From assembly GCA_001795455.1 (NCBI GenBank), contig MGPB01000018.1, positions 1 through 64,000 of the forward strand: a DNA stretch of 64,000 nt, read 5' to 3'. A program made the position numbers and the translations under genes. The stretch is from Curvibacter sp. GWA2_63_95. Lineage in GTDB: Bacteria; Pseudomonadota; Gammaproteobacteria; Burkholderiales; Burkholderiaceae_C. The notes under the pieces are model-generated. The model saw only the letters and a program-made list of their open reading frames with translations. It searched no databases and was not told where the DNA came from. Shown here piece by piece: positions 1-64,000 of this stretch; the first letter of the stretch is position 1, and each line of letters starts with the position of its first letter.

Positions 1-51
1 TGCGAGCGCCAGGATGGCGGGTGGGGTGGATCCCTTGAGAGACAAAAGCAC
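1..51 (-). CDS. Possible start of an unidentified gene (partial)
   Basis: A GTG codon at 51-49 follows GGAG at a 6-nt spacing and opens a frame of 17 codons that runs off the left edge. The residues seen are hydrophobic but too few to identify a family. A promoter-like sequence lies upstream at 173-201. A gene in this position and direction would follow the RNA methyltransferase gene. Confidence is low because only the first codons are visible. Confidence 0.25.
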   Translation of the reverse strand, partial: MLLSLKGSTPPAILALA

Positions 52-172
52 TGGTTTCTCCGGATGGGTTACGGGTACGCCCAAACGCGCTCAAGAATGG
101 CTCTTGGCGGGTGCTGCTGTGAGGGGATGTTCAGAGGTGCGCTTGGGACGGCTGTTTTCTGGATAGCCTCTC

Positions 173-201
173 ATTATAGCCGAGGGGCTGACCCCATTCA
201 G
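173..201 (-). promoter_or_regulatory. Sigma70-type promoter candidate
   Basis: A perfect TATAAT (178-173, minus strand) is preceded after 17 nt by CTGAAT, a weak -35 (3/6). It lies between the stop of the RNA methyltransferase gene and the possible GTG-started gene at the left edge, so it would drive the latter. Some bases overlap a small GGGG/CCCC hairpin. Confidence 0.35.
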
Positions 202-203
202 TT

Positions 204-974
204 TCAGGCAAGCTTCAAACTGCTCGCATGCAGGCAAATCGCCGCGGCCGCAGCCACGTTGAGCGACTCCTCGCCCCCCGGCTGGCCAATGCGCGCAAAG
301 ATGCTGGCACGCGCCATGAGTTCGGCGGACACCCCCTGCCCCTCGTGGCCCATGGCCCAGGCGCAGGGATGGGGCAAAGCCAGCTTCTGCACCAAATCGC
401 CCTGGTGGGAACTGGTCACCACCAGCGGCACCGACAAACCATCCAGGTCGGACAACTCCAGTCCTTCCACCAGGGACAGTCCGAAATGTGCCCCCATGCC
501 GGCGCGCAATACCTTGGGACTCCACAGCGCGGCCGTACCCTTGAGCGCCAGCACCTGGCGGAAACCAAACGCCCCCGCACTACGCAAGATGGAACCCACA
601 TTGCCAGCATCCTGCACACGGTCCAGGATCACGGTGGCAGCGTTGGGCTGCACCGCGGTGTCCAGCGGCAAGTCCAGCACAAAGCCCACCTTGGCGGGCG
701 ACTCCAAACCGCTCAATTCGCGGAACAAGGCGTCAGGAATTACTATGGTTTTGATAGCTGCTCGCGCATATTCCACGGGGGCTAGAGGCCAAAATGACTC
801 TGAAACCACGAGCGCAGCAGGCTGCAGGCCACGGTGCAGGGCCGCGCTGCACAGGTGGTCGCCCTCGATCCAGAAGCGCCCCGCCTTGCGGTAGGCCGTG
901 TTGTCGGTGCTGAGTTTGCGCAACTCCTTGAGCAGCGCGTTCTCACGGGAGGTGACGAAGACAGGTTCGCTCAT
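204..974 (-). CDS. SpoU/TrmH-family RNA 2'-O-methyltransferase
   Basis: This 256-residue protein is a SPOUT-class enzyme that would methylate a ribose 2'-OH in rRNA or tRNA using SAM. An N-terminal substrate-binding part ([13 protein letters not shown], then RFWIEGDHL) precedes the SPOUT knot. All three SpoU motifs are visible: a [20 protein letters not shown] motif 1 near the middle, GHEGQG at 209-214, and the [10 protein letters not shown] motif near 236-246. The ATG overlaps the rnhB stop (ATGA), so it is translated with rnhB. A family A repeat (742-794) is read in frame between the N-terminal part and the knot and encodes roughly [15 protein letters not shown]. The exact target base cannot be told; it is RlmB-like or TsnR-like. 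Confidence 0.85.
742..794 (+). repeat. Family A interspersed repeat, copy A1 (inside RNA methyltransferase gene)
   Basis: Close to the consensus: a left hairpin CTAT-N7-ATAG, then GCTGCTCGCGCA, ATTCCACG and GGGCTAGAGGCC. It lies antisense to the gene and is read without a stop. Confidence 0.85.
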
Positions 975-1606
975 GGAAAGGCCTGCAGCACTTGGGTGAC
1001 GGGCGCAAAGGTTTTGCGGTGCTCCGGGCAGGCGCCATGCGCCTTGAGGGCCGCCAAGTGTTCGGCCGTGCCGTAGCCCTTGTGGCCGGCAAAGCCGTAC
1101 TGTGGGTACTGCTGGTCCAGCGTGGCGCACCAGCGGTCACGCGTGACCTTGGCGAGGATGGATGCAGCGGAGATGGCGGGCACGGTGGCGTCGCCGCGCA
1201 CAATGGCTTCGGCCAGCACGTCCAGCACCGGCAGGCGGTTGCCATCCACCAGCACCTTGGCGGGCTTGAGACGCAGACCCTCTACCGCGCGGCGCATGGC
1301 CAAAAGAGTCGCCTGCAGAATGTTGATCTCGTCGATTTCTTCCACACTGGCCTGTGCAATCGAGCAGCACAGGGCCTTGGCGCGGATTTCATCGAACAGC
1401 TTTTCGCGTTTGAGCGCGGTGAGCTTCTTGGAATCGTTGAGGCCAGCGATCGGATTCAGGTCGTCCAGAATCACCGCGGCGGCCACCACCGGGCCGGCCA
1501 ACGGGCCGCGGCCGGCCTCGTCCACGCCGGCAATCAGTCCGGGCAGGTCCCAGGCAAAGGCGACCTGCTGGGCAGGCTCAGGCTTGGAGGACTTTTTCGA
1601 TGGCAT
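971..1606 (-). CDS. rnhB: Ribonuclease HII
   Basis: RNase HII cleaves the RNA strand of RNA-DNA hybrids and starts removal of misincorporated ribonucleotides. The 211-residue protein shows the signature DEAGRG at 29-34 (Asp29, Glu30), a third active-site Asp in VDGN (Asp121) and the downstream [12 protein letters not shown] segment with the fourth. I chose the ATG at 1606 (MPSKKSSK), which lies inside the lpxB 3' end. An upstream in-frame start would add 13 non-conserved residues. The stop overlaps the start of the next gene. The lpxB-rnhB-methyltransferase order is usual in Burkholderiales. Confidence 0.95.
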
Positions 1607-2753
1607 TGGCGGCAAGGGTGGCGGTGTCGCGCTGCAGCGTGGCATGCAGCGTGGTGAAAGTGGTGTGCAGGGCCGCTATTTTCGCAGGATCGGAGTCACG
1701 CGCATCCAGCCAGGCCAACACTTCGTGCGCCAGCGCCTCAGGGGTGGCCGCGTCTTGCAGCAACTCTGGAACCACAAAGCGCTGGCACAGAATATTGGGC
1801 AGGCCCACCCAGGGTTGCAGGCGCTTGCGCCGCATGATCTGCCAGGACAGCCACGCCATGTGGTAACCAATAACCATGGGCCGCTTGAACAGTGCGGCCT
1901 CCAGCGTGGCGGTGCCACTGGCAATCAGCGTGACGTCACAGGCGGCCAGCGCGGTGTGGGACTGACCGCCAAGCAACTGCATACGCCCGTGCATGCCGCT
2001 GTGTTGCGCAAGTTTTTCAATCTCCGGCAGCAGGCCAGGCACGCAAGGCACTATGAATTTGGTAGCTGGTCGCGCAGAATGGATGAGGGCTGCAGCCCGA
2101 AAGAAGCGTAAAGCCAGGTGGCGAATCTCCGACTGGCGACTGCCGGGCAGGATGGCTACCACCGCATCGCCATCGGTGAGGCCCAAGGCGCGGCGGGCCG
2201 CAGCCCTGTCCGGCTCCATGGGAATGACATTGGCCAACGGATGGCCCACATAGGTAGCAGCAATGCCATGGGCTGCGAGCAGTGCGGGCTCGAAAGGAAA
2301 GATGCACAGCACGTGGTCGGAGCTGTGGCGGATTTTTTCCACCCGCTCTGGACGCCAGGCCCAGATGGAGGGACAAACGAAATGCACGGTCTTGACGCCC
2401 TGCCCCTTGAGCCGCGCCTCCAGATCGAGGTTGAAGTCGGGGGCGTCTACGCCAATGAACACGTCAGGCTTGTGGGCCAGCAGGCGGTCGCCCAGTTGCC
2501 GGCGTATGCCCACGATCTCGCGGTAGCGCGTGAGCAACTCCCAGCTAAAACCGTGCACCGCCAGCTTGTGGTGCGGCCACCACGCCTGAAAACCCTGCTT
2601 GGCCATCTGCGGGCCGCCTATACCCTGCGCCGTTGCAGCGGGCCAGCGCTGGCGCACGCCGCCCAGCAGCAGGCCAGCCAGCAGATCGCCCGAGGCCTCC
2701 CCCGCCACCATGGCCACCGTGGGGGCGCCAGCGGGGGCGTGAGACGGATTCAT
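1578..2753 (-). CDS. lpxB: Lipid-A-disaccharide synthase
   Basis: LpxB is a GT19 glycosyltransferase that joins lipid X and UDP-diacylglucosamine to form the lipid A disaccharide at the inner membrane. The 391-residue length is normal. [10 protein letters not shown] near the N-terminus, the GVDAPDFN segment, [10 protein letters not shown], and [10 protein letters not shown] all match the family. It sits downstream of lpxA in the lipid A cluster and its end overlaps rnhB by 29 nt. A degenerate family A repeat (2050-2099) covers the segment that encodes [14 protein letters not shown]. The length around it looks normal for LpxB, so it may have replaced rather than lengthened native sequence. Confidence 0.96.
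2050..2099 (+). repeat. Family A interspersed repeat, copy A2 (inside lpxB, diverged)
   Basis: CTAT-N7-GTAG, GCTGGTCGCGCA and a degenerate right half ending in GGGCTGCAGCCC. It lies antisense to lpxB and is read in the same frame as copies A1 and A4. Confidence 0.65.
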
Positions 2754-2776
2754 AACGATTCGACGATGTGAGAGGC

Positions 2777-3571
2777 TTAGCGAACGATGCCGCGCTGGGC
2801 AGAGACGGCTCCCAAAAAGCCGTTCATCATGGCCACATCGGGTCCAGTCTCTGGATGTGTTGCTTCCAACTCGGCAATACGTTGCTTGGCCTGCTCCAGC
2901 GTCAGGTCGTCGCGGTACAGGGCCTTGTGCATGGCCTTGACGCCGGAAATACGCTCGGGCGAAAAGCCACGGCGGCGCAGGCCTTCAAAGTTCATGGAAC
3001 GGGCTGCGGCCGGTTGCCCCTGGCACATCACAAACGGCGGCAGGTCGGCAAACAACAGCGAGCACATGGCCGTCATGCTGTGGGCACCCAGGCGCACAAA
3101 CTGGTGCACCACGGTAAAGCCACCCAGAATCACCCAATCCCCCACATGCACGTGGCCAGCCAGCTGCGAGTTGTTGGCGAAAATCACGTGATTGCCGACC
3201 AGGCAGTCGTGCGCCAAATGCACATAGGCCATGATCCAGTTGTCATTGCCCAGCACGGTCTTGCCAACGTCGCCGGGCGAGCCGATGTTGAAGGTGCAAA
3301 ACTCGCGGATGGTGTTGCGGTCGCCAATGATCAGTTCGCAGGGTTCACCGGCGTACTTCTTGTCCTGCGGAATCGCGCCCAGGGAGTTGAACTGGAAGAT
3401 CCGGTTGTCTTGGCCAATGGTGGTATGGCCTTCAATCACACAATGTGGGCCCACGGAGGTGCCGGCACCAATGCGCACATGTGGGCCGATGACCGTGTAA
3501 GGCCCCACCGTCACCGAGCTATCGAGCTCGGCCTTGGGATCGATGAGGGCAGTGGCGTGGATAGCGGACAC
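2777..3571 (-). CDS. lpxA: Acyl-ACP--UDP-N-acetylglucosamine O-acyltransferase
   Basis: LpxA catalyses the first step of lipid A synthesis, transferring (R)-3-hydroxyacyl from ACP to UDP-GlcNAc. The 264-residue protein is a left-handed beta-helix of hexapeptide repeats from about residue 10 to 190, with the catalytic-His motif HLAHDC near residue 121 and a helical C-terminus. A TTG at 3589 would start earlier and overlap fabZ by 8 nt. The GTG at 3571 has an AAGAGG ribosome site at a 6-nt spacing, so I chose it. It lies between fabZ and lpxB. Confidence 0.95.
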
Positions 3572-3581
3572 GCGCAACCTC

Positions 3582-4022
3582 TTACGCAATCGCGCGCATG
3601 GCGCAGGTCAGCTCGGCTTCACAAGCCAGCTCATCACCCACCATCGCGCTGGCCTTGAACTTGAAGATGCCGGCTTTCATACGCAACATTTCCACATTCA
3701 GGATCAACTGGTCACCCGGCTCCACGGGGCGCTTGAAGCGCGCGCCGTCAATACCGGCGAAGTAGTAAACCATCTGGTCGTTGGGCGAGGTGTCCAACGC
3801 GTCAAAGGCCAGGAGGGCTGCGGCCTGGGCCAGCGCCTCCAGCATCAGCACCCCCGGCATCACGGGACGGTGCGGAAAGTGGCCTTCAAAAAACGGCTCG
3901 TTGATGGTGACGTTCTTCAAGGCCTTGATGGTCTTGCCCTTGTCCAGCTCCAATACCCGGTCTACCAGCAGAAAGGGGTAACGGTGGGGCAGTTGCTTCA
4001 GGATTTTATGGATGTCCATCAT
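3582..4022 (-). CDS. fabZ: (3R)-hydroxyacyl-ACP dehydratase
   Basis: FabZ dehydrates beta-hydroxyacyl-ACP in fatty acid elongation and competes with LpxA and LpxD for the same substrate, which explains its place between them. The 146-residue hot-dog protein shows [13 protein letters not shown] with the catalytic His and [14 protein letters not shown] with the catalytic Glu. Two ATGs in tandem overlap the lpxD stop (AAATGATGG). I use the first; the second would remove one residue. Confidence 0.95.
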
Positions 4023-5008
4023 TTGGGTAACTCTTTTTCCAGGGTTTTGATACGGTCGCGCAGGCCGTGCAACTGCTTCAGCGTTGCAGCATTGCGCTCC
4101 CACGAGGCGTTCTCGTCAATCGGGAACATGCCGGTGTAATGACCGGGCTTCAAAATCGATTTGCTAACCACCGTGGCGGCCGAAATATGCACATGGGCAC
4201 CCAGCGTCAGGTGGCCCAAAACAATGGCACCACCGCCAATCGTGCAGTTGGGCCCAATGGTGGCAGAACCCGCCACGCCCACGCAACCGGCCATCGCCGT
4301 GTTGCGACCCACACGCACGTTGTGGCCAATCTGGATCAGGTTGTCCAACTTCACACCGTCCTCAATGACCGTGTCATGCAGGGCGCCGCGGTCGATACAG
4401 GTGTTGGCACCGATCTCCACATCATCGCCAATCTGCACCGCACCGAGCTGTTCAATCTTTTCCCAGCGTTCGCCATCCGGGGCAAAACCAAAACCATCCG
4501 CACCAATGACAACGCCTGCGTGCAAGAGGCAGCGCGCACCCACAACACAGTCTTCGCCTATGGTCACACGCGATTTGAGCACCGTGTGGGCGCCAATGCG
4601 TGCCCCCGCTTCCACCACACACAGGGGGCCAATGCGGGCGGTGGCATCGACCACAGCGGCCGCATCCACCACCGCACTGGGGTGCACCAAGGGCGCTGCC
4701 ATGCCGGACACTGCACGTTGCGCGCGATCCCGCTGCTGCTTCCACAACTGGGTGACTTTGGCGAAATACAAATATGGCTGTGCGGTGACGATGCAAGCCC
4801 CCCGCGCCAACGCGACCTCGCGCATGGCAGGCGCCACAATGACACAGGCGGCCTGGGAGGCCGCCAACTGTTGTTGGTATTTGGGGTTGCTTAAAAAGCT
4901 GAGGTCTTGGGAGCTGGCGGTTTCCAACGGAGCCAGCCCCGTGATAACGCATGCTGCATCCCCATGCAGCTCACCACCCAACACCTGCACAATGGAAGCG
5001 AGGTCCAT
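4019..5008 (-). CDS. lpxD: UDP-3-O-(3-hydroxyacyl)glucosamine N-acyltransferase
   Basis: LpxD adds the second hydroxyacyl chain in lipid A synthesis. The 329-residue protein has an N-terminal uridine-binding domain (about 1-100), a hexapeptide-repeat beta-helix (about 105-300) with the [14 protein letters not shown] segment and the [10 protein letters not shown] catalytic-His motif, and a C-terminal helix. The ATG at 5008 is preceded by GGAGAAGG, which favours it over the in-frame ATG nine codons upstream. It follows ompH closely and overlaps fabZ. Confidence 0.95.
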
Positions 5009-5038
5009 GCCTTCTCCCCGCATGCGGCGATCCAAGGC

Positions 5039-5548
5039 TTACTTGGCGCCGGAATTGAGAATCTTGAGAACCTTCTCGGTGATGTCATGGCGTGCATTGC
5101 TGTACACCACTTCCTGAATCACCAGGTCGTACTTCTCGGCCTCGGCCACTTGCTTGACGGCCTTGTTGGCCTTGTCCAGCACCTGCTGCAACTCTTCGTT
5201 GCGGCGGCCGTTCAGGTCTTCCTGAAACTCGCGCTGCTTGCGCTGGAAGTCGCGATTTTGCTCAGCGAATTCTTTCTGGCGGGTCACGCGCTGGGTTTCT
5301 GTCAGTGTGGGGGCATCACGCTCAAAGCGGTCACTCATGGTCTTGAGAGCCTGCTGCTGGTCTGCCAACTCTTTCTGACGTTTGGAGAACTCCTGCTCCA
5401 GCTTGGCCTGGGCCGCTTTTGCCGGGCCGGACTCGCTGGTGATGCGCTGGGTGTTGATGTAGCCAATCTTGGAATCCTGGGCATGCGCCCCCACGGTGGC
5501 GAATGCCAGAACCAGTGCCGCACCCCACATTGCTTTAACGTGTTTCAT
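5039..5548 (-). CDS. skp: OmpH/Skp periplasmic chaperone
   Basis: Skp is a periplasmic holdase that carries unfolded outer membrane proteins to BamA. The 169-residue protein begins with a signal peptide ending in GAHA, then KIGYINTQRI, a typical OmpH start, then a long charged heptad-rich region (about 50-135) that would form the coiled-coil tentacles. The start ATG overlaps the bamA stop (TAATG), so the two are translationally coupled. Confidence 0.93.
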   Translation of the reverse strand: MKHVKAMWGAALVLAFATVGAHAQDSKIGYINTQRITSESGPAKAAQAKLEQEFSKRQKELADQQQALKTMSDRFERDAPTLTETQRVTRQKEFAEQNRDFQRKQREFQEDLNGRRNEELQQVLDKANKAVKQVAEAEKYDLVIQEVVYSNARHDITEKVLKILNSGAK

Positions 5549-7845
5549 TAGAAAGTTGTTCCGATCTGGAATTGAAGACTTTGGATTTTATCGCCTTCAA
5601 ATTTGGTAATAGGGCGGGCGAGTGCCAGGCGCAGAGGGCCGACTGGAGAAATCCAGCTGATACCTACGCCGAAGGAAGAACGCATATCGCCCAGCTGGAT
5701 GGATTCGTCAGCACCGTAAATGCCACCCGCATCGACAAAACCGTAGACACGCAGGGTGCGGTCGTTACCGCCACCAGGCAAAGGCGCTAGCAATTCACCG
5801 TTGAAGGTGATGCGCTTGGTTCCACCTGTGGAGGTCAAGGATCCAGCCCGCTGTGCGGCGGTGGTCAGGCTGCCCTGCTCGAAACCACGCACAGAGCCCA
5901 AGCCGCCGGCGTAGTAGTTCTTGAACACAGGGTAGGTAGTGTTTCCGGTCGCGGCCCCCATCGCAATCTCCGAGTTAAAAGCAGCGGTGACTTTGCGAGA
6001 AATGGGAAAAAACTGCTGGTACTGGGCCGTACCGCGTGCATACCGCAAATCGCCACCCACGCTCCATTCCGCACTGGTGCGCAGTACCTTGCCAGTACTG
6101 GGCACCAAAGCACTGTCACGCGTATCGCGTGACCAGCCCAGCGTCAGGGGAAGCGCAGTGCTGCTGTAGCCGAATTCGTTGGCGTAATCCTGGTACACGG
6201 TAGGCAACAGCGAACCCGGGATGATGCGGGTGCGGTCGACGCCCACGCCGAGATACACGGTATCCGAATCGGTAAATGGAATCCCAAAACGCACGGCAGC
6301 ACCGGTGGTTTCAATGGCGTAGGTGTCGACGTCATCGTAAGGTCGGGAGGTGCGCTGGTACAGGTCGATGGAACGCGACACACCATCCTCCGTGAAGTAC
6401 GGGTTGGTCGTGCTAAACACCACAGTCCGGTTGGTTTTGCTGGTATTCACTTCCACTCCAAGCGAGTTGCCAGAGCCAAATGCATTTTCCTGCTTGAAGC
6501 CGAAAGACAAGCCCACACCGTCTCCGCTGGAAATGCCGGCCCCCAAACTGATACTGCCGGTGGGCTTCTCGGCAACGTTCACGGTCAGGTCCACCTGATC
6601 CGGAGCTCCGGACACTTCCTGGGTTTCGATACCCACTTCGGTGAAGTAGCCCAAACGGTCCACCCGATTACGGGATTGGCGAATTTTTTCACCGTCGTAC
6701 CAGGCAGCCTCCAATTGCCGAAACTCGCGACGAATCACTTCATCACGCGTACGGTCATTACCTGCCACATTGATGCGACGCACATATACCCGGCGAGACG
6801 GTTCGGCAACCAAGGTGATGGCAACTTGGTTGGTCGCGCGGTCGACGTCTGTGCGTGCTTCGGTGCGCGCGAAGGCATAGCCGAAATTGGCGAAATAATC
6901 GGTGAACGCCTTGGTCGTTTGCGTTACTTCGGTGGCGTTGTAGGCCTCCCCTGCCTTGATGGCGATCAGGGATTGAAACTCTTCATCTTTGGCCAGGTAG
7001 TTGCCCGCCAGCTTGATATTGGACACCACAAAACGCTCACCTTCTGTCACGTTGACGGTGATGTCAATGTCCTGTTTGTTCGGAGAAATGGCGACCTGGG
7101 TGGAGTCCACTTTGAACTCCAGGTACCCACGCGACAGGTAGTAAGAGCGCAAGGACTCGATATCGGCGTTGAGCTTGGTGCGTGAATAACGGTTGGACTT
7201 GGTGTACCAGCTCAACCAGTTTCCAGTGTCGGAGTCGAACAAGTCCCGCAATGTGCTTTGCGAAAAAGCTTTGGCACCCACGATTTTGATGTCGTTGATT
7301 TTGGCTGTGTCACCTTCAACGACGGCAAAGCTCAGATTGACACGGTTACGCTCAATGGGGGTCACCGTCGTAACGACCTCGGTGGCGTACATGCTCTTGT
7401 TGATGTACTGGCGTTTGAGTTCCTGCTCAGCGCGGTCCACCAAAGCCTTGTCAAAGGGACGTCCTTCCGTCAGTCCCGTTTCACGCAAGGCTTTCTTGAG
7501 CACATCCTTGTCAAACTCGCGGGTACCCGTGAAGTCCACATCGGCCACCGTAGGGCGCTCCTCCACAATCACCACCAGCACGCCATTGTTCGCCTCGATC
7601 CGGACGTCTTTGAACAAGCCCAGGCCAAACAAAGCGCGGATGGATGCGGCGGCCTTGTCATCGGTGTAGGTGTCCCCCACACGAACCGGCAAGGAAGCAA
7701 AAATGGTTCCTGCTTCAACCCGCTGCAAACCCTCCACCCGGATGTCACGTACGGAAAATGGCTCCAATGCCATGGCTGCCTGCGCCACCAGTCCAAGCGC
7801 CAAGGAACATGCGACAGCACGCAAAGAAGATCGTTTGAAATACAT
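5548..7845 (-). CDS. bamA: Outer membrane protein assembly factor BamA
   Basis: BamA is the essential Omp85 barrel that inserts outer membrane proteins. The 765-residue protein has a signal peptide ending near AMALEPF, five POTRA domains over roughly residues 25-430 (first one FSVRDIRVEGLQRVEAGTIF) and a C-terminal beta-barrel whose last residue is Phe. The conserved VRGF motif of barrel loop 6 is present as GSVRGFEQG. The start is the ATG of MYFKRSS, directly before the signal peptide. It is flanked by rseP upstream and skp downstream. Confidence 0.97.
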   Translation of the reverse strand: MYFKRSSLRAVACSLALGLVAQAAMALEPFSVRDIRVEGLQRVEAGTIFASLPVRVGDTYTDDKAAASIRALFGLGLFKDVRIEANNGVLVVIVEERPTVADVDFTGTREFDKDVLKKALRETGLTEGRPFDKALVDRAEQELKRQYINKSMYATEVVTTVTPIERNRVNLSFAVVEGDTAKINDIKIVGAKAFSQSTLRDLFDSDTGNWLSWYTKSNRYSRTKLNADIESLRSYYLSRGYLEFKVDSTQVAISPNKQDIDITVNVTEGERFVVSNIKLAGNYLAKDEEFQSLIAIKAGEAYNATEVTQTTKAFTDYFANFGYAFARTEARTDVDRATNQVAITLVAEPSRRVYVRRINVAGNDRTRDEVIRREFRQLEAAWYDGEKIRQSRNRVDRLGYFTEVGIETQEVSGAPDQVDLTVNVAEKPTGSISLGAGISSGDGVGLSFGFKQENAFGSGNSLGVEVNTSKTNRTVVFSTTNPYFTEDGVSRSIDLYQRTSRPYDDVDTYAIETTGAAVRFGIPFTDSDTVYLGVGVDRTRIIPGSLLPTVYQDYANEFGYSSTALPLTLGWSRDTRDSALVPSTGKVLRTSAEWSVGGDLRYARGTAQYQQFFPISRKVTAAFNSEIAMGAATGNTTYPVFKNYYAGGLGSVRGFEQGSLTTAAQRAGSLTSTGGTKRITFNGELLAPLPGGGNDRTLRVYGFVDAGGIYGADESIQLGDMRSSFGVGISWISPVGPLRLALARPITKFEGDKIQSLQFQIGTTF

Positions 7846-7892
7846 AGTTGCCAGTTCTAATAGTGTGGGCTGCACGGCCTGTAGGCACGCGC

Positions 7893-9269
7893 TCAACTCA
7901 ATAGTTGGGCCACATCGTTGAATACCGCAATCGACATCATTGCCAAGAGCACACCCAAGCCAGCACGTTGCAGATAGCCCATCCATGCATCAGACACAGG
8001 GCGCCCCGTCAACGACTCCCAAAGATAATACATCAGGTGCCCTCCATCGAGGACAGGGATGGGGAGCAAATTGAGAACGCCAAGACTGATGCTGATGAGA
8101 GCCAAAAACACCAAGTACTGGGACCAGCCCACGGCGGCCGATTTGCCGGCATAGTCGGCAATCGTCAGAGGGCCACTGAGGTTTTTTAAGGAAGCCTCCC
8201 CCACCACCATCCTGCCCATCATTTTCAGCGTCAACAACGAGACCTCCCAGGTCCGCACCAAGGCTCTCTCCAGTCCCGCCCACACGCCATACCTGACGAG
8301 CACCATCGCAGGCTTGTCACCCACCAAGGCGTTAACACGTCCAATGGACTGCCCGTCCACCGACTCCCGGCGGGGCGTGACCAACAGCAGGATGTGTTCG
8401 CCGTCACGGTTCAATTGCCACCGCTGGGTCGCAACGGGGTTGGCTGCGCCGGCCACCCGGATCAATTCGCGCAGCTGGGCTGCATCCGCCATCGGGATGC
8501 CATCCACATGGGTGACCAGGTCACCGGCTTTCAACCCGGCGTCAGCGGCGGCTCCATCTTGCGCAACGTCCCCAATGCGCGCCGCGGACCAAGGCCCCTG
8601 CCAGCCAATGGAACGGAACAGACTGGCGTCGGCAAAACGGGTATCCATCGCCCCGAGATTCAGGGTTCGTCTCTGAACCGCCACTGGCATGCCATTGGCG
8701 GAAGCAGGTTCACGGTACTCCACCAGTAAGCTGGTTTTTGCCAATGCTGCTTGCGTCAACCACCATCGAAAATCTTCAAACGACTGAACAGGCTCCATCG
8801 CGTCAGCGTCTGTGCCCGCAGCCAGAATACGCTCGCCCCCCCCAAACCCGGCTTGGGCGGCAAGGGAGCCCGTGACGGGACGGGACAACACCGCATCCAA
8901 CTGCATTGAGCCTGACCAATGCACAATGCTGTAGAGCACGACGGCAAGAACAAGATTGGCCAGCGGGCCCGCAGCCACAATAGCGGAACGTGTTCCCAGG
9001 CTCTGGGTGTCGAATGCGCGAGATGCCTCTGCCGGGTCCACAGGGCCTTCCCGACCATCGAGCATCTTCACATAGCCGCCAAGAGGCAAAGCACACAGCA
9101 CGAACTCGGTTCCAGAACGCGCTGACGTCCACCCCCACACCCGTGGGCCAAAACCAATCGAGAAGCGCAGGACCTTGACCCCCGATGCCACCGCCATGCG
9201 GTAGTGCCCCCATTCATGCACCGCAATCAAAATGGCAATCGCAATGACAAAGGCAGCCAGGGTTAGCAT
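7893..9269 (-). CDS. rseP: RIP zinc metalloprotease RseP
   Basis: RseP is the site-2 intramembrane protease that cleaves anti-sigma-E RseA and signal peptide remnants. The 458-residue protein has HEWGH at 18-22 in the first membrane helix, a PDZ region in the middle (AADAGLKAGDLVTHVDG) and the second metal motif in LLPIPVLDGGH near the C-terminus. It lies in the usual dxr-rseP-bamA order, which links envelope stress control with outer membrane assembly. Confidence 0.96.
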   Translation of the reverse strand: MLTLAAFVIAIAILIAVHEWGHYRMAVASGVKVLRFSIGFGPRVWGWTSARSGTEFVLCALPLGGYVKMLDGREGPVDPAEASRAFDTQSLGTRSAIVAAGPLANLVLAVVLYSIVHWSGSMQLDAVLSRPVTGSLAAQAGFGGGERILAAGTDADAMEPVQSFEDFRWWLTQAALAKTSLLVEYREPASANGMPVAVQRRTLNLGAMDTRFADASLFRSIGWQGPWSAARIGDVAQDGAAADAGLKAGDLVTHVDGIPMADAAQLRELIRVAGAANPVATQRWQLNRDGEHILLLVTPRRESVDGQSIGRVNALVGDKPAMVLVRYGVWAGLERALVRTWEVSLLTLKMMGRMVVGEASLKNLSGPLTIADYAGKSAAVGWSQYLVFLALISISLGVLNLLPIPVLDGGHLMYYLWESLTGRPVSDAWMGYLQRAGLGVLLAMMSIAVFNDVAQLLS

Positions 9270-9287
9270 CGCAATACCTTCAGGCGA

Positions 9288-10487
9288 TCAGTGCGCCAGC
9301 CTCTGCGCCACTTGCTCGGCGATGCGTCGGGCCAATCCATCAATGTCCAGCAAGTCACCAATGGAGCCCGGGGGGACAAATTGCGCTGCAGCCAGTGTCT
9401 CCAGGTTCACCTGGTGAATGTGGTCGAAACGAATCTGACGATTCAGGAACGCAGCCACCGCGATTTCGTTGGCCGCATTGAGTACCGCAGTGGTCCCTTG
9501 CGGCCCTGCCATCGCATCCCAAGCCAGTTGCAATCCGGGAAAGCGCTCCTGGTGGCCATGGGAATGGATAGCCTCAAAACTTAACCCCGCCAGTTGGGAA
9601 AAATCGATGGCAGCCGAACCCGAGACCACACGCTGCGGCCAGGACAGTCCATAGGCAATGGGCCCTCGCATATCAGGTGTGCCCAGCTGCGCCACCACCG
9701 AATGGTCGACAAACTGCACCATGGAGTGAATTACGCTCTGTGGATGAATCACCACTTCAATACGCTCGGGCGATACACCGAACAGGTAACGAGCCTCAAT
9801 GACTTCGAGCGCCTTGTTCATCATCGTGGCAGAGTCCACCGAGATTTTGCGTCCCATGACCCAATTAGGATGGGCACAGGCCTCTTCCGGGGTCACATCA
9901 CGCAAAGTCGCCGACGCACGTGTGCGAAAAGGGCCGCCTGACGCCGTCAGGATAATTTTGTCTACCGTCGAGGCCCACAACGATCGGCTCTCCGGCAGGG
10001 ACTGGAAGATGGCAGAGTGCTCACTGTCGATGGGCAGCAAGGTAGCACCACCGGCCTGCACAACATCCATGAATAGCTGACCACCGACCACCAGTGCTTC
10101 CTTGTTGGCCAAGAGCAAACGCTTGCCCGCACGGGCTGCAGCCATGCAGGATGGCAAACCAGCAGCGCCCACAATGGCTGCCATCACAGTATCGGCATCA
10201 GGGTGCGCAGCTACCGTTTCAAGGGCTGCCGGACCGCTCAGGACCTGGGTCGGCACATTGGTGGTCTGCAAACGTGTTTGCAATTCCAACGCATGGGCCT
10301 CACTCACCATCACGGCAAACTTCGGACGGTGGCGCACACACTGCGCCAGCATCACCTCAACATTGGTGGAAGCCGTCAGCGCAAATGCTTCGAACTGTGC
10401 CGGGTGCCGCGCGATAACATCCAGCGTGTTAACCCCAATGGAGCCGGTCGACCCCAATACAGTCACGCGACGCAACAGGGTACTCAT
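9288..10487 (-). CDS. dxr: 1-deoxy-D-xylulose 5-phosphate reductoisomerase
   Basis: Dxr converts DXP to MEP with NADPH, the committed step of the MEP isoprenoid pathway. The 399-residue length is normal. GSTGSIG at 12-18 binds NADPH. The metal and substrate segments LANKEALVVGG, IDSEHSAIFQ and SASGGPFR are all present. The start overlaps the cdsA stop by 4 nt (ATGA). The product feeds undecaprenyl phosphate synthesis by UppS, two genes away. Confidence 0.97.
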   Translation of the reverse strand: MSTLLRRVTVLGSTGSIGVNTLDVIARHPAQFEAFALTASTNVEVMLAQCVRHRPKFAVMVSEAHALELQTRLQTTNVPTQVLSGPAALETVAAHPDADTVMAAIVGAAGLPSCMAAARAGKRLLLANKEALVVGGQLFMDVVQAGGATLLPIDSEHSAIFQSLPESRSLWASTVDKIILTASGGPFRTRASATLRDVTPEEACAHPNWVMGRKISVDSATMMNKALEVIEARYLFGVSPERIEVVIHPQSVIHSMVQFVDHSVVAQLGTPDMRGPIAYGLSWPQRVVSGSAAIDFSQLAGLSFEAIHSHGHQERFPGLQLAWDAMAGPQGTTAVLNAANEIAVAAFLNRQIRFDHIHQVNLETLAAAQFVPPGSIGDLLDIDGLARRIAEQVAQRLAH

Positions 10488-11329
10488 AGCGACTGCAACA
10501 TCATGGCCATGGGAAGCACTGGCAATAGCGCATCCAGGCGATCCAGCACACCACCATGGCCAGGCAATAGGTTGCTGCTGTCTTTGGCACCTGCACTACG
10601 TTTTATCAGAGACTCCACCAAATCCCCGACCACGCTCCAAGCAGTCAGCCACACCATGGCAATGGCCATGACCAGCCAGCCCTGTTGTCGCAGCTTGCCG
10701 TAAATGCTCACACTGTCCAGCGCCAATCGCTGCTCCAACTGCATCCATAGCAAGGCACACAGTGCGACACCGAACAAACCACCCAACACCCCCTCCCAGG
10801 TCTTACCGGGACTGACGGAAGGTGCCAATTTGCGAGAAAACAGCTTGCCACCCATCAGGCGACCTGAAAAATACGCCCCGATATCCGCCACCCAGACCAG
10901 TACCATGACCGAGAAAAGGAAATTGATGCCAATGACCCGGGCCTGTGTGACTGCAAGCCAAGCTGCGCAAAGACAGGCCACACCAACCAACAAGCGAACA
11001 ACTTTAGGTACCGATATCCACGCGGCTGCACCACGGGCCAACAGCCAGCTTCCGCCCAAAATCCAGACGGCCGTGACCGTTAGCCAAAGCCCCCCGACCG
11101 GGACAAGCCCATCGAAGCCATACAGCCACGCGACACACACCAGACCACAGGCAATTCCCGTAGCCCAGGCTCCGGCAGAGCTCAACTGGTTCAAGCGTGC
11201 CCACTCCCAAGCACCAGCAGCAATCAGTACGGTCGCGACCACACCAAATGCCAGCGGTTGAGGGTAAAACACGGCGGGAAGCAGCACTGCCAGAAGCAGC
11301 ACCGCTGTGATGACTCGTTGCCGCAGCAT
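10484..11329 (-). CDS. cdsA: Phosphatidate cytidylyltransferase
   Basis: CdsA makes CDP-diacylglycerol from phosphatidate and CTP at the inner membrane. The 281-residue protein has about eight membrane segments, and its C-terminus carries the family signature (KRSAGAKDSSNLLPGHGG then DRLDALL). It lies 12 nt after uppS and overlaps dxr. Confidence 0.95.
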   Translation of the reverse strand: MLRQRVITAVLLLAVLLPAVFYPQPLAFGVVATVLIAAGAWEWARLNQLSSAGAWATGIACGLVCVAWLYGFDGLVPVGGLWLTVTAVWILGGSWLLARGAAAWISVPKVVRLLVGVACLCAAWLAVTQARVIGINFLFSVMVLVWVADIGAYFSGRLMGGKLFSRKLAPSVSPGKTWEGVLGGLFGVALCALLWMQLEQRLALDSVSIYGKLRQQGWLVMAIAMVWLTAWSVVGDLVESLIKRSAGAKDSSNLLPGHGGVLDRLDALLPVLPMAMMLQSL

Positions 11330-11340
11330 GGGCAGTCCTT

Positions 11341-12066
11341 TTAAATGGGGGAGACGCTGGCTTGCGTCACTTGCGCGGAGGTTTTGCCAAACCTGCGCTC
11401 ACGCGCATGGTATTCGGCAATCGCTTGGTCCAACGCTTGCTCATCAAAGTCCGGCCAATACGCGGGGCTGAAATACAACTCCGTATATGCAGACTGCCAC
11501 AGCAGAAAATTGCTCAAGCGGAACTCGCCACCCGTGCGAATCAGCAAATCTGGGTCCGGCCCAGTGCCCAGCGCCATGGCCTGAGACAAGGAAGTCTCAG
11601 TGATCGGTTCACCCCGCAGAGCCAACTGGGCGGCAGCCTGCGCGATCTCCCAGCGACCACCATAGTTGAAACACACATTGAGCGTCAGCAGGCGGTTGTC
11701 CGCTGTGTCCAGCTCCGCACGGGACAGGCCAGCCTGCACGCGCTCCGACAGCCCGGAACGGTCCCCCACAAAGCGCAGGCGCACACCGTCCTGTTTGAGT
11801 TGAGACACTTCCCGGGCCAGCGCGCCTGCAAGCAGGTCCATCAACCCCGAAACCTCTTCCTGAGGACGATTCCAGTTTTCAGACGAAAAAGCAAACACGG
11901 TCAGGACGGCAATGTGCCGCTGCGCACAAGCACGCACGATGCGCTTGAGGGTGTCAACGCCCTGTTTGTGGCCAGCAAGGCGTGGCAGGAATCGTTTGGA
12001 GGCCCAGCGCCCATTGCCATCCATCACGATCGCCACATGGTGTGGCCCGGCATCGGGGTGTGCCAT
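11341..12066 (-). CDS. uppS: Undecaprenyl diphosphate synthase (cis-prenyltransferase)
   Basis: UppS condenses eight IPP units onto FPP to make the lipid carrier for peptidoglycan and LPS. The 241-residue protein shows IVMDGNGRWA with catalytic Asp16, VFAFSSENWNRP, and RTGGEFRLSNFLLWQ. The ATG at 12066 gives the usual length. A TTG at 12084 that overlaps the frr stop would add six residues and cannot be excluded, since neither start has a clear ribosome site. Confidence 0.95.
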   Translation of the reverse strand: MAHPDAGPHHVAIVMDGNGRWASKRFLPRLAGHKQGVDTLKRIVRACAQRHIAVLTVFAFSSENWNRPQEEVSGLMDLLAGALAREVSQLKQDGVRLRFVGDRSGLSERVQAGLSRAELDTADNRLLTLNVCFNYGGRWEIAQAAAQLALRGEPITETSLSQAMALGTGPDPDLLIRTGGEFRLSNFLLWQSAYTELYFSPAYWPDFDEQALDQAIAEYHARERRFGKTSAQVTQASVSPI

Positions 12067-12080
12067 GGAAAGACAGGCCG

Positions 12081-12641
12081 TCAAACCGCCATGATGTCTT
12101 GCTCTTTCGACGCCACGAGCTTGTCCACTTCGGCGATGTGCTTGTCGGTGAGTTTTTGTACGTCTGCTTCCGATCGCTTCTGATCATCTTCAGACGCCAG
12201 CTTGTCTTTCACCAGCTTTTTCACGGCCTCATTGGCATCGCGACGCAGGTTGCGCACCGCGATCTTGGCCGCTTCGCCTTCCGAACGAACCACTTTGGTA
12301 AGTTCACGACGTCGCTCTTCCGTCATTGCAGGCATAGGCACCCGAATCAGATCCCCCATGCTCGATGGGTTCAAACCCAGATCGCTTTCACGAATGGCTT
12401 TTTCAATCTTCGCACCCATGCCTTTTTCCCAAGGCTGCACACTGATGGTGCGTGCATCGATCAAGGACAGATTGGCAACCTGGCTCAGAGGCAGCATCGA
12501 ACCGTAATAATCGACTTGCACAGTGTCCAGCAACGCCGGATTGGCGCGTCCCGTACGGACTTTGGTCAAGTTGTTCTTGAAAGCCGCGATGGATTGGTCC
12601 ATCTTGTTTTCAAGGTTGGTTTTGATATCGGCAAGTGACAT
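12081..12641 (-). CDS. frr: Ribosome recycling factor
   Basis: RRF splits post-termination ribosomes together with EF-G. The 186-residue protein has the standard length and conserved segments ([31 protein letters not shown]). A GGAA ribosome site precedes the ATG. It lies 42 nt downstream of pyrH in the rpsB-tsf-pyrH-frr order. Confidence 0.97.
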
Positions 12642-12683
12642 GGTGACTTCCTTGGGTACAGGCGAATGAGGCGAGTCGAAGTA

Positions 12684-13406
12684 TCAAACGTGAACCAACG
12701 TGCCCTCGTCCTCACCCATCACGACGCGCTTTAGGGCTCCGTGTTTGAAAATAGAGAAGACTTTGATGGGCAATTTTTGGTCGCGGCACAGCGCAAACGC
12801 GGCAGCGTCCATGATGCCAAGATTCTGGTTCATGGCCGCATCGAAAGTAATCTTCGAGTAGCGCGTAGCCGCAGGATCTTTTTTGGGATCGGCACTATAG
12901 ACACCGTCCACCTTGGTCGCCTTGAGCACAATCTCAGCCCCGATTTCGGCACCACGCAGAGCAGCAGCAGTATCTGTCGTGAAGAAGGGATTGCCAGTAC
13001 CGGCGGCAAAAATCACAACTTTGCCTTCTTCCAGGTACTGCAGCGCCTTGGGACGCACATAGGGCTCTACGACCTGCTCAATGCCGATAGCAGACATGAC
13101 GCGTGCAATGAGTCCCGCCTTGTTCATGGTGTCACCCAGGGCCAAGGCGTTCATCACCGTTGCCAGCATACCCATGTAATCAGCAGTAGCACGGTCCATG
13201 CCGACGGATCCACCGGCAACACCCCTGAAGATATTTCCACCGCCAATCACCACCGCCACCTCGACGCCCAGACGGGTAACTTCGGCAATTTCATCCACCA
13301 TGCGTACGATGGTGTTGCGATTGATGCCGAACTGGTCATCCCCCATGAGTGCCTCGCCCGACAGCTTCAGCAAAATGCGCTTGTAGGCAGGACGGTCTTG
13401 GTTCAT
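12684..13406 (-). CDS. pyrH: UMP kinase
   Basis: PyrH phosphorylates UMP to UDP and is a hexameric amino-acid-kinase-fold enzyme. The 240-residue protein shows [22 protein letters not shown], and [17 protein letters not shown] chose the ATG at 13406 (MNQDRPAYK), preceded by CGGAG; an upstream in-frame start would add 15 residues absent from the family. Confidence 0.97.
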
Positions 13407-13451
13407 GGGCGACTCCGAAAGGTAGGTGGTGGTAATTAGCGACGCCTGCAA

Positions 13452-14375
13452 TCAGGCGGCTTGCTTGGCAGCTGCGACTTGTGCAGCCACTTCTGCAGCG
13501 AAATCGTCGACCTTCTTCTCGATGCCTTCGCCAACTACGTACAAAGTGAAACCTTTGACGGTGGTGCCGACGGCCTTGAGCATTTGCTCCACGGTCTGCT
13601 TGTCATTCTTGACGAAAGGCTGGTTGAACAAGGAAACTTCCTTGAGGAACTTCTGCACACCGCCTTCAATACGCTTGGCCACGATTTCGGCAGATTGCAC
13701 AGGTTTGCCAGCAGCAGTAGCTACCGCGGCGTCTTCAGCTGCCTTGGCAGCCGCCACAGAACGCTCACGCTCCACCAACTCGGCGGGTACTTGGTCAGAA
13801 GACAAGGACACAGGCTTCATGGCAGCCACGTGCATGGCCACATCCTTGGCAGCAACTTCTTCGCCGTCAAACTCCACCACCACGCCAATGCGCGTACCGT
13901 GCAGGTACGAGGCCAGTTTGGTAGAGCCATCGAAATGCTTGAAACGGCGGAAGGTCATGTTCTCGCCAATCTTGCCGATCAGGCCCTTGCGCACGTCTTC
14001 CAGTGTGGGACCAAAACCGTCTTGCTCGTAAGCCAGTGCGCTCAAAGCAGCCACATCGGCGGGGTTGTGCTTGGCCACCAGCGACGCAGCGGCATTGGCC
14101 AAGGCCAAAAAGCTGTCGTTTTTGGTCACAAAGTCAGTTTCGCAGTTCACTTCGATCAGCGCGCCAGCAGTACCTTGAATGCTGGTAGCGACCACGCCTT
14201 CGGCGGTCACGCGAGCAGCCGCTTTGCCAGCCTTGCTGCCCAATTTGACGCGCAACAACTCTTCCGCTTTGACCATATCGCCTTCGGCTTCAGTCAATGC
14301 TTTTTTGCACTCCATCATGGGGGCATCGGTCTTGCCACGCAGTTCTGCCACCATGCTTGCTGTAATTGCTGCCAT
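13452..14375 (-). CDS. tsf: Elongation factor Ts
   Basis: EF-Ts is the nucleotide exchange factor for EF-Tu. The 307-residue protein has the N-terminal UBA-like part ([17 protein letters not shown], with the family's TGA-x-x-x-CKKAL pattern) and the core with [12 protein letters not shown]. It follows rpsB after an 84-nt gap that carries a hairpin attenuator. Confidence 0.97.
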
Positions 14376-14412
14376 TTGGATTCTCCGTAATTCAGTAGTT
14401 TAAGTAAGAGCT

Positions 14413-14442
14413 AAAAAAAAGGGGCAACAAAGCCCCCTTTTG
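14413..14442 (-). terminator. Hairpin with T-run between rpsB and tsf
   Basis: On the minus strand GGGGC-TTTGTT-GCCCC is followed by eight Ts (14420-14413), a Rho-independent type signal. It sits inside the rpsB-tsf operon, so it probably lowers tsf-pyrH-frr expression relative to rpsB. Confidence 0.75.
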
Positions 14443-14459
14443 AAGGGTGACGCAACGCC

Positions 14460-15212
14460 TTAGGCGGCGACTTCACTCACTTCAACGAATTCGTCTTCAC
14501 CTTCAGCAGAGACTGCCTTGACCACGTCGTCCACAGCGTTAGCGCGGCCTTCCAAGATCGCGTCCGCAATGCCACGGGCGTACAAAGTCACCGCCTTGGA
14601 AGAGTCATCGTTACCAGGAATCACATAGTCGATGCCTTCGGGAGAGTGGTTGGAATCCACCACACCGATCAAAGGAATGCCCAACTTGCGTGCTTCTGCA
14701 ATGGCGATCTTGTGGTAGCCCACGTCGATCACGAAAATTGCGTCAGGCAAGGTGTTCATGTCTTGGATGCCACCGATGTCTTTTTCCAGCTTTTCCAGCT
14801 CACGGGCAAACATCAGCTGCTCTTTCTTGCTCATGCTGTCCAGACCAGCTTCCTGCTGAACCTTCATGTCCTTCAGGCGCTTGATGGATGTCTTGACGGT
14901 TTTGAAGTTGGTCAGCATGCCACCCAACCAGCGCTGGTCCACAAAGGGAACACCGGCACGCTGCGCTTCAGCAGCAACGATTTCGCGGGCTTGACGCTTG
15001 GTACCCACCATCAGGATGGTGCCGCGCTTGGCGGACAACTGGCGCACGAACTTGGCCGCCTCCTGGAACATCGGCAACGACTTTTCCAGGTTGATGATGT
15101 GAATTTTGTTGCGGTGACCGAAGATGAACGGGGCCATCTTGGGATTCCAGAAGCGGGTCTGGTGCCCAAAGTGAACGCCGGCTTCCAGCATTTCGCGCAT
15201 AGTAACTGCCAT
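14460..15212 (-). CDS. rpsB: 30S ribosomal protein S2
   Basis: S2 binds the head-body junction of the 30S subunit. The 250-residue protein starts [18 protein letters not shown], the conserved S2 start. The ATG at 15212 has TTGGAG upstream; an ATG four codons earlier is less likely. It is the first gene of the long minus-strand block. Confidence 0.98.
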
Positions 15213-15494
15213 GATTAACTCCAAAGGTTAGGTCTTAAATCCGGCCCGCACATCGCCCCCGCATAAAGCAGGCGCAACACCTTGGTGGACCGGTTTGTGA
15301 TTGCTATTGCGGGGAACGAATGCACCCCCAGCAAAGCCAATCGAGTATATCACGCAGGCAATTCAGGCAAAAGGCCTGACCCAAAGCCTTTTTCATGCGC
15401 AAACTGCAGCCAGGCAGAGAATTCTCACCACGCTTGTGAAAAAATAGCTTGCAACGCAAGCGCAAAGTTTGCGACAAAGTATCTGAAAGTAACG
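15213..15494. other. Divergent intergenic region rpsB / dehydrogenase
   Basis: 282 nt with no gene. It holds the rpsB leader and promoter candidate on the minus strand. No clear promoter for the plus-strand gene is visible. The strand of the leader that would carry S2 autoregulation was not resolved. Confidence 0.6.
15344..15372 (-). promoter_or_regulatory. rpsB promoter candidate
   Basis: TATACT (15349-15344) is a good -10. Upstream are TTTTGC at 17 nt or TTGCCT at 15 nt. This places the start of the rpsB mRNA about 125 nt upstream of the ATG, a typical long leader for an S2 operon. Confidence 0.5.
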
Positions 15495-16754
15495 ATGAAA
15501 ATTGTAGTAGTGGGCGCCGGCGTGGTTGGCATCGCCACAGCCTATGAGCTGGCAACAGATGGACATACCGTCACAGTTTTTGACAAATCTGCGGCCGCCT
15601 GCGAAGAGGCCAGCTTTGCCAACAGTGGCTTGGTCGCGCCCAGCATGTACCTGCCCTACGCGTTTCCCAGTCACAAGGGAAATGCGGTGATGCGCTTCCT
15701 GGAGACCGGGCGGCGCCTGACGCGCCGCCCATGGCGCTCGCTACAGGAAATGAAGTCTTTGCGACGTTGGACGCAAGCCCACAGCCCGGAGGCACATGCA
15801 AGGCAGCTTGCTGTGGCCCAACAGCTGGGGCGCTACAGCGCAGAGCGTCTGGGGCACATCATCGGGCAGAACCAGTTGGAAATTGAGCGCAGCGAAGGCC
15901 AACTGGTGCTAGTGCGCACAGAGCTGGCTCTGCAACGCCTTCAAACAAGCCTGGAAGCACTGAAGGCCCAAGACATCGCCTGCAAGGTACTCACCCCCGA
16001 AGAGGCCCGCAAACTGGAGCCCTCCTTGCACAGCGAGGCCCCCTTCCACGCCGCACTGTGGTTGGCGGGTGACCAGGTGGCGAACTGCCGGCAATTTGCC
16101 CTGGAACTGAAAACGGTTACCCAAAAAATGGGGGTGAAATACCATTTCGGTACAGACCTGCAGGACCTGAGCCTGCAGCCCCAACCCACACTGACGCTGG
16201 CAAGCGCACAAGGCACGGACGTGGTCACCGCTGACCACGTGGTGCTGTGCACCGGACAGCTCCCCCGGCATCTGCTGGCCAAGCAGCCCTTGCACATCCC
16301 CTTGGTCGAGCTGCATGGCTACGCTTTGAGCGTTGCAATCCGCGAGCCCCTGAATGCCCCGCGGAGCGCTGTTTTCGATCTGCACGACAACCTGGTCATC
16401 AACCGCCTGGGTAACCGCATCCGCGTGAGTGCTGGCGCAGAACTGGGACCGAAAGCGGACGTCAAACATGCGCAGGTGGTCAACGCCATGTACCGGGCGC
16501 TGGAGTTGTACTTTCCCGGAGCGGCCAACTATCCGGCAGGCACCCAGGTCTGGCATGGCACACGCCACGCCATCACCGATGGACTGCCCGCCATAGGCCC
16601 CAGCGGACTATCCCAGTTGTCGCTGAACATCGGACATGGCGCCTGCGGCTGGACATGGGCATGTGGCTCGGCTCGGCTGCTGGCTGACCAGATTGCAGGA
16701 CGCCCCACCGCCATTGCATCCCCCTCCGTGCTGCCGACCCGGTTTTTGCGCTAA
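15495..16754 (+). CDS. FAD-dependent D-amino-acid dehydrogenase (DadA-like)
   Basis: The 419-residue protein belongs to the DAO family of FAD oxidoreductases. It has VVVGAGVVGIATAYEL at the N-terminus (dinucleotide-binding motif), followed by an acidic residue in VTVFDK and the SFANSGLVAPS segment typical of small-subunit DadA, and it ends with a GHGACGWTWACGSA FAD motif. It would oxidise D-amino acids to keto acids and pass electrons to the respiratory chain. The start ATG at 15495 directly precedes the FAD fold. It has no riboswitch, unlike the second DadA-like gene at 35417. The substrate is unknown. Confidence 0.8.
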   Translation: MKIVVVGAGVVGIATAYELATDGHTVTVFDKSAAACEEASFANSGLVAPSMYLPYAFPSHKGNAVMRFLETGRRLTRRPWRSLQEMKSLRRWTQAHSPEAHARQLAVAQQLGRYSAERLGHIIGQNQLEIERSEGQLVLVRTELALQRLQTSLEALKAQDIACKVLTPEEARKLEPSLHSEAPFHAALWLAGDQVANCRQFALELKTVTQKMGVKYHFGTDLQDLSLQPQPTLTLASAQGTDVVTADHVVLCTGQLPRHLLAKQPLHIPLVELHGYALSVAIREPLNAPRSAVFDLHDNLVINRLGNRIRVSAGAELGPKADVKHAQVVNAMYRALELYFPGAANYPAGTQVWHGTRHAITDGLPAIGPSGLSQLSLNIGHGACGWTWACGSARLLADQIAGRPTAIASPSVLPTRFLR

Positions 16755-16814
16755 AAAACTGTTGTCCATGCCCGTGTGCTGCTGACACAATGGGATGAGG
16801 GAGACGCTTTATCC

Positions 16815-17657
16815 ATGAGTCCTGAACTTTCGCAAAAACTGACCGCTGCCGTGGACGGCATGCCGGCATTTCCCAAGAGCGTGCAACGCATTCTGGAGCT
16901 GACACGGGATGTCAACAGCACCCCCAAAGACCTCGTAGATGTCATCGACAAGGACCCGGTGGTCACGGTCAAGGTCCTGAAGGTCGTGAACTCGGCCTAC
17001 TACAGCCTGCCCAAACAAATCACCTCGATTGGCCATGCCGTGGTGTATCTGGGCTTCAACACCATCAAAAACCTGGCCTTGAGCATTGCCGCCATTGGCA
17101 TGCTGCCCAAGGACAACGCCGCAGACTTTGACGTGCAGCAGTACCTGCTGCACTCCCTGGCTACCGCAGGAATTGCCAAACAACTGGCGCTCAAGGTGGA
17201 CGACGCCGACCCCATGGACTGCTTTATTGCGGGCTTGTTGCACGACTTTGGCAAGGTGGTGTTCGCCCAATTCATGCCCATGGAATTCCGGGCGGCACTG
17301 CACCTCAGCCGGGAAGGGCAGAGTTCCCTGCACGCAGCGCTGCAAACCACCATCGGTGCCGACCATGCCATCGTGGGCGCCATGTTGGTCGAAAAATGGC
17401 GCTTTGCCCCCCATTTGATCGATACCATACGGCACCAACGGGTGGAGGACCTGAAGGACACAGACATGATTGCCTGTGTTTTTGCTGCGAACCAGATCAG
17501 CAAGAAGCTGCAATACGGCTTTGCTGGCAACTACAAAGTTGAAGAACTTCCGGCCACCATTCAGAAGCGCCTGGGTGGCGATCTGGACGCGGTGATTGCC
17601 GCCATGGGAAATCTGGACAACCTGTTTGCAGAAGCACAGGTTTTTGCCAAATTGTAA
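16815..17657 (+). CDS. HDOD domain protein
   Basis: The 280-residue protein consists almost wholly of an HDOD domain (about 10-210), seen in MPAFPKSVQRILEL, DPVVTVKVLKVVNSAYY and the LLHDFGKVVFAQF segment. HDOD proteins resemble HD phosphohydrolases but usually lack full metal sites and act in signalling or regulation. No partner output domain is present. I chose the ATG at 16815 (MSPELSQKL); a GTG 13 codons upstream is possible. The metallo-hydrolase follows 12 nt later, so the two are probably co-transcribed. Confidence 0.8.
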   Translation: MSPELSQKLTAAVDGMPAFPKSVQRILELTRDVNSTPKDLVDVIDKDPVVTVKVLKVVNSAYYSLPKQITSIGHAVVYLGFNTIKNLALSIAAIGMLPKDNAADFDVQQYLLHSLATAGIAKQLALKVDDADPMDCFIAGLLHDFGKVVFAQFMPMEFRAALHLSREGQSSLHAALQTTIGADHAIVGAMLVEKWRFAPHLIDTIRHQRVEDLKDTDMIACVFAANQISKKLQYGFAGNYKVEELPATIQKRLGGDLDAVIAAMGNLDNLFAEAQVFAKL

Positions 17658-17669
17658 AAAGGAGACGGC

Positions 17670-18557
17670 ATGAAGGTGAAGTTTTGGGGCGTTCGTGGGT
17701 CCATCGCCTCACCTGGCCCCAAGACAGTGCGCTACGGCGGCAACACCACTTGTATTGAAGTCCGTACGGACAACAACGAACTCATCATCCTGGACGCGGG
17801 CACCGGCATTTTCCCGCTCTCGCAAACGCTGCTGGCCGAGATGCCCGTCACCGCCAATGTGCTGATCACCCATTCCCATTGGGACCACATCCAGGGCCTG
17901 CCTTTCTTCATTCCCAACTTCATTCCCGGCAACACCTTGCGCCTGCATGGCTGCTTCGACCCGGTGTCGGGCAAGGGCATTGAGCAGGTCATGGCGGTGC
18001 AATTGCAGTACAGCTACTTTCCGGTACGTGAAGCTGAAATGAAGGCGCGCATTGAATACGTCACCCTGATGCCGGACCAGCCGATCCAGATCGGCTCAGC
18101 CACCGTGACCCCCTGCCTGCTGAACCATCCGGTGATCGATTTTGGCTACCGCATTGAATGCAACGGCAAGTCGGTGTTTTTCACAGGGGACCATGAGCCA
18201 CCCTACAACATCTACGAACCGGGCGACGAAGCCTACGACGAGTACCAGGTGTTTGTGGACGAGAAGGAACGCGCAATCCAGGATGCCATTCGCGGTGTGG
18301 ATGTCTACATTGCAGACAGCTCCTACACCGATGCCGAATACCCCGCGAAAAAAGGCTGGGGCCACGGCACTTTCAGCACCAGCATTGGCAGCGCGCGCGG
18401 CGCTGGTGCCAAGGTGCTGTTCTGCACCCACCACGAACCCACACGCAGTGATGACGCGCTGGAGCTGGCCTTTGCCGAGGCACTGCACAGCAACGCTGCA
18501 CTGGCACAGGGCATGGATATCCGCCTGGCCCGCGAAGGCGATGTCTACGAATTCTGA
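17670..18557 (+). CDS. Metallo-beta-lactamase-fold hydrolase
   Basis: The 295-residue protein has the MBL signature HSHWDH at 68-73, an upstream DAGTG (42-46), later metal ligands in GDHEPP and CTHHEPTRSD. It begins MKVKFWGVRGSIASPGP, as in a common family of cyclic-nucleotide-phosphodiesterase-like hydrolases. The substrate is unknown. AAAAAGGAGACGGC before the ATG is a strong ribosome site. It probably forms an operon with the HDOD gene, and its end overlaps the next gene by 17 nt. Confidence 0.85.
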   Translation: MKVKFWGVRGSIASPGPKTVRYGGNTTCIEVRTDNNELIILDAGTGIFPLSQTLLAEMPVTANVLITHSHWDHIQGLPFFIPNFIPGNTLRLHGCFDPVSGKGIEQVMAVQLQYSYFPVREAEMKARIEYVTLMPDQPIQIGSATVTPCLLNHPVIDFGYRIECNGKSVFFTGDHEPPYNIYEPGDEAYDEYQVFVDEKERAIQDAIRGVDVYIADSSYTDAEYPAKKGWGHGTFSTSIGSARGAGAKVLFCTHHEPTRSDDALELAFAEALHSNAALAQGMDIRLAREGDVYEF

Positions 18558-20001
18558 ATGGGTGCTGGGCCCGCAAGGTCCGTTGCGCCCCATGCCCTAC
18601 CCTCTGCTAGGCACGCAGGCACTGCGAACCCTGGAAGCCCGCGCCGCAGCCCCCCTCCCCACCCACACCCTGATGCGGCGCGCCGGGCTGGCCCTGGCAC
18701 GACTCACACTGGCCTACGCCCCCCACGCGCGCGCAGTGTGGGTGGCCTGTGGCCGAGGCAACAATGGCGGCGACGGAATCGAAGCCGCCCTGCACCTGCA
18801 ACGCTGGGGCAAAACCGTCTGGCTGTCCTTGCCCGATGCCCCCCATGCACTGCCTGCCGATGCAGCAGCCTCACTGCAAAGAGCCCGGTCCGCAGGCATC
18901 AGCATCCACCCCGAACCACCGCCGCACTGGGATGTCTGCATCGATGCACTGCTTGGCATCGGGCTGCATACAGCGCCCCGCGACGCGGCGCTGGCCGCCA
19001 TCCAGGCCATGCGGGCCGGCAACGGCACCATCATTGCGGCGGACATACCAAGCGGCCTGATGGCCGACACCGGTCACACCCCAGGCGCATGCGTACGGGC
19101 GCGGGCCACGCTGTCATTTCTAGCCCTCAAACCAGGCCAGTTCACCGCCCAAGGGCGCGACGCCTGCGGTGACATCTGGCTGGACACGCTGGACGTCGCC
19201 ACACCCCACCCGCCAGATGCCTGGCTGAACACCGTCAGCACCCGCCCCCCGCGCCTGCACGCCACCCACAAGGGCAGCTTCGGCGATGTGACCGTGGTGG
19301 GCGGCACCACTGGCATGGTGGGAGCCGCGCTGCTCGCGGGTACTGCAGCCCTGCACGCCGGTGCCGGACGCGTCTACCTGGCCCTGCTGGACGATGGCGA
19401 CCACGATGCGGTATTTGCCACCCACCCTGCCCTGATGCAAGGCAACCTTGCCCAGCTCGCCATCGCTGACATGGCCGTGGTGGTGGGTTGCGGGGGTGGG
19501 GATGCCGTGGAGGCATGCCTGCCGCAGCTCCTGGCAGACGCCCGGCAACTGGTACTGGATGCAGACGCCCTGAACGCACTGGCCCGCAACCCAGCCTGGC
19601 ACCCCACACTGACAGCGCGCAAGCCGGGTACCACGGTACTCACGCCGCACCCCCTGGAGGCTGCACGCCTGTTGGGCAGTAGCACCGCGACGGTACAGGC
19701 CAACCGCTTGGCCAGCGCACAAGCGTTGGCAGACCAATTCCTGTGCCCTGTGGTACTGAAGGGATCAGGAACCATCATCGCCAGCCCCGGCGAACTTCCG
19801 CGCCTCAATCCCACCGGCAATGCGCGACTGGCCATCGCCGGCACCGGCGATGTACTGGCCGGCCTGCTGGGCAGCCTGATGGGACAGGGAGAGGCCGCTT
19901 TCGAGGCCGCATGCCGCGCTTGCTATCGGCACGGCCAAGTAGCGGACCAGTGGGACATGGCATCCACGCTGACGCCCCCCGAGCTGGCTCGTCAAATTTA
20001 A
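18541..20001 (+). CDS. nnr: Bifunctional NAD(P)H-hydrate epimerase / ADP-dependent dehydratase
   Basis: This 486-residue protein repairs damaged NADHX and NADPHX. The N-terminal half is the YjeF-type epimerase (GRGNNGGDGIEAALHL; DIPSGL). The C-terminal half is the ADP-dependent dehydratase of the ribokinase-like fold (KGSFGDVTVVGG, VVLKGSGTIIASPG, and the AGTGDVLAGLLGSL catalytic motif). I chose the ATG at 18541, which overlaps the MBL gene and has AAGG upstream; an ATG at 18592 is an alternative. A family A repeat follows the stop. Confidence 0.9.
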   Translation: MSTNSEWVLGPQGPLRPMPYPLLGTQALRTLEARAAAPLPTHTLMRRAGLALARLTLAYAPHARAVWVACGRGNNGGDGIEAALHLQRWGKTVWLSLPDAPHALPADAAASLQRARSAGISIHPEPPPHWDVCIDALLGIGLHTAPRDAALAAIQAMRAGNGTIIAADIPSGLMADTGHTPGACVRARATLSFLALKPGQFTAQGRDACGDIWLDTLDVATPHPPDAWLNTVSTRPPRLHATHKGSFGDVTVVGGTTGMVGAALLAGTAALHAGAGRVYLALLDDGDHDAVFATHPALMQGNLAQLAIADMAVVVGCGGGDAVEACLPQLLADARQLVLDADALNALARNPAWHPTLTARKPGTTVLTPHPLEAARLLGSSTATVQANRLASAQALADQFLCPVVLKGSGTIIASPGELPRLNPTGNARLAIAGTGDVLAGLLGSLMGQGEAAFEAACRACYRHGQVADQWDMASTLTPPELARQI

Positions 20002-20004
20002 GCC

Positions 20005-20058
20005 AAATAGGCCGCTAACCCTTATGGAATATGCGCAAGCAGCTATCTTTTAGATAGC
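20005..20058 (-). repeat. Family A interspersed repeat, copy A3
   Basis: Between the convergent nnr and rnr genes. On the minus strand it has the perfect left hairpin GCTATCT-N3-AGATAGC, then TGCTTGCGCATATTCCATAAGGGTTAG and GGCC. This is the best example of the hairpin end. Confidence 0.85.
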
Positions 20059-20109
20059 AAATTTAGTGCAATCCGCCAGACGTCCCAGGCACCCGGCGGA
20101 CCCAGCCGC

Positions 20110-22371
20110 TCAACGGCGCTGCTTCTTGGCCGCCTTCTTGGAAGCGCCAGAGGCCTTCTCATTCGGGCGGGCGTTGCGCGGGGTTTTGGCACTGGCGCGC
20201 TGCCGTGCCTTGCCCTTGAACGCTCCCCCGCCACCATCCGCCTCCGCGCGATCGGCGAACTCCGGGCGCCCCTTGGCTTCGCGCGGCGCCCCTTTGTCCG
20301 CCACTGCACGCGGCTGCAAACTCTGGCCGTCCTGCACCAGACGGAAATCAATCTTGCGTCCGTCCAGGTCTACGCGGCTAACCTGGATACGCACCCGCGT
20401 ACCAATGGCGTAGCGGATACCGGTGCGCTCACCGCGCAGCTCCTGGCGCGCCTCGTCAAAGCGGAAATACTCACCCCCCAGTTCGGTGATGTGCACCAGA
20501 CCTTCCACATACATGGCGTCCAGCGTGACGAACAGGCCAAAGGTGGTGGCCGAGCTCACCACACCCGAATACTCCTCACCCAGGTGCTCGCGCATGTACT
20601 TGCATTTGAGCCAGGCTTCCACATCCCGGCTGGCTTCATCGGCACGGCGTTCGTTGGCACTGCAGTGCAGACCAGCGGCCTGCCAAGCCGTGCCTTCGGC
20701 ATTCATTTTTTTAGGCTTGGTGCCGGGTTCCGCCACCCGACCAGCCAGGTTTTTTTCCAAACGGCGTGCCAGCTTGGCATGCGCTTCACCCGGCGTCGGC
20801 AGCGCAGGCAACTGGTATTTGGCCTTGGCCAAAATCGCCTTGATGACCCGGTGCACCAGCAAGTCGGGGTAGCGGCGGATCGGGCTGGTGAAGTGGGTGT
20901 ACGCGTCAAAGGCCAAGCCGAAGTGACCACTGTTGATGGGCGTGTAAATCGCTTGCGACATGGAACGCAGCAACATCGAGTGAATTTGCTGCGCATCCGG
21001 CCGGTCCTTGGTTGCCATCGCAATGGCCTGGAATTCACCGGGCGCAGGCTTGTCACTGATGCTCATGCCAATGCCGCTGGCCTTGAGGTAGTTGCGCAGG
21101 GTTTCCTGCTTCTCAGGCGTGGGGCCCTCGTGCACACGGAACAGGCCGGGGTGCTTGTTTTGTGCAATGAAGTCGGCACTGCACACGTTGGCCGCCAGCA
21201 TGGCTTCTTCGATCAAGCGATGGGCCGTATTGCGGGTGCGCGGCACGATCTTTTCAATGCGACCGTTTTCGTCACACACGATCTGCGTCTCTGTGGTTTC
21301 AAAATCCACCGCGCCCCGCTTGTGACGCGACTTCAGCAGCGCCTGGTAGACACCATGCAGGTCCAGCAACTGCGGCACCAACTCACGCCGCTTGCTGGCC
21401 TCGGGGCCGCGGGTGTTGCCCAAAATGGCGGCCACCTCGGTATAGGTGAAGCGCGCATGGCTCCACATCACCGCGGGGTAGAACTGGTAGGCATCGACCT
21501 CTCCCTCGGTGGTCACAAACATGTCGCACACCATGCACAGGCGCTCCACCTCGGGGTTCAACGAGCACAGGCCGTTGGACAACTTCTCGGGGAGCATGGG
21601 GATCACACGGCGTGGGAAGTACACACTGGTGGCACGGTCGTAGGCATCCACATCAATGGCAGAGCCTGTTTCTACATAATGACTCACGTCGGCAATGGCC
21701 ACCAGCAGGCGCCAGCCCTTTTGTGCCGTCTTGCCACGGCCCTTGCTCGCAGGTTCGCAGTACACCGCATCGTCAAAGTCGCGGGCATCCTCACCATCAA
21801 TGGTGACCAGTGGAATATCGGTCAGGTCAATGCGCTGCAGCTTGTCCTGCGGGCGCACTTTGTCAGGCAGTGTGCGCGCCAGTGCAATGCAGGCGTCCGA
21901 AAATTCATGCGGCACACTGTATTTGCGCACGGCAATTTCAATCTCCATGCCTGGGTCGTCCACCTCACCCAGCACCTCTTTGATCCGGCCGACGGGCTGG
22001 CCAAATAAAGCTGGGGGCTCCACCAGTTCCACCACCACCACTTGGCCGGGCTTGGCCGCACTGGTCGCGCCTTTGGGGATCAACACATCCTGGCCGTAAC
22101 GCTTGTCTTCTGGTGCCACCAGCCAGACACCGCTTTCTTGCAAGAGACGACCAATGATGGGCTGCGTGGAACGCTCCATGATCTCCACCACACGCCCTTC
22201 GGGACGGCCCTTGCGGTCACTGCGCACGATGCGCACCTTGACGCGGTCCTTGTGCAGTACCGCCCGCATCTCATTGGGGGGCAGATAAATGTCAGAGGCA
22301 CCATCGTCGCGGGACACAAATCCGTGTCCATCGCGATGTCCTTGAACAATTCCTTCAACTTCTTCCAGCAA
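20110..22371 (-). CDS. rnr: Ribonuclease R
   Basis: RNase R is a processive 3'-5' exoribonuclease that degrades structured RNA. The protein (753 residues from the TTG start) has a cold-shock domain from its first residues (EGIVQGHRDGHGFV), a second one, the RNB catalytic domain with the Asp-rich DGEDARDFDDAVY, an S1 domain (SGVVSSATTFGLFVTL), and a basic Lys/Ala-rich tail from about residue 680. The N-terminal winged-helix part of the E. coli enzyme is missing. No ATG exists before residue 35 of the conserved region, and further upstream the frame runs into tRNA-Leu, so I chose TTG at 22371. That start is uncertain. Confidence 0.92.
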   Translation of the reverse strand: MLEEVEGIVQGHRDGHGFVSRDDGASDIYLPPNEMRAVLHKDRVKVRIVRSDRKGRPEGRVVEIMERSTQPIIGRLLQESGVWLVAPEDKRYGQDVLIPKGATSAAKPGQVVVVELVEPPALFGQPVGRIKEVLGEVDDPGMEIEIAVRKYSVPHEFSDACIALARTLPDKVRPQDKLQRIDLTDIPLVTIDGEDARDFDDAVYCEPASKGRGKTAQKGWRLLVAIADVSHYVETGSAIDVDAYDRATSVYFPRRVIPMLPEKLSNGLCSLNPEVERLCMVCDMFVTTEGEVDAYQFYPAVMWSHARFTYTEVAAILGNTRGPEASKRRELVPQLLDLHGVYQALLKSRHKRGAVDFETTETQIVCDENGRIEKIVPRTRNTAHRLIEEAMLAANVCSADFIAQNKHPGLFRVHEGPTPEKQETLRNYLKASGIGMSISDKPAPGEFQAIAMATKDRPDAQQIHSMLLRSMSQAIYTPINSGHFGLAFDAYTHFTSPIRRYPDLLVHRVIKAILAKAKYQLPALPTPGEAHAKLARRLEKNLAGRVAEPGTKPKKMNAEGTAWQAAGLHCSANERRADEASRDVEAWLKCKYMREHLGEEYSGVVSSATTFGLFVTLDAMYVEGLVHITELGGEYFRFDEARQELRGERTGIRYAIGTRVRIQVSRVDLDGRKIDFRLVQDGQSLQPRAVADKGAPREAKGRPEFADRAEADGGGGAFKGKARQRASAKTPRNARPNEKASGASKKAAKKQRR

Positions 22372-22372
22372 A

Positions 22373-22403
22373 TTGCTGTTTGGGCTTAAATGTTTGATAT
22401 ACT
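22373..22403 (+). promoter_or_regulatory. tRNA-Leu promoter candidate
   Basis: TATACT at 22398-22403 lies 17 nt before the tRNA 5' end, with TTGCTG at 22373-22378 (19-nt spacer). The element overlaps the rnr start region on the other strand. Confidence 0.45.
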
Positions 22404-22420
22404 TCTCTCTTTCCTGAGAT

Positions 22421-22505
<85 letters not shown>

Positions 22506-22530
22506 ACAATGGTAATGTAGATATAGAAAA

Positions 22531-22558
22531 GCCGCTGTGAAAACAGCGGCTTTTTTTT
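22531..22558 (+). terminator. Rho-independent terminator of tRNA-Leu
   Basis: Stem GCCGCTGT / ACAGCGGC with a GAAA loop followed by eight Ts. It ends the tRNA-Leu transcript. Confidence 0.95.
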
Positions 22559-22573
22559 GCCTGTTTGATTCAT

Positions 22574-22605
22574 GCCACTGACCTGTTGTTGTATCGGTCA
22601 GTGGC
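22574..22605 (-). terminator. Hairpin 3' of rimO
   Basis: A perfect 10-bp stem GCCACTGACC / GGTCAGTGGC with a 12-nt loop, just downstream of the rimO stop. No T-run follows on the minus strand, so it may stabilise or Rho-terminate the rimO mRNA rather than act as a classic terminator. Confidence 0.4.
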
Positions 22606-22612
22606 GCTGAAT

Positions 22613-24022
22613 TTAAATGGGCAAGGCTAAGAGATCATGTCCTTGTGCGCTCACAATGCGCGCCTTGGTGAACTCGCCAACCTTGAGGGTTTTGCTTATT
22701 TTTTCGGGTGGCAACAAACGCACCACACCGTCAATCTCCGGCGCATCCGCGTAGCTGCGTCCCACCCCACCCTTGCGACCCAGTCCCGGCGCGGAATCCA
22801 CCAGCACCTGCATCACTGAGCCCACGCGACGCTGCAGGCGTGCGGCAGACACTTCTTCCGCCACAGCCATGAACCGTGCACGGCGCTCCTCGCGCAATTC
22901 GATAGGCAACATGCCAGGCAAATCATTGGCCGTTGCACCATTCACTGCGCTGTAGGCAAAACAACCCGCACGGTCGATCTGCGCCTCACGGATGAAATCC
23001 AGCAAATGCTCGAACTCCGCCTCGGTTTCACCCGGGAAACCGGCAATGAAAGTGCTGCGCACCACCAGCTCAGGGCAGGCAGCCCGCCATTGCTGCAAAC
23101 GGTCCAGATTTTTCTCGCCGCTGGCGGGGCGCTTCATGCGGCGCAACACATCGGGATGGCTGTGTTGCAGCGGCACATCCAAATACGGCAGCACACGGCC
23201 GGTCGCCATGAAGGGGACAATCTCATCCACGCTGGGATAGGGATACACATAGTGCAAACGCACCCAGGCACCATAGGGCTCGGCGATGTCACCCAGGGCC
23301 TGCACCAGTTCCAGCATGCGGGTCTTCACCGGCTTGCCGTCCCAGAAACCGGTGCGGTATTTCACATCCACACCGTAGGCAGACGTGTCCTGGCTGATCA
23401 CCAACAACTCTTTCACGCCACCTTCAAACAACGCGCGCGCCTCGGTCAGCACATCGCCAATCGGACGGGACACCAGATCGCCGCGCATGCTGGGGATGAT
23501 GCAGAAGGTGCAACGGTGGTTGCAGCCTTCACTGATCTTGAGGTACGCATAGTGGCGCGGCGTTAGCTTGACGCCCGCCACACCAAATGACTGCGGCACC
23601 AGATCCAAAAACGGATCGTGGGGTTTGGGCAAATTGAGATGTACCGCATCCATCACTTCCTGCGTGGCATGCGGGCCCGTCACCGCCAACACCTTCGGGT
23701 GCATCTGGCGCACCATGTTGTCGCCACCGTCGGTGGTCTTGGCCCCCAGGCAACCGGTCACAATCACGCGGCCATTTTCAGCCAGCGCCTCACCAATCGT
23801 GTCCAGGCTTTCCTTGACGGCGTCGTCAATAAACCCGCAGGTATTGACGATCACCAGGTCGGCGCCCTGGAAGGTCTTGGAGGTTTGGTAACCCTCAGCG
23901 CTGAGTTGCGTGAGGATCAGTTCGGAGTCGGTCAAGGCCTTGGGGCAACCCAGGCTGACGAAGCCAACTTTGGGTGCTGCGTGCACGGTTGGGCTAGGGG
24001 TCAATACGTCTGTCATATCCAT
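22613..24022 (-). CDS. rimO: Ribosomal protein S12 methylthiotransferase
   Basis: RimO is a radical-SAM enzyme that adds a methylthio group to an Asp of ribosomal protein S12. The 469-residue protein has the N-terminal UPF0004 domain ([17 protein letters not shown], first cluster Cys), the radical-SAM motif [14 protein letters not shown] (CxxxCxxC), the second-domain Cys in VNTCGF, and a C-terminal TRAM domain. I chose the ATG at 24022; an ATG at 24016 and a longer start at 24046 are possible. phaR lies upstream on the same strand. Confidence 0.95.
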
Positions 24023-24066
24023 CAATCCATAGAACCACCCCGCCAACCGCCGGGCCCAAAAAGCGC

Positions 24067-24516
24067 CTAGCGCTTCAGGCCAAAGGAGCCGAGGAACTGT
24101 TCGGTTTGTTTCTGCATTTGTTCCTGCATTTGCTGGAACACGTTGTTGCTCATGACACCCTGCACCATGGGTGCCTGCATGTCCATCAGCGCCTGCATAT
24201 TCTTCTCGAGGTACCCGCCCATCATGCCCTGCATGGCATGGCCATAGAAGCGAATGATGTGCGAGAGCACGGGAGTCGTGAACATGGGCGAACCATTCGC
24301 CTCTTCTTCCAGAATGATCTGCAACAGGATGCTGCGTGTGATGTCTTCACCCGACTTGGCATCCAGCACCGAAAACACTTCGCTGTCCATCACCAACTGC
24401 TTGATTTCCGCCAGTGTGATGTAGGTGGACGTATCGGTGTCGTAGAGACGGCGATTCGGGTATTTTTTGATAACCCGTTGTAACTTCTTGGAATCTTTAG
24501 AGGCAGATTTTTGCAT
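24067..24516 (-). CDS. phaR: Polyhydroxyalkanoate synthesis repressor PhaR
   Basis: PhaR binds PHB granules and represses phasin and its own gene when no polymer is present. The 149-residue protein has the N-terminal PHB accumulation regulatory domain ([20 protein letters not shown]) and a Met/Gln-rich C-terminus ([12 protein letters not shown]), as expected. The upstream region holds a near-palindrome GTGCTGCAGTGCA that may be its autoregulatory site. An intracellular PHB depolymerase gene is in the same window at 50741. Confidence 0.93.
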
Positions 24517-24556
24517 TGCGATCGCTCGGCACTACGTGCGGGAGCCAAAATGGTGT

Positions 24557-24569
24557 TGCACTGCAGCAC
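24557..24569 (-). promoter_or_regulatory. Candidate PhaR operator upstream of phaR
   Basis: GTGCTGCAGTGCA on the minus strand, about 40 nt before the phaR ATG. PhaR sites described in other bacteria are TGC/GCA-rich dyads, so autoregulation is plausible. The same 13-mer occurs at 49403-49415. Confidence 0.35.
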
Positions 24570-24597
24570 ATTCTAGGGAGTGACCGCCTGGCATTGA

Positions 24598-24614
24598 CCT
24601 AGGATTACCCTAGG
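24598..24614. promoter_or_regulatory. CCTAGG-N5-CCTAGG dyad upstream of phaR
   Basis: Two copies of the palindromic hexamer CCTAGG separated by ATTAC. It lies between phaR and tRNA-Val. It may be a protein-binding site; the protein is unknown. Confidence 0.3.
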
Positions 24615-24635
24615 GGCAGGAGATAGTGGAAACTT

Positions 24636-24712
24636 TGGTAGGCGCAATTGGACTCGAACCAACGACCCCCACCATGTCAAGGTGGTGCTCTAACCAGCTG
24701 AGCTATGCGCCT
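24636..24712 (-). tRNA. tRNA-Val (GAC)
   Basis: 77 nt with an encoded CCA. Acceptor AGGCGCA pairs with TGCGCCT; D-arm AGCTCAGCTGGTTAGAGCA; anticodon arm CCACC-TTGACAT-GGTGG gives GAC; T-arm GGTTCGAGTCC. Confidence 0.97.
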
Positions 24713-24797
24713 ACAGTATCCGAGAGGCCGAAGTATAGCAGCATAAATGGGCACTCCCGGACTCGCAACGGCAAAAGTTGATCGGAGGCTGCGCCAT

Positions 24798-24823
24798 AAT
24801 TGACGTTAACGTAAACGTCAATT
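24798..24823. promoter_or_regulatory. Perfect palindromic operator upstream of HSD10-like gene
   Basis: Arms AATTGACGTT and AACGTCAATT flank six bases (AACGTA). It ends 23 nt before the ATG at 24847. The ACGT-centred pattern resembles operators of LiuR, the MerR-family regulator of branched-chain amino acid catabolism in proteobacteria. That assignment is an inference. Confidence 0.6.
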
Positions 24824-24846
24824 CATCCATTCACAAGGAGTTCTCT

Positions 24847-25605
24847 ATGGAAATCGCAGGCAAGGTCTTTATCGTCACGGGTGGCGCATCTGGTTTGGGC
24901 GAAGGCACAGCACGCATGCTGGCGGCCAAAGGCGGCAAGGTGGTCATTGCCGACATGCAGGCCGAAAAGGGCGAGGCCATTGCCAAAGACATTGGCGGTG
25001 CCTTTGTGAAGTGTGATGTGAGCAGCGAGACCGATGGTCAAGCCGTGGTTGCCAAGGCCGTGTCCATGGGGAAACTCATGGGCCTGGTGAATTGCGCCGG
25101 CGTCGCCCCCGCCGAAAAGACTGTGGGCAAGAACGGTGCGCATGCGCTGGCGTCCTTCAGCAAGACCATCACCGTGAACCTGATTGGCAGCTTCAACATG
25201 ATCCGCCTGGCCGCAGATGCCATGAGCAAGAACGAACCCGAAGCCACGGGTGAACGCGGCGCCATGATTTCCACTGCATCGGTTGCCGCCTACGACGGCC
25301 AAATTGGCCAAGCCGCCTACAGCGCCTCCAAGGGCGGCGTGGTGGGAATGACCCTGCCCATCGCCCGCGACCTGGCACGCAACGGCATTCGCAACATGAC
25401 GATTGCACCGGGAATTTTTGGCACGCCCATGCTGTTTTCCATGCCGCAAGAAGTGCAGGACGCACTCGCTGCAGGGGTGCCCTTTCCTTCGCGCCTGGGC
25501 ACGCCGCAGGACTACGCCAAGCTGGCCGTGCATATTTTTGAAAATGACATGCTCAATGGCGAAGTGATTCGCCTGGACGGTGCCATTCGCCTGGCCCCGA
25601 AGTAA
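24847..25605 (+). CDS. HSD10-like 3-hydroxyacyl-CoA / 2-methyl-3-hydroxybutyryl-CoA dehydrogenase (SDR)
   Basis: The 252-residue classical SDR has TGGASGLG at 11-18 for NAD and the catalytic Ser145, Tyr158, Lys162 ([19 protein letters not shown]). The C-terminal pattern ([41 protein letters not shown]) closely follows mitochondrial HSD17B10, which oxidises 2-methyl-3-hydroxybutyryl-CoA in isoleucine breakdown and short 3-hydroxyacyl-CoAs in beta-oxidation. AAGGAG lies 7 nt before the ATG. A perfect palindrome just upstream suggests repression by a catabolic regulator. Confidence 0.88.
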
Positions 25606-25621
25606 GTCAAAGACATGCGTG

Positions 25622-25680
25622 AGGCCCCCCCTCTTTTTTTGGGGGGGCAGCGACCCGCGAAGCGGCGGAGCGTGGGGGTC
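25622..25680 (-). repeat. Family B GC-rich repeat, copy B1
   Basis: On the minus strand it reads CCCCCACGCTCCGCCGCTTCGCGGGTCGCTGCCCCC, then a run of Cs, As and Gs forming a CCCCCCC-A7-type hairpin. It starts one base past the EamA gene stop and lies between two convergent genes, so it may serve as a bidirectional transcript end. Confidence 0.75.
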
Positions 25681-26604
25681 TTACCGGTGCGCCCGGATGG
25701 AGGCCACGATGCCCAGCACGAACACAGCGCTGGCCAGCAGTTGTAACCATTGGGGCCACACGCCGTAGCCCACGAATGCATAGAGCAAGGCGAACAAGGT
25801 CTCGCTCACAATCAGCTGGCCGCACAGGCTGGCACTCAGGCGGCGGCTGGCGATGCTCCACAGCACCGTGGCCAGCCACGCCGACCCCACACCGGTTGCT
25901 ATACAAACCATAGCTGCTTGCGCAATATCCACTTGGGCCAACAGCACTTTTGGCTCCGAACCCAGCACCCACCACAAGGCCACAGCACCCAGACCGGATG
26001 CCACACCCAACCAGTTGGTCCAATCGGTCACATTCACATCGTGGTGGTGTTGGAGCCAGGCCGAATTCATCACGGCAAATGCGGTCCAACACCCCATGGC
26101 CAGCAGCGCAAACACAATACCGCGCCAGTAGGCCCAGCCTTGCACAACACCCTCAGCAGCGCCGCCAGTCTCCGCCCCCATCATCAGCAAGACACCGGCG
26201 ATGGTGAGACACAAGCCCGGCAACAGGCTGCGCCACAGCAGATGCTGCGGCTTGCCCAGCAACATCACCCAAATGGGAATGGTGCCAATGATCAGCGTGG
26301 GCACCTCCACCCCGGCATCGCGGATGGACAACACCAGCAACAGGTAGTAGCCCGAGAAGCCAAGCACGCTCAAAACCAGCGCGGCTCCCAGCTGTCGCCA
26401 AGTGGGCCAGCGCCGCTGGCCCCGTGCAAACAGCATGACCAGCAAGGCCGTGAGGCCATAGCTGGCAAAGCGTCCCGCAGCTAGGTCTACCGGGGCCAAC
26501 CCAGGAGCCAATGCAGGTGCCACAAAGACCAGCCCCCACAGCGCCCCGGCTGCCAGCCCGGCCAGGATGCCAACTAGCAACGACACCCCCAACCGATCAA
26601 ACAC
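25681..26604 (-). CDS. EamA/DMT-family transporter
   Basis: The 307-residue protein has about ten hydrophobic segments in two EamA halves, typical of drug/metabolite transporters that export amino acids or small metabolites. The substrate is unknown. A family A repeat (25898-25945) is read in frame in the loop and helix encoding LLAQVDIAQAAMVCIA. The start lies 6 nt after the SDR gene upstream, so the pair is probably one operon. Confidence 0.85.
   Translation of the reverse strand: MFDRLGVSLLVGILAGLAAGALWGLVFVAPALAPGLAPVDLAAGRFASYGLTALLVMLFARGQRRWPTWRQLGAALVLSVLGFSGYYLLLVLSIRDAGVEVPTLIIGTIPIWVMLLGKPQHLLWRSLLPGLCLTIAGVLLMMGAETGGAAEGVVQGWAYWRGIVFALLAMGCWTAFAVMNSAWLQHHHDVNVTDWTNWLGVASGLGAVALWWVLGSEPKVLLAQVDIAQAAMVCIATGVGSAWLATVLWSIASRRLSASLCGQLIVSETLFALLYAFVGYGVWPQWLQLLASAVFVLGIVASIRAHR
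25898..25945 (+). repeat. Family A interspersed repeat, copy A4 (inside EamA gene)
   Basis: GCTAT-N7-ATAGC hairpin end, then TGCTTGCGCAATATCCACTTGGGCC. Antisense to the gene, same reading frame as A1. Confidence 0.75.
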
Positions 26605-26610
26605 AGGCCC

Positions 26611-27393
26611 CTACACACCAAAACCATCGTCCGCAGCAATCACGGCTCCATTGATGAAGTGGCTTTGGTCCGAACACAGCGTGACCAGAATCGCGTCCAG
26701 GTCTTGCGGATGGCCAATGCGTTTGCGCGGCAGCATCTGCACCAGCTTCTGCCCAGCGTCGGTCTGCCAGTGGTGGTGGTTGATTTCCGTGTCGATGTAA
26801 CCCGGGCACAGCGCGTTGACGTTGATTCCGAACTTGCCCCATTCAAGCGCCTGCGCCTTGGTCATCTGGATGATGGCGGCCTTGCTCATGCAGTACACAC
26901 CAATTTGTGGCAACACACGCAAGCCCGCCATGGAGGCAATGTTCACGATGCGCCCGCCGGTGTAGCTGCCGGGTGCGGCACCTTTGGCACGCGCCAACAT
27001 GCGCTTGCCCACCTCTTGCGCCACAAAAAAAGCGCCCTTCACATTGGTGTTGAACATGAAGTCGTAATCGTCAGGCGACACATCCTGCAGGCGCTGCGTG
27101 GTACTCACGCCGGAGTTGTTGACCAGGATGTCGATCGACCCCACCTCCGTCTCCGCGTGGGCCACGGCAGCCTTGATGGAGTCGTGGTCGGTCACGTCCA
27201 GCTCCACGACATGGGCATCGCCCCCTTGCCCCGTTATTTCGGCACGCAGATCCTTGAGTTTGTCTACCCGGCGACTGGCCAACACCACCGCCGCCCCAGC
27301 GGCGGCCAGGGTTTTGGCAAACTGCGCCCCCAGCCCGCCAGATGCGCCCGTAATAAAAGCGACGCGCCCTGAAAGATCGATGCTGTAAGCCAT
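26611..27393 (-). CDS. Short-chain dehydrogenase/reductase
   Basis: The 260-residue classical SDR has TGASGGLG (15-22) for the cofactor, NNSG (92-95), and Ser154, Tyr167, Lys171 as the catalytic set. The substrate is unknown. It is divergent from ETF-ubiquinone oxidoreductase and shares a palindromic operator with it, which suggests a role in acyl-CoA or ketone-body-type metabolism. GGAGG precedes the ATG. Confidence 0.85.
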   Translation of the reverse strand: MAYSIDLSGRVAFITGASGGLGAQFAKTLAAAGAAVVLASRRVDKLKDLRAEITGQGGDAHVVELDVTDHDSIKAAVAHAETEVGSIDILVNNSGVSTTQRLQDVSPDDYDFMFNTNVKGAFFVAQEVGKRMLARAKGAAPGSYTGGRIVNIASMAGLRVLPQIGVYCMSKAAIIQMTKAQALEWGKFGINVNALCPGYIDTEINHHHWQTDAGQKLVQMLPRKRIGHPQDLDAILVTLCSDQSHFINGAVIAADDGFGV

Positions 27394-27413
27394 TTAGAGT
27401 GCCTCCTCAAAAT

Positions 27414-27435
27414 AAAAAGAACGGTCGTTCTTTTT
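27414..27435. promoter_or_regulatory. Palindromic TetR-type operator between SDR and ETF-QO genes
   Basis: AAAAAGAACG-GT-CGTTCTTTTT, 10-bp perfect arms. It lies 20 nt upstream of the SDR start and 95 nt upstream of the ETF-QO start; a TAAAAT -10 candidate for ETF-QO is at 27451-27456, so the operator would cover its -35 region. The pattern is like FadP-type (TetR) sites of fatty-acid catabolism in betaproteobacteria (inference). Confidence 0.65.
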
Positions 27436-27529
27436 TGTGAATTCAGCGAATAAAATCCCACTCCAGTTCGATGCGCCCTTGTGCGGGCGGACCATTCCGA
27501 AGACCACCCATTATTAAGCGAGACACCCC

Positions 27530-29221
27530 ATGACAAACCAGGAAATTCTGGCGCAATTCGGCCCCCGTGAATCCATGGAATACGACGTGGTCGTCGTCGG
27601 TGGTGGTCCTGGTGGCCTGGCCACGGCGATTCGCCTCAAGCAGTTGGCGGCAGACCAGGGCAAAGACGTTTCTGTAGTGGTACTGGAGAAGGGCTCCGAG
27701 CCCGGTGCACACATCTTGTCGGGTGCCATCATGGACCCCAAGGCCCTGACCGAACTGATCCCCAACTGGAAAGAACTGGGCGCACCACTCAACCAGGCGG
27801 TGACCGATGACGCCTACATCTTCTTGGGTGAAAAAACCGGCGTGCGCGTGCCCAATATGGTCTTGCCCCCTTTCGCCCACAACGATGGCAACTACATCGT
27901 GAGCCTGGGTGCGGTCACCAAGTGGCTGGCCGAGCAAGCAGAAGCACTGGGCGTGGAAATCTTTCCGGGCTTCACCGCGGCCGAAGTACTCTACAACGAA
28001 GACGGCTCTGTCAAAGGCGTGGCCACTGGCAATATGGGCGTTGGCAAAGACGGCGAACCCACCGAGAATTTTCAGCTCGGCATGGAGTTGCTGGGCAAAT
28101 ACACTGTGTTTGCCGAAGGTGCCCGCGGCCACCTGGGCAAACAGCTCATTGCCAAATACAAGCTCGACGAAGGGCGTGACCCGCAAAGCTTTGGCATCGG
28201 CATCAAGGAACTGTGGGAAATTGACCCCAGCCGCCACAAGCCTGGTTTTGTGATGCACACCGCCGGTTGGCCCATGGAGTCTGACACTTACGGCGGTGCG
28301 TTCCTGTACCACCTGGAAGGCAACAAGGTGGCACTGGGCTTCGTCACCGGCCTGGGTTACGCCAATCCCTATCTGAGCCCGTTCGAAGAATTCCAGCGCT
28401 GGAAGACACACCCCAACGTGCGCTACTACTTCGAGAACGACAAGGGTGAAATCACCGCCAAACGCCTGTCTTATGGTGCGCGCGCCATCAATGCAAGTGG
28501 CATCAACGCGCTGCCCAAAACCGTGTTCCCGGGTGGCTGCCTGGTCGGCTGCAACGCTGGCTACCTGAACGTGGGCCGCATCAAGGGCAGCCACGCTGCC
28601 ATCAAGACCGGCATGCAAGCTGCTGAAGCCGCTTTTGATGCCGTGGTGGCAGGCCGCCAACACGACGAGTTGAGCGCTTACCCGGAAGCCTTTGAGAAGA
28701 GCTGGCTGCACACCGAGCTGAACAAGGACCGCAACTTCAAAAACTGGTTCAAGTACGGCCTGACCGTGGCAACCCTCATGAATGGCTTTGAGCAGTTTGT
28801 GCTGCGCGGCCATATTCCCTGGACGCTGCGCCGCGACAAGCCCGACCACGCCTACCTGAAGCCAGCGGCCGAGTGCAAACCCATCGTCTACCCCAAACCC
28901 GATGGCAAGCTCACCTTCGACCGCCTTTCCAGTGTGTTCATCAGCAACACCAACCACGAAGAGCAGCAGCCCGCACACCTCACGCTCAAGGATGCGTCGG
29001 TGCCCGTGCGCATCAACCTCGCCCAATATGCCGGCCCCGAAGCGCGCTACTGCCCGGCGGGTGTGTACGAGTTTGTAAAGAACGAAGACAACACCGATCG
29101 CCTGCAGATCAACGCGCAGAACTGCGTGCACTGCAAGACCTGTGACATCAAGGACCCCACGCAAAACATCGTCTGGGTCACCCCCGAAGGTGGTGGTGGC
29201 CCCAACTACGCGGGCATGTAA
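27530..29221 (+). CDS. Electron transfer flavoprotein-ubiquinone oxidoreductase
   Basis: ETF-QO passes electrons from reduced ETF, loaded by acyl-CoA dehydrogenases, to ubiquinone in the inner membrane. The 563-residue length is normal. The FAD-binding YDVVVVGGGPGGLATAIRL lies near residue 20. The C-terminus carries the 4Fe-4S ligands in YCPAGVYEF and NCVHCKTCDIKDP. The hydrophobic ubiquinone-membrane segment is in the middle. A palindromic operator upstream and a strong terminator downstream suggest a single-gene unit. Confidence 0.96.
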   Translation: MTNQEILAQFGPRESMEYDVVVVGGGPGGLATAIRLKQLAADQGKDVSVVVLEKGSEPGAHILSGAIMDPKALTELIPNWKELGAPLNQAVTDDAYIFLGEKTGVRVPNMVLPPFAHNDGNYIVSLGAVTKWLAEQAEALGVEIFPGFTAAEVLYNEDGSVKGVATGNMGVGKDGEPTENFQLGMELLGKYTVFAEGARGHLGKQLIAKYKLDEGRDPQSFGIGIKELWEIDPSRHKPGFVMHTAGWPMESDTYGGAFLYHLEGNKVALGFVTGLGYANPYLSPFEEFQRWKTHPNVRYYFENDKGEITAKRLSYGARAINASGINALPKTVFPGGCLVGCNAGYLNVGRIKGSHAAIKTGMQAAEAAFDAVVAGRQHDELSAYPEAFEKSWLHTELNKDRNFKNWFKYGLTVATLMNGFEQFVLRGHIPWTLRRDKPDHAYLKPAAECKPIVYPKPDGKLTFDRLSSVFISNTNHEEQQPAHLTLKDASVPVRINLAQYAGPEARYCPAGVYEFVKNEDNTDRLQINAQNCVHCKTCDIKDPTQNIVWVTPEGGGGPNYAGM

Positions 29222-29243
29222 ACCCCGCGTCCACACACATCAA

Positions 29244-29269
29244 GGGAGGCCCATGGCCTCCCTTTTTTT
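29244..29269 (+). terminator. Rho-independent terminator of ETF-QO
   Basis: Stem GGGAGGCC / GGCCTCCC with a CAT loop followed by seven Ts, 23 nt after the stop codon. Confidence 0.93.
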
Positions 29270-29294
29270 CTGTCCGGGCCCAAAGTTGCCCACG

Positions 29295-30020
29295 CTAGAC
29301 GGAGCGCGCCACCTCGGCGTCCAGCTCTGCCAGGCAGGTCAGCATTTGTTCACGGCAACGCGCCATCAAGGCAGGCATGTCGTCCAGCGTCAGCCCCTGG
29401 GTCGGGATGGGTTCCAAGGTCTTGATGACAATACGACCGCTGCGCCAGCGATTGAGGCGCATGGTGCTTTTGTAGTTGCTGCAAACCAGCGGAACAATGG
29501 GCACCCCCGCGTTGATGGCCATCTGGAAAGCGCCCTTTTTGAAGGGCAACAACCCCTGGCCCAGATTGCGCGTACCCTCCGGAAAGACCCAGATCGAGGT
29601 GTCCTGGTGCAGCATCACATCCGTGGTTTTCAACATGGCCTGTTTGGCCTGGATGGCATTGCCACGGTCGATCAGGATGTTACCGGCGAGCCAATAGATC
29701 TGCCCAAAAAACGGCACCCATTTCAAGCTCTTTTTGCCCAGAGATACCGTGCGCCGCGGCACCGAACAGCCCAGCACCCACAGGTCCCAGTTGGACTGGT
29801 GGTTGGCCACCACCACAAAAGGATTGGGCTGGCGCAGCATTCCTGCTGTCTCCAGTTTCATGGTCAGCCCCAGGATGCGTAATGCGGGCACCGAATACAC
29901 CCAGCCGCACAACCGCGAGTTGTCGGGGTTGAAGGGGCGTGAGAGACAGATCAGGAAATTGACAAGGGCCGCCACAAGGAAGTGGAGCCCGATCAGGACC
30001 AGGCGAAGGATTTGGAGCAT
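29295..30020 (-). CDS. plsC: 1-acyl-sn-glycerol-3-phosphate acyltransferase
   Basis: PlsC-type enzymes acylate lysophosphatidate to phosphatidate, the CdsA substrate. The 241-residue protein starts with a hydrophobic anchor (LVLIGLHFLVAALVNFLI) and has the HX4D motif NHQSNWD and the FPEGTRN motif. The ATG at 30020 fits family length. An open frame extends upstream to 30281 but would pass through the antisense of the glycine riboswitch, so I reject that longer start. Confidence 0.92.
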   Translation of the reverse strand: MLQILRLVLIGLHFLVAALVNFLICLSRPFNPDNSRLCGWVYSVPALRILGLTMKLETAGMLRQPNPFVVVANHQSNWDLWVLGCSVPRRTVSLGKKSLKWVPFFGQIYWLAGNILIDRGNAIQAKQAMLKTTDVMLHQDTSIWVFPEGTRNLGQGLLPFKKGAFQMAINAGVPIVPLVCSNYKSTMRLNRWRSGRIVIKTLEPIPTQGLTLDDMPALMARCREQMLTCLAELDAEVARSV

Positions 30021-30481
30021 AGAGAAACCGACAATAGATGGGATGCAGCGCCCACCCGGGAGCGCCATCAACGGCAGGGCAGTGTAGATGAGCACCGCAA
30101 GCAAGGCCTTGCGACAAGTCAGACAGAGTGCAATGCCCGATTGCGTCAAAAAATGGAGGCTGCTTGCTGCACCTCGTTTAGAATCCAGTCCTGTCAGGAG
30201 AGAGCCTCCCCCGCGGAGGCCGCCGAAGGCGCAGGACGGCTGATTGCAGCGGTCTGAACGCTCAGGCAAAAGGACTGACATCCGTTGGTGGCTTGGCTAT
30301 CAACGACACCCCACTGGAGAGAGGCCGCAAACTTTGCAGCCCACCGAAGGAGCAACCCGCAGTCTGCGCACCCCTCGTGCATGCAGGCCCGGCGAATCTC
30401 TCAGGTAAAGCGGACAGCGGGGGCAGCACCGGGCGGGCGCAGCCATGCACCCACCCCGGGTTTTGACTTGCCCCTACCTGG
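30021..30481. other. Intergenic region plsC / gcvT with riboswitch
   Basis: The divergent gap contains the plsC upstream region (30021-30186, no clear motif), the tandem glycine riboswitch (30187-30424), and a 57-nt leader that leads into the truncated gcvT. The leader has no ribosome site before the gcvT ATG. Confidence 0.7.
30187..30424 (+). promoter_or_regulatory. Tandem glycine riboswitch upstream of gcvT
   Basis: Two glycine aptamers in series. Aptamer 1 (30187-30276): P1 AGTCC / GGACT, GGAGAGAG, GCCGAAGGCGCAGG, CTCAGGCAAAAGGAC. Aptamer 2 (about 30309-30422): P1 CCCCACTG / CAGCGGGG, GGAGAGAGG, ACCGAAGGAGCAA, AATCTCTCAGGTAAAGCGGACAG. These are the hallmark conserved segments of the class. 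The switch normally turns on glycine cleavage genes when glycine is high. Confidence 0.95.
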
Positions 30482-31522
30482 ATGGCCGAACACCACCACA
30501 CCCGCAACGCCGCTGGCCTGTTTGATGTGTCCCACATGGGCCAACTGCGCCTGGTTGGCCCCGATGCGGCGGCCGCGTTCGAGACGCTGATGCCCGTGGA
30601 CGTGATCGACCTGCCCGTGGGCAAGCAGCGCTACGGCCTGCTTCTCACCGACGAAGGCACCATCATTGATGACCTGATGTTCTTCAACAAGGGCAACAAC
30701 GAAATCTTCGTGATCGTCAATGGCGCCTGCAAGGTGGGTGACATTGCCCACATCCAGGCCAAAATTGGCAGCCGCTGCCAGGTTATCCCCCTGCCCGACT
30801 ACGCGCTGCTGGCGCTGCAGGGCCCGCAGGCAGTGGCCGCCCTGGCCCGCCTAGCACCCGGCGTGGACAAGCTGGTGTTCATGACCGGTGGCAATTTCAC
30901 CGTGGACACCGGCACGCAGAAGATTGACGTGTTTTTAACCCGCAGCGGCTACACCGGCGAAGATGGGTTTGAAATTTCCGTCCACAAGGACCACGCCGAC
31001 GCCCTGGCCCGCGCCCTGCTGGCCCAGCCCGAAGTGAAGCCGATTGGCCTGGGTGCACGCAACTCGCTGCGCCTGGAAGCCGGCCTGTGCCTCTATGGCA
31101 ATGACATTGACACGACCACTACGCCGGTCGAAGCCAGCCTGCTGTGGGCCATGCAAAAGGTGCGCCGCGCCGGTGGCGCACGTGAAGGCGGCTTCCCGGG
31201 CGCTACAAAAATAGGAGCTTCTCTCGCAGATTCCACGGGCACTACAGCACCAAAAGGCACTAAAAAGCGGGTGGGACTGATCGCGCTGGAACGCATCCCC
31301 GTGCGCGACCACACCGAGCTGCAGGACGGCGCGGGCAACAAGATTGGCGAAGTCACCAGCGGCCTGCTCGGCCCCACCATCGACAAACCGGTGGCCATGG
31401 GCTATGTGGACGCCGCCTGGGCGGCGGTGGGCAGCAAAGTGGTGGCCATCGTGCGCGGCAAGCCCGTGCCGATGGAGGTGAGCGCCATGCCCTTTGTGCC
31501 CACGCGTTACTACCGCGGCTAA
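30482..31522 (+). CDS. gcvT: Glycine cleavage system T protein, N-terminally truncated
   Basis: GcvT is the folate-dependent aminomethyltransferase of the glycine cleavage system. The frame opens at AEHHHTRNAAGLFDVSHMGQ, which in the family lies about 35-40 residues inside the protein. The usual N-terminus (the LGARMVPFAGY-MPVQY region) is absent in all frames, an in-frame stop is just upstream, and no ribosome site precedes the ATG. The remaining 346 residues are otherwise well conserved (GVIDD-like TIIDDLMF, SGYTGEDGFE, RNSLRLEAGLCLYG). A family A repeat is read in frame at 31202-31255. Function is doubtful unless the deletion is a sequence error or another start is used. Confidence 0.8.
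   Translation: MAEHHHTRNAAGLFDVSHMGQLRLVGPDAAAAFETLMPVDVIDLPVGKQRYGLLLTDEGTIIDDLMFFNKGNNEIFVIVNGACKVGDIAHIQAKIGSRCQVIPLPDYALLALQGPQAVAALARLAPGVDKLVFMTGGNFTVDTGTQKIDVFLTRSGYTGEDGFEISVHKDHADALARALLAQPEVKPIGLGARNSLRLEAGLCLYGNDIDTTTTPVEASLLWAMQKVRRAGGAREGGFPGATKIGASLADSTGTTAPKGTKKRVGLIALERIPVRDHTELQDGAGNKIGEVTSGLLGPTIDKPVAMGYVDAAWAAVGSKVVAIVRGKPVPMEVSAMPFVPTRYYRG
31202..31255 (+). repeat. Family A interspersed repeat, copy A5 (inside gcvT)
   Basis: GCTAC-N7-GGAGC, TCTCTCGCAGATTCCACGGGCACTAC. Diverged but recognisable. Sense orientation, encoding GATKIGASLADSTGTTAPKG, a few residues longer than usual between FPGA and KRVGL. Confidence 0.65.
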
Positions 31523-31612
31523 CCACCGTGCCGGGGCGGCTAAAGTCTGGCCTGGCAGGTTTGTTTTTATTGTTTGATTCCTTTCCAATCACCCGTTTTT
31601 CAGGAGTTCTCC

Positions 31613-31981
31613 ATGTCCATCAAGTACACCCCCGACCACGAATGGCTCAACGTTGAAGGTGGCACTGCCACCGTGGGCATCACCCACCATGCGCAAGACG
31701 CGCTGGGCGACGTGGTGTTTGTGGACCTGCCCGAAGTGGGCGCCTCGATTGACGCCAAGGCCGTGGCCGGCGTGGTGGAGTCCGTCAAGGCCGCTGCCGA
31801 CGTCTACATGCCCGTGACCGGCGAGATCACCGAAGTGAACGAAGCCCTGCGCGCCGACCCCAGCCTGGCCAACACCGACCCGCTGGGCGCCGGCTGGTTC
31901 TTCAAGGTCAAGCTGTCCAACCCCGCCGAACTCGACGGCCTGATGGACGAAACCAGCTACACCGCCTTCTCCGCCAGCTGA
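31613..31981 (+). CDS. gcvH: Glycine cleavage system H protein
   Basis: GcvH carries the lipoyl arm that shuttles the aminomethyl group between P, T and L proteins. The 122-residue protein has the lipoylation motif ESVKA with Lys59 and is well conserved (YTPDHEWL, GDVVFVDLPEVG). AGGAG lies 7 nt before the ATG at 31613. It follows gcvT in the gcvT-gcvH-gcvP order, under the same riboswitch. Confidence 0.97.
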   Translation: MSIKYTPDHEWLNVEGGTATVGITHHAQDALGDVVFVDLPEVGASIDAKAVAGVVESVKAAADVYMPVTGEITEVNEALRADPSLANTDPLGAGWFFKVKLSNPAELDGLMDETSYTAFSAS

Positions 31982-31984
31982 TCT

Positions 31985-32063
31985 GGCCCCCACGCTCCGC
32001 CGCTGCGCGGGTCGCTGCCCCCAGAGGGGGCTAATTTCCCTAGGGGCGGCCCTGCGGGAAATT
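31985..32063 (+). repeat. Family B GC-rich repeat, copy B2
   Basis: It begins 4 nt after the gcvH stop: CCCCCACGCTCCGCCGCTGCGCGGGTCGC, TGCCCCCAGAGGGGGC hairpin, CTAATTTCCC and GGGAAATT, whose arms could pair. It fills most of the gcvH-gcvP gap. Confidence 0.8.
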
Positions 32064-32099
32064 GCCCTCTCACTCTCTAACCAACAAGCCTGAACGTCC

Positions 32100-34982
32100 A
32101 TGCCAACGACCTCTGCCCCCACTCTCGCCCAGCTGGAAAACGCCAGCGAATTCCACGCACGCCACATCGGCATTGATGCCGCCGACGAAGCACTGATGCT
32201 CCAAGCCATCGGCGAGACTTCGCGCCGTGCGCTGATCGACAGCATCGTGCCGCGCTCGATTGCGCGCGCTAGCAAGATGGACATCCCAGCTGCGATTACC
32301 GAAGCGGCAGCGCTGGCCGAGATCAAGGCGTTGGCAGGCAAGAACAAGGTGCTCAAGAGCTTCATTGGCCAGGGCTACTACGGCACGCATACGCCGGGCG
32401 TGATCCTGCGCAATATTCTGGAAAACCCCGCCTGGTACACCGCCTACACGCCCTACCAGGCCGAGATTTCGCAGGGCCGCATGGAAGCGCTGGTGAACTT
32501 CCAGACCATGGTGTGTGACCTGACCGGCATGCCCATGGCCAATGCATCGATGCTGGACGAAGCCACCGCCGCGGCAGAAGCCATGACGCTGGCCAAGCGC
32601 AGCGTCAAAAGCAAGAGCCATGTGTTTGTGGTGGCCGGCGACTGCCACCCGCAAACCATCGAAGTGATCCAGACCCGCGCCAAGCCGCTGGGCATCACCG
32701 TCACGCTGGCCAACTCCGCAGCCGAGTGGGAAGCCGCACTGGCCGGTGACTACTTTGCCGTGCTGGCCCAATACCCCGCCACCAGTGGCCGCATTGACGA
32801 CCTGCGCGCCGACGTGGCGCTGGTGCACGGCAAACAGGCCGCCTTCATCGTGGCCGCCGACCTGCTGGCGCTCACGCTGCTCACCCCCCCCGGCGAATTT
32901 GACGCCGACATTGTGATCGGCACCACCCAGCGCTTTGGCATGCCCCTGTGCAACGGCGGCCCCCACGCTGCCTACATGGCCTGCCGCGACGAATACAAAC
33001 GCTCCATGCCCGGCCGTCTGGTGGGCGTGAGCATCGACACCCATGGCAACCCCGCCTACCGCCTGGCGCTGCAAACGCGCGAGCAACACATCCGCCGCGA
33101 AAAAGCCACCTCCAACATCTGCACCGCGCAGGTGCTGCCGGCCGTCATCGCCAGCATGTACGCCGTGTACCACGGCCCCGAGGGCCTGACCCGCATCGCC
33201 CAGCGTGTGGCCAAGTTCACCGCCATTTTGGTCAAGGGTCTGGAGCAACTCGGTGCCCCGGTGCGCGCGCAAGCCACCTTTGACACGGTCACGCTGAAGA
33301 CCGATGGCGCTACGAATTCGATAGCTGCTCGCGCAGTATCCGCGGGGGCTAACCTGCGAATTTACTTTGAAAACTACCTGTGCATCAGCCTGGACGAAAC
33401 CACCACGCGTGACGACCTGGCGCTGGTCTGGAGCCTGTTCGCCAAGGAAGGCCAGGCCCTGCCCAGCGTGGAAGCGCTGGAAGGCAGCGCCGAATCGCTG
33501 ATCCCCGCCGCACTGCGCCGCACCAGCAAGTTCCTCACGCACCCGGTGTTCAACACCCACCACTCTGAGACCGGCATGCTGCGCTACATCCGCATGCTGT
33601 CTGACAAGGATCTGGCGCTGGACCGCAGCATGATTCCGCTGGGCTCCTGCACCATGAAACTCAACGCCACCAGCGAGATGATCCCCATCACCTGGCCCGA
33701 GTTCGCCAACATCCACCCCTTCTGCCCGGCCGACCAACGCCAGGGTTACGCCGAACTGGACGCACAGCTGCGCGCCTGGTTGTGCGCCGCCACGGGCTAC
33801 GCGGGCATCAGCCTGCAACCCAACGCCGGCAGCCAGGGCGAATACGCGGGTCTGTTGACCATCCAGGCCTACCACGCCAGCAAAGGCCAGGCACACCGCA
33901 ATATCTGCCTGATCCCCAGCAGCGCCCACGGCACCAACCCCGCCAGCGCGCAGATGGTGGGCCTGCACGTGGTGGTGACCAAGTGCGACGACAACGGCAA
34001 CGTGGACATGGCCGACCTGCAAGCCAAGTGTGAACAGCACAGCGCCAACCTGGCCGCGGTGATGATCACCTACCCCAGCACGCACGGCGTGTTTGAAACC
34101 AGCGTGAAAGAGCTGTGCGCCCTGGTGCACAGCCACGGCGGCCGTGTGTACGTAGACGGTGCCAACATGAACGCGCTGGTGGGCACCGCAGCCCCCGGCG
34201 AGTTTGGCGGCGACGTGAGCCACCTGAACCTGCACAAGACCTTCTGCATCCCCCACGGCGGTGGCGGTCCCGGTGTGGGCCCCGTGTGTGTGGTGGCCGA
34301 CCTGGTGCCCTTCTTGCCCGGCCACGCCACCGGTGGTGTGCCTGGCACCGGTGCCGTGAGCGCCGCGCCCCTGGGCAATGCTGCCGTCCTGCCCATCAGC
34401 TGGATGTACTGCCGCATGATGGGCCCGGACGGCCTGCAGCATGCGACCGAAGCCGCCATCCTGGCCGCCAACTACATCAGCGCACGCCTGGCAGACCACT
34501 ACCCCACGCTGTACGCATCGGCCAACGGCCATGTGGCGCACGAGTGCATCCTGGACCTGCGCGGATTCAAAGACAGCTGCGGCGTGATGGCCGAGGACGT
34601 GGCCAAACGCCTGATGGACTACGGTTTCCACGCGCCCACGCTGTCTTTCCCCGTGCCCAATACGCTGATGGTGGAGCCCACCGAAAGTGAAACCCTGGCG
34701 GAGCTGGACCGTTTTATCAACGCCATGATCGCCATCCGCGGCGAGATTGCGCGCGTGGAAAAAGGCGAATGGCCGCAGGACAACAACCCACTCAAGCATG
34801 CCCCGCACACCGCAGCCAGCCTGCTGGGCGGCGAGTGGAACCGTCCGTACAGCCGTGAGGTGGGCGCCTTCCCCGTCGCCAGCCTGAAGGCCGTGAAGTA
34901 CTGGCCCAGCGTGGGCCGGGTGGACAACGTCTATGGCGACCGCAACCTGTTCTGCAGCTGCGTGCCTTTGAGCGAGTACTGA
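32100..34982 (+). CDS. gcvP: Glycine dehydrogenase (decarboxylating), P protein
   Basis: GcvP is the PLP enzyme that decarboxylates glycine and loads the residue onto GcvH. The 960-residue single chain has both halves, with the PLP Lys in [21 protein letters not shown] in the second half and the glycine-rich [13 protein letters not shown] segment. The ATG at 32100 fits [10 protein letters not shown] family A repeat (33309-33355) encodes [16 protein letters not shown] between FDTVTLKT and LRIYFENY. Comparison with E. coli GcvP suggests the length is almost unchanged there. A family B repeat follows the stop. Confidence 0.97.
33309..33355 (+). repeat. Family A interspersed repeat, copy A6 (inside gcvP)
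   Basis: GCTACGAATTCGATAGC hairpin end, TGCTCGCGCAGTATCCGCGGGGGCTA. Sense orientation, same frame as A5, and very close to the consensus. Confidence 0.85.
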
Positions 34983-34984
34983 TT

Positions 34985-35064
34985 GGCCCCCACGCTTGTC
35001 GCTGCGCGTACTGCGCTGCCCCCCAGGGGGGCCGCAGTCGCCTTGGGGCGGCCCGGCGGCGACT
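34985..35064 (+). repeat. Family B GC-rich repeat, copy B3
   Basis: It begins 3 nt after the gcvP stop: CCCCCACGCTTGTCGCTGCGCG, TGCCCCCCAGGGGGGCCGC, CCTTGGGGCGGCCCGGCGGCGAC. It resembles B2 and B4 in order of parts but is diverged in the middle. Confidence 0.75.
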
Positions 35065-35085
35065 AGCCGAACTAAAAGTAAAAAT

Positions 35086-35118
35086 CAGGGTGGCACTGCA
35101 TTGCATGCAGCCACCCTG
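35086..35118 (+). other. Strong hairpin upstream of the second riboswitch
   Basis: Perfect 9-bp stem CAGGGTGGC / GCCACCCTG with TGCATTGCATGCA in the loop region (inner TGCA pairing). No T-run follows. It may end gcvP transcripts or shield the riboswitch from read-through. Confidence 0.5.
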
Positions 35119-35135
35119 GCCAGGCTGGACCTGGC

Positions 35136-35350
35136 ATCGCAGCGGGAGAGCCTGGCGCCTAAAACGCCAGCGCCGAAGGAGCAACCACCCCGGAAACTCT
35201 CAGGCACCCAGGACCGCTGCGATAGGGATGTTGAATCCCAGAGCACTCTGAAGAGCTGCCGTGGACTAGTCCCCACGGCACACCGCAGGAGCAAGCCGTT
35301 GGCCCACAAGGCTGGCGGTGAATCTCTCAGGTCTCAAACAGAGGGGGTCG
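35136..35350 (+). promoter_or_regulatory. Tandem glycine riboswitch upstream of dadA-like / sdaA
   Basis: Aptamer 1 (35136-35223): P1 ATCGCAGCGG / CCGCTGCGAT, GGGAGAGCCTGGCG, GCGCCGAAGGAGCAACC, AAACTCTCAGGCACCCAGGACCG. Aptamer 2 (about 35249-35345): P1 CTCTG / CAGAG, ACCGCAGGAGCAAGCC, GTGAATCTCTCAGGTCTCAAACAGAGG. Both cores match the glycine aptamer. This suggests glycine controls the FAD dehydrogenase and serine deaminase genes that follow. Confidence 0.93.
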
Positions 35351-35416
35351 TCACCTGCACATGGTGTGTGGGGCGGCGACTTCTATGTTTGCGACTGTTC
35401 TTCAAGAGAGTGCTTT

Positions 35417-36640
35417 ATGAAACACATTGCCATCATCGGCGGCGGCATCACCGGCGTTACCAGCGCATACACATTAGCCAAGGCCGGATACCAGGTCACC
35501 CTGATCGAGAAAAACCGCTACGCGGGCATGGAAACGTCGTACGCCAACGGCGGGCAGCTGTCGGCGTCCAATGCCGAGGTCTGGACCCACCCCAGCACCA
35601 TCGTCAAAGGGCTGAAGTGGATGTTCACCAAGGACGCCCCACTCCTGATGAACCCCACGCCCACCTGGCACAAGCTGAGCTGGATGGCCGAGTTTGTGGC
35701 CGCCATACCCAAGTACCGCGACAACACCGAAGCCACCACCCGCCTGGCCATTGCCGCGCGCGAGCACCTGTTTGGTTGGGCCGAAAAAGAAGGCATTGAT
35801 TTCGACCACAAGCGCAAAGGCATCTTGCACATCTACCGCAACAAGGCGGGCTTTGACCATGCCGGCACCGTGTCCAGCATGCTGGCCGCTGGTGGCCTGC
35901 CACGCCGTGCAGTTACCCCCGATGAGATGCGCGCGATTGAACCCACGCTGCAGGGCCAGTACTACGGGGGTTACTTCACCGAGAGCGATTCCACGGGCGA
36001 CATCCACAAATACACCCACGGCCTCTCACAGGCCTGCGCACGCCTGGGCGTGAAATTTCTCTATGGCCACCAGGTGCTGAGCGCGTCGGCGGATGGCCAT
36101 CGCGCGCAGCTTGCGCTGCAGCACGCGGGTGGCACCGAGACCCACACGTTTGACGGTGTCGTGGTCTGCGCGGGTGTGCATGGCCGGGGCATTGCCGCAC
36201 AACTGGGCGACCGCCTCAACATCTACCCGGTCAAGGGCTACTCCATCACCGTGCACCTGAGCGACGAGGCCAGCCAGCAGGCTGCGCCGCAGGTGAGCTT
36301 GCTGGACGACGAAACCAAACTGGTGACCAGCCGCCTGGGCCAAGACCGTTTCCGCGTAGCGGGCACGGCCGAGTTCAACGGGTTCAACCACGACATCCGC
36401 GCCGACCGCATCCGCCCTCTGGTGAACTGGGTGAACCAGTGCTTCCCGGGTGTGAGCACGCGCCGCGCAGAGCCTTGGGCCGGGCTGCGACCCATGATGC
36501 CCAACATGCTGCCGCGTGTGGGCCGGGGCCAACGCGCCAACGTGTTCTACAACACCGGCCACGGCCACCTGGGCTGGACGCTGTCGGCCATCACCGCGCA
36601 CCAACTGGTGGGCCATGTGCAGCAGCACTTGGCAGCCTGA
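35417..36640 (+). CDS. dadA: DadA-like FAD dehydrogenase under glycine riboswitch
   Basis: The 407-residue protein is a DAO-family FAD enzyme. It has [21 protein letters not shown] at the N-terminus, the [18 protein letters not shown] segment, and the C-terminal GHGHLGWT motif. DadA oxidises D-amino acids, and related enzymes oxidise glycine. The tandem glycine riboswitch upstream and the serine deaminase downstream suggest glycine or D-alanine oxidation for this paralogue (inference). It differs from the protein at 15495, which has no riboswitch. The ATG at 35417 lies about 65 nt after the riboswitch. Confidence 0.85.
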
Positions 36641-36674
36641 CCCAATCGCATCACACTCGTGCAAGGAGTCCACC

Positions 36675-38063
36675 ATGGCAGTCTCTGTATTCGACCTGTT
36701 CAAGATCGGCATCGGCCCCAGCAGCTCGCACACCGTGGGCCCCATGCGGGCGGCGCGGCAGTTTGTGGCGCGGCTACAGCACAGCGGTGTGCTGGCGCAG
36801 ACGGCCACGGTGCGCTGCTGGTTGCACGGCTCGCTGGGCGCGACCGGCAAGGGTCACGCCAGCGATGTGGCCGTGCTGCTGGGCCTGTGCGGCCACGAAC
36901 CCGACACGGTGGAAGTGGACGTGATCCCCGCGCTGCTGGCCGAGGTGCGCAGCAGCCAGCAGCTCATGCTGGGCGGTACGCACCGCATTGCCTTCCATGA
37001 GAAAGACGACCTGCTCTTCATGCGTGCGCCCCTGCCCTTCCACGCCAACGGCATGCGCTTTGTGGCACTGGATGCGGCGGGCCATGAACTGTCGGAGCGT
37101 ATCTACTACTCGGTGGGCGGCGGTTTTATCGTGAGTGACGAAGTAGCGGCCGATGGCACGCGGCAAAAAGTGATTGCGCCCGACGCCACGGTGCTGCCCC
37201 TGCCCTTTACCAGCGGTGACGCGCTGCTGCACCTGGCCGCACAACAGGGCCTGAGCATCGCGCAGATCATGCGGCGCAACGAACAGCACTGGCGCAGCGA
37301 TGCCGAGATTGACGCCGGCCTGCTGCGCATCTGGCAGGTGATGCAGGCCTGCGTGCAACGCGGCTGCGCGACCGAGGGCGTGCTGCCCGGCGGTTTCAAG
37401 GTCAAACGCCGCGCCAAAGCCCTGCGCGATGCGCTGGTGGCCAAACCCGAAGAGGCCCTGCGCGATCCGCTGCAGGTGCTGGACTGGGTCAACCTGTATG
37501 CGCTGGCCGTCAACGAAGAAAACGCCGCCGGTGGCCGCGTGGTCACCGCGCCCACCAATGGCGCGGCCGGCATCATCCCCGCCGTGCTGCACTACTACAC
37601 GCGCTTTGTGCCAGGAGCCCATGACCAGGGTGTCATCGACTTTTTGCTCACTGCCGCCGCCATCGGCATTCTCTACAAGGAGAACGCCAGCATCAGCGGT
37701 GCCGAAGTCGGCTGCCAGGGCGAGGTAGGCGTGGCCTGCAGCATGGCCGCAGCTGCCCTGTGCGCGGTGATGGGTGGCACCCCCGAGCAAGTGGAAAACG
37801 CGGCCGAGATTGGCATGGAACACCACCTGGGCCTGACCTGCGACCCCGTAGGCGGGCTGGTGCAGATCCCGTGCATCGAGCGCAATGCCATTGCGTCCGT
37901 CAAAGCCATCAACGCTGCCCGCATGGCGCTGCGCGGCGATGGCAGCCACTTCGTGAGCCTGGACAAGGTCATCAAAACCATGCGCGAAACCGGCGCGGAC
38001 ATGAAGACCAAGTACAAGGAAACCGCCCGTGGGGGGTTGGCGGTGAATATTGTGGAGTGTTAG
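36675..38063 (+). CDS. sdaA: L-serine ammonia-lyase (iron-sulfur, single chain)
   Basis: SdaA deaminates L-serine to pyruvate. The 462-residue protein begins [20 protein letters not shown] and has the Cys that bind the 4Fe-4S cluster in [14 protein letters not shown] and [23 protein letters not shown] precedes the ATG at 36675. It lies 34 nt after dadA, so it is part of the second riboswitch unit and would drain serine made from glycine. Confidence 0.96.
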
Positions 38064-38130
38064 AGGCAGGTATTGCTTTGGAGCATGTCGGCAAGGCAAT
38101 TCATTCCCCGGGTGATCCAGCTCCGTGATA

Positions 38131-38150
38131 AAGTAATTCATCAATTACTT
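38131..38150. promoter_or_regulatory. Palindromic operator upstream of tetR
   Basis: AAGTAATT-CATC-AATTACTT, perfect 8-bp arms, 13 nt before the GTG of the TetR-type gene. It is likely its autoregulatory site. Confidence 0.65.
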
Positions 38151-38163
38151 ATTCAATGCGAAT

Positions 38164-38796
38164 GTGCTGACGCGTACCAAACTCAAAACAGAAGACCGTC
38201 AGGCAGAACTGGTCCAGGTGGCTTTGGTTTTGGCGGCCCAAAAAAGTCCTGTCGAGATCACAACGGGTGATCTGGCGCAGGCTGTCGGGATCACGCAGGG
38301 CGCTGTTTTCCGGCATTTCGAGAGCAAGGAAGCGATCTGGTTGGCGGCGCTCGATTGGGCCCATCAGGCATTGATCGGCAGATTGCAGCAAGCGGCGCAG
38401 GCCAAGCAGGCGGATGCCTTGCAGGCATTACGTGCCGTCTTCATGGCGCACATAGACTTTGTGCAGGAATATCCCGGTGTTCCGCGCTTGGTCTTTCAGG
38501 AGCTGCAGCATGCCAAGCCGACACCCCTCAAGGGCAAGGTCCAAGGCCTCATGGCCGACTACAGAACCCTGGTTTCCGGCTTGCTGGCGCAAGCGCACGA
38601 GGATGCGTTAACGGCAGCCGACGTGGATCATAAAAGTGCTGTGGTCCTGTTCATGGGGGCGGTTCAAGGGCTTGTCGTGCAGTCGCTGGTGACTGGCAGT
38701 CTGAAAGACATGGCAAAGCTGGCACCGGCCGTGTTCAACATTTACGAGGCCGGCTTGCTGGCACCGTCCACACCAGAAGCTAGGAAGCGCAAATGA
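38164..38796 (+). CDS. TetR-family transcriptional regulator
   Basis: The 210-residue protein has an N-terminal TetR helix-turn-helix (about 15-60; TTGDLAQAVGITQGAVFRHF) and a C-terminal ligand domain. It starts with GTG at 38164. The stop overlaps the start of the membrane-fusion gene (ATGA), so it heads a four-gene exporter operon and probably controls it through the palindrome just upstream. Confidence 0.88.
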   Translation: MLTRTKLKTEDRQAELVQVALVLAAQKSPVEITTGDLAQAVGITQGAVFRHFESKEAIWLAALDWAHQALIGRLQQAAQAKQADALQALRAVFMAHIDFVQEYPGVPRLVFQELQHAKPTPLKGKVQGLMADYRTLVSGLLAQAHEDALTAADVDHKSAVVLFMGAVQGLVVQSLVTGSLKDMAKLAPAVFNIYEAGLLAPSTPEARKRK

Positions 38797-39986
38797 CCAT
38801 CATCCAGTTCAACAAGCGGCAGACCGTGGTCATCGTCGGCATTGCAGCCGTTGTGGCCACATTGGGATTTGTGGCTTTCCGCATGGGGCCCTTGGCACCG
38901 ACCAAAGTCACCGTGACCCAAGTCAGCAGCGAAGGTCTGACCCCCTCGGTATTTGGCATTGGCAGTGTGGAAGCCCGTCAGAGCTGGCTCTTGGGGCCTG
39001 CGGTGGCGGGGCGTGTGCTGCATGTGCATGTGGATGTCGGGCAGGCGGTCAAGGCGGGGCAGTTGCTGGCCGAGATGGATCCGGTGGATCTGGGGCAACG
39101 GCTGCAGGCGCAGGAGGCTGCTTTGTCCAAAGCGGTCAGCATTGAGGCAGCGGCCCATGCCCAAGTCGCCGACGCCAAAGCCCGGCGTGAACTGGTCACG
39201 ACGACCCTGAACCGACAAAAGGAGCTGGCGCAGCAGAACTTCATCAGCCCCTCCGCCCTGGAAGGCCGGGAGCAGGAACTGCAGTCAGCGGATGCAGTGC
39301 TTGCCGTTGCGCAAGCGAACCTGCAAGCAGCCAAGCAGGATGCCCAACGCCAGCGGTCCGAGCGCGCGGCGGTATCGCTTCAAAAACAAAACACCCGTTT
39401 GATGGCCCCTGCCGATGCGGTGGTGATCAGCCGGGATGCCGAATCCGGCAGCACGGTGGTGGCCGGCCAGCCGGTACTCAGGCTGGTCAATCCCGCCAGC
39501 CTCTGGGTCAAGCTGCGTGTGGACCAAGCGCGCTCTACGGGACTGGCCGTCGGTTTGCCGGCACAGATTGTGTTGCGATCCCGCCCTCAGCAGGTGCTGG
39601 CTGGAAAAGTGGATCGGGTGGAGCTGCAGGCGGACGCAGTGACTGAGGAACGGATTGCACAAGTGGCGTTCGAGCAGATCCCAGCATCGCTGTCGATTGG
39701 TGAAATGGCCGAAGTCACGCTTCAGCTCCAGCCGACCGGGCAAGCACTGGTGGTGCCTCAGGCCAGTGTGCAAACGTACCAGGGCCGCACCGGTGTCTGG
39801 CGCCTGAAAGACGGCACCCTGGATTTTGTGCCCGTGCAATGGGGCGCTACCAGCCTGGACGGCCGCGTTCAGGCACTCAGTGGCCTGAGCTCGGGCGACA
39901 CCGTGGTGGTCTACAACGAAAAGCCCCTGTCGGCAGGGGGCAGCTTCAAAGTGGTCGATGCCCTGGTGAAAAAGGCCCGCCCATGA
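38793..39986 (+). CDS. Membrane fusion protein (HlyD/MacA-type)
   Basis: The 397-residue periplasmic adaptor has an N-terminal membrane anchor (VVIVGIAAVVATLGFVAF), a biotinyl-lipoyl-like half (GRVLHVHVDVGQAVKAGQLLAEMDP), an Ala/Gln-rich coiled coil (about 110-205), and a beta-barrel domain. It would link the ABC permease to an outer membrane channel. It overlaps both tetR and the permease by 4 nt (ATGA). Confidence 0.9.
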   Translation: MTIIQFNKRQTVVIVGIAAVVATLGFVAFRMGPLAPTKVTVTQVSSEGLTPSVFGIGSVEARQSWLLGPAVAGRVLHVHVDVGQAVKAGQLLAEMDPVDLGQRLQAQEAALSKAVSIEAAAHAQVADAKARRELVTTTLNRQKELAQQNFISPSALEGREQELQSADAVLAVAQANLQAAKQDAQRQRSERAAVSLQKQNTRLMAPADAVVISRDAESGSTVVAGQPVLRLVNPASLWVKLRVDQARSTGLAVGLPAQIVLRSRPQQVLAGKVDRVELQADAVTEERIAQVAFEQIPASLSIGEMAEVTLQLQPTGQALVVPQASVQTYQGRTGVWRLKDGTLDFVPVQWGATSLDGRVQALSGLSSGDTVVVYNEKPLSAGGSFKVVDALVKKARP

Positions 39987-41185
39987 TCAGCCTGGCGGCA
40001 CGTGACATTCAGCACAGCTGGCCTAAGTTCGTGCTCACAGGGCTAGGCTTGGGCCTGCTCATTGGCGTGACGCTGACCATGGCCGGCGTGTTTCGTGGCA
40101 TGGTCGACGATGCGCAGGCCTTGCTCAACAACAGCGGCGCGGACCTGTGGGTGGTGCAAAAGGACACGCAAGGGCCGTACGCCGAATCCTCCAGCCTCAA
40201 GGACGATGTGGTGCGCAGCGTTGCAGGCATGCCCGGCGTGGCAATGGCCGCCAACATCACGTACTTCACCATGCAGATCAAAGCCGTGGGCGACCAAGAG
40301 GCCCGGGCCATGGTGGTCGGGATCGAGCCAGGTGCCGCAGGACTGCCAGGACAGCCGGGCCACTTGGTGGCCGGCCGACACCTCACGCGCAGCCACTACG
40401 AGGCGGTGGCCGACATCAAGACCGGACTGTCCTTGGGCGACAAGGTCGAGATCCGGCGTCACACCTACGAGGTAGTAGGCCTGACGCGCCGAATGGTCTC
40501 TTCGGGCGGTGACCCGATGGTGTTCATTCCGATCAAGGATGCCCAGGAGGCGCAATTCCTCAAGGACAACGACGCCATCGTGAACGACCGCGTCCGGACC
40601 GCCGCCAATCCGGCGTTCAACCGACCTGCGGTGCCGGGCTTGCTCGATGCCGCACAGAACCTGCAGACCAGCAGCCGCAACGTCAATGCGGTGCTGATCC
40701 GTATGGCTGAGGGGTGGTCAGCGCAGCAAGTGGCTGAGCCGATCCGGCGCTGGAAACACCTGACCGTTTTCACCCGGGAGGACATGGAAAACATCCTGGT
40801 CGATAAATTGATCGCCACCTCGGCCAAACAGATCGGCATGTTTCTGGCCATTCTGGCCGTGGTGAGTGCGGCGATCGTGGCGTTCATCATCTACACCATG
40901 ACACTGGGGAAAATCCGCGAAATCGCTGTGCTCAAATTGATTGGCACTCGCAACATCACCATCGCATCGATGATCCTGCAACAAGCACTGGGGCTTGGGA
41001 TCATTGGCTTCATCGTGGGCAAAGTGGCCGCGACGATCTGGGCACCGGTGTTTCCCAAGTTCGTCCTCTTGCTGACGCAGGATGCTGCGGTGGGTTTTGT
41101 CGCCACGATGCTTATCTGCACGCTGGCCAGCACCCTGGCGATCCGTGTGGCTTTGCGGGTTGACCCTGCAGAGGCCATCAGTTGA
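39983..41185 (+). CDS. FtsX-like ABC transporter permease
   Basis: The 400-residue protein has an N-terminal helix (LTGLGLGLLIGVTLTMAGV), a large periplasmic MacB-like domain (about 35-270), and three C-terminal helices ending with VALRVDPAEAIS, the MacB/LolC-type end. It works with the next gene's ATPase and the membrane fusion protein as a DevBCA/MacAB-type exporter. The cargo is unknown. Confidence 0.88.
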   Translation: MISLAARDIQHSWPKFVLTGLGLGLLIGVTLTMAGVFRGMVDDAQALLNNSGADLWVVQKDTQGPYAESSSLKDDVVRSVAGMPGVAMAANITYFTMQIKAVGDQEARAMVVGIEPGAAGLPGQPGHLVAGRHLTRSHYEAVADIKTGLSLGDKVEIRRHTYEVVGLTRRMVSSGGDPMVFIPIKDAQEAQFLKDNDAIVNDRVRTAANPAFNRPAVPGLLDAAQNLQTSSRNVNAVLIRMAEGWSAQQVAEPIRRWKHLTVFTREDMENILVDKLIATSAKQIGMFLAILAVVSAAIVAFIIYTMTLGKIREIAVLKLIGTRNITIASMILQQALGLGIIGFIVGKVAATIWAPVFPKFVLLLTQDAAVGFVATMLICTLASTLAIRVALRVDPAEAIS

Positions 41186-41195
41186 GGGGCACGAC

Positions 41196-41912
41196 ATGAA
41201 CAGCAAACCCGGCGGCATTCGGATCGAGAACCTGCGCAAGGTCTATGGCCATGGCGACACGGCCGTGGAGGCGCTCAGGAATGTGACCATGCAAGTTGCA
41301 CCTGGTGAGGTGGTGGGGTTGGTGGGGCCTTCCGGCTCGGGGAAGAGCACATTGCTCAAATGCCTGGGGGCAATCATCGAGCCCACCTCGGGGCGCATGA
41401 CACTGGGTGACGAAGTTATTTACGACAATGGCTGGAAGACCCCAGACCTGCGCGCCTTGCGCCGCGATCGGATCGGGTTTGTGTTCCAGGCCCCTTACCT
41501 CATCCCGTTTTTGGATGTCACGGACAACGTGGCCTTGCTGCCCATGCTGGCGGGAGTCCCCAATGTGGACGCCAGGCGGCGTGCCATGGAATTGCTCAAG
41601 GCCCTGGATGTTGCGCACCGCGCCAAAGCCGAGCCGGCGCAGTTGTCAGGGGGCGAGCAGCAGCGGGTATCGATTGCCCGCGCTTTGGCGAACAAGCCGC
41701 CGGTGATTCTGGCCGACGAGCCGACGGCCCCTCTGGACAGCGAGCGCGCGTTGGCCGTGGTACGCATCCTCAACACCATGGCGCAGCAGGCGCAGACGGC
41801 CATCATCGTGGTGACCCACGACGAAAAAATCATCCCGACCTTCAAGCGCATCTATCACATACGCGATGGCCAAACGGTCGAGGAGCAAGGCGAGGCGCGC
41901 GCGCTGGATTGA
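41196..41912 (+). CDS. ABC transporter ATP-binding protein
   Basis: The 238-residue ATPase has Walker A GPSGSGKST at 44-52, the Q-loop in FVFQAP, the signature LSGGEQQR at 150-157, Walker B VILADEPTAPLD near 170, and the switch His in VVTHD. It belongs to the MacB/LolD class. It ends the TetR-exporter operon. Confidence 0.93.
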   Translation: MNSKPGGIRIENLRKVYGHGDTAVEALRNVTMQVAPGEVVGLVGPSGSGKSTLLKCLGAIIEPTSGRMTLGDEVIYDNGWKTPDLRALRRDRIGFVFQAPYLIPFLDVTDNVALLPMLAGVPNVDARRRAMELLKALDVAHRAKAEPAQLSGGEQQRVSIARALANKPPVILADEPTAPLDSERALAVVRILNTMAQQAQTAIIVVTHDEKIIPTFKRIYHIRDGQTVEEQGEARALD

Positions 41913-41969
41913 GTTGGCAACTTCGACGCCAGTCAGAACCCCTCCCCCGTCACCCTACGCCTCTGTCGC

Positions 41970-42209
41970 ATGCGCAGGCCCCGCTCGGCGTTCTTCGATC
42001 GCTTCCACCGTGCCGCGGGCCAGGCCCCGATGCAGTACCTGCTGGCCTGGCGCATGGCGCTGGCCAAGAACCTGCTGCGGCGCCAGGTGGGCGGCATGGC
42101 CGAGGTGGCGCAGCGCGTGGGCTACAGCTCCGCCAGCACCTTCAGCGTCGCATTCACCCGTTTTGTCGGGCAAGCGCCATCGCAGTACGCGCGCATGCCG
42201 GCCGAGTAA
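41970..42209 (+). pseudogene. AraC-family regulator remnant (C-terminal HTH only)
   Basis: 79 codons carry the last two helix-turn-helix segments of an AraC-type regulator: RSAFFDRFHRAAGQAPMQYLLAWRMALAKNLL and AEVAQRVGYSSASTFSVAFTRFVGQAPSQYAR (quoted in two halves of the domain). The cupin-type ligand domain and the first HTH helix are missing, and homology begins abruptly at 41985. I read this as the remains of a once larger gene. It is not likely to be functional. Confidence 0.75.
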
Positions 42210-42216
42210 CGCTCCT

Positions 42217-42264
42217 GATTTAATAGCTGCTCGCGCAACATCCGCAAGGGCTAGAGCCCTAAAT
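42217..42264 (+). repeat. Family A interspersed repeat, copy A7
   Basis: TTTAATAGCTGCTCGCGCAA, ACATCCGCAAGGGCTAGAGCCC. Between the AraC remnant and the MCP gene (3' side of both). The left hairpin arm is weak here. Confidence 0.8.
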
Positions 42265-42284
42265 CATGCCAAAGTGCGGGGCAC

Positions 42285-43418
42285 TCAGACCTTGAACTGG
42301 TCCACCGCACTCTGCAGCTCGCGCACGCGCTCGCTCATGGCGGTGGCGGCGGTGGCGGTGTGGCCCACCTGCTCGGTGTTGTGGCGGGTTTCGGCCTGCA
42401 TGTGCACCACGGCCTGGCTGACTTGCAGCACGCTCTGGCTTTGCTGGGCCGACGCGGCAGAGATTTCGCCCAGCAGGTCGGTCACCTGGCGCACCGCGGT
42501 GACGATGTCTTGCATGGTGGCCCCGGCGCGGCCCACCAGTTGCGAGCCTGCATCCACCTGCTCGGCCGAGTGGCTAATGAGTTGGCGGATTTCTTTGGCC
42601 GCATCGGCGCTGCGGCCGGCCAGGCTGCGCACCTCGCTGGCCACCACCGCAAAGCCACGGCCCTGCTCGCCCGCGCGGGCGGCTTCCACGGCCGCGTTCA
42701 GCGCCAGGATGTTGGTCTGGAAGGAGATGCCTTCAATCACCGCAATGATGTCCACCACCTTGCGCGAGCTGTCGGTGATGGCGTGCATGGTTTGCACCAC
42801 TTCGCCCACCACCTCGCCGCCGCGCTGGGCTGTGCTGGAGGCACTCACGGCCAGTGCGCTGGCGCTTTGTGCACGCTGGGCGTTTTCTTGCACGGTGGCG
42901 GTGAGCTCGGTCATGCTGCTGGTGGTGGCGTTGAGCGCGTCGGCCTGCACCTGGGTGTGCTGCAGCAGGTCGGAACTGGACTGCACGATGTCCGCGGACG
43001 AGGCGGTCAGCGGCTCGGTGCTGTCCTTGATCTGGGTGACCAGGTCGGTCAGCGTGTCTTCCATGGTGCCCATGGCGTCCAGCAGGCGGCCAAACTCGCC
43101 ACCGCGGGTGTTTTCAAAATCGTGGCTCAGGTCGCCCGCGGCCACGGTCTCGGCAATGTGGATGGCATCGGCCAGCGGCCGCGAGATGCTGCGCACCTGG
43201 CTGATGGTGGACACCACGCCCAGCACCAGGGCCAGCACGGCCATCACCAGCATGCTCTGCTGCGCGTCGGCCGCCAAGGCGGCAAACTGCTTGGCTTGAA
43301 GCGCCACGCTGCCCAGCGCGCTGTAGCCGGTGTAGAGCACTGCCAGCAGCAGCCCCAGCACCAAGGCGGTGGTGAGTGAGAGCCGGGTGGCGACAGTCAT
43401 GGAGTTGAAGAGGCGCAT
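42285..43418 (-). CDS. Methyl-accepting chemotaxis protein without a sensor domain
   Basis: The 377-residue protein has two membrane segments (about 12-32 and 55-75) separated by only about 23 residues, then a HAMP domain (about 75-130) and a full methyl-accepting domain with the signalling tip ([32 protein letters not shown]). Typical MCPs carry 150-residue periplasmic domains; here it seems lost in frame. It might respond through membrane state or by mixing in arrays with other receptors. Confidence 0.9.
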
Positions 43419-43570
43419 ACGGGTCCAGTGCTGCTGTGGGGGGATGGCGAGAAAATCTGCACACCAGTGTATGCCAGGCCCGCTGGCGGCAAACCGCCAA
43501 TCACCTGCAGAACCACGCCCCTTATTTCAGTGCCACCCGGATCGCCCGCCACCACCAGAACGCTCCGGGA

Positions 43571-43622
43571 ACAGGAGCTGCTTGCGCATATTCCACGAGG
43601 GCTAGAGGCCCATTTGGCCTAA
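43571..43622 (+). repeat. Family A interspersed repeat, copy A8
   Basis: AGGAGCTGCTTGCGCATATTCCACGAGGGCTAGAGGCCCATTTGGCC. It lies just downstream of the dioxygenase gene stop, between two minus-strand genes. Confidence 0.85.
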
Positions 43623-43633
43623 AAAAACAGGCA

Positions 43634-44416
43634 TCACTGCAGCGTGAACGCGTCCATGGCCAGCATGCTGTACATCACTTCGCGGCTCAGGTAGTCGGGG
43701 CGGGCATCGGGCCCGGCAGCACCCAGTGCGAAGAACAGCGGCAAAAAGTGGTCTTCGCTGGGGTGGGCCCGGCTGGCGTGGGGTGCCTGGGCGCGGTAGG
43801 CCAACAGCGCATCCAGATTGCCGCTGCTCAGCGTGTCTTCGATCCAGCGGCTGAACTCGGTCACATAGGGGGCCACGGCGCGTTCACCGCCAAAAAACTC
43901 AGCCAGGTTGTGCGTCATGCTGCCCGAGCCCATGACCAACACACCCTGCGCACGCAGGCCCGCCAGGGCTGCGCCCATGGCGTACACCTCGCGCGGGCCA
44001 TACCCCATGGGCAGGGCCACTTGCACCACCGGCACAGTCGCCTGCGGCAGCAGGTGCATCAGTGGCACCCAGGTGCCGTGGTCCAGCGGGCGGGTGTCGT
44101 CCGGCTTGGCAGCGATACCTGCTTCCTGGAGCGCGGCGATCACCTCCAGCCCCAGCGCCGGGCTGCCCGGTGCGGGGTAGTTCAGTGCGTACAGCGCGGG
44201 TGGAAAACCCCCAAAGTCGTGCCAGGTGCTGGGCTGGGGCGTGGTCATCACCGCGGGGCTGCGCGCCATCCAGTGCGGCGACATGATCACAATGCCGCGC
44301 AAGTCGGCGGGCAATGTTGCCCCCCAGGCCGTCAATGCAGGGCCGGTGGTACCGGCATCCACCGCAAACAGCGGCGCGCCGTGGGAGACAAACAAGCTGG
44401 GCAATGCGGTGGTCAT
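43634..44416 (-). CDS. LigB-type extradiol dioxygenase (YgiD-like, DOPA dioxygenase family)
   Basis: The 260-residue protein matches the class III extradiol dioxygenases of the YgiD group, which use a metal bound by His and can open DOPA rings. LFVSHGAP near residue 10 and SPHWM near 47 carry metal-ligand His, and GSGSMTHNL and SEDHFLP carry later conserved residues. The substrate in this organism is unknown. AAGGAA precedes the ATG at 44416; the frame extends upstream but without a ribosome site. Confidence 0.85.
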   Translation of the reverse strand: MTTALPSLFVSHGAPLFAVDAGTTGPALTAWGATLPADLRGIVIMSPHWMARSPAVMTTPQPSTWHDFGGFPPALYALNYPAPGSPALGLEVIAALQEAGIAAKPDDTRPLDHGTWVPLMHLLPQATVPVVQVALPMGYGPREVYAMGAALAGLRAQGVLVMGSGSMTHNLAEFFGGERAVAPYVTEFSRWIEDTLSSGNLDALLAYRAQAPHASRAHPSEDHFLPLFFALGAAGPDARPDYLSREVMYSMLAMDAFTLQ

Positions 44417-44547
44417 GGCGGGTTCCTTGTGACTGTTCAAAAACGATGGCTTGACTGTAAAAGCCCTTAAACCGAAGATAAATAACCGCACCATTGATTC
44501 AATGTCTTTGTTTTGTTGACAATAGAGACATCTCCACCGTTTGGAAA

Positions 44548-45642
44548 ATGCCCGCCATGCAAAAGCACGCTCCCCTCCCCCTTTGGTCCGTGGCCTGGCC
44601 CGTAGTGGGCTGGGTATTGCTGGGCGGCAGCCTGTTTGGCGTGGTCGGTGGCTGGTGGGTGGCGCTGTTGGCCGCCGGGCTGGTGGGTACTGTGCTCTCG
44701 GCCGTGCACCATGCCGAGGTGGTAGCCCACAAGGTGGGCGAGCCCTACGGCACGCTGGTGCTGGCGCTGGCCATCACGGTCATCGAGGTCGCGCTCATCG
44801 TCTCCATGATGCTGGCCGGTGGCCCCGAGACTACGGCGCTGGCGCGCGACACGGTGTTTGCCGCGGTGATGCTGATCCTCAACGGCATTGTGGGCATTTG
44901 CCTGCTGGCGGGCGGCAGCCGTTACCGCGAGCAGACCTTTGGCCAGCTCGGCGTGAGTGCATCCCTCACCACGCTGGCCGCCATCGCGGTGCTGACGCTG
45001 GTGCTGCCCAACTACACCACCAGCGTGGTGGGCCCGGTATACAGCCCCAGCCAACTGGCCTTTGTGGCCATCGTCTCGCTGGTGCTCTACGGCACCTTTG
45101 TGCTGGTACAGGCCGTGCGCCACCGCGACTACTTTTTGCCCCCCGAGGCCAGGGCCGACGCCGAAGCCCACGCCAACCCGCCCAATGGGAAGCTGGCCGC
45201 CATCAGCGCGGGCCTGCTGTTGCTGGGCCTGGTGGCCGTGGTGCTGCTGGCCAAGGCGCTGGCCCCCACCATCGAGACTGCGGTGGCCAGCGCAGGCGCG
45301 CCCAAGGCCGTGGTAGGCATCATCATCGCCATGGTGGTGCTCTTGCCCGAAGGCCTGGCGGCCTACCGTGCAGCGCGGGCCAACCGCTTGCAGACCAGCC
45401 TGAACCTGGCGCTGGGCTCCGCTTTGGCCAGCATTGGCCTCACCATCCCGGCCGTGGCCATCGTGTCCCTGGCCACGGGCTGGACGCTGACTTTGGGCCT
45501 GGACATCAAATCCAGCGTGCTCTTGTTACTCTCGCTGTTCATCAGCACGCTGTCACTCAGCACCGGGCGCACCACGGTGCTGCAGGGCACGGTGCACCTG
45601 GTGCTGCTGGCCACTTATTTGTTCACCACCATCGTGCCCTAG
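44548..45642 (+). CDS. chaA: Ca2+(Na+,K+)/H+ antiporter ChaA-like
   Basis: The 364-residue membrane protein aligns along its length with ChaA (about eleven helices), with HHAEVVAHKVGEPYGTLVLAL near the start and LPEGLAAYRAARANRLQTSLNLALGSALA in the second half (both from the CaCA core). I chose the ATG at 44548; an ATG at 44557 is equally possible. It is divergent from the dioxygenase gene. LysR follows 13 nt later. Confidence 0.9.
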   Translation: MPAMQKHAPLPLWSVAWPVVGWVLLGGSLFGVVGGWWVALLAAGLVGTVLSAVHHAEVVAHKVGEPYGTLVLALAITVIEVALIVSMMLAGGPETTALARDTVFAAVMLILNGIVGICLLAGGSRYREQTFGQLGVSASLTTLAAIAVLTLVLPNYTTSVVGPVYSPSQLAFVAIVSLVLYGTFVLVQAVRHRDYFLPPEARADAEAHANPPNGKLAAISAGLLLLGLVAVVLLAKALAPTIETAVASAGAPKAVVGIIIAMVVLLPEGLAAYRAARANRLQTSLNLALGSALASIGLTIPAVAIVSLATGWTLTLGLDIKSSVLLLLSLFISTLSLSTGRTTVLQGTVHLVLLATYLFTTIVP

Positions 45643-45655
45643 GGCGCACGCGGCC

Positions 45656-46558
45656 ATGGACCAGTTTCGCCAGATGCAGGCCTTTGTGGCCGTGGTGCAG
45701 GCCGGCAGTTTTGTGCAGGCGGCGCAGCGGCTGGACACCTCCAAGGCGGTGGTCTCGCGCCTGGTGCTGGAGCTGGAGGCGGCCCTCAACACCCGCCTGC
45801 TGAACCGCACCACGCGCCGCCTCTCGCTCACCGATGCGGGCAACGAGTATGTGGAGCGCTGCCGCCAGATCCTGGAAGACGTGAACGATGCCAATGCAGC
45901 AGTGAGCGCGGGTACGGGCGTGGTCAGTGGTCGCCTCAAGCTGAACGCACCCCTCACCTTTGGCAACCTGCATCTGGCGCCGCTGTGGGGCGAATTTTTG
46001 AAGCTGCATCCGCAGGTGGAACTCGACATCACGCTGACCGACCGCGTCGTGGACCTGGTGGATGAAGGCTACGACATGGCGGTGCGCATTGCGCTGCTGG
46101 CCAGCTCGTCGATGGTGTCGCGCGCGCTGGCGCACGACGAGGTGTTCCTGTGCGCCTCGCCCGCCTACCTGCGCTCGGCGCCCCCCATCACCACGCTGGA
46201 CGATGTGGCCCGGCACAGCGTGATGGCGTATTCCTTGTGGTCGGGCGGCGATGTGTGGACGCTGACCGACGCCCAGGGCCAGCCCCACAGCGTGACCACC
46301 CACCCACGCCTGCGCGCCAACAGCGGAGACACCTGCCGCGCGACGGCCCTGGCCGACCAGGGTCTGATTTACCAGCCTGGTTTTCTGGTGGGCGACGACG
46401 TGCGCACCGGCCGCCTGGTGCGCGTCTTGCCAGATTTGCGCGGTCCCACGCTGGGCATCCATGCGGTGTATCCCACACGCAAACATTTGCCGGGCAAGGT
46501 GCGCGCCATGGTGGACTTTCTGGCCGACGCCTTCCAGACGCCCACGTGGAGGCCCTAG
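45656..46558 (+). CDS. LysR-family transcriptional regulator
   Basis: The 300-residue protein has the LysR N-terminal winged HTH (MDQFRQMQAFVAVVQAGSF; AAQRLDTSKAVVSRLVLELE) and a C-terminal effector domain of the AaeR/DmlR type. No divergent target is visible; chaA lies upstream and may be coupled. The stop abuts the convergent aroQ stop with no gap. Confidence 0.9.
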   Translation: MDQFRQMQAFVAVVQAGSFVQAAQRLDTSKAVVSRLVLELEAALNTRLLNRTTRRLSLTDAGNEYVERCRQILEDVNDANAAVSAGTGVVSGRLKLNAPLTFGNLHLAPLWGEFLKLHPQVELDITLTDRVVDLVDEGYDMAVRIALLASSSMVSRALAHDEVFLCASPAYLRSAPPITTLDDVARHSVMAYSLWSGGDVWTLTDAQGQPHSVTTHPRLRANSGDTCRATALADQGLIYQPGFLVGDDVRTGRLVRVLPDLRGPTLGIHAVYPTRKHLPGKVRAMVDFLADAFQTPTWRP

Positions 46559-47008
46559 TCAGGCCTGCATGCCTGCCAGGCCTGCCACGGCCAGCGCATA
46601 CCCATTGACCCCAAAACCCGCCATCACCGCCTTGGCGGCGGGCGAGATGTAGGAGTGGTGGCGGAAGGCCTCGCGCGCATGCACATTGCTGATGTGCAAC
46701 TCGATCAGCGTAATGCCCGTGCCCTTGATGGCATCGTGCAGCGCCACGCTGGTGTGGGTGTAGGCGCCAGCGTTCAGAATCACACCCGCCAGTTGGCCCT
46801 TGGCGTGCAACTGGCCGGCCTCGTGCAGCCAGTCCACCAGCGTGCCCTCGTGGTTACTCTGGCGAAAATCCAGCGTGAACCCGTTGGCCAAACATGCGCG
46901 CTCACACAGCGCCTGCACATCGGCCAGCGTTTGCGAGCCATAGACCTGGGGCTCGCGGGTGCCCAGCAGGTTGAGGTTGGGGCCATTGAGGATCAGCGCT
47001 GTTTTCAT
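46559..47008 (-). CDS. aroQ: 3-dehydroquinate dehydratase, type II
   Basis: AroQ dehydrates 3-dehydroquinate in the shikimate pathway. The 149-residue protein has LNGPNLNLLGTREPQVYG with the catalytic Tyr, the GVILNAGAYTHTS segment and the IELHISN motif. The gene lies in the same direction as a permease and aroC but is separated from aroC by the MFS gene. Confidence 0.96.
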   Translation of the reverse strand: MKTALILNGPNLNLLGTREPQVYGSQTLADVQALCERACLANGFTLDFRQSNHEGTLVDWLHEAGQLHAKGQLAGVILNAGAYTHTSVALHDAIKGTGITLIELHISNVHAREAFRHHSYISPAAKAVMAGFGVNGYALAVAGLAGMQA

Positions 47009-47032
47009 GGGGACGTCCTTGAAGAAAAACGG

Positions 47033-48250
47033 TTACGCGGCAGGCAGCGCCGCAGGGTGGCGCAAGCGCCAGACTTTGTAGGCACAGGCCGTGGCCAACA
47101 CGGCCATGGTCGAGGTACCCCAGAACACACTGTCCAGCCCCCAGTGCTGGCTCAGCTGGCCGCCCAGCAGCCCACCCAGCACACCGGGAATACCGTAGCC
47201 GACGATGATGTAGAGCGCCTGCCCTCGCCCGCGCAGGCTGCCCGGAAAGTGGTGCGACACCAGCGCAATGCAGGCGCTGTGGTGGGCAGCAAACGTGAGC
47301 GCGTGCAGGGCTTGTGCCAGCACCAGCACCCACAGCACCGAGGCCAACGAGGCGGTGAGCGCCATGCGAAACACCATCACCACTGCACACAGCACCAGCC
47401 AGCCGGTCAGGCTCACCTTGGGCATCCAGCGGCTCTGGGTAAAGAACCAGCCAATCTCCACCGTGACCGACACCGCCCACAGCAGGCCAATCATGGTTTT
47501 GCTGTAGCCCAGCGAATCCATGTAGAGCGAGAAGAAGGTGTAGATGCCCATGTGTGAGAGCACATGGAAAAACACCGAGGCAAACAGCCAGCGCACCGCG
47601 GGTTGCGCCAGCACCGGCCCCATGGGCAAGGATGTTGCGCCCGCCGTGGCGTGGTGCGCCTCTTTCACATCGGGCATGCGGTAAGCAAACACCACCAGCA
47701 CCACCAGGCTCACGGTCACGATCAAGGGAAAACTGCGCATGCCCACGTGCTCGAACCACGCCCCTGCCCCCAGCACCGCCAGCATGAAGCCCAGCGACCC
47801 CCACAAGCGCACCCGGCCATACAGCTTGGTGTCAAACGTGCCGCCCTGGCTCACCACATGGGCCACGGCGGCTTCGGTCATGGGCATCATGCCGCTGGTC
47901 TGGGTGAACATCACCAGCAGCACCACGGCCAGCCACCACACCCCGCCGTTGAACCAAAGCCCCGCCGAGGCGACCAAGGCCGTGAGGGCACCCCAGCGCA
48001 AGAGCTTGGCGCGTTCACCGGTGCGGTCGCTCAGCGTGCCCCAGGCGTAAGGCGCAAACATGCGCGTGGCCGCCTGCACCGAGGTCAGCACACTGATGAG
48101 CACCAGGCTCAGGCCCAGGTCCTTGAGCCACAACGGCAAAAAGGGATTGAAGAAACCCGCGTGGGCACAGTAGGCCGCCGTCAACGCGGCAAACGGCATG
48201 ATCTGGTGGCGCTGACCAGGCTGCACCGGGGACGCGGCCACCGTACTCAA
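47033..48250 (-). CDS. MFS transporter (HcaT/phenylpropionate-type)
   Basis: The 405-residue protein has 12 predicted helices and begins [26 protein letters not shown], typical of the PPP-family MFS proteins. Residues [23 protein letters not shown] in the C-terminal half also fit. The substrate is unknown. It overlaps the aroC stop by 4 nt and lies 24 nt upstream of aroQ, so aroC-MFS-aroQ looks like an operon. Confidence 0.85.
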
Positions 48251-49341
48251 ACGCTGCCTGCGATGGGCGTGAGCGCGGGCACCACGTCACCACACTGCGC
48301 GCGGTGGCGCAGCACATGGTCCATCACCACCAGAGCCAGCATGGCTTCGGCAATCGGTGTGGCGCGAATGCCCACACAAGGGTCATGCCGCCCCTTGGTG
48401 ATTACCTGGGTGGGGTTGCCCTGCGAATCAATGGAATCACGCGGCGTGATGATGGAGCTGGTGGGCTTGATGGCAATGCTCACCTCCAGGTCTTGCCCGG
48501 TGGTGATGCCGCCCAGCACGCCACCGGCGTTGTTGCTGGCAAAACCGTGGGGCGTGAGGCTGTCGCCGTGCGTAGTGCCGCGCTGCGAAACGCTGGCAAA
48601 CCCGGCGCCAATTTCCACGCCCTTGACCGCGTTGATGCCCATCATGGCGTAGGCAATGTCGGCATCCATCTTGTCGAACAGCGGCTCGCCCAGGCCCACG
48701 GGCACGTTGGTCGCGCTCACACGGATCTTGGCGCCACAGGAGTCACCCGCCTTGCGCAGCGCGTCCATATAGTCTTCCAGCGCCTGCACATCGGCCACGG
48801 GGGCAAAAAATGGGTTGTGGGGCACGTGGTCCCAGCTCTCAAAGGCAATCGGCAGCTCACCAACCTGCGTCATGCAGCCGCGGAATTCGGTGGCGTACTT
48901 TTCCTTGAGCCATTTCTTGGCCACGGCACCCGCCGCCACCATGGGCGCGGTGAGTCGGGCGCTGGAACGGCCACCACCGCGTGGGTCGCGGATGCCGTAT
49001 TTCTGGAAGTAGCTGTAGTCGGCGTGTCCGGGGCGGAAGGTCTCCAGAATGTTGCCGTAGTCCTTGCTGCGCTGGTCGGTGTTCTGGATCAACAGCGCAA
49101 TCGGCGTACCGGTGGTTTTGCCCTGGTAGACACCGCTGAGGATCTGCACTGCATCGGGCTCATTGCGCTGGGTCACGTGGCGGCTGGTGCCAGGGCGGCG
49201 GCGGTCCAGGTCAATCTGGATGTCGGCCTCCGTCAGTTCCATGCCCGGGGGGCAGCCGTCAATGATGCAGCCAATGGCCGGGCCGTGGGATTCACCAAAG
49301 TTGGTGACGGTGAAGAGGTGTCCGAAGGTGTTGCCGCTCAT
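48247..49341 (-). CDS. aroC: Chorismate synthase
   Basis: AroC uses reduced FMN to make chorismate from EPSP. The 364-residue protein starts [20 protein letters not shown] and has [27 protein letters not shown] and the [10 protein letters not shown] segment. The ATG at 49341 gives the conserved start; an upstream ATG would add 26 unrelated residues. It is divergent from the cupin gene. Confidence 0.97.
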
Positions 49342-49402
49342 AGTGGCCGAATTATCCCAGACCGGGCCACACGGCCCTGCAGGCTGGAACACTTTATGCA
49401 TC

Positions 49403-49415
49403 GTGCTGCAGTGCA
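49403..49415 (+). promoter_or_regulatory. Second GTGCTGCAGTGCA motif (aroC / cupin gap)
   Basis: Identical 13-mer to the one upstream of phaR (minus strand, 24557-24569). It lies 40 nt before the cupin ATG. If the phaR copy is a PhaR site, this gene may be in the PhaR regulon. Confidence 0.3.
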
Positions 49416-49455
49416 CCATTTCAGTGTTTTCAGCTTGTTTGAACAGGAGTGAGCC

Positions 49456-49878
49456 ATGCTAGACCGCACCAGCACCCAGTTTTCCCATGTCAAGCCCGAA
49501 GACACGCAATTTGTGTCGGGCGGACTGCGTGATTTTTTCTTGTACCGCGATCTCGGTGTGGCCGAAGCCACCCACGGCAAGGTGATTGCGCACCTGGTGA
49601 AGGCGAACATGGCACCAGAAACAGGCACCGGTTGGCACCGTCATGAGGCAGATTTCCAGATCGTCATCATGACCAAGGGCTGGGCCAAGTTCATGTACGA
49701 AGACAAAGAGACCCTGGTGCAGGCTGGCGACGTGGTGCACCAGCGCCCCGGCATCCGCCACTTCCTGTTCGACTATTCGCCCGACATGGAGTACCTGGAA
49801 ATCGTGTCACCTGCCGACTTCAAGTCGATTGACGTGGAGCCGGTGTGTGCGGTGCCAGCGCCCACGCCCTGGGCGTGA
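49456..49878 (+). CDS. Cupin-domain protein
   Basis: The 140-residue single-domain cupin has the metal motif ([19 protein letters not shown]) near residue 58 and the second motif in [15 protein letters not shown]. The function is unknown; small cupins can be dioxygenases, isomerases or binding proteins. GGAG lies before the ATG. A candidate PhaR site is upstream. A family B repeat follows the stop. Confidence 0.85.
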
Positions 49879-49879
49879 G

Positions 49880-49960
49880 CGGCAATTCCGCGCCGGGCCG
49901 CCCCAAGCGGAATTAGCCCCTCGAGGGGCAGCGACCCGCGCAGCGGTGGAGCGTGGGGAC
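49880..49960 (-). repeat. Family B GC-rich repeat, copy B4
   Basis: On the minus strand: CCCCACGCTCCACCGCTGCGCGGGTCGC, TGCCCCTCGAGGGGC hairpin, TAATTCCGC / GCGGAATT flanking CTTGGGGCGGCCCGGC. It fills the gap between the convergent cupin and GST genes. It is very close to B2 in its parts. Confidence 0.8.
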
Positions 49961-50617
49961 TTAGAACTCCGCATCCAATTCGTCGATTTCCTCGGGCTCG
50001 GCCTTGGCAGCGGCCACCCACTCTTGCATGGCGGGCAGCGCCATGATGCGTTTGCAATAGGCCGCAGCCTCCTTGTCGATGGCCACGTCATAGGTCAAAA
50101 AGCGGGTCACCACCGGGGCATACATGGCATCGGCCAGGCAGGGTTGTTTGCCAAACAGGTAGGGCCCGCCGTAGGTCTGAAGGCAGTCTTTCCAGATGGC
50201 CAACACCCGGTCGATATCGGCCTGCGCACGCGACCACACCTTGAACTGGGGAAAGTGCGCCTTCAGGTTCATGGGCAGCGAGCCGCGCATGGAAGCAAAG
50301 CCGGAGTGCATTTCGCCACACACCGCGCGGCAGTGGGCCCGCGCCTTGATATCGGCCGGCAGCAAGCCGGCCTTGGGTTTGATTTCGTTGAGGTATTCAC
50401 CAATCGCCAGGGTGTCCCACACATTCACCCCGTTATGCAGCAGCGAGGGCACCAGCATGCTGCTGGAGAGCAGCAGCATCTCCGCCTTCATGGCCGGGTC
50501 ATCCGGGGAAATCACCGCTTCGGTGAACTCCAAACCCGCCAGCTTGGCCATCAACCAGCCCCGCAATGCCCAAGCGCCGTAGTTTTTGCTGCTGATGGTC
50601 AGTACTGCCTTGGCCAT
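49961..50617 (-). CDS. Glutathione S-transferase family protein
   Basis: The 218-residue protein has the N-terminal thioredoxin-like GST domain (LTISSKNYGAWALRGWLMAKLAGL, a Ser/Tyr-type site; VPSLLHNGVNVWDTLAIGEYL) and the helical C-terminal domain with KQPCLADAMYAPVV. AGGAGG precedes the ATG at 50617. It is divergent from phaZ and shares a 123-nt gap. Confidence 0.88.
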   Translation of the reverse strand: MAKAVLTISSKNYGAWALRGWLMAKLAGLEFTEAVISPDDPAMKAEMLLLSSSMLVPSLLHNGVNVWDTLAIGEYLNEIKPKAGLLPADIKARAHCRAVCGEMHSGFASMRGSLPMNLKAHFPQFKVWSRAQADIDRVLAIWKDCLQTYGGPYLFGKQPCLADAMYAPVVTRFLTYDVAIDKEAAAYCKRIMALPAMQEWVAAAKAEPEEIDELDAEF

Positions 50618-50740
50618 GGAAGGGACCTCCTGCGGGAAAGTGATGCCCAAACCGTCGCAAGGCCTGTGCCAACACATTGGCCCACAACTTGCCTGCGGCC
50701 TATGCACCCGGCCACAAGCCGCTTTGACCACAGGACCACC

Positions 50741-51958
50741 ATGCTGTACCAGGCCTACCAAACCCAGTCCGACCTCACCTCCCCCCTGCGCCTGATGGCC
50801 CAGGGCCTGGGCGCCTCGCTGTGGATGAACCAGACCGAAGGCAGCATGCTGCGCAAGATGGCGGCGGGCATGGAAGTCTTGTCGCGCCTGCGGCTCACCC
50901 ACACCCGCCCCGCCTATGGCATTGACAGCGTGAAGGTGGGCGAGCGAGACATTGCGGTGGCAGAGCACGCCGTGCTGACCATGCCCTTTGGCACCTTGCT
51001 GCATTTCCAGAAGCAGGAGCCCACGGCAGAACCCCAACCCAAGGTGCTGCTGGTGGCGCCACTCTCAGGCCACTTTGCCACGCTGCTGCGCGAAACCGCG
51101 CGCACCCTGCTGCAAGACCACGACGTCTATATCACCGACTGGCACAACGCGCGTGACGTGGCATTGCGCCACGGCCCCTTCGGGCTGGATGACTACATCG
51201 ACCACATGATCCGCTTCACCCAGACCATAGGCCCCGGCACCCATGTGATTGCGGTGTGCCAACCCTGTGTGGCGGCACTGGCAGCCACGGCCCTCATGGC
51301 CGAAGACGACGACCCGGCCCAGCCGCGCAGCCTCACCCTGATGGCGGGTCCGGTGGACTGCCGTGTGAACCCTACCGAGGTGAACAAGCTGGCGGTGAGC
51401 AAACCGATTGACTGGTTCGAGAAAAACCTGATCAGCCATGTGCCCCTGCCCCACAAGGGTTACATGCGCCGCGTGTACCCGGGTTTTGTGCAGCTCAGCG
51501 CGTTTTTGAGCATGAACCTGGACCGGCACAAACAGTCGTTCAAAGACCTGTACCAGCACCTGGTGAACGGTGACCTGGAAAAAGCCAACGTGACCCGGGT
51601 GTTCTACGACGAGTACCTGGCGGTGAACGACCTGCCAGCCGAGTTTTACCTGGAGACGGTGGAGAAAGTCTTCCAGACCTACGACCTGCCACTAGGCAAG
51701 CTGAGCTACAAAGACCGTATCGTCAACCCTGCCGCCATCCGCCGCACGGCGCTGATGACGGTGGAAGGCGAGCGTGATGACATTTGTGCCGTGGGCCAGA
51801 CGGTGGCTGCGCAAGACCTGTGCAGCAGCGTGCGCCCGTATAAAAAAACACACCATGTGCAGACCGGGGTCGGGCACTATGGTGTGTTCAGTGGGCGCAA
51901 GTGGAACCAGCAGATTTACCCGCGGGTGCGGGACATGATCCACGCCAGTGAAGGTTAG
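50741..51958 (+). CDS. phaZ: Intracellular polyhydroxybutyrate depolymerase
   Basis: PhaZ mobilises stored PHB. The 405-residue protein is of the intracellular depolymerase type with the VCQPC segment holding the catalytic Cys (Cys173), the upstream APLSGHFATLLRET, and the GHYGVFSGRKWNQQIYPRVRDM end with the catalytic His. It fits PHB metabolism together with phaR in this window. The start ATG at 50741 is the first family-like Met. The stop overlaps the convergent CBS gene stop by 3 nt. Confidence 0.93.
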   Translation: MLYQAYQTQSDLTSPLRLMAQGLGASLWMNQTEGSMLRKMAAGMEVLSRLRLTHTRPAYGIDSVKVGERDIAVAEHAVLTMPFGTLLHFQKQEPTAEPQPKVLLVAPLSGHFATLLRETARTLLQDHDVYITDWHNARDVALRHGPFGLDDYIDHMIRFTQTIGPGTHVIAVCQPCVAALAATALMAEDDDPAQPRSLTLMAGPVDCRVNPTEVNKLAVSKPIDWFEKNLISHVPLPHKGYMRRVYPGFVQLSAFLSMNLDRHKQSFKDLYQHLVNGDLEKANVTRVFYDEYLAVNDLPAEFYLETVEKVFQTYDLPLGKLSYKDRIVNPAAIRRTALMTVEGERDDICAVGQTVAAQDLCSSVRPYKKTHHVQTGVGHYGVFSGRKWNQQIYPRVRDMIHASEG

Positions 51959-52422
51959 GTGTTCTCGGCTTCGGGCTTGGCGTCTTCGCCTTCGGGCCAG
52001 TCGCGGATGTAGGCCTTGAGCATCTTGTTCTCGAAGTTCTGGCTGTCCACCACGGCCTTGGCCACGTCGTAGAAGCTGATCACCCCCATGAGCATGCGGT
52101 TGTCGATGACGGGCATGTAGCGCGCGTGGCGCTCCAGCATCATGCGGCGCACTTCATCCATCTCGGTTTCCATGGTGCAGGTCAGCGGGCCGGGGTCCAT
52201 GGCGCGGTAGACGCTGGTGGTGCCAAAGGCGCCGCCGTTTTTGACGACCGCCTGAATCACCTCGCGGAAGGTCAGCATGCCCACCACCAACCCGTGAGAA
52301 ATCACGACCAGCGAGCCAATGTCTTTTTCGGCCATGAGCTGGGCAGCATCGGCCAGGGTGTCTTCCGGCGTGGTGGTGAAAAGCGTACCGCCTTTAACGC
52401 GCAGGATATCGCTGACTTTCAT
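51955..52422 (-). CDS. CBS domain protein
   Basis: The 155-residue protein is a pair of CBS domains (about 1-65 and 75-140; DTLADAAQLMAEKDIGSLVVI, EMDEVRRMMLERHARYMPVID). Such proteins sense adenine nucleotides. No effector domain is fused, and the partner is unknown. The ATG at 52422 begins the first CBS strand; the frame upstream has 18 more codons of no known match. Confidence 0.88.
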   Translation of the reverse strand: MKVSDILRVKGGTLFTTTPEDTLADAAQLMAEKDIGSLVVISHGLVVGMLTFREVIQAVVKNGGAFGTTSVYRAMDPGPLTCTMETEMDEVRRMMLERHARYMPVIDNRMLMGVISFYDVAKAVVDSQNFENKMLKAYIRDWPEGEDAKPEAENT

Positions 52423-52442
52423 GGGGACTTCCTCGTGACACT

Positions 52443-52493
52443 GGGATTGAAACTGAGCATCAAATATAGCCCACAATGCCCCAGTTTCATCCC
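52443..52493. promoter_or_regulatory. Spaced inverted repeat between CBS gene and metY
   Basis: GGGATTGAAACTG (52443-52455) and CAGTTTCATCCC (52482-52493) are inverted, with one extra base in the first arm. They lie between divergent genes. They may form a hairpin or two half sites of a regulator. Confidence 0.4.
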
Positions 52494-52524
52494 GATTACC
52501 AAGTGACTTTCACCGGAGAACCCC

Positions 52525-53838
52525 ATGCCTGGTTACGCTGACCCCGGCTTTGACACACTGGCCCTGCACGCGGGTGCCGCACCCGACCCCACCACGGGCG
52601 CCCGCGCCGTGCCCATCCACCTCACCACCTCGTTTGTGTTCGAGTCCAGCGAACATGCGCAGTCGCTGTTCAACCTGGAGCGTGCGGGTCACGTCTACAG
52701 CCGCATCAGCAACCCCACCAACGCCGTGTTTGAGCAGCGCATGGCCGCACTCGAAGGCGGCATTGGCGCCATCGCCACGTCCAGCGGCCAGGCCGCCCTG
52801 CACCTGGCGGTCGCCACGCTCATGGGCGCAGGCGGCCATATCGTCGCCAGCACCGCGCTCTACGGCGGTTCGCAAAACCTGCTGCACTACACGCTGCGCC
52901 GTTTTGGCATCGACACCACCTTTGTGAAACCCGGCGATGTGGACGGCTGGCGTGCCGCCGTGCGGCCCAACACACGCCTGTTTTTTGGCGAAACCGTGGG
53001 CAACCCCGGGCTGGACGTGCTGGACACACCCACCATTGCGCAGATTGCGCACGAGGCCGGTGTGCCACTGCTGGTGGACTCGACCCTCACCTCGCCCTGG
53101 CTGGTGCAGCCGTTTACCCAGGGAGCTGATCTGGTCTACCACTCGGCCACCAAGTTCCTCAGCGGCCACGGCACGGTGATTGGCGGCGTGGTGGTGGACG
53201 GCGGCAGCTTTGACTGGGCCCGCGCCCATGCGGCCACCGGCCGCTTTGCCGAACTGGCTGCGCCCTACGAGGGCTTCCACCACATGAATTTCAGTGAGGA
53301 AAGCACCGTCGGTGCCTTCCTGCTGCGCGCACGCCGCGAAGGCCTGCGCGACTTTGGCGCCTGCATGAGCCCACACACGGCCTGGCTGATTTTGCAGGGC
53401 ATCGAAACGCTGGGCCTGCGCATGGCACGCCACATCAGCAACACCGAAAAGGTGGTGGAGTTCTTGGCCAGCCAGCCCTTTGTGGGCCGTGTGGGCCACC
53501 CGCTGCTGGAGAGCCACCCCAGCCATGCGCTGGCGCAAAAGCTGCTGCCCAAAGGCGCGGGCTCGGTCTTCAGTTTTGACCTGAAAGGCAACCGCGAGCA
53601 GGGCAAAAAGTTCATTGAGACGCTCAAGGTCTTCAGCCACTTGGCCAATGTGGGCGACTGCCGCAGCCTGGTCATCCACCCCGCCAGCACCACCCACTTC
53701 CGCATGAGCGACGAGGCGCTGGCCGCCGGTGGCATCACGCAGGGCACCATCCGCCTGTCCATAGGCCTGGAAGACCCGGACGATTTGATGGACGACCTGA
53801 AGCGCGCGCTGAAGGCGGCCGAGAAAGCAGGAGCCTGA
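52525..53838 (+). CDS. metY: O-acetyl/O-succinylhomoserine sulfhydrylase
   Basis: This PLP enzyme of the Cys/Met metabolism family makes homocysteine from an acylhomoserine and sulfide. The 437-residue protein has IHLTTSFVFESSEHAQSLF, the YSRISNPT segment, and PLP Lys210 in LVYHSATKFLSGHG. The longer O-acetylhomoserine class has lengths around 430, so MetY fits best. GGAG precedes the ATG. A hydrolase gene follows 2 nt after the stop. Confidence 0.93.
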   Translation: MPGYADPGFDTLALHAGAAPDPTTGARAVPIHLTTSFVFESSEHAQSLFNLERAGHVYSRISNPTNAVFEQRMAALEGGIGAIATSSGQAALHLAVATLMGAGGHIVASTALYGGSQNLLHYTLRRFGIDTTFVKPGDVDGWRAAVRPNTRLFFGETVGNPGLDVLDTPTIAQIAHEAGVPLLVDSTLTSPWLVQPFTQGADLVYHSATKFLSGHGTVIGGVVVDGGSFDWARAHAATGRFAELAAPYEGFHHMNFSEESTVGAFLLRARREGLRDFGACMSPHTAWLILQGIETLGLRMARHISNTEKVVEFLASQPFVGRVGHPLLESHPSHALAQKLLPKGAGSVFSFDLKGNREQGKKFIETLKVFSHLANVGDCRSLVIHPASTTHFRMSDEALAAGGITQGTIRLSIGLEDPDDLMDDLKRALKAAEKAGA

Positions 53839-53840
53839 CC

Positions 53841-54662
53841 ATGGAAATCACTGTCAACGGCGCCACGGCCTACTGCTACACCGGCGGCAAACCTTTTGAT
53901 GCCGCCAAACCCACCGTGGTCTTCATCCACGGCGTGCTCAACGACCACAGCGTCTGGATCCTGCAAAGCCGCTACTTGGCCCACCACGGCTACAACGTGC
54001 TGGCCGTGGACCTGCCCGGCCACTGCCGCAGCGGCGGCGAGGCGCCTGCCAGCGTGGAAGCCGCAGCAGATTTCATCGTCGCGCTGCTGGATGCGGCAGG
54101 TGTGGACAAAGCCGCACTGATCGGTCACAGCTGGGGCTCGCTGATTGCGCTGGAAGCGGCTGCGCGTTTGAAAGAACGCGCCACCCACTTGGTGCTGGTG
54201 GGCACGGCCTACCCCATGAAGGTGTCGCCCGCGTTGCTGGAAACATCCCTCAGTGAGCCCATGAAGGCGCTGACCATGGTGAACGTGTTTTCGCGCAGCA
54301 CGCTGGCCGCACCGCCCTCGGCACTGGGGCCGGGCACCTGGGTATACGGCAGCAGCATGGCGTTGGGCCGCCGCGTGCTGGCCAGCAACACGGCGGTCAA
54401 TGTGTTCCACCGCGGATTCTCGGCCTGCAACAACTACGCGGGTGGTGAAGAAGCCATGGCACAGGTGCTGTGCCCGGTGCTGTTTGTACTGGGCGAGCAA
54501 GACCAGATGACCACGCCCAAAGCCGCGCAACTGCTGCTGGCTGCCGCCCGCCAGCGCGCAGCCCGCACCGTGCTGCACATGGTGCCCGTGGGCCACCACC
54601 AAATGACCGAAGCCCCGGAGCAAACCCTGTCCGCCATGCGACAGTTTTTGGCCAGCACCTAG
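53841..54662 (+). CDS. Alpha/beta hydrolase
   Basis: The 273-residue protein has FIHGVLNDH (oxyanion region, 28-36), the nucleophile GHSWGS with Ser97, the acid in GEQDQM, and the His in GHHQMTEAP. The substrate is unknown. It starts 2 nt after metY and is likely co-transcribed; a direct role in methionine synthesis is not implied by the sequence. Confidence 0.88.
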   Translation: MEITVNGATAYCYTGGKPFDAAKPTVVFIHGVLNDHSVWILQSRYLAHHGYNVLAVDLPGHCRSGGEAPASVEAAADFIVALLDAAGVDKAALIGHSWGSLIALEAAARLKERATHLVLVGTAYPMKVSPALLETSLSEPMKALTMVNVFSRSTLAAPPSALGPGTWVYGSSMALGRRVLASNTAVNVFHRGFSACNNYAGGEEAMAQVLCPVLFVLGEQDQMTTPKAAQLLLAAARQRAARTVLHMVPVGHHQMTEAPEQTLSAMRQFLAST

Positions 54663-54730
54663 GGCAAGTGCGCTTGCCAAGCGCAAGCGCTCTGCCCGAC
54701 CATGGCGCACTACCAGTCAGGAGAGCGACC

Positions 54731-55072
54731 ATGGACGCCACCCACACCCCCAGCCCCACCGCCGTGGACCCGCGCAGCTTCCACAGCTTTGCGGAGTTCT
54801 ACCCTTTTTACTTGGGCGAACACAGCAACACCACCTGCCGCCGCCTGCACTTTGTAGGCTCCAGCCTCACGCTGGTGTGCCTGGCCATGCTGCTGGCCAC
54901 CGGCAAGCCGCAGTACCTGCTGTATGGCTTGTTGTGCGGCTACGGCTTTGCCTGGGTGGGCCACTTTGGCTTTGAGAAAAACAAGCCCGCCAGCTTCAAG
55001 CGTCCGCTCTACAGCTTTATGGGGGACTGGTGCATGTACCGCGATATTTGGGTCGGGAAGATCAGGTTCTGA
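54731..55072 (+). CDS. DUF962 (Mpo1-like) membrane protein
   Basis: The 113-residue protein has SFAEFYPFYLGEHSNTTCRRLHFVG, a family hallmark of Mpo1/YGL010w with His in EH and RRLHF, and two membrane segments. In yeast Mpo1 is a dioxygenase in sphingolipid base breakdown; the bacterial role is unknown. GGAGAG precedes the ATG at 54731. Confidence 0.85.
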   Translation: MDATHTPSPTAVDPRSFHSFAEFYPFYLGEHSNTTCRRLHFVGSSLTLVCLAMLLATGKPQYLLYGLLCGYGFAWVGHFGFEKNKPASFKRPLYSFMGDWCMYRDIWVGKIRF

Positions 55073-55104
55073 GCAGAAAATTGGCGCGATGGCGCGGGCT
55101 ATTT

Positions 55105-55151
55105 GCTATAAATTAAATAGCTGGTCGAGCATACACCATAAGCACCACAGC
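55105..55151 (+). repeat. Family A interspersed repeat, copy A9 (diverged)
   Basis: GCTATAAATTAAATAGC is a perfect hairpin end, followed by TGGTCGAGCATACACCATAAGCACCACAG, a decayed right half. It lies between DUF962 and the beta-barrel gene. Confidence 0.65.
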
Positions 55152-55326
55152 CCGATTTCGTATATATCGCAAGTAATGGATGGAGACCCGCGAAGCTTGC
55201 GATCCACCACGTGGACGCAAGTCGTTAGCGGGATTAATTTCGCTTAGTATCCATGCAGCGAAATTTGTCGGGTGGCACGCGTCGATGGCTCGCTGAATGT
55301 CCCATGCTTAGAGTTGGAGGTTGCAC

Positions 55327-56085
55327 GTGAAGCGCTTATTTTTTTGGACCCTTGCCGCATTGACAGGCGGGATTGGCAGTGGCGCCCTGGCTCAGACCGG
55401 GTCGGGTGTTGACTGGTCGGGTTTCTATGCTGGCGGCCAAATTGGCGCAATAGACAGCCGCTCGGATGTGAGTATGGTGGTCGGTACAACCAAGTACCTG
55501 GACACAACCGATGCCGCGCAAATTGCCCGCTCCGGAACCCACCAGTTGGGTCAAACGGGCGCGTCTGGCGGTCTGCTCGTTGGCTACGGCAAGCAGTACG
55601 GGAACGTGTTCGTCGGGGTAGAGGCCAGCGCCAATAGCCTTTCCCTTCACAAAGAATATGTAACGACCGAGACCTACGAGACGGTACCTACTGCGCAAAT
55701 GACCCGCAGGAAGACCATCTCCGCAGACTGGATGGCCGGGTTGCGTCTTCGGCTCGGATGGGCACAGCAGAATTGGCTGCCCTATGTGACTGCGGGCATT
55801 GCAGCCACGCGGCTGCAGTTGAACTCCACCTTCTCCGACAATGCTTTCAGTGGCTACTCCCGGGCCTCGACATCGGCTTGGGTGACTGGCACCAGCCTCG
55901 GCTTTGGTAGCGAATACGCGCTGACCAAAAATTGGGCACTGAGGGGCGAATACCTCTACACAAAGTTTGGCAGTGTCTCGACAGAAACAGAAGTCACGAG
56001 CACCAATAACTCCGGCGGAACCTTGGTCCACAAGGCCAATCTGGATACCCAAGGCATTTTCGTGGGAGCCAACTATCGCTTCTGA
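55327..56085 (+). CDS. Outer membrane beta-barrel protein (OmpW/opacity type)
   Basis: The 252-residue protein has a signal peptide (MKRLFFWTLAALTGG ending at ALAQ) and then a beta-barrel pattern beginning DWSGFYAGGQIGAI with repeated aromatic strands and a C-terminal NYRF. The GTG at 55327 has GGAGG at a 7-nt spacing and beats an upstream TTG. The function is unknown; similar proteins are surface antigens or small porins. The base composition around it is less GC-rich than the flanks. Confidence 0.85.
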   Translation: MKRLFFWTLAALTGGIGSGALAQTGSGVDWSGFYAGGQIGAIDSRSDVSMVVGTTKYLDTTDAAQIARSGTHQLGQTGASGGLLVGYGKQYGNVFVGVEASANSLSLHKEYVTTETYETVPTAQMTRRKTISADWMAGLRLRLGWAQQNWLPYVTAGIAATRLQLNSTFSDNAFSGYSRASTSAWVTGTSLGFGSEYALTKNWALRGEYLYTKFGSVSTETEVTSTNNSGGTLVHKANLDTQGIFVGANYRF

Positions 56086-56220
56086 GGCTGGCTGCGGGCA
56101 GCAGAGTCCAAAGGCTTAGACGACTCGCTGCCGTTTGGGTTGCGAGCTCGCGAGTGGGCGTCAGGGCATGGGCGCATTTTGCGTTTGCAGAGTGCAGCGT
56201 CCACCGCCACCACACCGCTA
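56086..56220. other. Gap between convergent beta-barrel and yihY genes
   Basis: 135 nt. A GCGAGCTCGC palindrome and a GCTGGCTGC / GCAGCAG pairing are visible. No T-run terminator. Nothing else recognised. Confidence 0.4.
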
Positions 56221-57444
56221 CTATTTTTGCAGTGCCTCGCGCAGGGTGGTTGCGGGCCAGCGGCCAATTTTCCATAAATTCTCGGTCACGGCATCGGGCT
56301 TGAGCAGGGCCGCGCGCATCAGCGGCTCCAGCACCGTGCCGTCCAGGTCGGCCAGCAGCACGTAGCGGGCTTGGGCGCCGTGTGCGCCGGCTTCGCTGAG
56401 TTGGCCCACCCAGTCCAGCTCCACCAGCATTTGCAGCACCGGCTCCAACCGCAGCGGGTCTACCTGCAAGGTGGTGCGCAGCTGGGTCAGGGTCAGGCCC
56501 TTGTCAGCGCCGGAGCGGGCACGCTCCAGCAATTGCAAGGATTCCAGCGCCAGCTGGAACTGCCAGCCGTGGCCCAGACGGCGGCGCGGCACGCCAGCGA
56601 TCAGGCTGGGCAGGTAGGCCGTGAGGGCTGCGCCCAGCAGCACGATGACCCAGGCCACATAAATCCAGATCAACAAAATGGGCACTGTGGCAAACGCGCC
56701 GTAGACCACCGAATACGTGGGTACCTTGCTCAGGTACAGGGCCAGGCCCTTGCGCGCCAGTTCCATGCCGGCCGATACAAACAGCCCGCCCATCCACGCG
56801 TGGCCCCAGCGCACCTGGGTGTTGGGCACGTAGTGAAACATGGCCGCCATGCCCGTGGCCACCAGCACAAACTGCAGGCTGTCCAGCAGCAGGCTCACGC
56901 CACCCGGCAGCCCGCCCACCAGCCCCTTGGACGCCGACACGGCGTACGAGGTGAGCGACAGGCTGCCCCCCAGCAACAAGGGCCCGAGCGTGATGGCAGC
57001 CCAGTAGATCAGCACACGCTGGCCCAGGGCGCGGCGCTTGCGCACGCGCCAGATGCTGTTGAGCGTGCGGTCGATGGTGAAAATGAGCGCCAGCGCCGTG
57101 CCCAGCAAAATGGCCAGACCGGCCACGCCCAGGCGGCTGGCCTTGCCGGCAAACTGGTTCAGGTAGCCCAGCACCTGGCGGGCAATGTTGTCGGGCACCA
57201 GGCTCTCAATCAGCCATTTCTGCAACACATCCTGAAACTTGGCAAACATGGGAAAGGCGGTGAACACCGCCAGCGCCACGGTAATAAACGGCACCAGCGC
57301 AATGGTGGTGGTGAAGGTCAGGCTGCTGGCGGTCAGGCCCAGGCGGTCTTCGCGGAAGCGCTCGCGCAGCGTGAAGGCGGCGTCTCGCCAAGGGATGCTG
57401 GCCACGTCGCGCAGCCAGGGTTTCAGACGTTCGATCAGTTGCAT
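56221..57444 (-). CDS. YihY/BrkB-family inner membrane protein
   Basis: The 407-residue protein has about six membrane segments over residues 35-265 (LTASSLTFTTTIALVPFITVALAVFTAFP at the start, the YihY hallmark) and a soluble C-terminal extension of about 130 residues. Once misannotated as ribonuclease BN. The role is unknown. The gene is convergent with the beta-barrel gene. Confidence 0.9.
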   Translation of the reverse strand: MQLIERLKPWLRDVASIPWRDAAFTLRERFREDRLGLTASSLTFTTTIALVPFITVALAVFTAFPMFAKFQDVLQKWLIESLVPDNIARQVLGYLNQFAGKASRLGVAGLAILLGTALALIFTIDRTLNSIWRVRKRRALGQRVLIYWAAITLGPLLLGGSLSLTSYAVSASKGLVGGLPGGVSLLLDSLQFVLVATGMAAMFHYVPNTQVRWGHAWMGGLFVSAGMELARKGLALYLSKVPTYSVVYGAFATVPILLIWIYVAWVIVLLGAALTAYLPSLIAGVPRRRLGHGWQFQLALESLQLLERARSGADKGLTLTQLRTTLQVDPLRLEPVLQMLVELDWVGQLSEAGAHGAQARYVLLADLDGTVLEPLMRAALLKPDAVTENLWKIGRWPATTLREALQK

Positions 57445-57481
57445 CCCACTATGATGCCACCAGCCACCGCAGGGGCAGCGG

Positions 57482-58273
57482 CTAACGCTCTGCCAAAGTG
57501 GGCTGCGCCTTCCATTTCTGGAAGCTCTTGCGGATCAACTCCTCCAGCACTCCGGTCTTTTTCAGCAGCGCCAGGCGGGCGTCGATCTGCTCCAGCTTGT
57601 CGGCACATTTGCCGTTGCGGGTGAGCACCAGGTAGTTTGGGGTGTCGGTCAAAAACGGGGTTTTCACCACAAAACGCTCTTCATCGCCCCGCTTGAGCAG
57701 CAGCGCCATGCCGGTGTAGTAGCCGGTGATGAAGTAATCCAGTCGCCCCAGCGCGAGTTTGTCGAAGTTGCTTTCCGGGCTGTTGGACTCCTGGATGTTC
57801 AGGCGCTCGCGCAGGTACTCGTCCACCCCACCGCCAAACACATTGCCCCGGGTAATGCCGCCACGCAGGCCCACCAGGTCCACACGGTCCTTGAACTCAA
57901 ACGGATGCTCGCGAAACCCGAACACCGCCACCGGGTTGGACAGCGCGGGCGTCTTGGGGTAGAGCAAAAAGGCCTCGCGCTCGGGTGTTTTCTTGAGCGT
58001 GGCCACCATGTCCACTTCGCCGCGCTCGGCCAGGGTCATGATGCGCGGGAACGGCCCCTGGTAGCGCACCTCGTAGGCAATGCCCAAGTCGGTTAACACG
58101 TGCTTGGCAATCTCGATGCTGGCGCCCTGCAGGGTCTCCCCGTCGTACCAGTGCATGGGCGGGTAAGCCGGGTCGGCCGTAACCACCATGCGGCTGCACT
58201 GCGCCTGCGCGCCTGCCCACACACCCAGCCACAGACCACCGAATGCCATCCACCGCAGAAGGTTTGCTGCCAT
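57482..58273 (-). CDS. Periplasmic solute-binding protein (SBP_bac_3)
   Basis: The 263-residue protein has a signal peptide ending AGAQA and a bacterial family-3 binding domain (MVVTADPAYPPMHWYDGETLQGASIEIAKHVL, KTPEREAFLLYPKTPAL). No ABC transporter partner is nearby, so it may sense a ligand or belong to a remote system. GGAG lies 8 nt before the ATG at 58273. Confidence 0.88.
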   Translation of the reverse strand: MAANLLRWMAFGGLWLGVWAGAQAQCSRMVVTADPAYPPMHWYDGETLQGASIEIAKHVLTDLGIAYEVRYQGPFPRIMTLAERGEVDMVATLKKTPEREAFLLYPKTPALSNPVAVFGFREHPFEFKDRVDLVGLRGGITRGNVFGGGVDEYLRERLNIQESNSPESNFDKLALGRLDYFITGYYTGMALLLKRGDEERFVVKTPFLTDTPNYLVLTRNGKCADKLEQIDARLALLKKTGVLEELIRKSFQKWKAQPTLAER

Positions 58274-58419
58274 AGCCCGACTCCTAGCGCCCACAGGACA
58301 GGTCCAGCCTATTCCTATCGCTGCCCGCCAGCAAGAGGGGAAAACCGCCCCCCCGCCGGGGAATGGGGCCCGCGGGGCCGCCCGGCACCAGCATTTGTTT
58401 TAAGCTACGCGGCTTACCT

Positions 58420-58836
58420 ATGCAAGCAACCCTCCTCCCCCCTTCCTCGTCCCACACCGTGCAGCTCAGTCGCCACGTGGCAGTGGCCAGCACCCTGGGC
58501 CTGATCCTGCTGGGCCTGCTGTGGGAGCTGTGGCTGGCACCCACCGGCAGCGGCACACTGGCCATCAAGGTGTTGCCCCTGTGTATTCCGCTGGCGGGCC
58601 TGCTCAAGAACCGCATGTACACCTACCGCTGGGTCAGCCTGATGGTGTGGCTGTATTTCACCGAAGGCGTGGTGCGCGCCTGGAGCGACAAGGCGCCCGG
58701 CAACTGGCTGGCCCTGCTGGAGGTGCTGCTGTGCATCGTGCTCTTTGTAGCGTGCACCGCCCATATCCGCCTGCGCCTCAAACACGCCAAGCTGGCCGCA
58801 GCCCCCGACGAACAGACCACCCGCCCTGCCCCATGA
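58420..58836 (+). CDS. DUF2069 membrane protein
   Basis: The 138-residue protein has four predicted membrane segments and the DUF2069 pattern (LGLILLGLLWELWLAP, KNRMYTYRWVSLMVWLYFTEGVVRAW). Function is unknown. The ATG at 58420 fits; the frame extends upstream without a ribosome site. Its stop overlaps the next gene start (ATGA). Confidence 0.85.
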   Translation: MQATLLPPSSSHTVQLSRHVAVASTLGLILLGLLWELWLAPTGSGTLAIKVLPLCIPLAGLLKNRMYTYRWVSLMVWLYFTEGVVRAWSDKAPGNWLALLEVLLCIVLFVACTAHIRLRLKHAKLAAAPDEQTTRPAP

Positions 58837-60257
58837 CCGATACCGAAACTTTGCGCGCCACGCTGCGCACCCTGGTGGGCGACGCCCACGTACTCACCGA
58901 CGGCGACCTGACCGCCTACGAGCAAGACTGGCGCAAACGCGAACGCGGCCGTGCGCTGGCCGTGGTGCGCCCCGGCAGCACCGACGAAGTGGCCGCCGTG
59001 GTGAAAGCCTGTGCGGCCGCTGGCGTGAGCCTGGTGCCCCAGGGTGGCAACACCGGCATGGTGGTGGGCTCCATCCCCGACGCCACGGGCACCCAGGTGC
59101 TGCTAAGCCTGCAGCGGCTGAACCGCATCCGCGCCATCGACGCGGCCAACCTCACCGTGACGGTAGAGGCCGGCTGCGTGCTGCAAACGCTGCAAGAGGC
59201 GTGTGAGAAAGAAGGCTTTTTGTTCCCCCTGAGCCTGGCCGCCGAAGGCAGCTGCACCATTGGCGGCAACCTGGCCACCAATGCGGGCGGCACGCAGGTG
59301 GTGCGCTACGGCAACACGCGCGAGCTGTGCCTGGGCCTGGAAGTGGTGACGGCACAGGGTGAAGTCTGGAGCGGCCTGACCGGCCTGCGCAAAGACAACA
59401 CCGGCTACGACCTGCGCCACCTGTTCATCGGCTCCGAAGGCACGCTGGGCGTGATCACCGCGGCCACCTTGCGCATGTACCCCTTGCCCGCCGCCCAGCT
59501 GACCGCCTTTGCCGCCGTTCCCTCGCTGGACGCGGCGGTGCAGCTGCTGGGCCTGGCGCACAAACACCTGAACGCCGGCCTGACCGGTTTTGAGGTGATG
59601 GGCGACTTTGCGCTGAGCCTGGTGCGCAAACACTTTCCGCAACAGAACGTGCCGTTTGGCGGCTTGTCGCCCTACTGCGTGGTGCTGGAAAACTCCGACC
59701 ATGAGTCGGAGAGCCATGCCCGTGCGCAGTTCGAACGACTGCTGGAAGCCGCGCTGGAGCAAGGCTGCGTGTTGGACGCCGTAGTGGCCGAGAACATTGC
59801 CCAGGCCCGCGCGCTGTGGCACATCCGCGAGAGCATTCCGCTGGCGCAGGCCCAAGAGGGCCTGAACATCAAGCACGACATTTCCATCGCCGTGTCACGC
59901 ATACCCGCCTTTGTGACCGAGGTAGACGCCCTGCTAGCGCAGCACTTCCCCGGCGTGCGGCTGGTGAACTACGGCCACCTGGGCGACGGCAACCTGCACT
60001 ACAACGTGCAAGCCCCCGAGGGTGCCGATGCCGAAGCGTTTTTGCGCGACCAGGAAGGCCCGATCAACGCACTGGTGTACGAGGTGGTAGACCGCTACAA
60101 CGGATCGATTTCTGCGGAGCACGGCATTGGCAGCCTCAAGCGCGAGAAGCTGGCGCACCACAAATCGCCAGTTGCCTTGAGCGCCATGCGCGCCATCAAG
60201 GGCGCGCTAGATCCGAAAAATCTGATGAATCCAGGCAGAGTGCTATCAATAGAGTAG
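58833..60257 (+). CDS. FAD-binding oxidoreductase (D-2-hydroxyacid / D-lactate dehydrogenase type)
   Basis: The 474-residue protein has an FAD_binding_4 domain (VPQGGNTGMVVG; SIGGNLATNAGGTQVVRYG) and a FAD-oxidase C domain with the GHLGDGNLHYNV metal/His motif. Related enzymes oxidise D-2-hydroxyglutarate or D-lactate. The substrate is not certain. The end of the protein (VLSIE) and the stop lie inside family A copy A10, so the C-terminal residues come from the repeat. Confidence 0.9.
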   Translation: MTDTETLRATLRTLVGDAHVLTDGDLTAYEQDWRKRERGRALAVVRPGSTDEVAAVVKACAAAGVSLVPQGGNTGMVVGSIPDATGTQVLLSLQRLNRIRAIDAANLTVTVEAGCVLQTLQEACEKEGFLFPLSLAAEGSCTIGGNLATNAGGTQVVRYGNTRELCLGLEVVTAQGEVWSGLTGLRKDNTGYDLRHLFIGSEGTLGVITAATLRMYPLPAAQLTAFAAVPSLDAAVQLLGLAHKHLNAGLTGFEVMGDFALSLVRKHFPQQNVPFGGLSPYCVVLENSDHESESHARAQFERLLEAALEQGCVLDAVVAENIAQARALWHIRESIPLAQAQEGLNIKHDISIAVSRIPAFVTEVDALLAQHFPGVRLVNYGHLGDGNLHYNVQAPEGADAEAFLRDQEGPINALVYEVVDRYNGSISAEHGIGSLKREKLAHHKSPVALSAMRAIKGALDPKNLMNPGRVLSIE

Positions 60258-60290
60258 CTGCTCGCGCAATTACCACGTGGTCTAGGGCCA
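60242..60290 (+). repeat. Family A interspersed repeat, copy A10 (supplies a stop codon)
   Basis: GCTATCAATAGAGTAGCTGC, TCGCGCAATTACCACGTGGTCTAGGGCC. It supplies the last codons and the TAG of the FAD oxidoreductase gene. Confidence 0.8.
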
Positions 60291-60342
60291 TATTTGGCAT
60301 AAAAATAGCCCTTCCCATCAACCCCGCATTCAGGAGCCCACT

Positions 60343-61500
60343 GTGGCGCACCTCATTCTTTTGGGCATTGTGTATGTGTCCTTCATCAGCCTGGGGCTGC
60401 CCGACGGCATTTTGGGCGTGGCCTGGCCCGCCATCCGCGCCGACATGGGCCAACCGCTGGCGGCAGTGGGCGCCATCACCATCGCCATGACCATCAGCTC
60501 GGCCACGGCCAGCTTCTTTGCCGGGACCATTGCCAAGCGCATAGGCACCGGTGCGGTGGTGGCCGCCAGCTGCCTAATGACGGCACTGGCGCTGCTAGGC
60601 TTTGCGGTCGCGCCATCGTTTGGCTGGCTGGTGGCGCTGGGTGTGCCACTGGGCCTGGGCGCCGGTGCGGTAGATGCCAGCCTGAACCACTTTGTGGCCG
60701 CACACTACTCGTCGCGCCACATGAACTGGCTGCACGGCTTCTGGGGCGTGGGCGCCACCACCGGCCCGCTGATCATGGGCCTGGCGCTGGCCAGCAGTGG
60801 TGGCTGGGCGCTGGGTGTGCGCAGCATAGGCCTGATGCAGCTGACACTGGCCGTGGTGCTGTTTGCCACCCTGTCACTTTGGGCCAAAGAACACTCCAAA
60901 CCACCAGCCAACGAAGAGGCCCACGGTGCGGCAGCCTTCAAACCGGTGCGCCCGCTGGCGCTGTGGCTGGCGCCCACACTGTTTTTGTTTTACGTGGCAG
61001 CCGAGATGGGCACCGGCCTGTGGGCCGCCAGCATTCTGGTCACCGACCGCGGCCTCACACAGGCGCAAGCAGGCATCTGGGTGTCGGTGTACTTTGGATC
61101 CATCACCGCCGGGCGCTTTGCCGTGGGCCTGGTGGCCAACCGGCTGGGCAACCGCAGGCTGGTGCGGCTGGGCATTGCGGTGGCCACGGCGGGCGCTTTG
61201 GTGTTTGCCTTGCCGGCTGTGTTTGGCAGTGCGGCCAGTTTGGGCCTGGTGCTCATGGGTCTGGGTTGTGCGCCGGTATTTCCGTCGCTGATGCATGAAA
61301 CGGCACGCCGCTTTCCGGACGACGTGGCCCGCACCGTCATTGGCCGGCAAATGACCTTTGCCTACGCCGGGGGCTCGGTCATTCCGGCAGCCTTTGGGTT
61401 GCTGGCCACCTGGGCTGGCCTGGGTGCGGTCATGCCGGTGGTGGTGCTCATTCTGCTGGCGCTGCTGGCGCTGGCCGTCGCCTTGGACCGCATGACCTGA
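60343..61500 (+). CDS. MFS transporter
   Basis: The 385-residue protein has 12 predicted helices and begins MAHLILLGIVYVSFISLGLPDG, then GVAWPAIRADMGQPLAAVG. GTG is the start at 60343 with CAGGAG upstream. The substrate is unknown. It lies between the FAD oxidoreductase and thyA. Confidence 0.85.
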   Translation: MAHLILLGIVYVSFISLGLPDGILGVAWPAIRADMGQPLAAVGAITIAMTISSATASFFAGTIAKRIGTGAVVAASCLMTALALLGFAVAPSFGWLVALGVPLGLGAGAVDASLNHFVAAHYSSRHMNWLHGFWGVGATTGPLIMGLALASSGGWALGVRSIGLMQLTLAVVLFATLSLWAKEHSKPPANEEAHGAAAFKPVRPLALWLAPTLFLFYVAAEMGTGLWAASILVTDRGLTQAQAGIWVSVYFGSITAGRFAVGLVANRLGNRRLVRLGIAVATAGALVFALPAVFGSAASLGLVLMGLGCAPVFPSLMHETARRFPDDVARTVIGRQMTFAYAGGSVIPAAFGLLATWAGLGAVMPVVVLILLALLALAVALDRMT

Positions 61501-61536
61501 CACCCGCCCCCCACACAGACCACTAAAATTCTTCCC

Positions 61537-62385
61537 ATGACCAGCACCACCTCACCCCGCCCCGTGCGCAGCCAATACGAAGACTTCATGCGCCATGTGC
61601 ACACCACGGGTGTGTTCAAGGCCGACCGCACCGGCACCGGTACCAAGAGCGTGTTTGGCTACCAGATGCGCTTCGATTTGAACGAAGGCTTCCCGCTGGT
61701 CACCACCAAGAAGGTGCACCTGCGCTCCATCATCCAGGAACTGCTGTGGTTCCTGACCGGCTCTGCCAACAACAACTGGCTCAAAGAGCGCGGCGTGAGC
61801 ATCTGGGACGAATGGGCCAACCCCGAGACCGGCGACCTGGGCCCGGTGTACGGTGTGCAGTGGCGCAGCTGGCCCACACCGGACGGCGGCCACATCGACC
61901 AGATTGCCGACGTCATCAAAACCCTCAAGAGCAACCCCGACAGCCGCCGCATCATCGTGAGCGCCTGGAACGTGGCGGAGCTGAACAAGATGGCGCTGAT
62001 GCCCTGCCACGCCTTCTTCCAGTTTTATGTGGCCCCGGCACAGACCGAGGGTGGGCGCGGCAAACTCAGTTGCCAGCTGTACCAGCGCAGTGCCGACATC
62101 TTTTTGGGCGTGCCCTTCAACATTGCCAGCTATGCGCTGCTCACCCACATGGTGGCCCAGCAATGCGACCTGGACGTCGGCGACTTCATCTGGACCGGCG
62201 GCGACTGCCACATCTACAGCAACCACACCGAGCAGGTGGAACTGCAGCTGAGCCGCGCGCCCATGGCCTACCCCACGCTGCACATCAAGCGCAAGCCCGA
62301 GAGCATCTTCGACTACCAGTTTGAAGACTTTGAGGTGCAGGGCTACGAGTGCCACCCCGCCATCAAGGCACCGGTGGCGGTGTGA
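61537..62385 (+). CDS. thyA: Thymidylate synthase
   Basis: ThyA methylates dUMP with methylene-THF, producing dihydrofolate, which FolA reduces. The 282-residue protein has the catalytic Cys157 in [12 protein letters not shown], the Arg loop [11 protein letters not shown] and the C-terminal KAPVAV. It is a little longer than E. coli ThyA because of an extra segment ([10 protein letters not shown]) after the catalytic Cys. FolA follows 2 nt later. Confidence 0.97.
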
Positions 62386-62387
62386 AC

Positions 62388-62891
62388 ATGGCGCAAACCA
62401 CGGGCCCACGCCTGCACCTGATCTATGCCCGCGCCGCCAATGGCGTGATCGGCATCAACGGTACCCTGCCCTGGCACCTGCCCGAGGACCTGGCGCACTT
62501 CAAGCGCACCACGCTGGGCTGCCCGGTGATCATGGGGCGCAAGACCTGGGATTCGTTGCCACCCAAATTTCGCCCACTGCCCGGGCGCACCAACATTGTG
62601 GTGACACGCCAGCCAGATTGGAATGAAACAGGGGCTCAGCCCGCACAGAACCTGCGCGAAGCGCTACAACTTTGTGAGCAATCTGCAGACGTATGGGTGA
62701 TCGGTGGTGCCCAGCTCTACGCGCTGGCCGAGCCGCTGGCCCGCACGGCCGTGGTGACCGAGATTGAACACAATTTTGCGGGCGATGCCTTCGCCCCCAC
62801 GCTGGGCCCGGCCTGGCAAGAGACCGCCCGCGAGCGCCAGGTGGCGGCCAGCGGGCTGGCGTTCAGCTTTGTGACGTACACACGCGCCTGA
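62388..62891 (+). CDS. folA: Dihydrofolate reductase
   Basis: FolA reduces dihydrofolate with NADPH and is the trimethoprim target. The 167-residue protein has IYARAANGVIGINGTLPWHLPEDLAHFK, with the Asp in the PEDL helix, VIMGRKTWDSLP, and VWVIGGAQLY. It starts 2 nt after thyA, and the pair shares one operon. Confidence 0.97.
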   Translation: MAQTTGPRLHLIYARAANGVIGINGTLPWHLPEDLAHFKRTTLGCPVIMGRKTWDSLPPKFRPLPGRTNIVVTRQPDWNETGAQPAQNLREALQLCEQSADVWVIGGAQLYALAEPLARTAVVTEIEHNFAGDAFAPTLGPAWQETARERQVAASGLAFSFVTYTRA

Positions 62892-62892
62892 G

Positions 62893-63111
62893 TTACTTTT
62901 TGGTGGCTTGGTGGCCGATGACGCCACCCGCGGCCGCACCGGCGGCCGTGCCCAGCACGCTACCGCCCCCGATGATGTTGCCCGCCACACCGCCGATGGC
63001 GGCGCCCACGGCGGTGTTCTTTTCGCGGGTGGTCATGCCGGCGCAGCCGCTCAGGACCAGCAGGGCCAGCACAAGCCCGGTGCTGCGCAGGGAAATGGAT
63101 GTATGTTTCAT
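62893..63111 (-). CDS. Glycine-zipper lipoprotein (OsmB-like)
   Basis: The 72-residue protein has a lipoprotein signal with the lipobox LSGC (Cys23) and a glycine-zipper membrane pattern (AAIGGVAGNIIGGGSVLGTAAGAAAGGVIG). Such proteins include OsmB and SlyB-like envelope stress proteins. It lies on the opposite strand to folA and to the response regulator. Confidence 0.85.
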   Translation of the reverse strand: MKHTSISLRSTGLVLALLVLSGCAGMTTREKNTAVGAAIGGVAGNIIGGGSVLGTAAGAAAGGVIGHQATKK

Positions 63112-63204
63112 GGAACGACCTTGTTATGGAACATCAGCAAAATCTGATGCCTGCAGTATCTGCAGACCGCGGCCATCGGCCTAGCGGACGGCGCCGCAGA
63201 TGGC

Positions 63205-63222
63205 TGTAGGTCCTGTCCTACA
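63205..63222. promoter_or_regulatory. TGTAGG-N6-CCTACA palindrome
   Basis: Perfect 6-bp arms with a TCCTGT centre, between the divergent lipoprotein and response-regulator genes. It may be an operator for one or both. Confidence 0.4.
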
Positions 63223-63304
63223 CACAGGCGGGTTGGTGCCCCATGGCCGAGGCCATGGTTTGCAGGCACACTGGGCAGCCTCACCGCCACCAAACGCCAC
63301 GCCC

Positions 63305-63700
63305 GTGCTCACCACGTTTCTCGTCGAAGACAGCCCGGTCATCCAGCAAAGCCTGATTGCCACGCTGCAAGAACTCACCCCTGTCACTGTGGTGGGGGTG
63401 GCCGCAGACGAGCCGGCCGCGCTGCAGTGGCTGTCCGACCCCACGCATGAGGCCAGTCTGGTGATCGTGGATATCTTCCTGCGCAGTGGCTCTGGCTTGG
63501 GGGTGTTGCGCACCGCGCGCCACACCGGGCCCAAAAGGCATATGGTCGTGCTCAGCAACTACGCCACCCCGGACATCCGCGCCACCTGCCTGGCACTCGG
63601 GGCAGAGCAGGTGTTTGACAAGTCCACAGAGATCGAGGCGCTGATTCTTTACTGCCAAACGCTGGCCGCCACCGGCCTGTGCCCTGCGTCAGCCGCCTGA
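63305..63700 (+). CDS. Single-domain response regulator
   Basis: The 131-residue protein is a receiver domain with acidic residues Glu8/Asp9, the phospho-accepting Asp56 in LVIVDIFL and the Lys106 in VFDKSTE. No output domain is present, so it may act by protein contact, as in CheY-like proteins. The GTG at 63305 begins the first strand; an ATG at 63200 would add 35 residues of no recognisable origin. A LuxR-type response regulator gene follows on the other strand. Confidence 0.8.
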   Translation: MLTTFLVEDSPVIQQSLIATLQELTPVTVVGVAADEPAALQWLSDPTHEASLVIVDIFLRSGSGLGVLRTARHTGPKRHMVVLSNYATPDIRATCLALGAEQVFDKSTEIEALILYCQTLAATGLCPASAA

Positions 63701-63708
63701 TGCCACGG

Positions 63709-64000
63709 CTACTGGATCAGGCCGTTTTTGAGGCCGTAGTAGGTCAGGTCGCTATTCGACTCCAGGCGCATTTTTTCCATCACGCGGGTGCGGTAGGTGC
63801 TCACGGTTTTGACACTCAGCGACATGCTGGTGGCAATGTGGCCCACGGTTTCGCCCTTGGCCAGGCGCAGAAACACCTGCAGCTCGCGCTCGGACAGCTG
63901 GGTGTGCAAGGGCTTGTCGCCCCCGTCGGCCAATCCGTCGGCCAACAGTTCAGCCACACCGGGCGTGATGTACTTGCGCCCGCGGTGCACGGTGCGGATG
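63709..64000 (-). CDS. LuxR/NarL-family response regulator, C-terminal part
   Basis: Only the last 96 residues lie in the window. They hold a GerE/LuxR helix-turn-helix (LSERELQVFLRLAKGETVGHIATSMSLSVKTVSTYRTRVMEKM in two parts of the domain: ERELQV and SVKTVSTYR). The frame stays open to the window edge, with no start in a family-like place, so the receiver domain should lie further right. Confidence 0.85.
   Translation of the reverse strand, partial: IRTVHRGRKYITPGVAELLADGLADGGDKPLHTQLSERELQVFLRLAKGETVGHIATSMSLSVKTVSTYRTRVMEKMRLESNSDLTYYGLKNGLIQ

Follow-up and report, generated by a model that had tools for sequence, protein, structure and literature searches.

A repeat of about 66 nt dispersed through the genome of Curvibacter sp. 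GWA2_63_95 is probably a recognition signal that evolves in place, a reading to which we assign a probability of roughly 0.8. Its copies within genes are nearly neutral with respect to protein length, its sites are common to related genomes, its departures from consensus follow codon position, and it forms a dialect between species; in combination, these features point to in-place recognition by a trans-acting factor.

A dispersed repeat of 66 nt

The window, by which we mean the whole 64-kb stretch of DNA analyzed, holds ten copies (36.7–64.9 bits each with a 66-nt model built on 57 copies), about where the original prediction put them. The same model reached at most 9.5 bits in 464 kb of reversed sequence, far below these scores, and the unit, first given as ~50 bp, measures about 66 nt. 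Three copies run antisense within genes on the − strand: A1 (741..806, +, 64.9 bits) in a gene for a SpoU-type RNA methyltransferase (204–974 or longer; Pfam SpoU_methylase), A2 (2049..2114, +, 39.6 bits) in lpxB (1578–2753), and A4 (25897..25962, +, 45.3 bits) in an EamA gene (25681–26604; Pfam EamA). Two lie in sense orientation within + strand genes, A5 (31201..31266, +, 40.6 bits) in gcvT (30482–31522; Pfam GCV_T) and A6 (33308..33373, +, 50.0 bits) in gcvP (32100–34982; glycine dehydrogenase in PDB). A3 (19994..20059, −, 57.2 bits) sits at the 3′ end of a YjeF/carbohydrate-kinase-type gene (18562–20001; Pfam), and A10 (60241..60306, +, 58.6 bits) overlaps the stop codon of an FAD-linked oxidase gene (58833–60257; Pfam). 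The remaining copies, A7 (42210..42275, +, 53.6 bits), A8 (43561..43626, +, 55.4 bits), and A9 (55104..55169, +, 36.7 bits, the weakest of the ten), are intergenic. At a further gene end, a weak match (56216..56281, +, 15.4 bits) may be a half-formed or decayed site; relatives score 22.8 (G034), 23.5 (G007), 22.7 (G001), and 20.6 bits (G044) where the homologous block begins.

Across 464 kb of the host genome we counted 61 copies above 24 bits, 31 of them intergenic (26 placed after gene 3′ ends), 7 at gene ends, and 23 within genes. A restricted pattern found 171 places in the 3.88-Mb genome, while the same pattern written backwards found none; together, the reversed-sequence and backwards-pattern controls rule out chance resemblance. 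Extrapolation gives ~510 copies per genome. The evenness of their spacing is borderline, with 5% of random placements equally even. One element-free gap of 72 kb holds a heavy-metal resistance island, which we count in favor of a signal that evolves in place or serves uptake.

The motif consists of GCTAT-N7-ATAGC with degenerate half-sites, followed by AGCTGCTYGCGC-N11-GSGCTAGMGSCC and bounded by AT-rich flanks, and carries 62 bits of information over 66 nt. Exact 13-mer cores sit in full elements in 26 of 27 cases and outside in one, so that core-only copies are almost absent. The two arms of the left module, earlier taken for a hairpin, vary independently of one another, as half-sites drawing on one common set of states. 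A mutual-information scan of the columns gave only couplings between neighbors, besides a nearly empty end column. At one orthologous intergenic site, judged by eye, the stems of G007, G001, and G044 differ by changes that compensate one another, and structure may therefore matter between genes.

Copies within genes lie on existing codons

As predicted, the five in-gene copies of the window are read without stops, with a single frame for the three antisense copies and a single frame for the two in sense orientation. This rule extends to all 16 antisense and all 7 sense copies in the 464 kb; at loci of other genera the three frames are used 17:8:2 in antisense and 11:3:0 in sense. The rule follows mostly from stop avoidance, and a preference beyond that, which the original prediction proposed to look for, is weak. 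Reading frame was accordingly rejected as a driver of the pattern.

Protein length is hardly affected. When the 22-residue stretch was compared with solved homologues in nine proteins, the differences were 0, +1, +4, +3, +1, about +13, −3, +3, and −1 residues, which places eight of the nine between −3 and +4; the exception is an enoyl-CoA hydratase (C21:18612), which exceeds the nearest solved homologue by about 13 residues. The protein bearing A2 matches lipid-A-disaccharide synthase in PDB, with an alignment free of gaps over the element. Orthologues without the element are of equal length for lpxB (9/9) and the methyltransferase (7/7), and they too align through it with little or no length change. 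The earlier account had been staked on copies being present in related genomes, which do hold them, and on the encoded residues being peculiar to genes with the repeat; this second part fared worse, since orthologues lacking the repeat DNA have similar residues at the same place, as seen in gcvP against QAIAAKAVAAGANVR.

Within genes the consensus deficit is −0.05, −0.12, and −0.03 at codon positions 1, 2, and 3, and departures thus concentrate at second positions and hardly touch third ones. Elements also contain rare codons, as with ATA, which accounts for 12 of 29 Ile codons within them vs 2% genome-wide. An earlier comparison of "occupied" sites had conditioned on score and was repeated with relatives sorted by genome-wide copy number, leaving out genomes with 5–49 matches: in-gene sites reached at least 20 bits in 52 of 56 cases in element-rich relatives and in 0 of 32 in element-poor ones. 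Copies that rest on existing codons, rather than on inserted ones, look like a recognized signal and not like a jumping element.

Sites are shared among relatives and form a one-base dialect

Copies occur in Rhodoferax and related bacteria, both between genes and inside enzyme genes, as the original prediction required. Among 150 genomes of the bacterial family (25 genera), 27 have 20–401 pattern matches; within the genus, 34 of 61 genomes have four or fewer. In a collection of 2.9 million viral contigs, five match, which we likewise count for the in-place signal or uptake reading. BLAST against plasmid and phage collections gave no match with a 91-base query that we judged too weak for them.

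Acidovorax shares the family. The motif GCTTAT(N)5AAGCG, reported from Acidovorax ebreus in 114 copies of role unknown (107 intergenic, generally <50 bp from genes; PMC5217627), is the center of the repeat's Acidovorax form: it has 25 matches in the scanned DNA, and by eye the 14 listed all stand in element context. As far as the available text of PMC5217627 goes, it was treated as an isolated motif of one genome, without a wider family, an account of copies within genes, dialects, or a mechanism. The claim that the family is undescribed thus stands in that the literature searched offered no account of it, but a fragment had been listed. The available text of PMC2755013 mentions only a CRISPR array.

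At aligned loci, sites are common to the host and G082 (14/14, in both directions) and to the host and R. bucti (G034; 20/20 and 20/21), and these comparisons revealed no insertion or turnover. In comparisons of the window with five relatives, sites are common in 27 of 28 cases. A1, A5, and A6 occur in all five, A3 also in G082, A4 in G082, G001, and G007 (the aligned G044 sequence lacks it), and A10 in G034, G044, and G007. One position, column 39, distinguishes species: 18 of 20 sites that read G in the host read C at the corresponding R. bucti loci, including 9/9 in genes, against a background G-to-C rate of 2.4–12.5%. Other variable columns keep their locus identity between the two, and dialects of other genera differ further.

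Identity within elements, compared with flanks, is 0.77 vs 0.80 (in genes) and 0.78 vs 0.81 (intergenic) for G034, and 0.87 vs 0.85 and 0.84 vs 0.80 for G082. As this is not clearly above the flanks, what is kept is the motif rather than each letter. We counted the same observation against the in-place signal or uptake reading.

Alternative explanations

The original prediction drew a parallel to the palindromic elements (RPEs) of Rickettsia, which interrupt open reading frames by insertion (PMC3733652). The repeat resembles RPEs in being translated inside genes, its read-through copies are free of stops, and the longer enoyl-CoA hydratase would fit an inserted element; the near-constant length of the other eight proteins, the equal length of element-free lpxB and methyltransferase orthologues, and the lack of an insertion at any aligned locus make in-frame insertion of a mobile palindromic element extremely improbable. 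We rejected mobile insertion on protein length and common sites, and for lpxB, gcvP, and the methyltransferase it is contradicted. An old, now nearly immobile REP/REPIN-like family linked to a RAYT transposase would account for the imperfect palindromic modules, the many, mostly extragenic copies near gene 3′ ends, and arm states (ATAG/GTAG/GGAG) that resemble GTAG-tagged REPs. Of the 22 element-rich genomes searched, 21 have a PF01797 match, and 5 of 12 loci examined place an element ≤1 kb from the RAYT domain. Across the genus, however, RAYT occurs just as often in genomes lacking matches (23 of 25) as in those with the family (21 of 24), a lack of correlation that speaks against RAYT as the cause; by eye, the ends of the RAYT gene have other repeats of their own. 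Moreover, aligned loci show neither turnover nor the empty and occupied sites of a mobile family, the arms do not covary, and transposition leaves unexplained both the length-neutral copies on existing codons and a one-base shift that keeps other columns. We consider such an origin quite unlikely.

That the repeat acts as RNA, its hairpins forming a terminator, mRNA stabilizer, or small-RNA target, would suit its position after genes and the compensatory changes at the intergenic site in G007, G001, and G044. The left arms, though, lack covariation, the mutual-information scan revealed nothing beyond neighboring columns and the near-empty end column, 16 of the 23 in-gene copies are antisense, and none of the six Rfam matches in the window falls at a copy; we regard this reading as highly improbable. 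The repeat might instead be the site of a nucleoid- or chromosome-organizing protein, or another abundant DNA-binding protein, maintained by ordinary selection at each locus, with half-sites and dialect following the protein. Independent half-sites within one set of states, maintenance in place, the dialect, and the placement of intergenic copies after gene 3′ ends are all consistent with this. Selection would nevertheless have to fix single bases at many single sites, essential genes included, and the function would be dispensable, given the 34 genus genomes with at most four matches. On balance we think this explanation unlikely.

A candidate signal for DNA uptake

In the uptake sequences of Neisseriaceae (DUS) and Pasteurellaceae (USS), short cores of 9–12 bp suffice. 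The repeat is like them in its many copies dispersed within and between genes, its protein-compatible evolution in place, and its single-base species dialects; it differs in its length of ~66 nt, its two modules, its strong intergenic bias, and the lack of a short sufficient core. Neisseriaceae DUS dialects differ by single bases between species (PMC3630211), and orientation and frame bias in genes have been reported for uptake sequences (PMC2346458). A role of the repeat in DNA uptake or transformation in Comamonadaceae is a candidate to which we give slightly less than an even chance. More tentatively still, it may be a long, two-module, dialect-forming uptake signal that spread by transformation and remodeled, in place, the codons of essential enzymes, which would make it a third lineage of uptake signals, several-fold longer than DUS and USS.

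In the mechanism we propose, a putative trans-acting factor would recognize the signal as double-stranded DNA, and the signal would evolve through single-base changes while its orthologous loci stay fixed. Copies would lie mostly just after genes, and also inside them where the protein tolerates the signal, with existing codons bent toward it in a stop-free frame. If the factor is part of the uptake or transformation machinery, as we infer, alleles with a better signal would enter other cells and, by recombination, replace their counterparts at that locus. Such a drive would work without insertion, and a change in the receptor could be followed by many sites.

Several findings count against uptake: the motif (62 bits) exceeds known uptake sequences in length by far, copies of the core alone are almost lacking, its ~510 copies fall short of the DUS counts in PMC3630211, and a RAYT-type gene accompanies the family almost throughout. 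ComEC is near-universal in the bacterial family (144 of 150 genomes); the six genomes without it have ≤3 matches each, as do many with it. In G095 the comEC match is split in three, and the copies among those listed are mostly imperfect, an anecdotal observation. Sequence-specific transformation has been reported in Verminephrobacter, a member of Comamonadaceae, which we count for uptake; DNA of three other Acidovorax species failed to transform A. temperans (PMC4212676), although the repeat is common to that genus. We counted the latter against uptake; lack of homology could explain it.

The repeat represents a long DNA motif that, with no insertion, draws coding sequence toward itself at many loci and in step genome-wide. 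Should it serve uptake, the repeat would explain why transformation in Verminephrobacter is sequence-specific, a case for which the available text of PMC4212676 names no sequence, and would make the drive hypothesis testable beyond the two classical families. Should it be a chromosome site, the repeat would mark a large uncharacterized system in a widespread environmental family. On either reading, its copies within genes should not be taken as insertions.

Family A is an abundant element built of two modules

All ten copies of family A claimed by the original prediction are present in the window. A profile built from 57 copies out of 464 kb of the source genome (the window plus positions 1-400000 of a second contig, C21) gave 61 copies above 24 bits in the same DNA, which extrapolates to about 510 per genome; scores were nearly bimodal, with few at 10-26, and the best score in reversed sequence was 9.5. 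The exact core AGCTGCTYGCGCA lies within called elements at 26 of its 27 occurrences, and the consensus of 31 intergenic copies is TGCTATTAATTTAATAGCTGCTCGCGCATAATCCACGGGGGCTAGAGGCCTATTTGGCTTAAAATT. The left module, GCTAT-N7-ATAGC, consists of halves that share similar states (ATAGC, GTAGC, GGAGC or complements) and pair freely, GCTAT meeting ATAGC and GGAGC in 12 of 57 copies each. An imperfect inverted repeat, AGCTGCTYGCGC-N11-GSGCTAGMGSCC, makes up the right module; other genera have a more nearly perfect form (AGCTGCTAGCGCTT...AAGCGCTAGAGGCC). Both modules have AT-rich flanks, with AA and TT interchangeable at one of them. Judged from these patterns, the modules would present half-sites recognised as double-stranded DNA, more than a stem.

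Copies were also expected in related genomes, and a pattern search found matches in 79 of 150 genomes of the bacterial family. At least 20 matches occurred in 27 of the 150, from 25 genera, and the reversed pattern gave 0-2 matches in each of these 27. Among 61 genomes of the source's own genus, probably Rhodoferax, 17 had at least 50 matches, 10 had 5-49 and 34 had at most four. Exact matches, among those listed, include Rhodoferax, Acidovorax, Polaromonas, Giesbergeria, Simplicispira, Diaphorobacter, Extensimonas, Curvibacter and Paenacidovorax, with a Mesopusillimonas and a gammaproteobacterial bin as outliers; five viral contigs in a collection of 2.9 million carry an exact family pattern. 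The family had been thought undescribed. We recognised no other description in the portions of the literature consulted, but one motif is in print: GCTTAT(N)5AAGCG of Acidovorax ebreus, with 114 copies, reported as a potential novel motif (PMC5217627). It falls within family A, with 25 matches in the scanned DNA and all 14 printed matches in element context by eye; a second motif in that paper, from Polaromonas naphthalenivorans, had no match in the same DNA.

Stop codons account for most of the reading-frame rule

With gene boundaries from our own gene finder, 23 of the 61 copies lie in predicted genes, seven cross gene ends and 31 are intergenic, 26 of the latter no more than 60 bp from the 3' end of a gene. 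The proposed use of a single frame for each orientation was borne out, by 16 of 16 antisense and seven of seven sense in-gene copies. Among intergenic copies the antisense frame used is free of stops in 14 of 31, and a second frame in 8 of 31. Across 110 loci from the exact-match search, with frames paired by hand and orthologues counted more than once, in-gene copies were distributed 17:8:2 (antisense) and 11:3:0 (sense); in 165 other copies the matching frames lacked stops in 82:72:4 and 114:19:2 cases. Most of the frame rule is thus accounted for by stops, and any preference beyond them is weak.

In-gene copies probably arose in place and are maintained as DNA

The idea that copies are insertions is not supported by orthologues: those lacking the element DNA align straight through the element stretch. 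Lengths over this stretch are equal in nine of nine element-free orthologues of lpxB and seven of seven of the SpoU-type methyltransferase; those of gcvP differ by -1 to +5 residues (14 of 14), and those of gcvT are shorter by 1-7 residues (9 of 10) or equal (1 of 10). The EamA gene of the relative G044 aligns without a gap across the element core. Solved homologues, compared for nine of the 23 in-gene copies with length differences read from printed alignments, gave 0 for LpxB, +1 for GcvP (-1 against a second homologue), +4 for TruB, +3 for glutamate racemase, +1 for DusA, about +13 for enoyl-CoA hydratase, -3 for an FAD-dependent oxidoreductase, +3 for 3-hydroxyisobutyryl-CoA hydrolase and -1 for a YejF-type ATPase. 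Two element-bearing methyltransferases (L115 in G033, L135 in G015, rather distant genomes) each have six additional residues, an identical insertion, QNPKSR, adjoining the element, which suggests exchange between the two.

Relative to intergenic copies, in-gene copies show a consensus deficit of -0.12 at second codon positions (bootstrap -0.16 to -0.08), -0.05 at first and -0.03 at third (-0.06 to +0.01). An inserted element decaying under protein constraint should lose its consensus at third positions; the loss is mainly at second. The elements also contain rare codons, ATA for instance encoding 12 of 29 isoleucines vs 2% genome-wide. At four in-gene sites, a score of at least 20 bits was reached by 52 of 56 element-rich relatives, vs 0 of 32 among those poor in elements, in a comparison whose rows are phylogenetically non-independent and which left out genomes with 5-49 matches. 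Where the residue was unchanged, element-rich relatives kept the same codon in 721 of 934 cases inside the element vs 13059 of 20529 outside; in element-poor relatives the figures were 82 of 269 vs 6854 of 11739.

Sites are stable between relatives and differ in dialect

At aligned places on C21, elements were common to the source genome and G082 at 14 of 14 sites in either direction, and to the source genome and G034 at 20 of 20 and 20 of 21 in the two directions; of the source genome's 51 elements, 37 (G082) and 31 (G034) were unaligned, 24 and 22 beyond the aligned range and 13 and 9 in non-aligning stretches. The single unshared site lies in a gene and scores 24.0 bits in G034, its left half aligned gap-free and LVAGRD kept but encoded by different codons. 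Across five relatives, elements occupy 27 of the 28 places that align in the window, the exception being the EamA site in G044. One intergenic site has an element in G034, G044 and G007; in G001 it is uncalled, with a diverged hairpin visible.

Position 39 of the 66-nt model, a third codon position in either in-gene frame, is G in 74% of the 61 source-genome copies and C in 92% of 37 G034 copies. Among 27 orthologous pairs (source/G034) we counted 18 G/C, seven C/C, two G/G and no C/G, and in genes all nine source G sites are C in G034; background G-to-C differences between these genomes are 2.4%, 3.5% and 12.5% at first, second and third codon positions, and outside genes 8.0%. Other variable columns agree at 0.70 between orthologous vs 0.41 between unrelated copies, so there was no wholesale replacement of copies. 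C is also found in 12 of 12 copies in G007, 5 of 8 in G001 and 2 of 8 in G044, a distribution that no single split among the genomes would produce.

The longest gap between elements, C21:298-370 kb, is matched in length in 0.3% of random placements. Of this 72-kb stretch, 15% can be aligned to G034 and G082, vs 71% and 62% elsewhere; it starts with LptF/G- and aminopeptidase-type genes and a tRNA-Ser and, deeper, holds copper and heavy-metal resistance-type genes (C21:327000-350000; L047-L048, eight proteins examined). The farther a stretch lies from an element, the lower its identity to relatives, perhaps simply an effect of core location.

The same DNA contains a second repeat family, GGCAGCGACCCGCGCAGCGGNGGAGCGTGGGG (window 25646 and 49927, plus strand, and 32007, minus; C21 373075, minus), with GC-rich inverted repeats nearby. 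Glycine riboswitch pairs lie on the plus strand of the window before gcvT (30185-30427) and after gcvP (35133-35351).

Family A compared with known systems

RAYT-type matches occurred in 21 of 22 element-rich genomes examined (of the 27). Within the genus they are equally frequent with family A (21 of 24 genomes) and without (23 of 25), and at 5 of 12 loci the RAYT domain has an element no more than 1 kb away. Several genomes have one RAYT-type gene with a separate repeat of its own at its sides, GGGGTCAGATTCCAATTA or the complement (e.g., L079, L082, L143). The family-A-rich G107 has 20 Y1-transposase matches, usually a single copy elsewhere. Family A showed no mobility at aligned loci, and for this reason we do not file it with REP elements (PMC3733652, PMC2817692, PMC3116915). 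Nor do we file it as a DNA uptake sequence (DUS), because the short core of a DUS is absent.

To account for these data, a DNA-reading factor is needed, together with a process able to fix single bases across many loci. Uptake bias combined with homologous recombination is one such process; the other option is selection acting directly on every site. Neisseriaceae DUS form dialects that differ by single bases (PMC3630211). Transformation is reported to be selective and pilus-dependent in Verminephrobacter, and Acidovorax temperans to be transformed by same-species DNA only (PMC4212676). Among candidate roles, we rate highest that family A works like an uptake signal.
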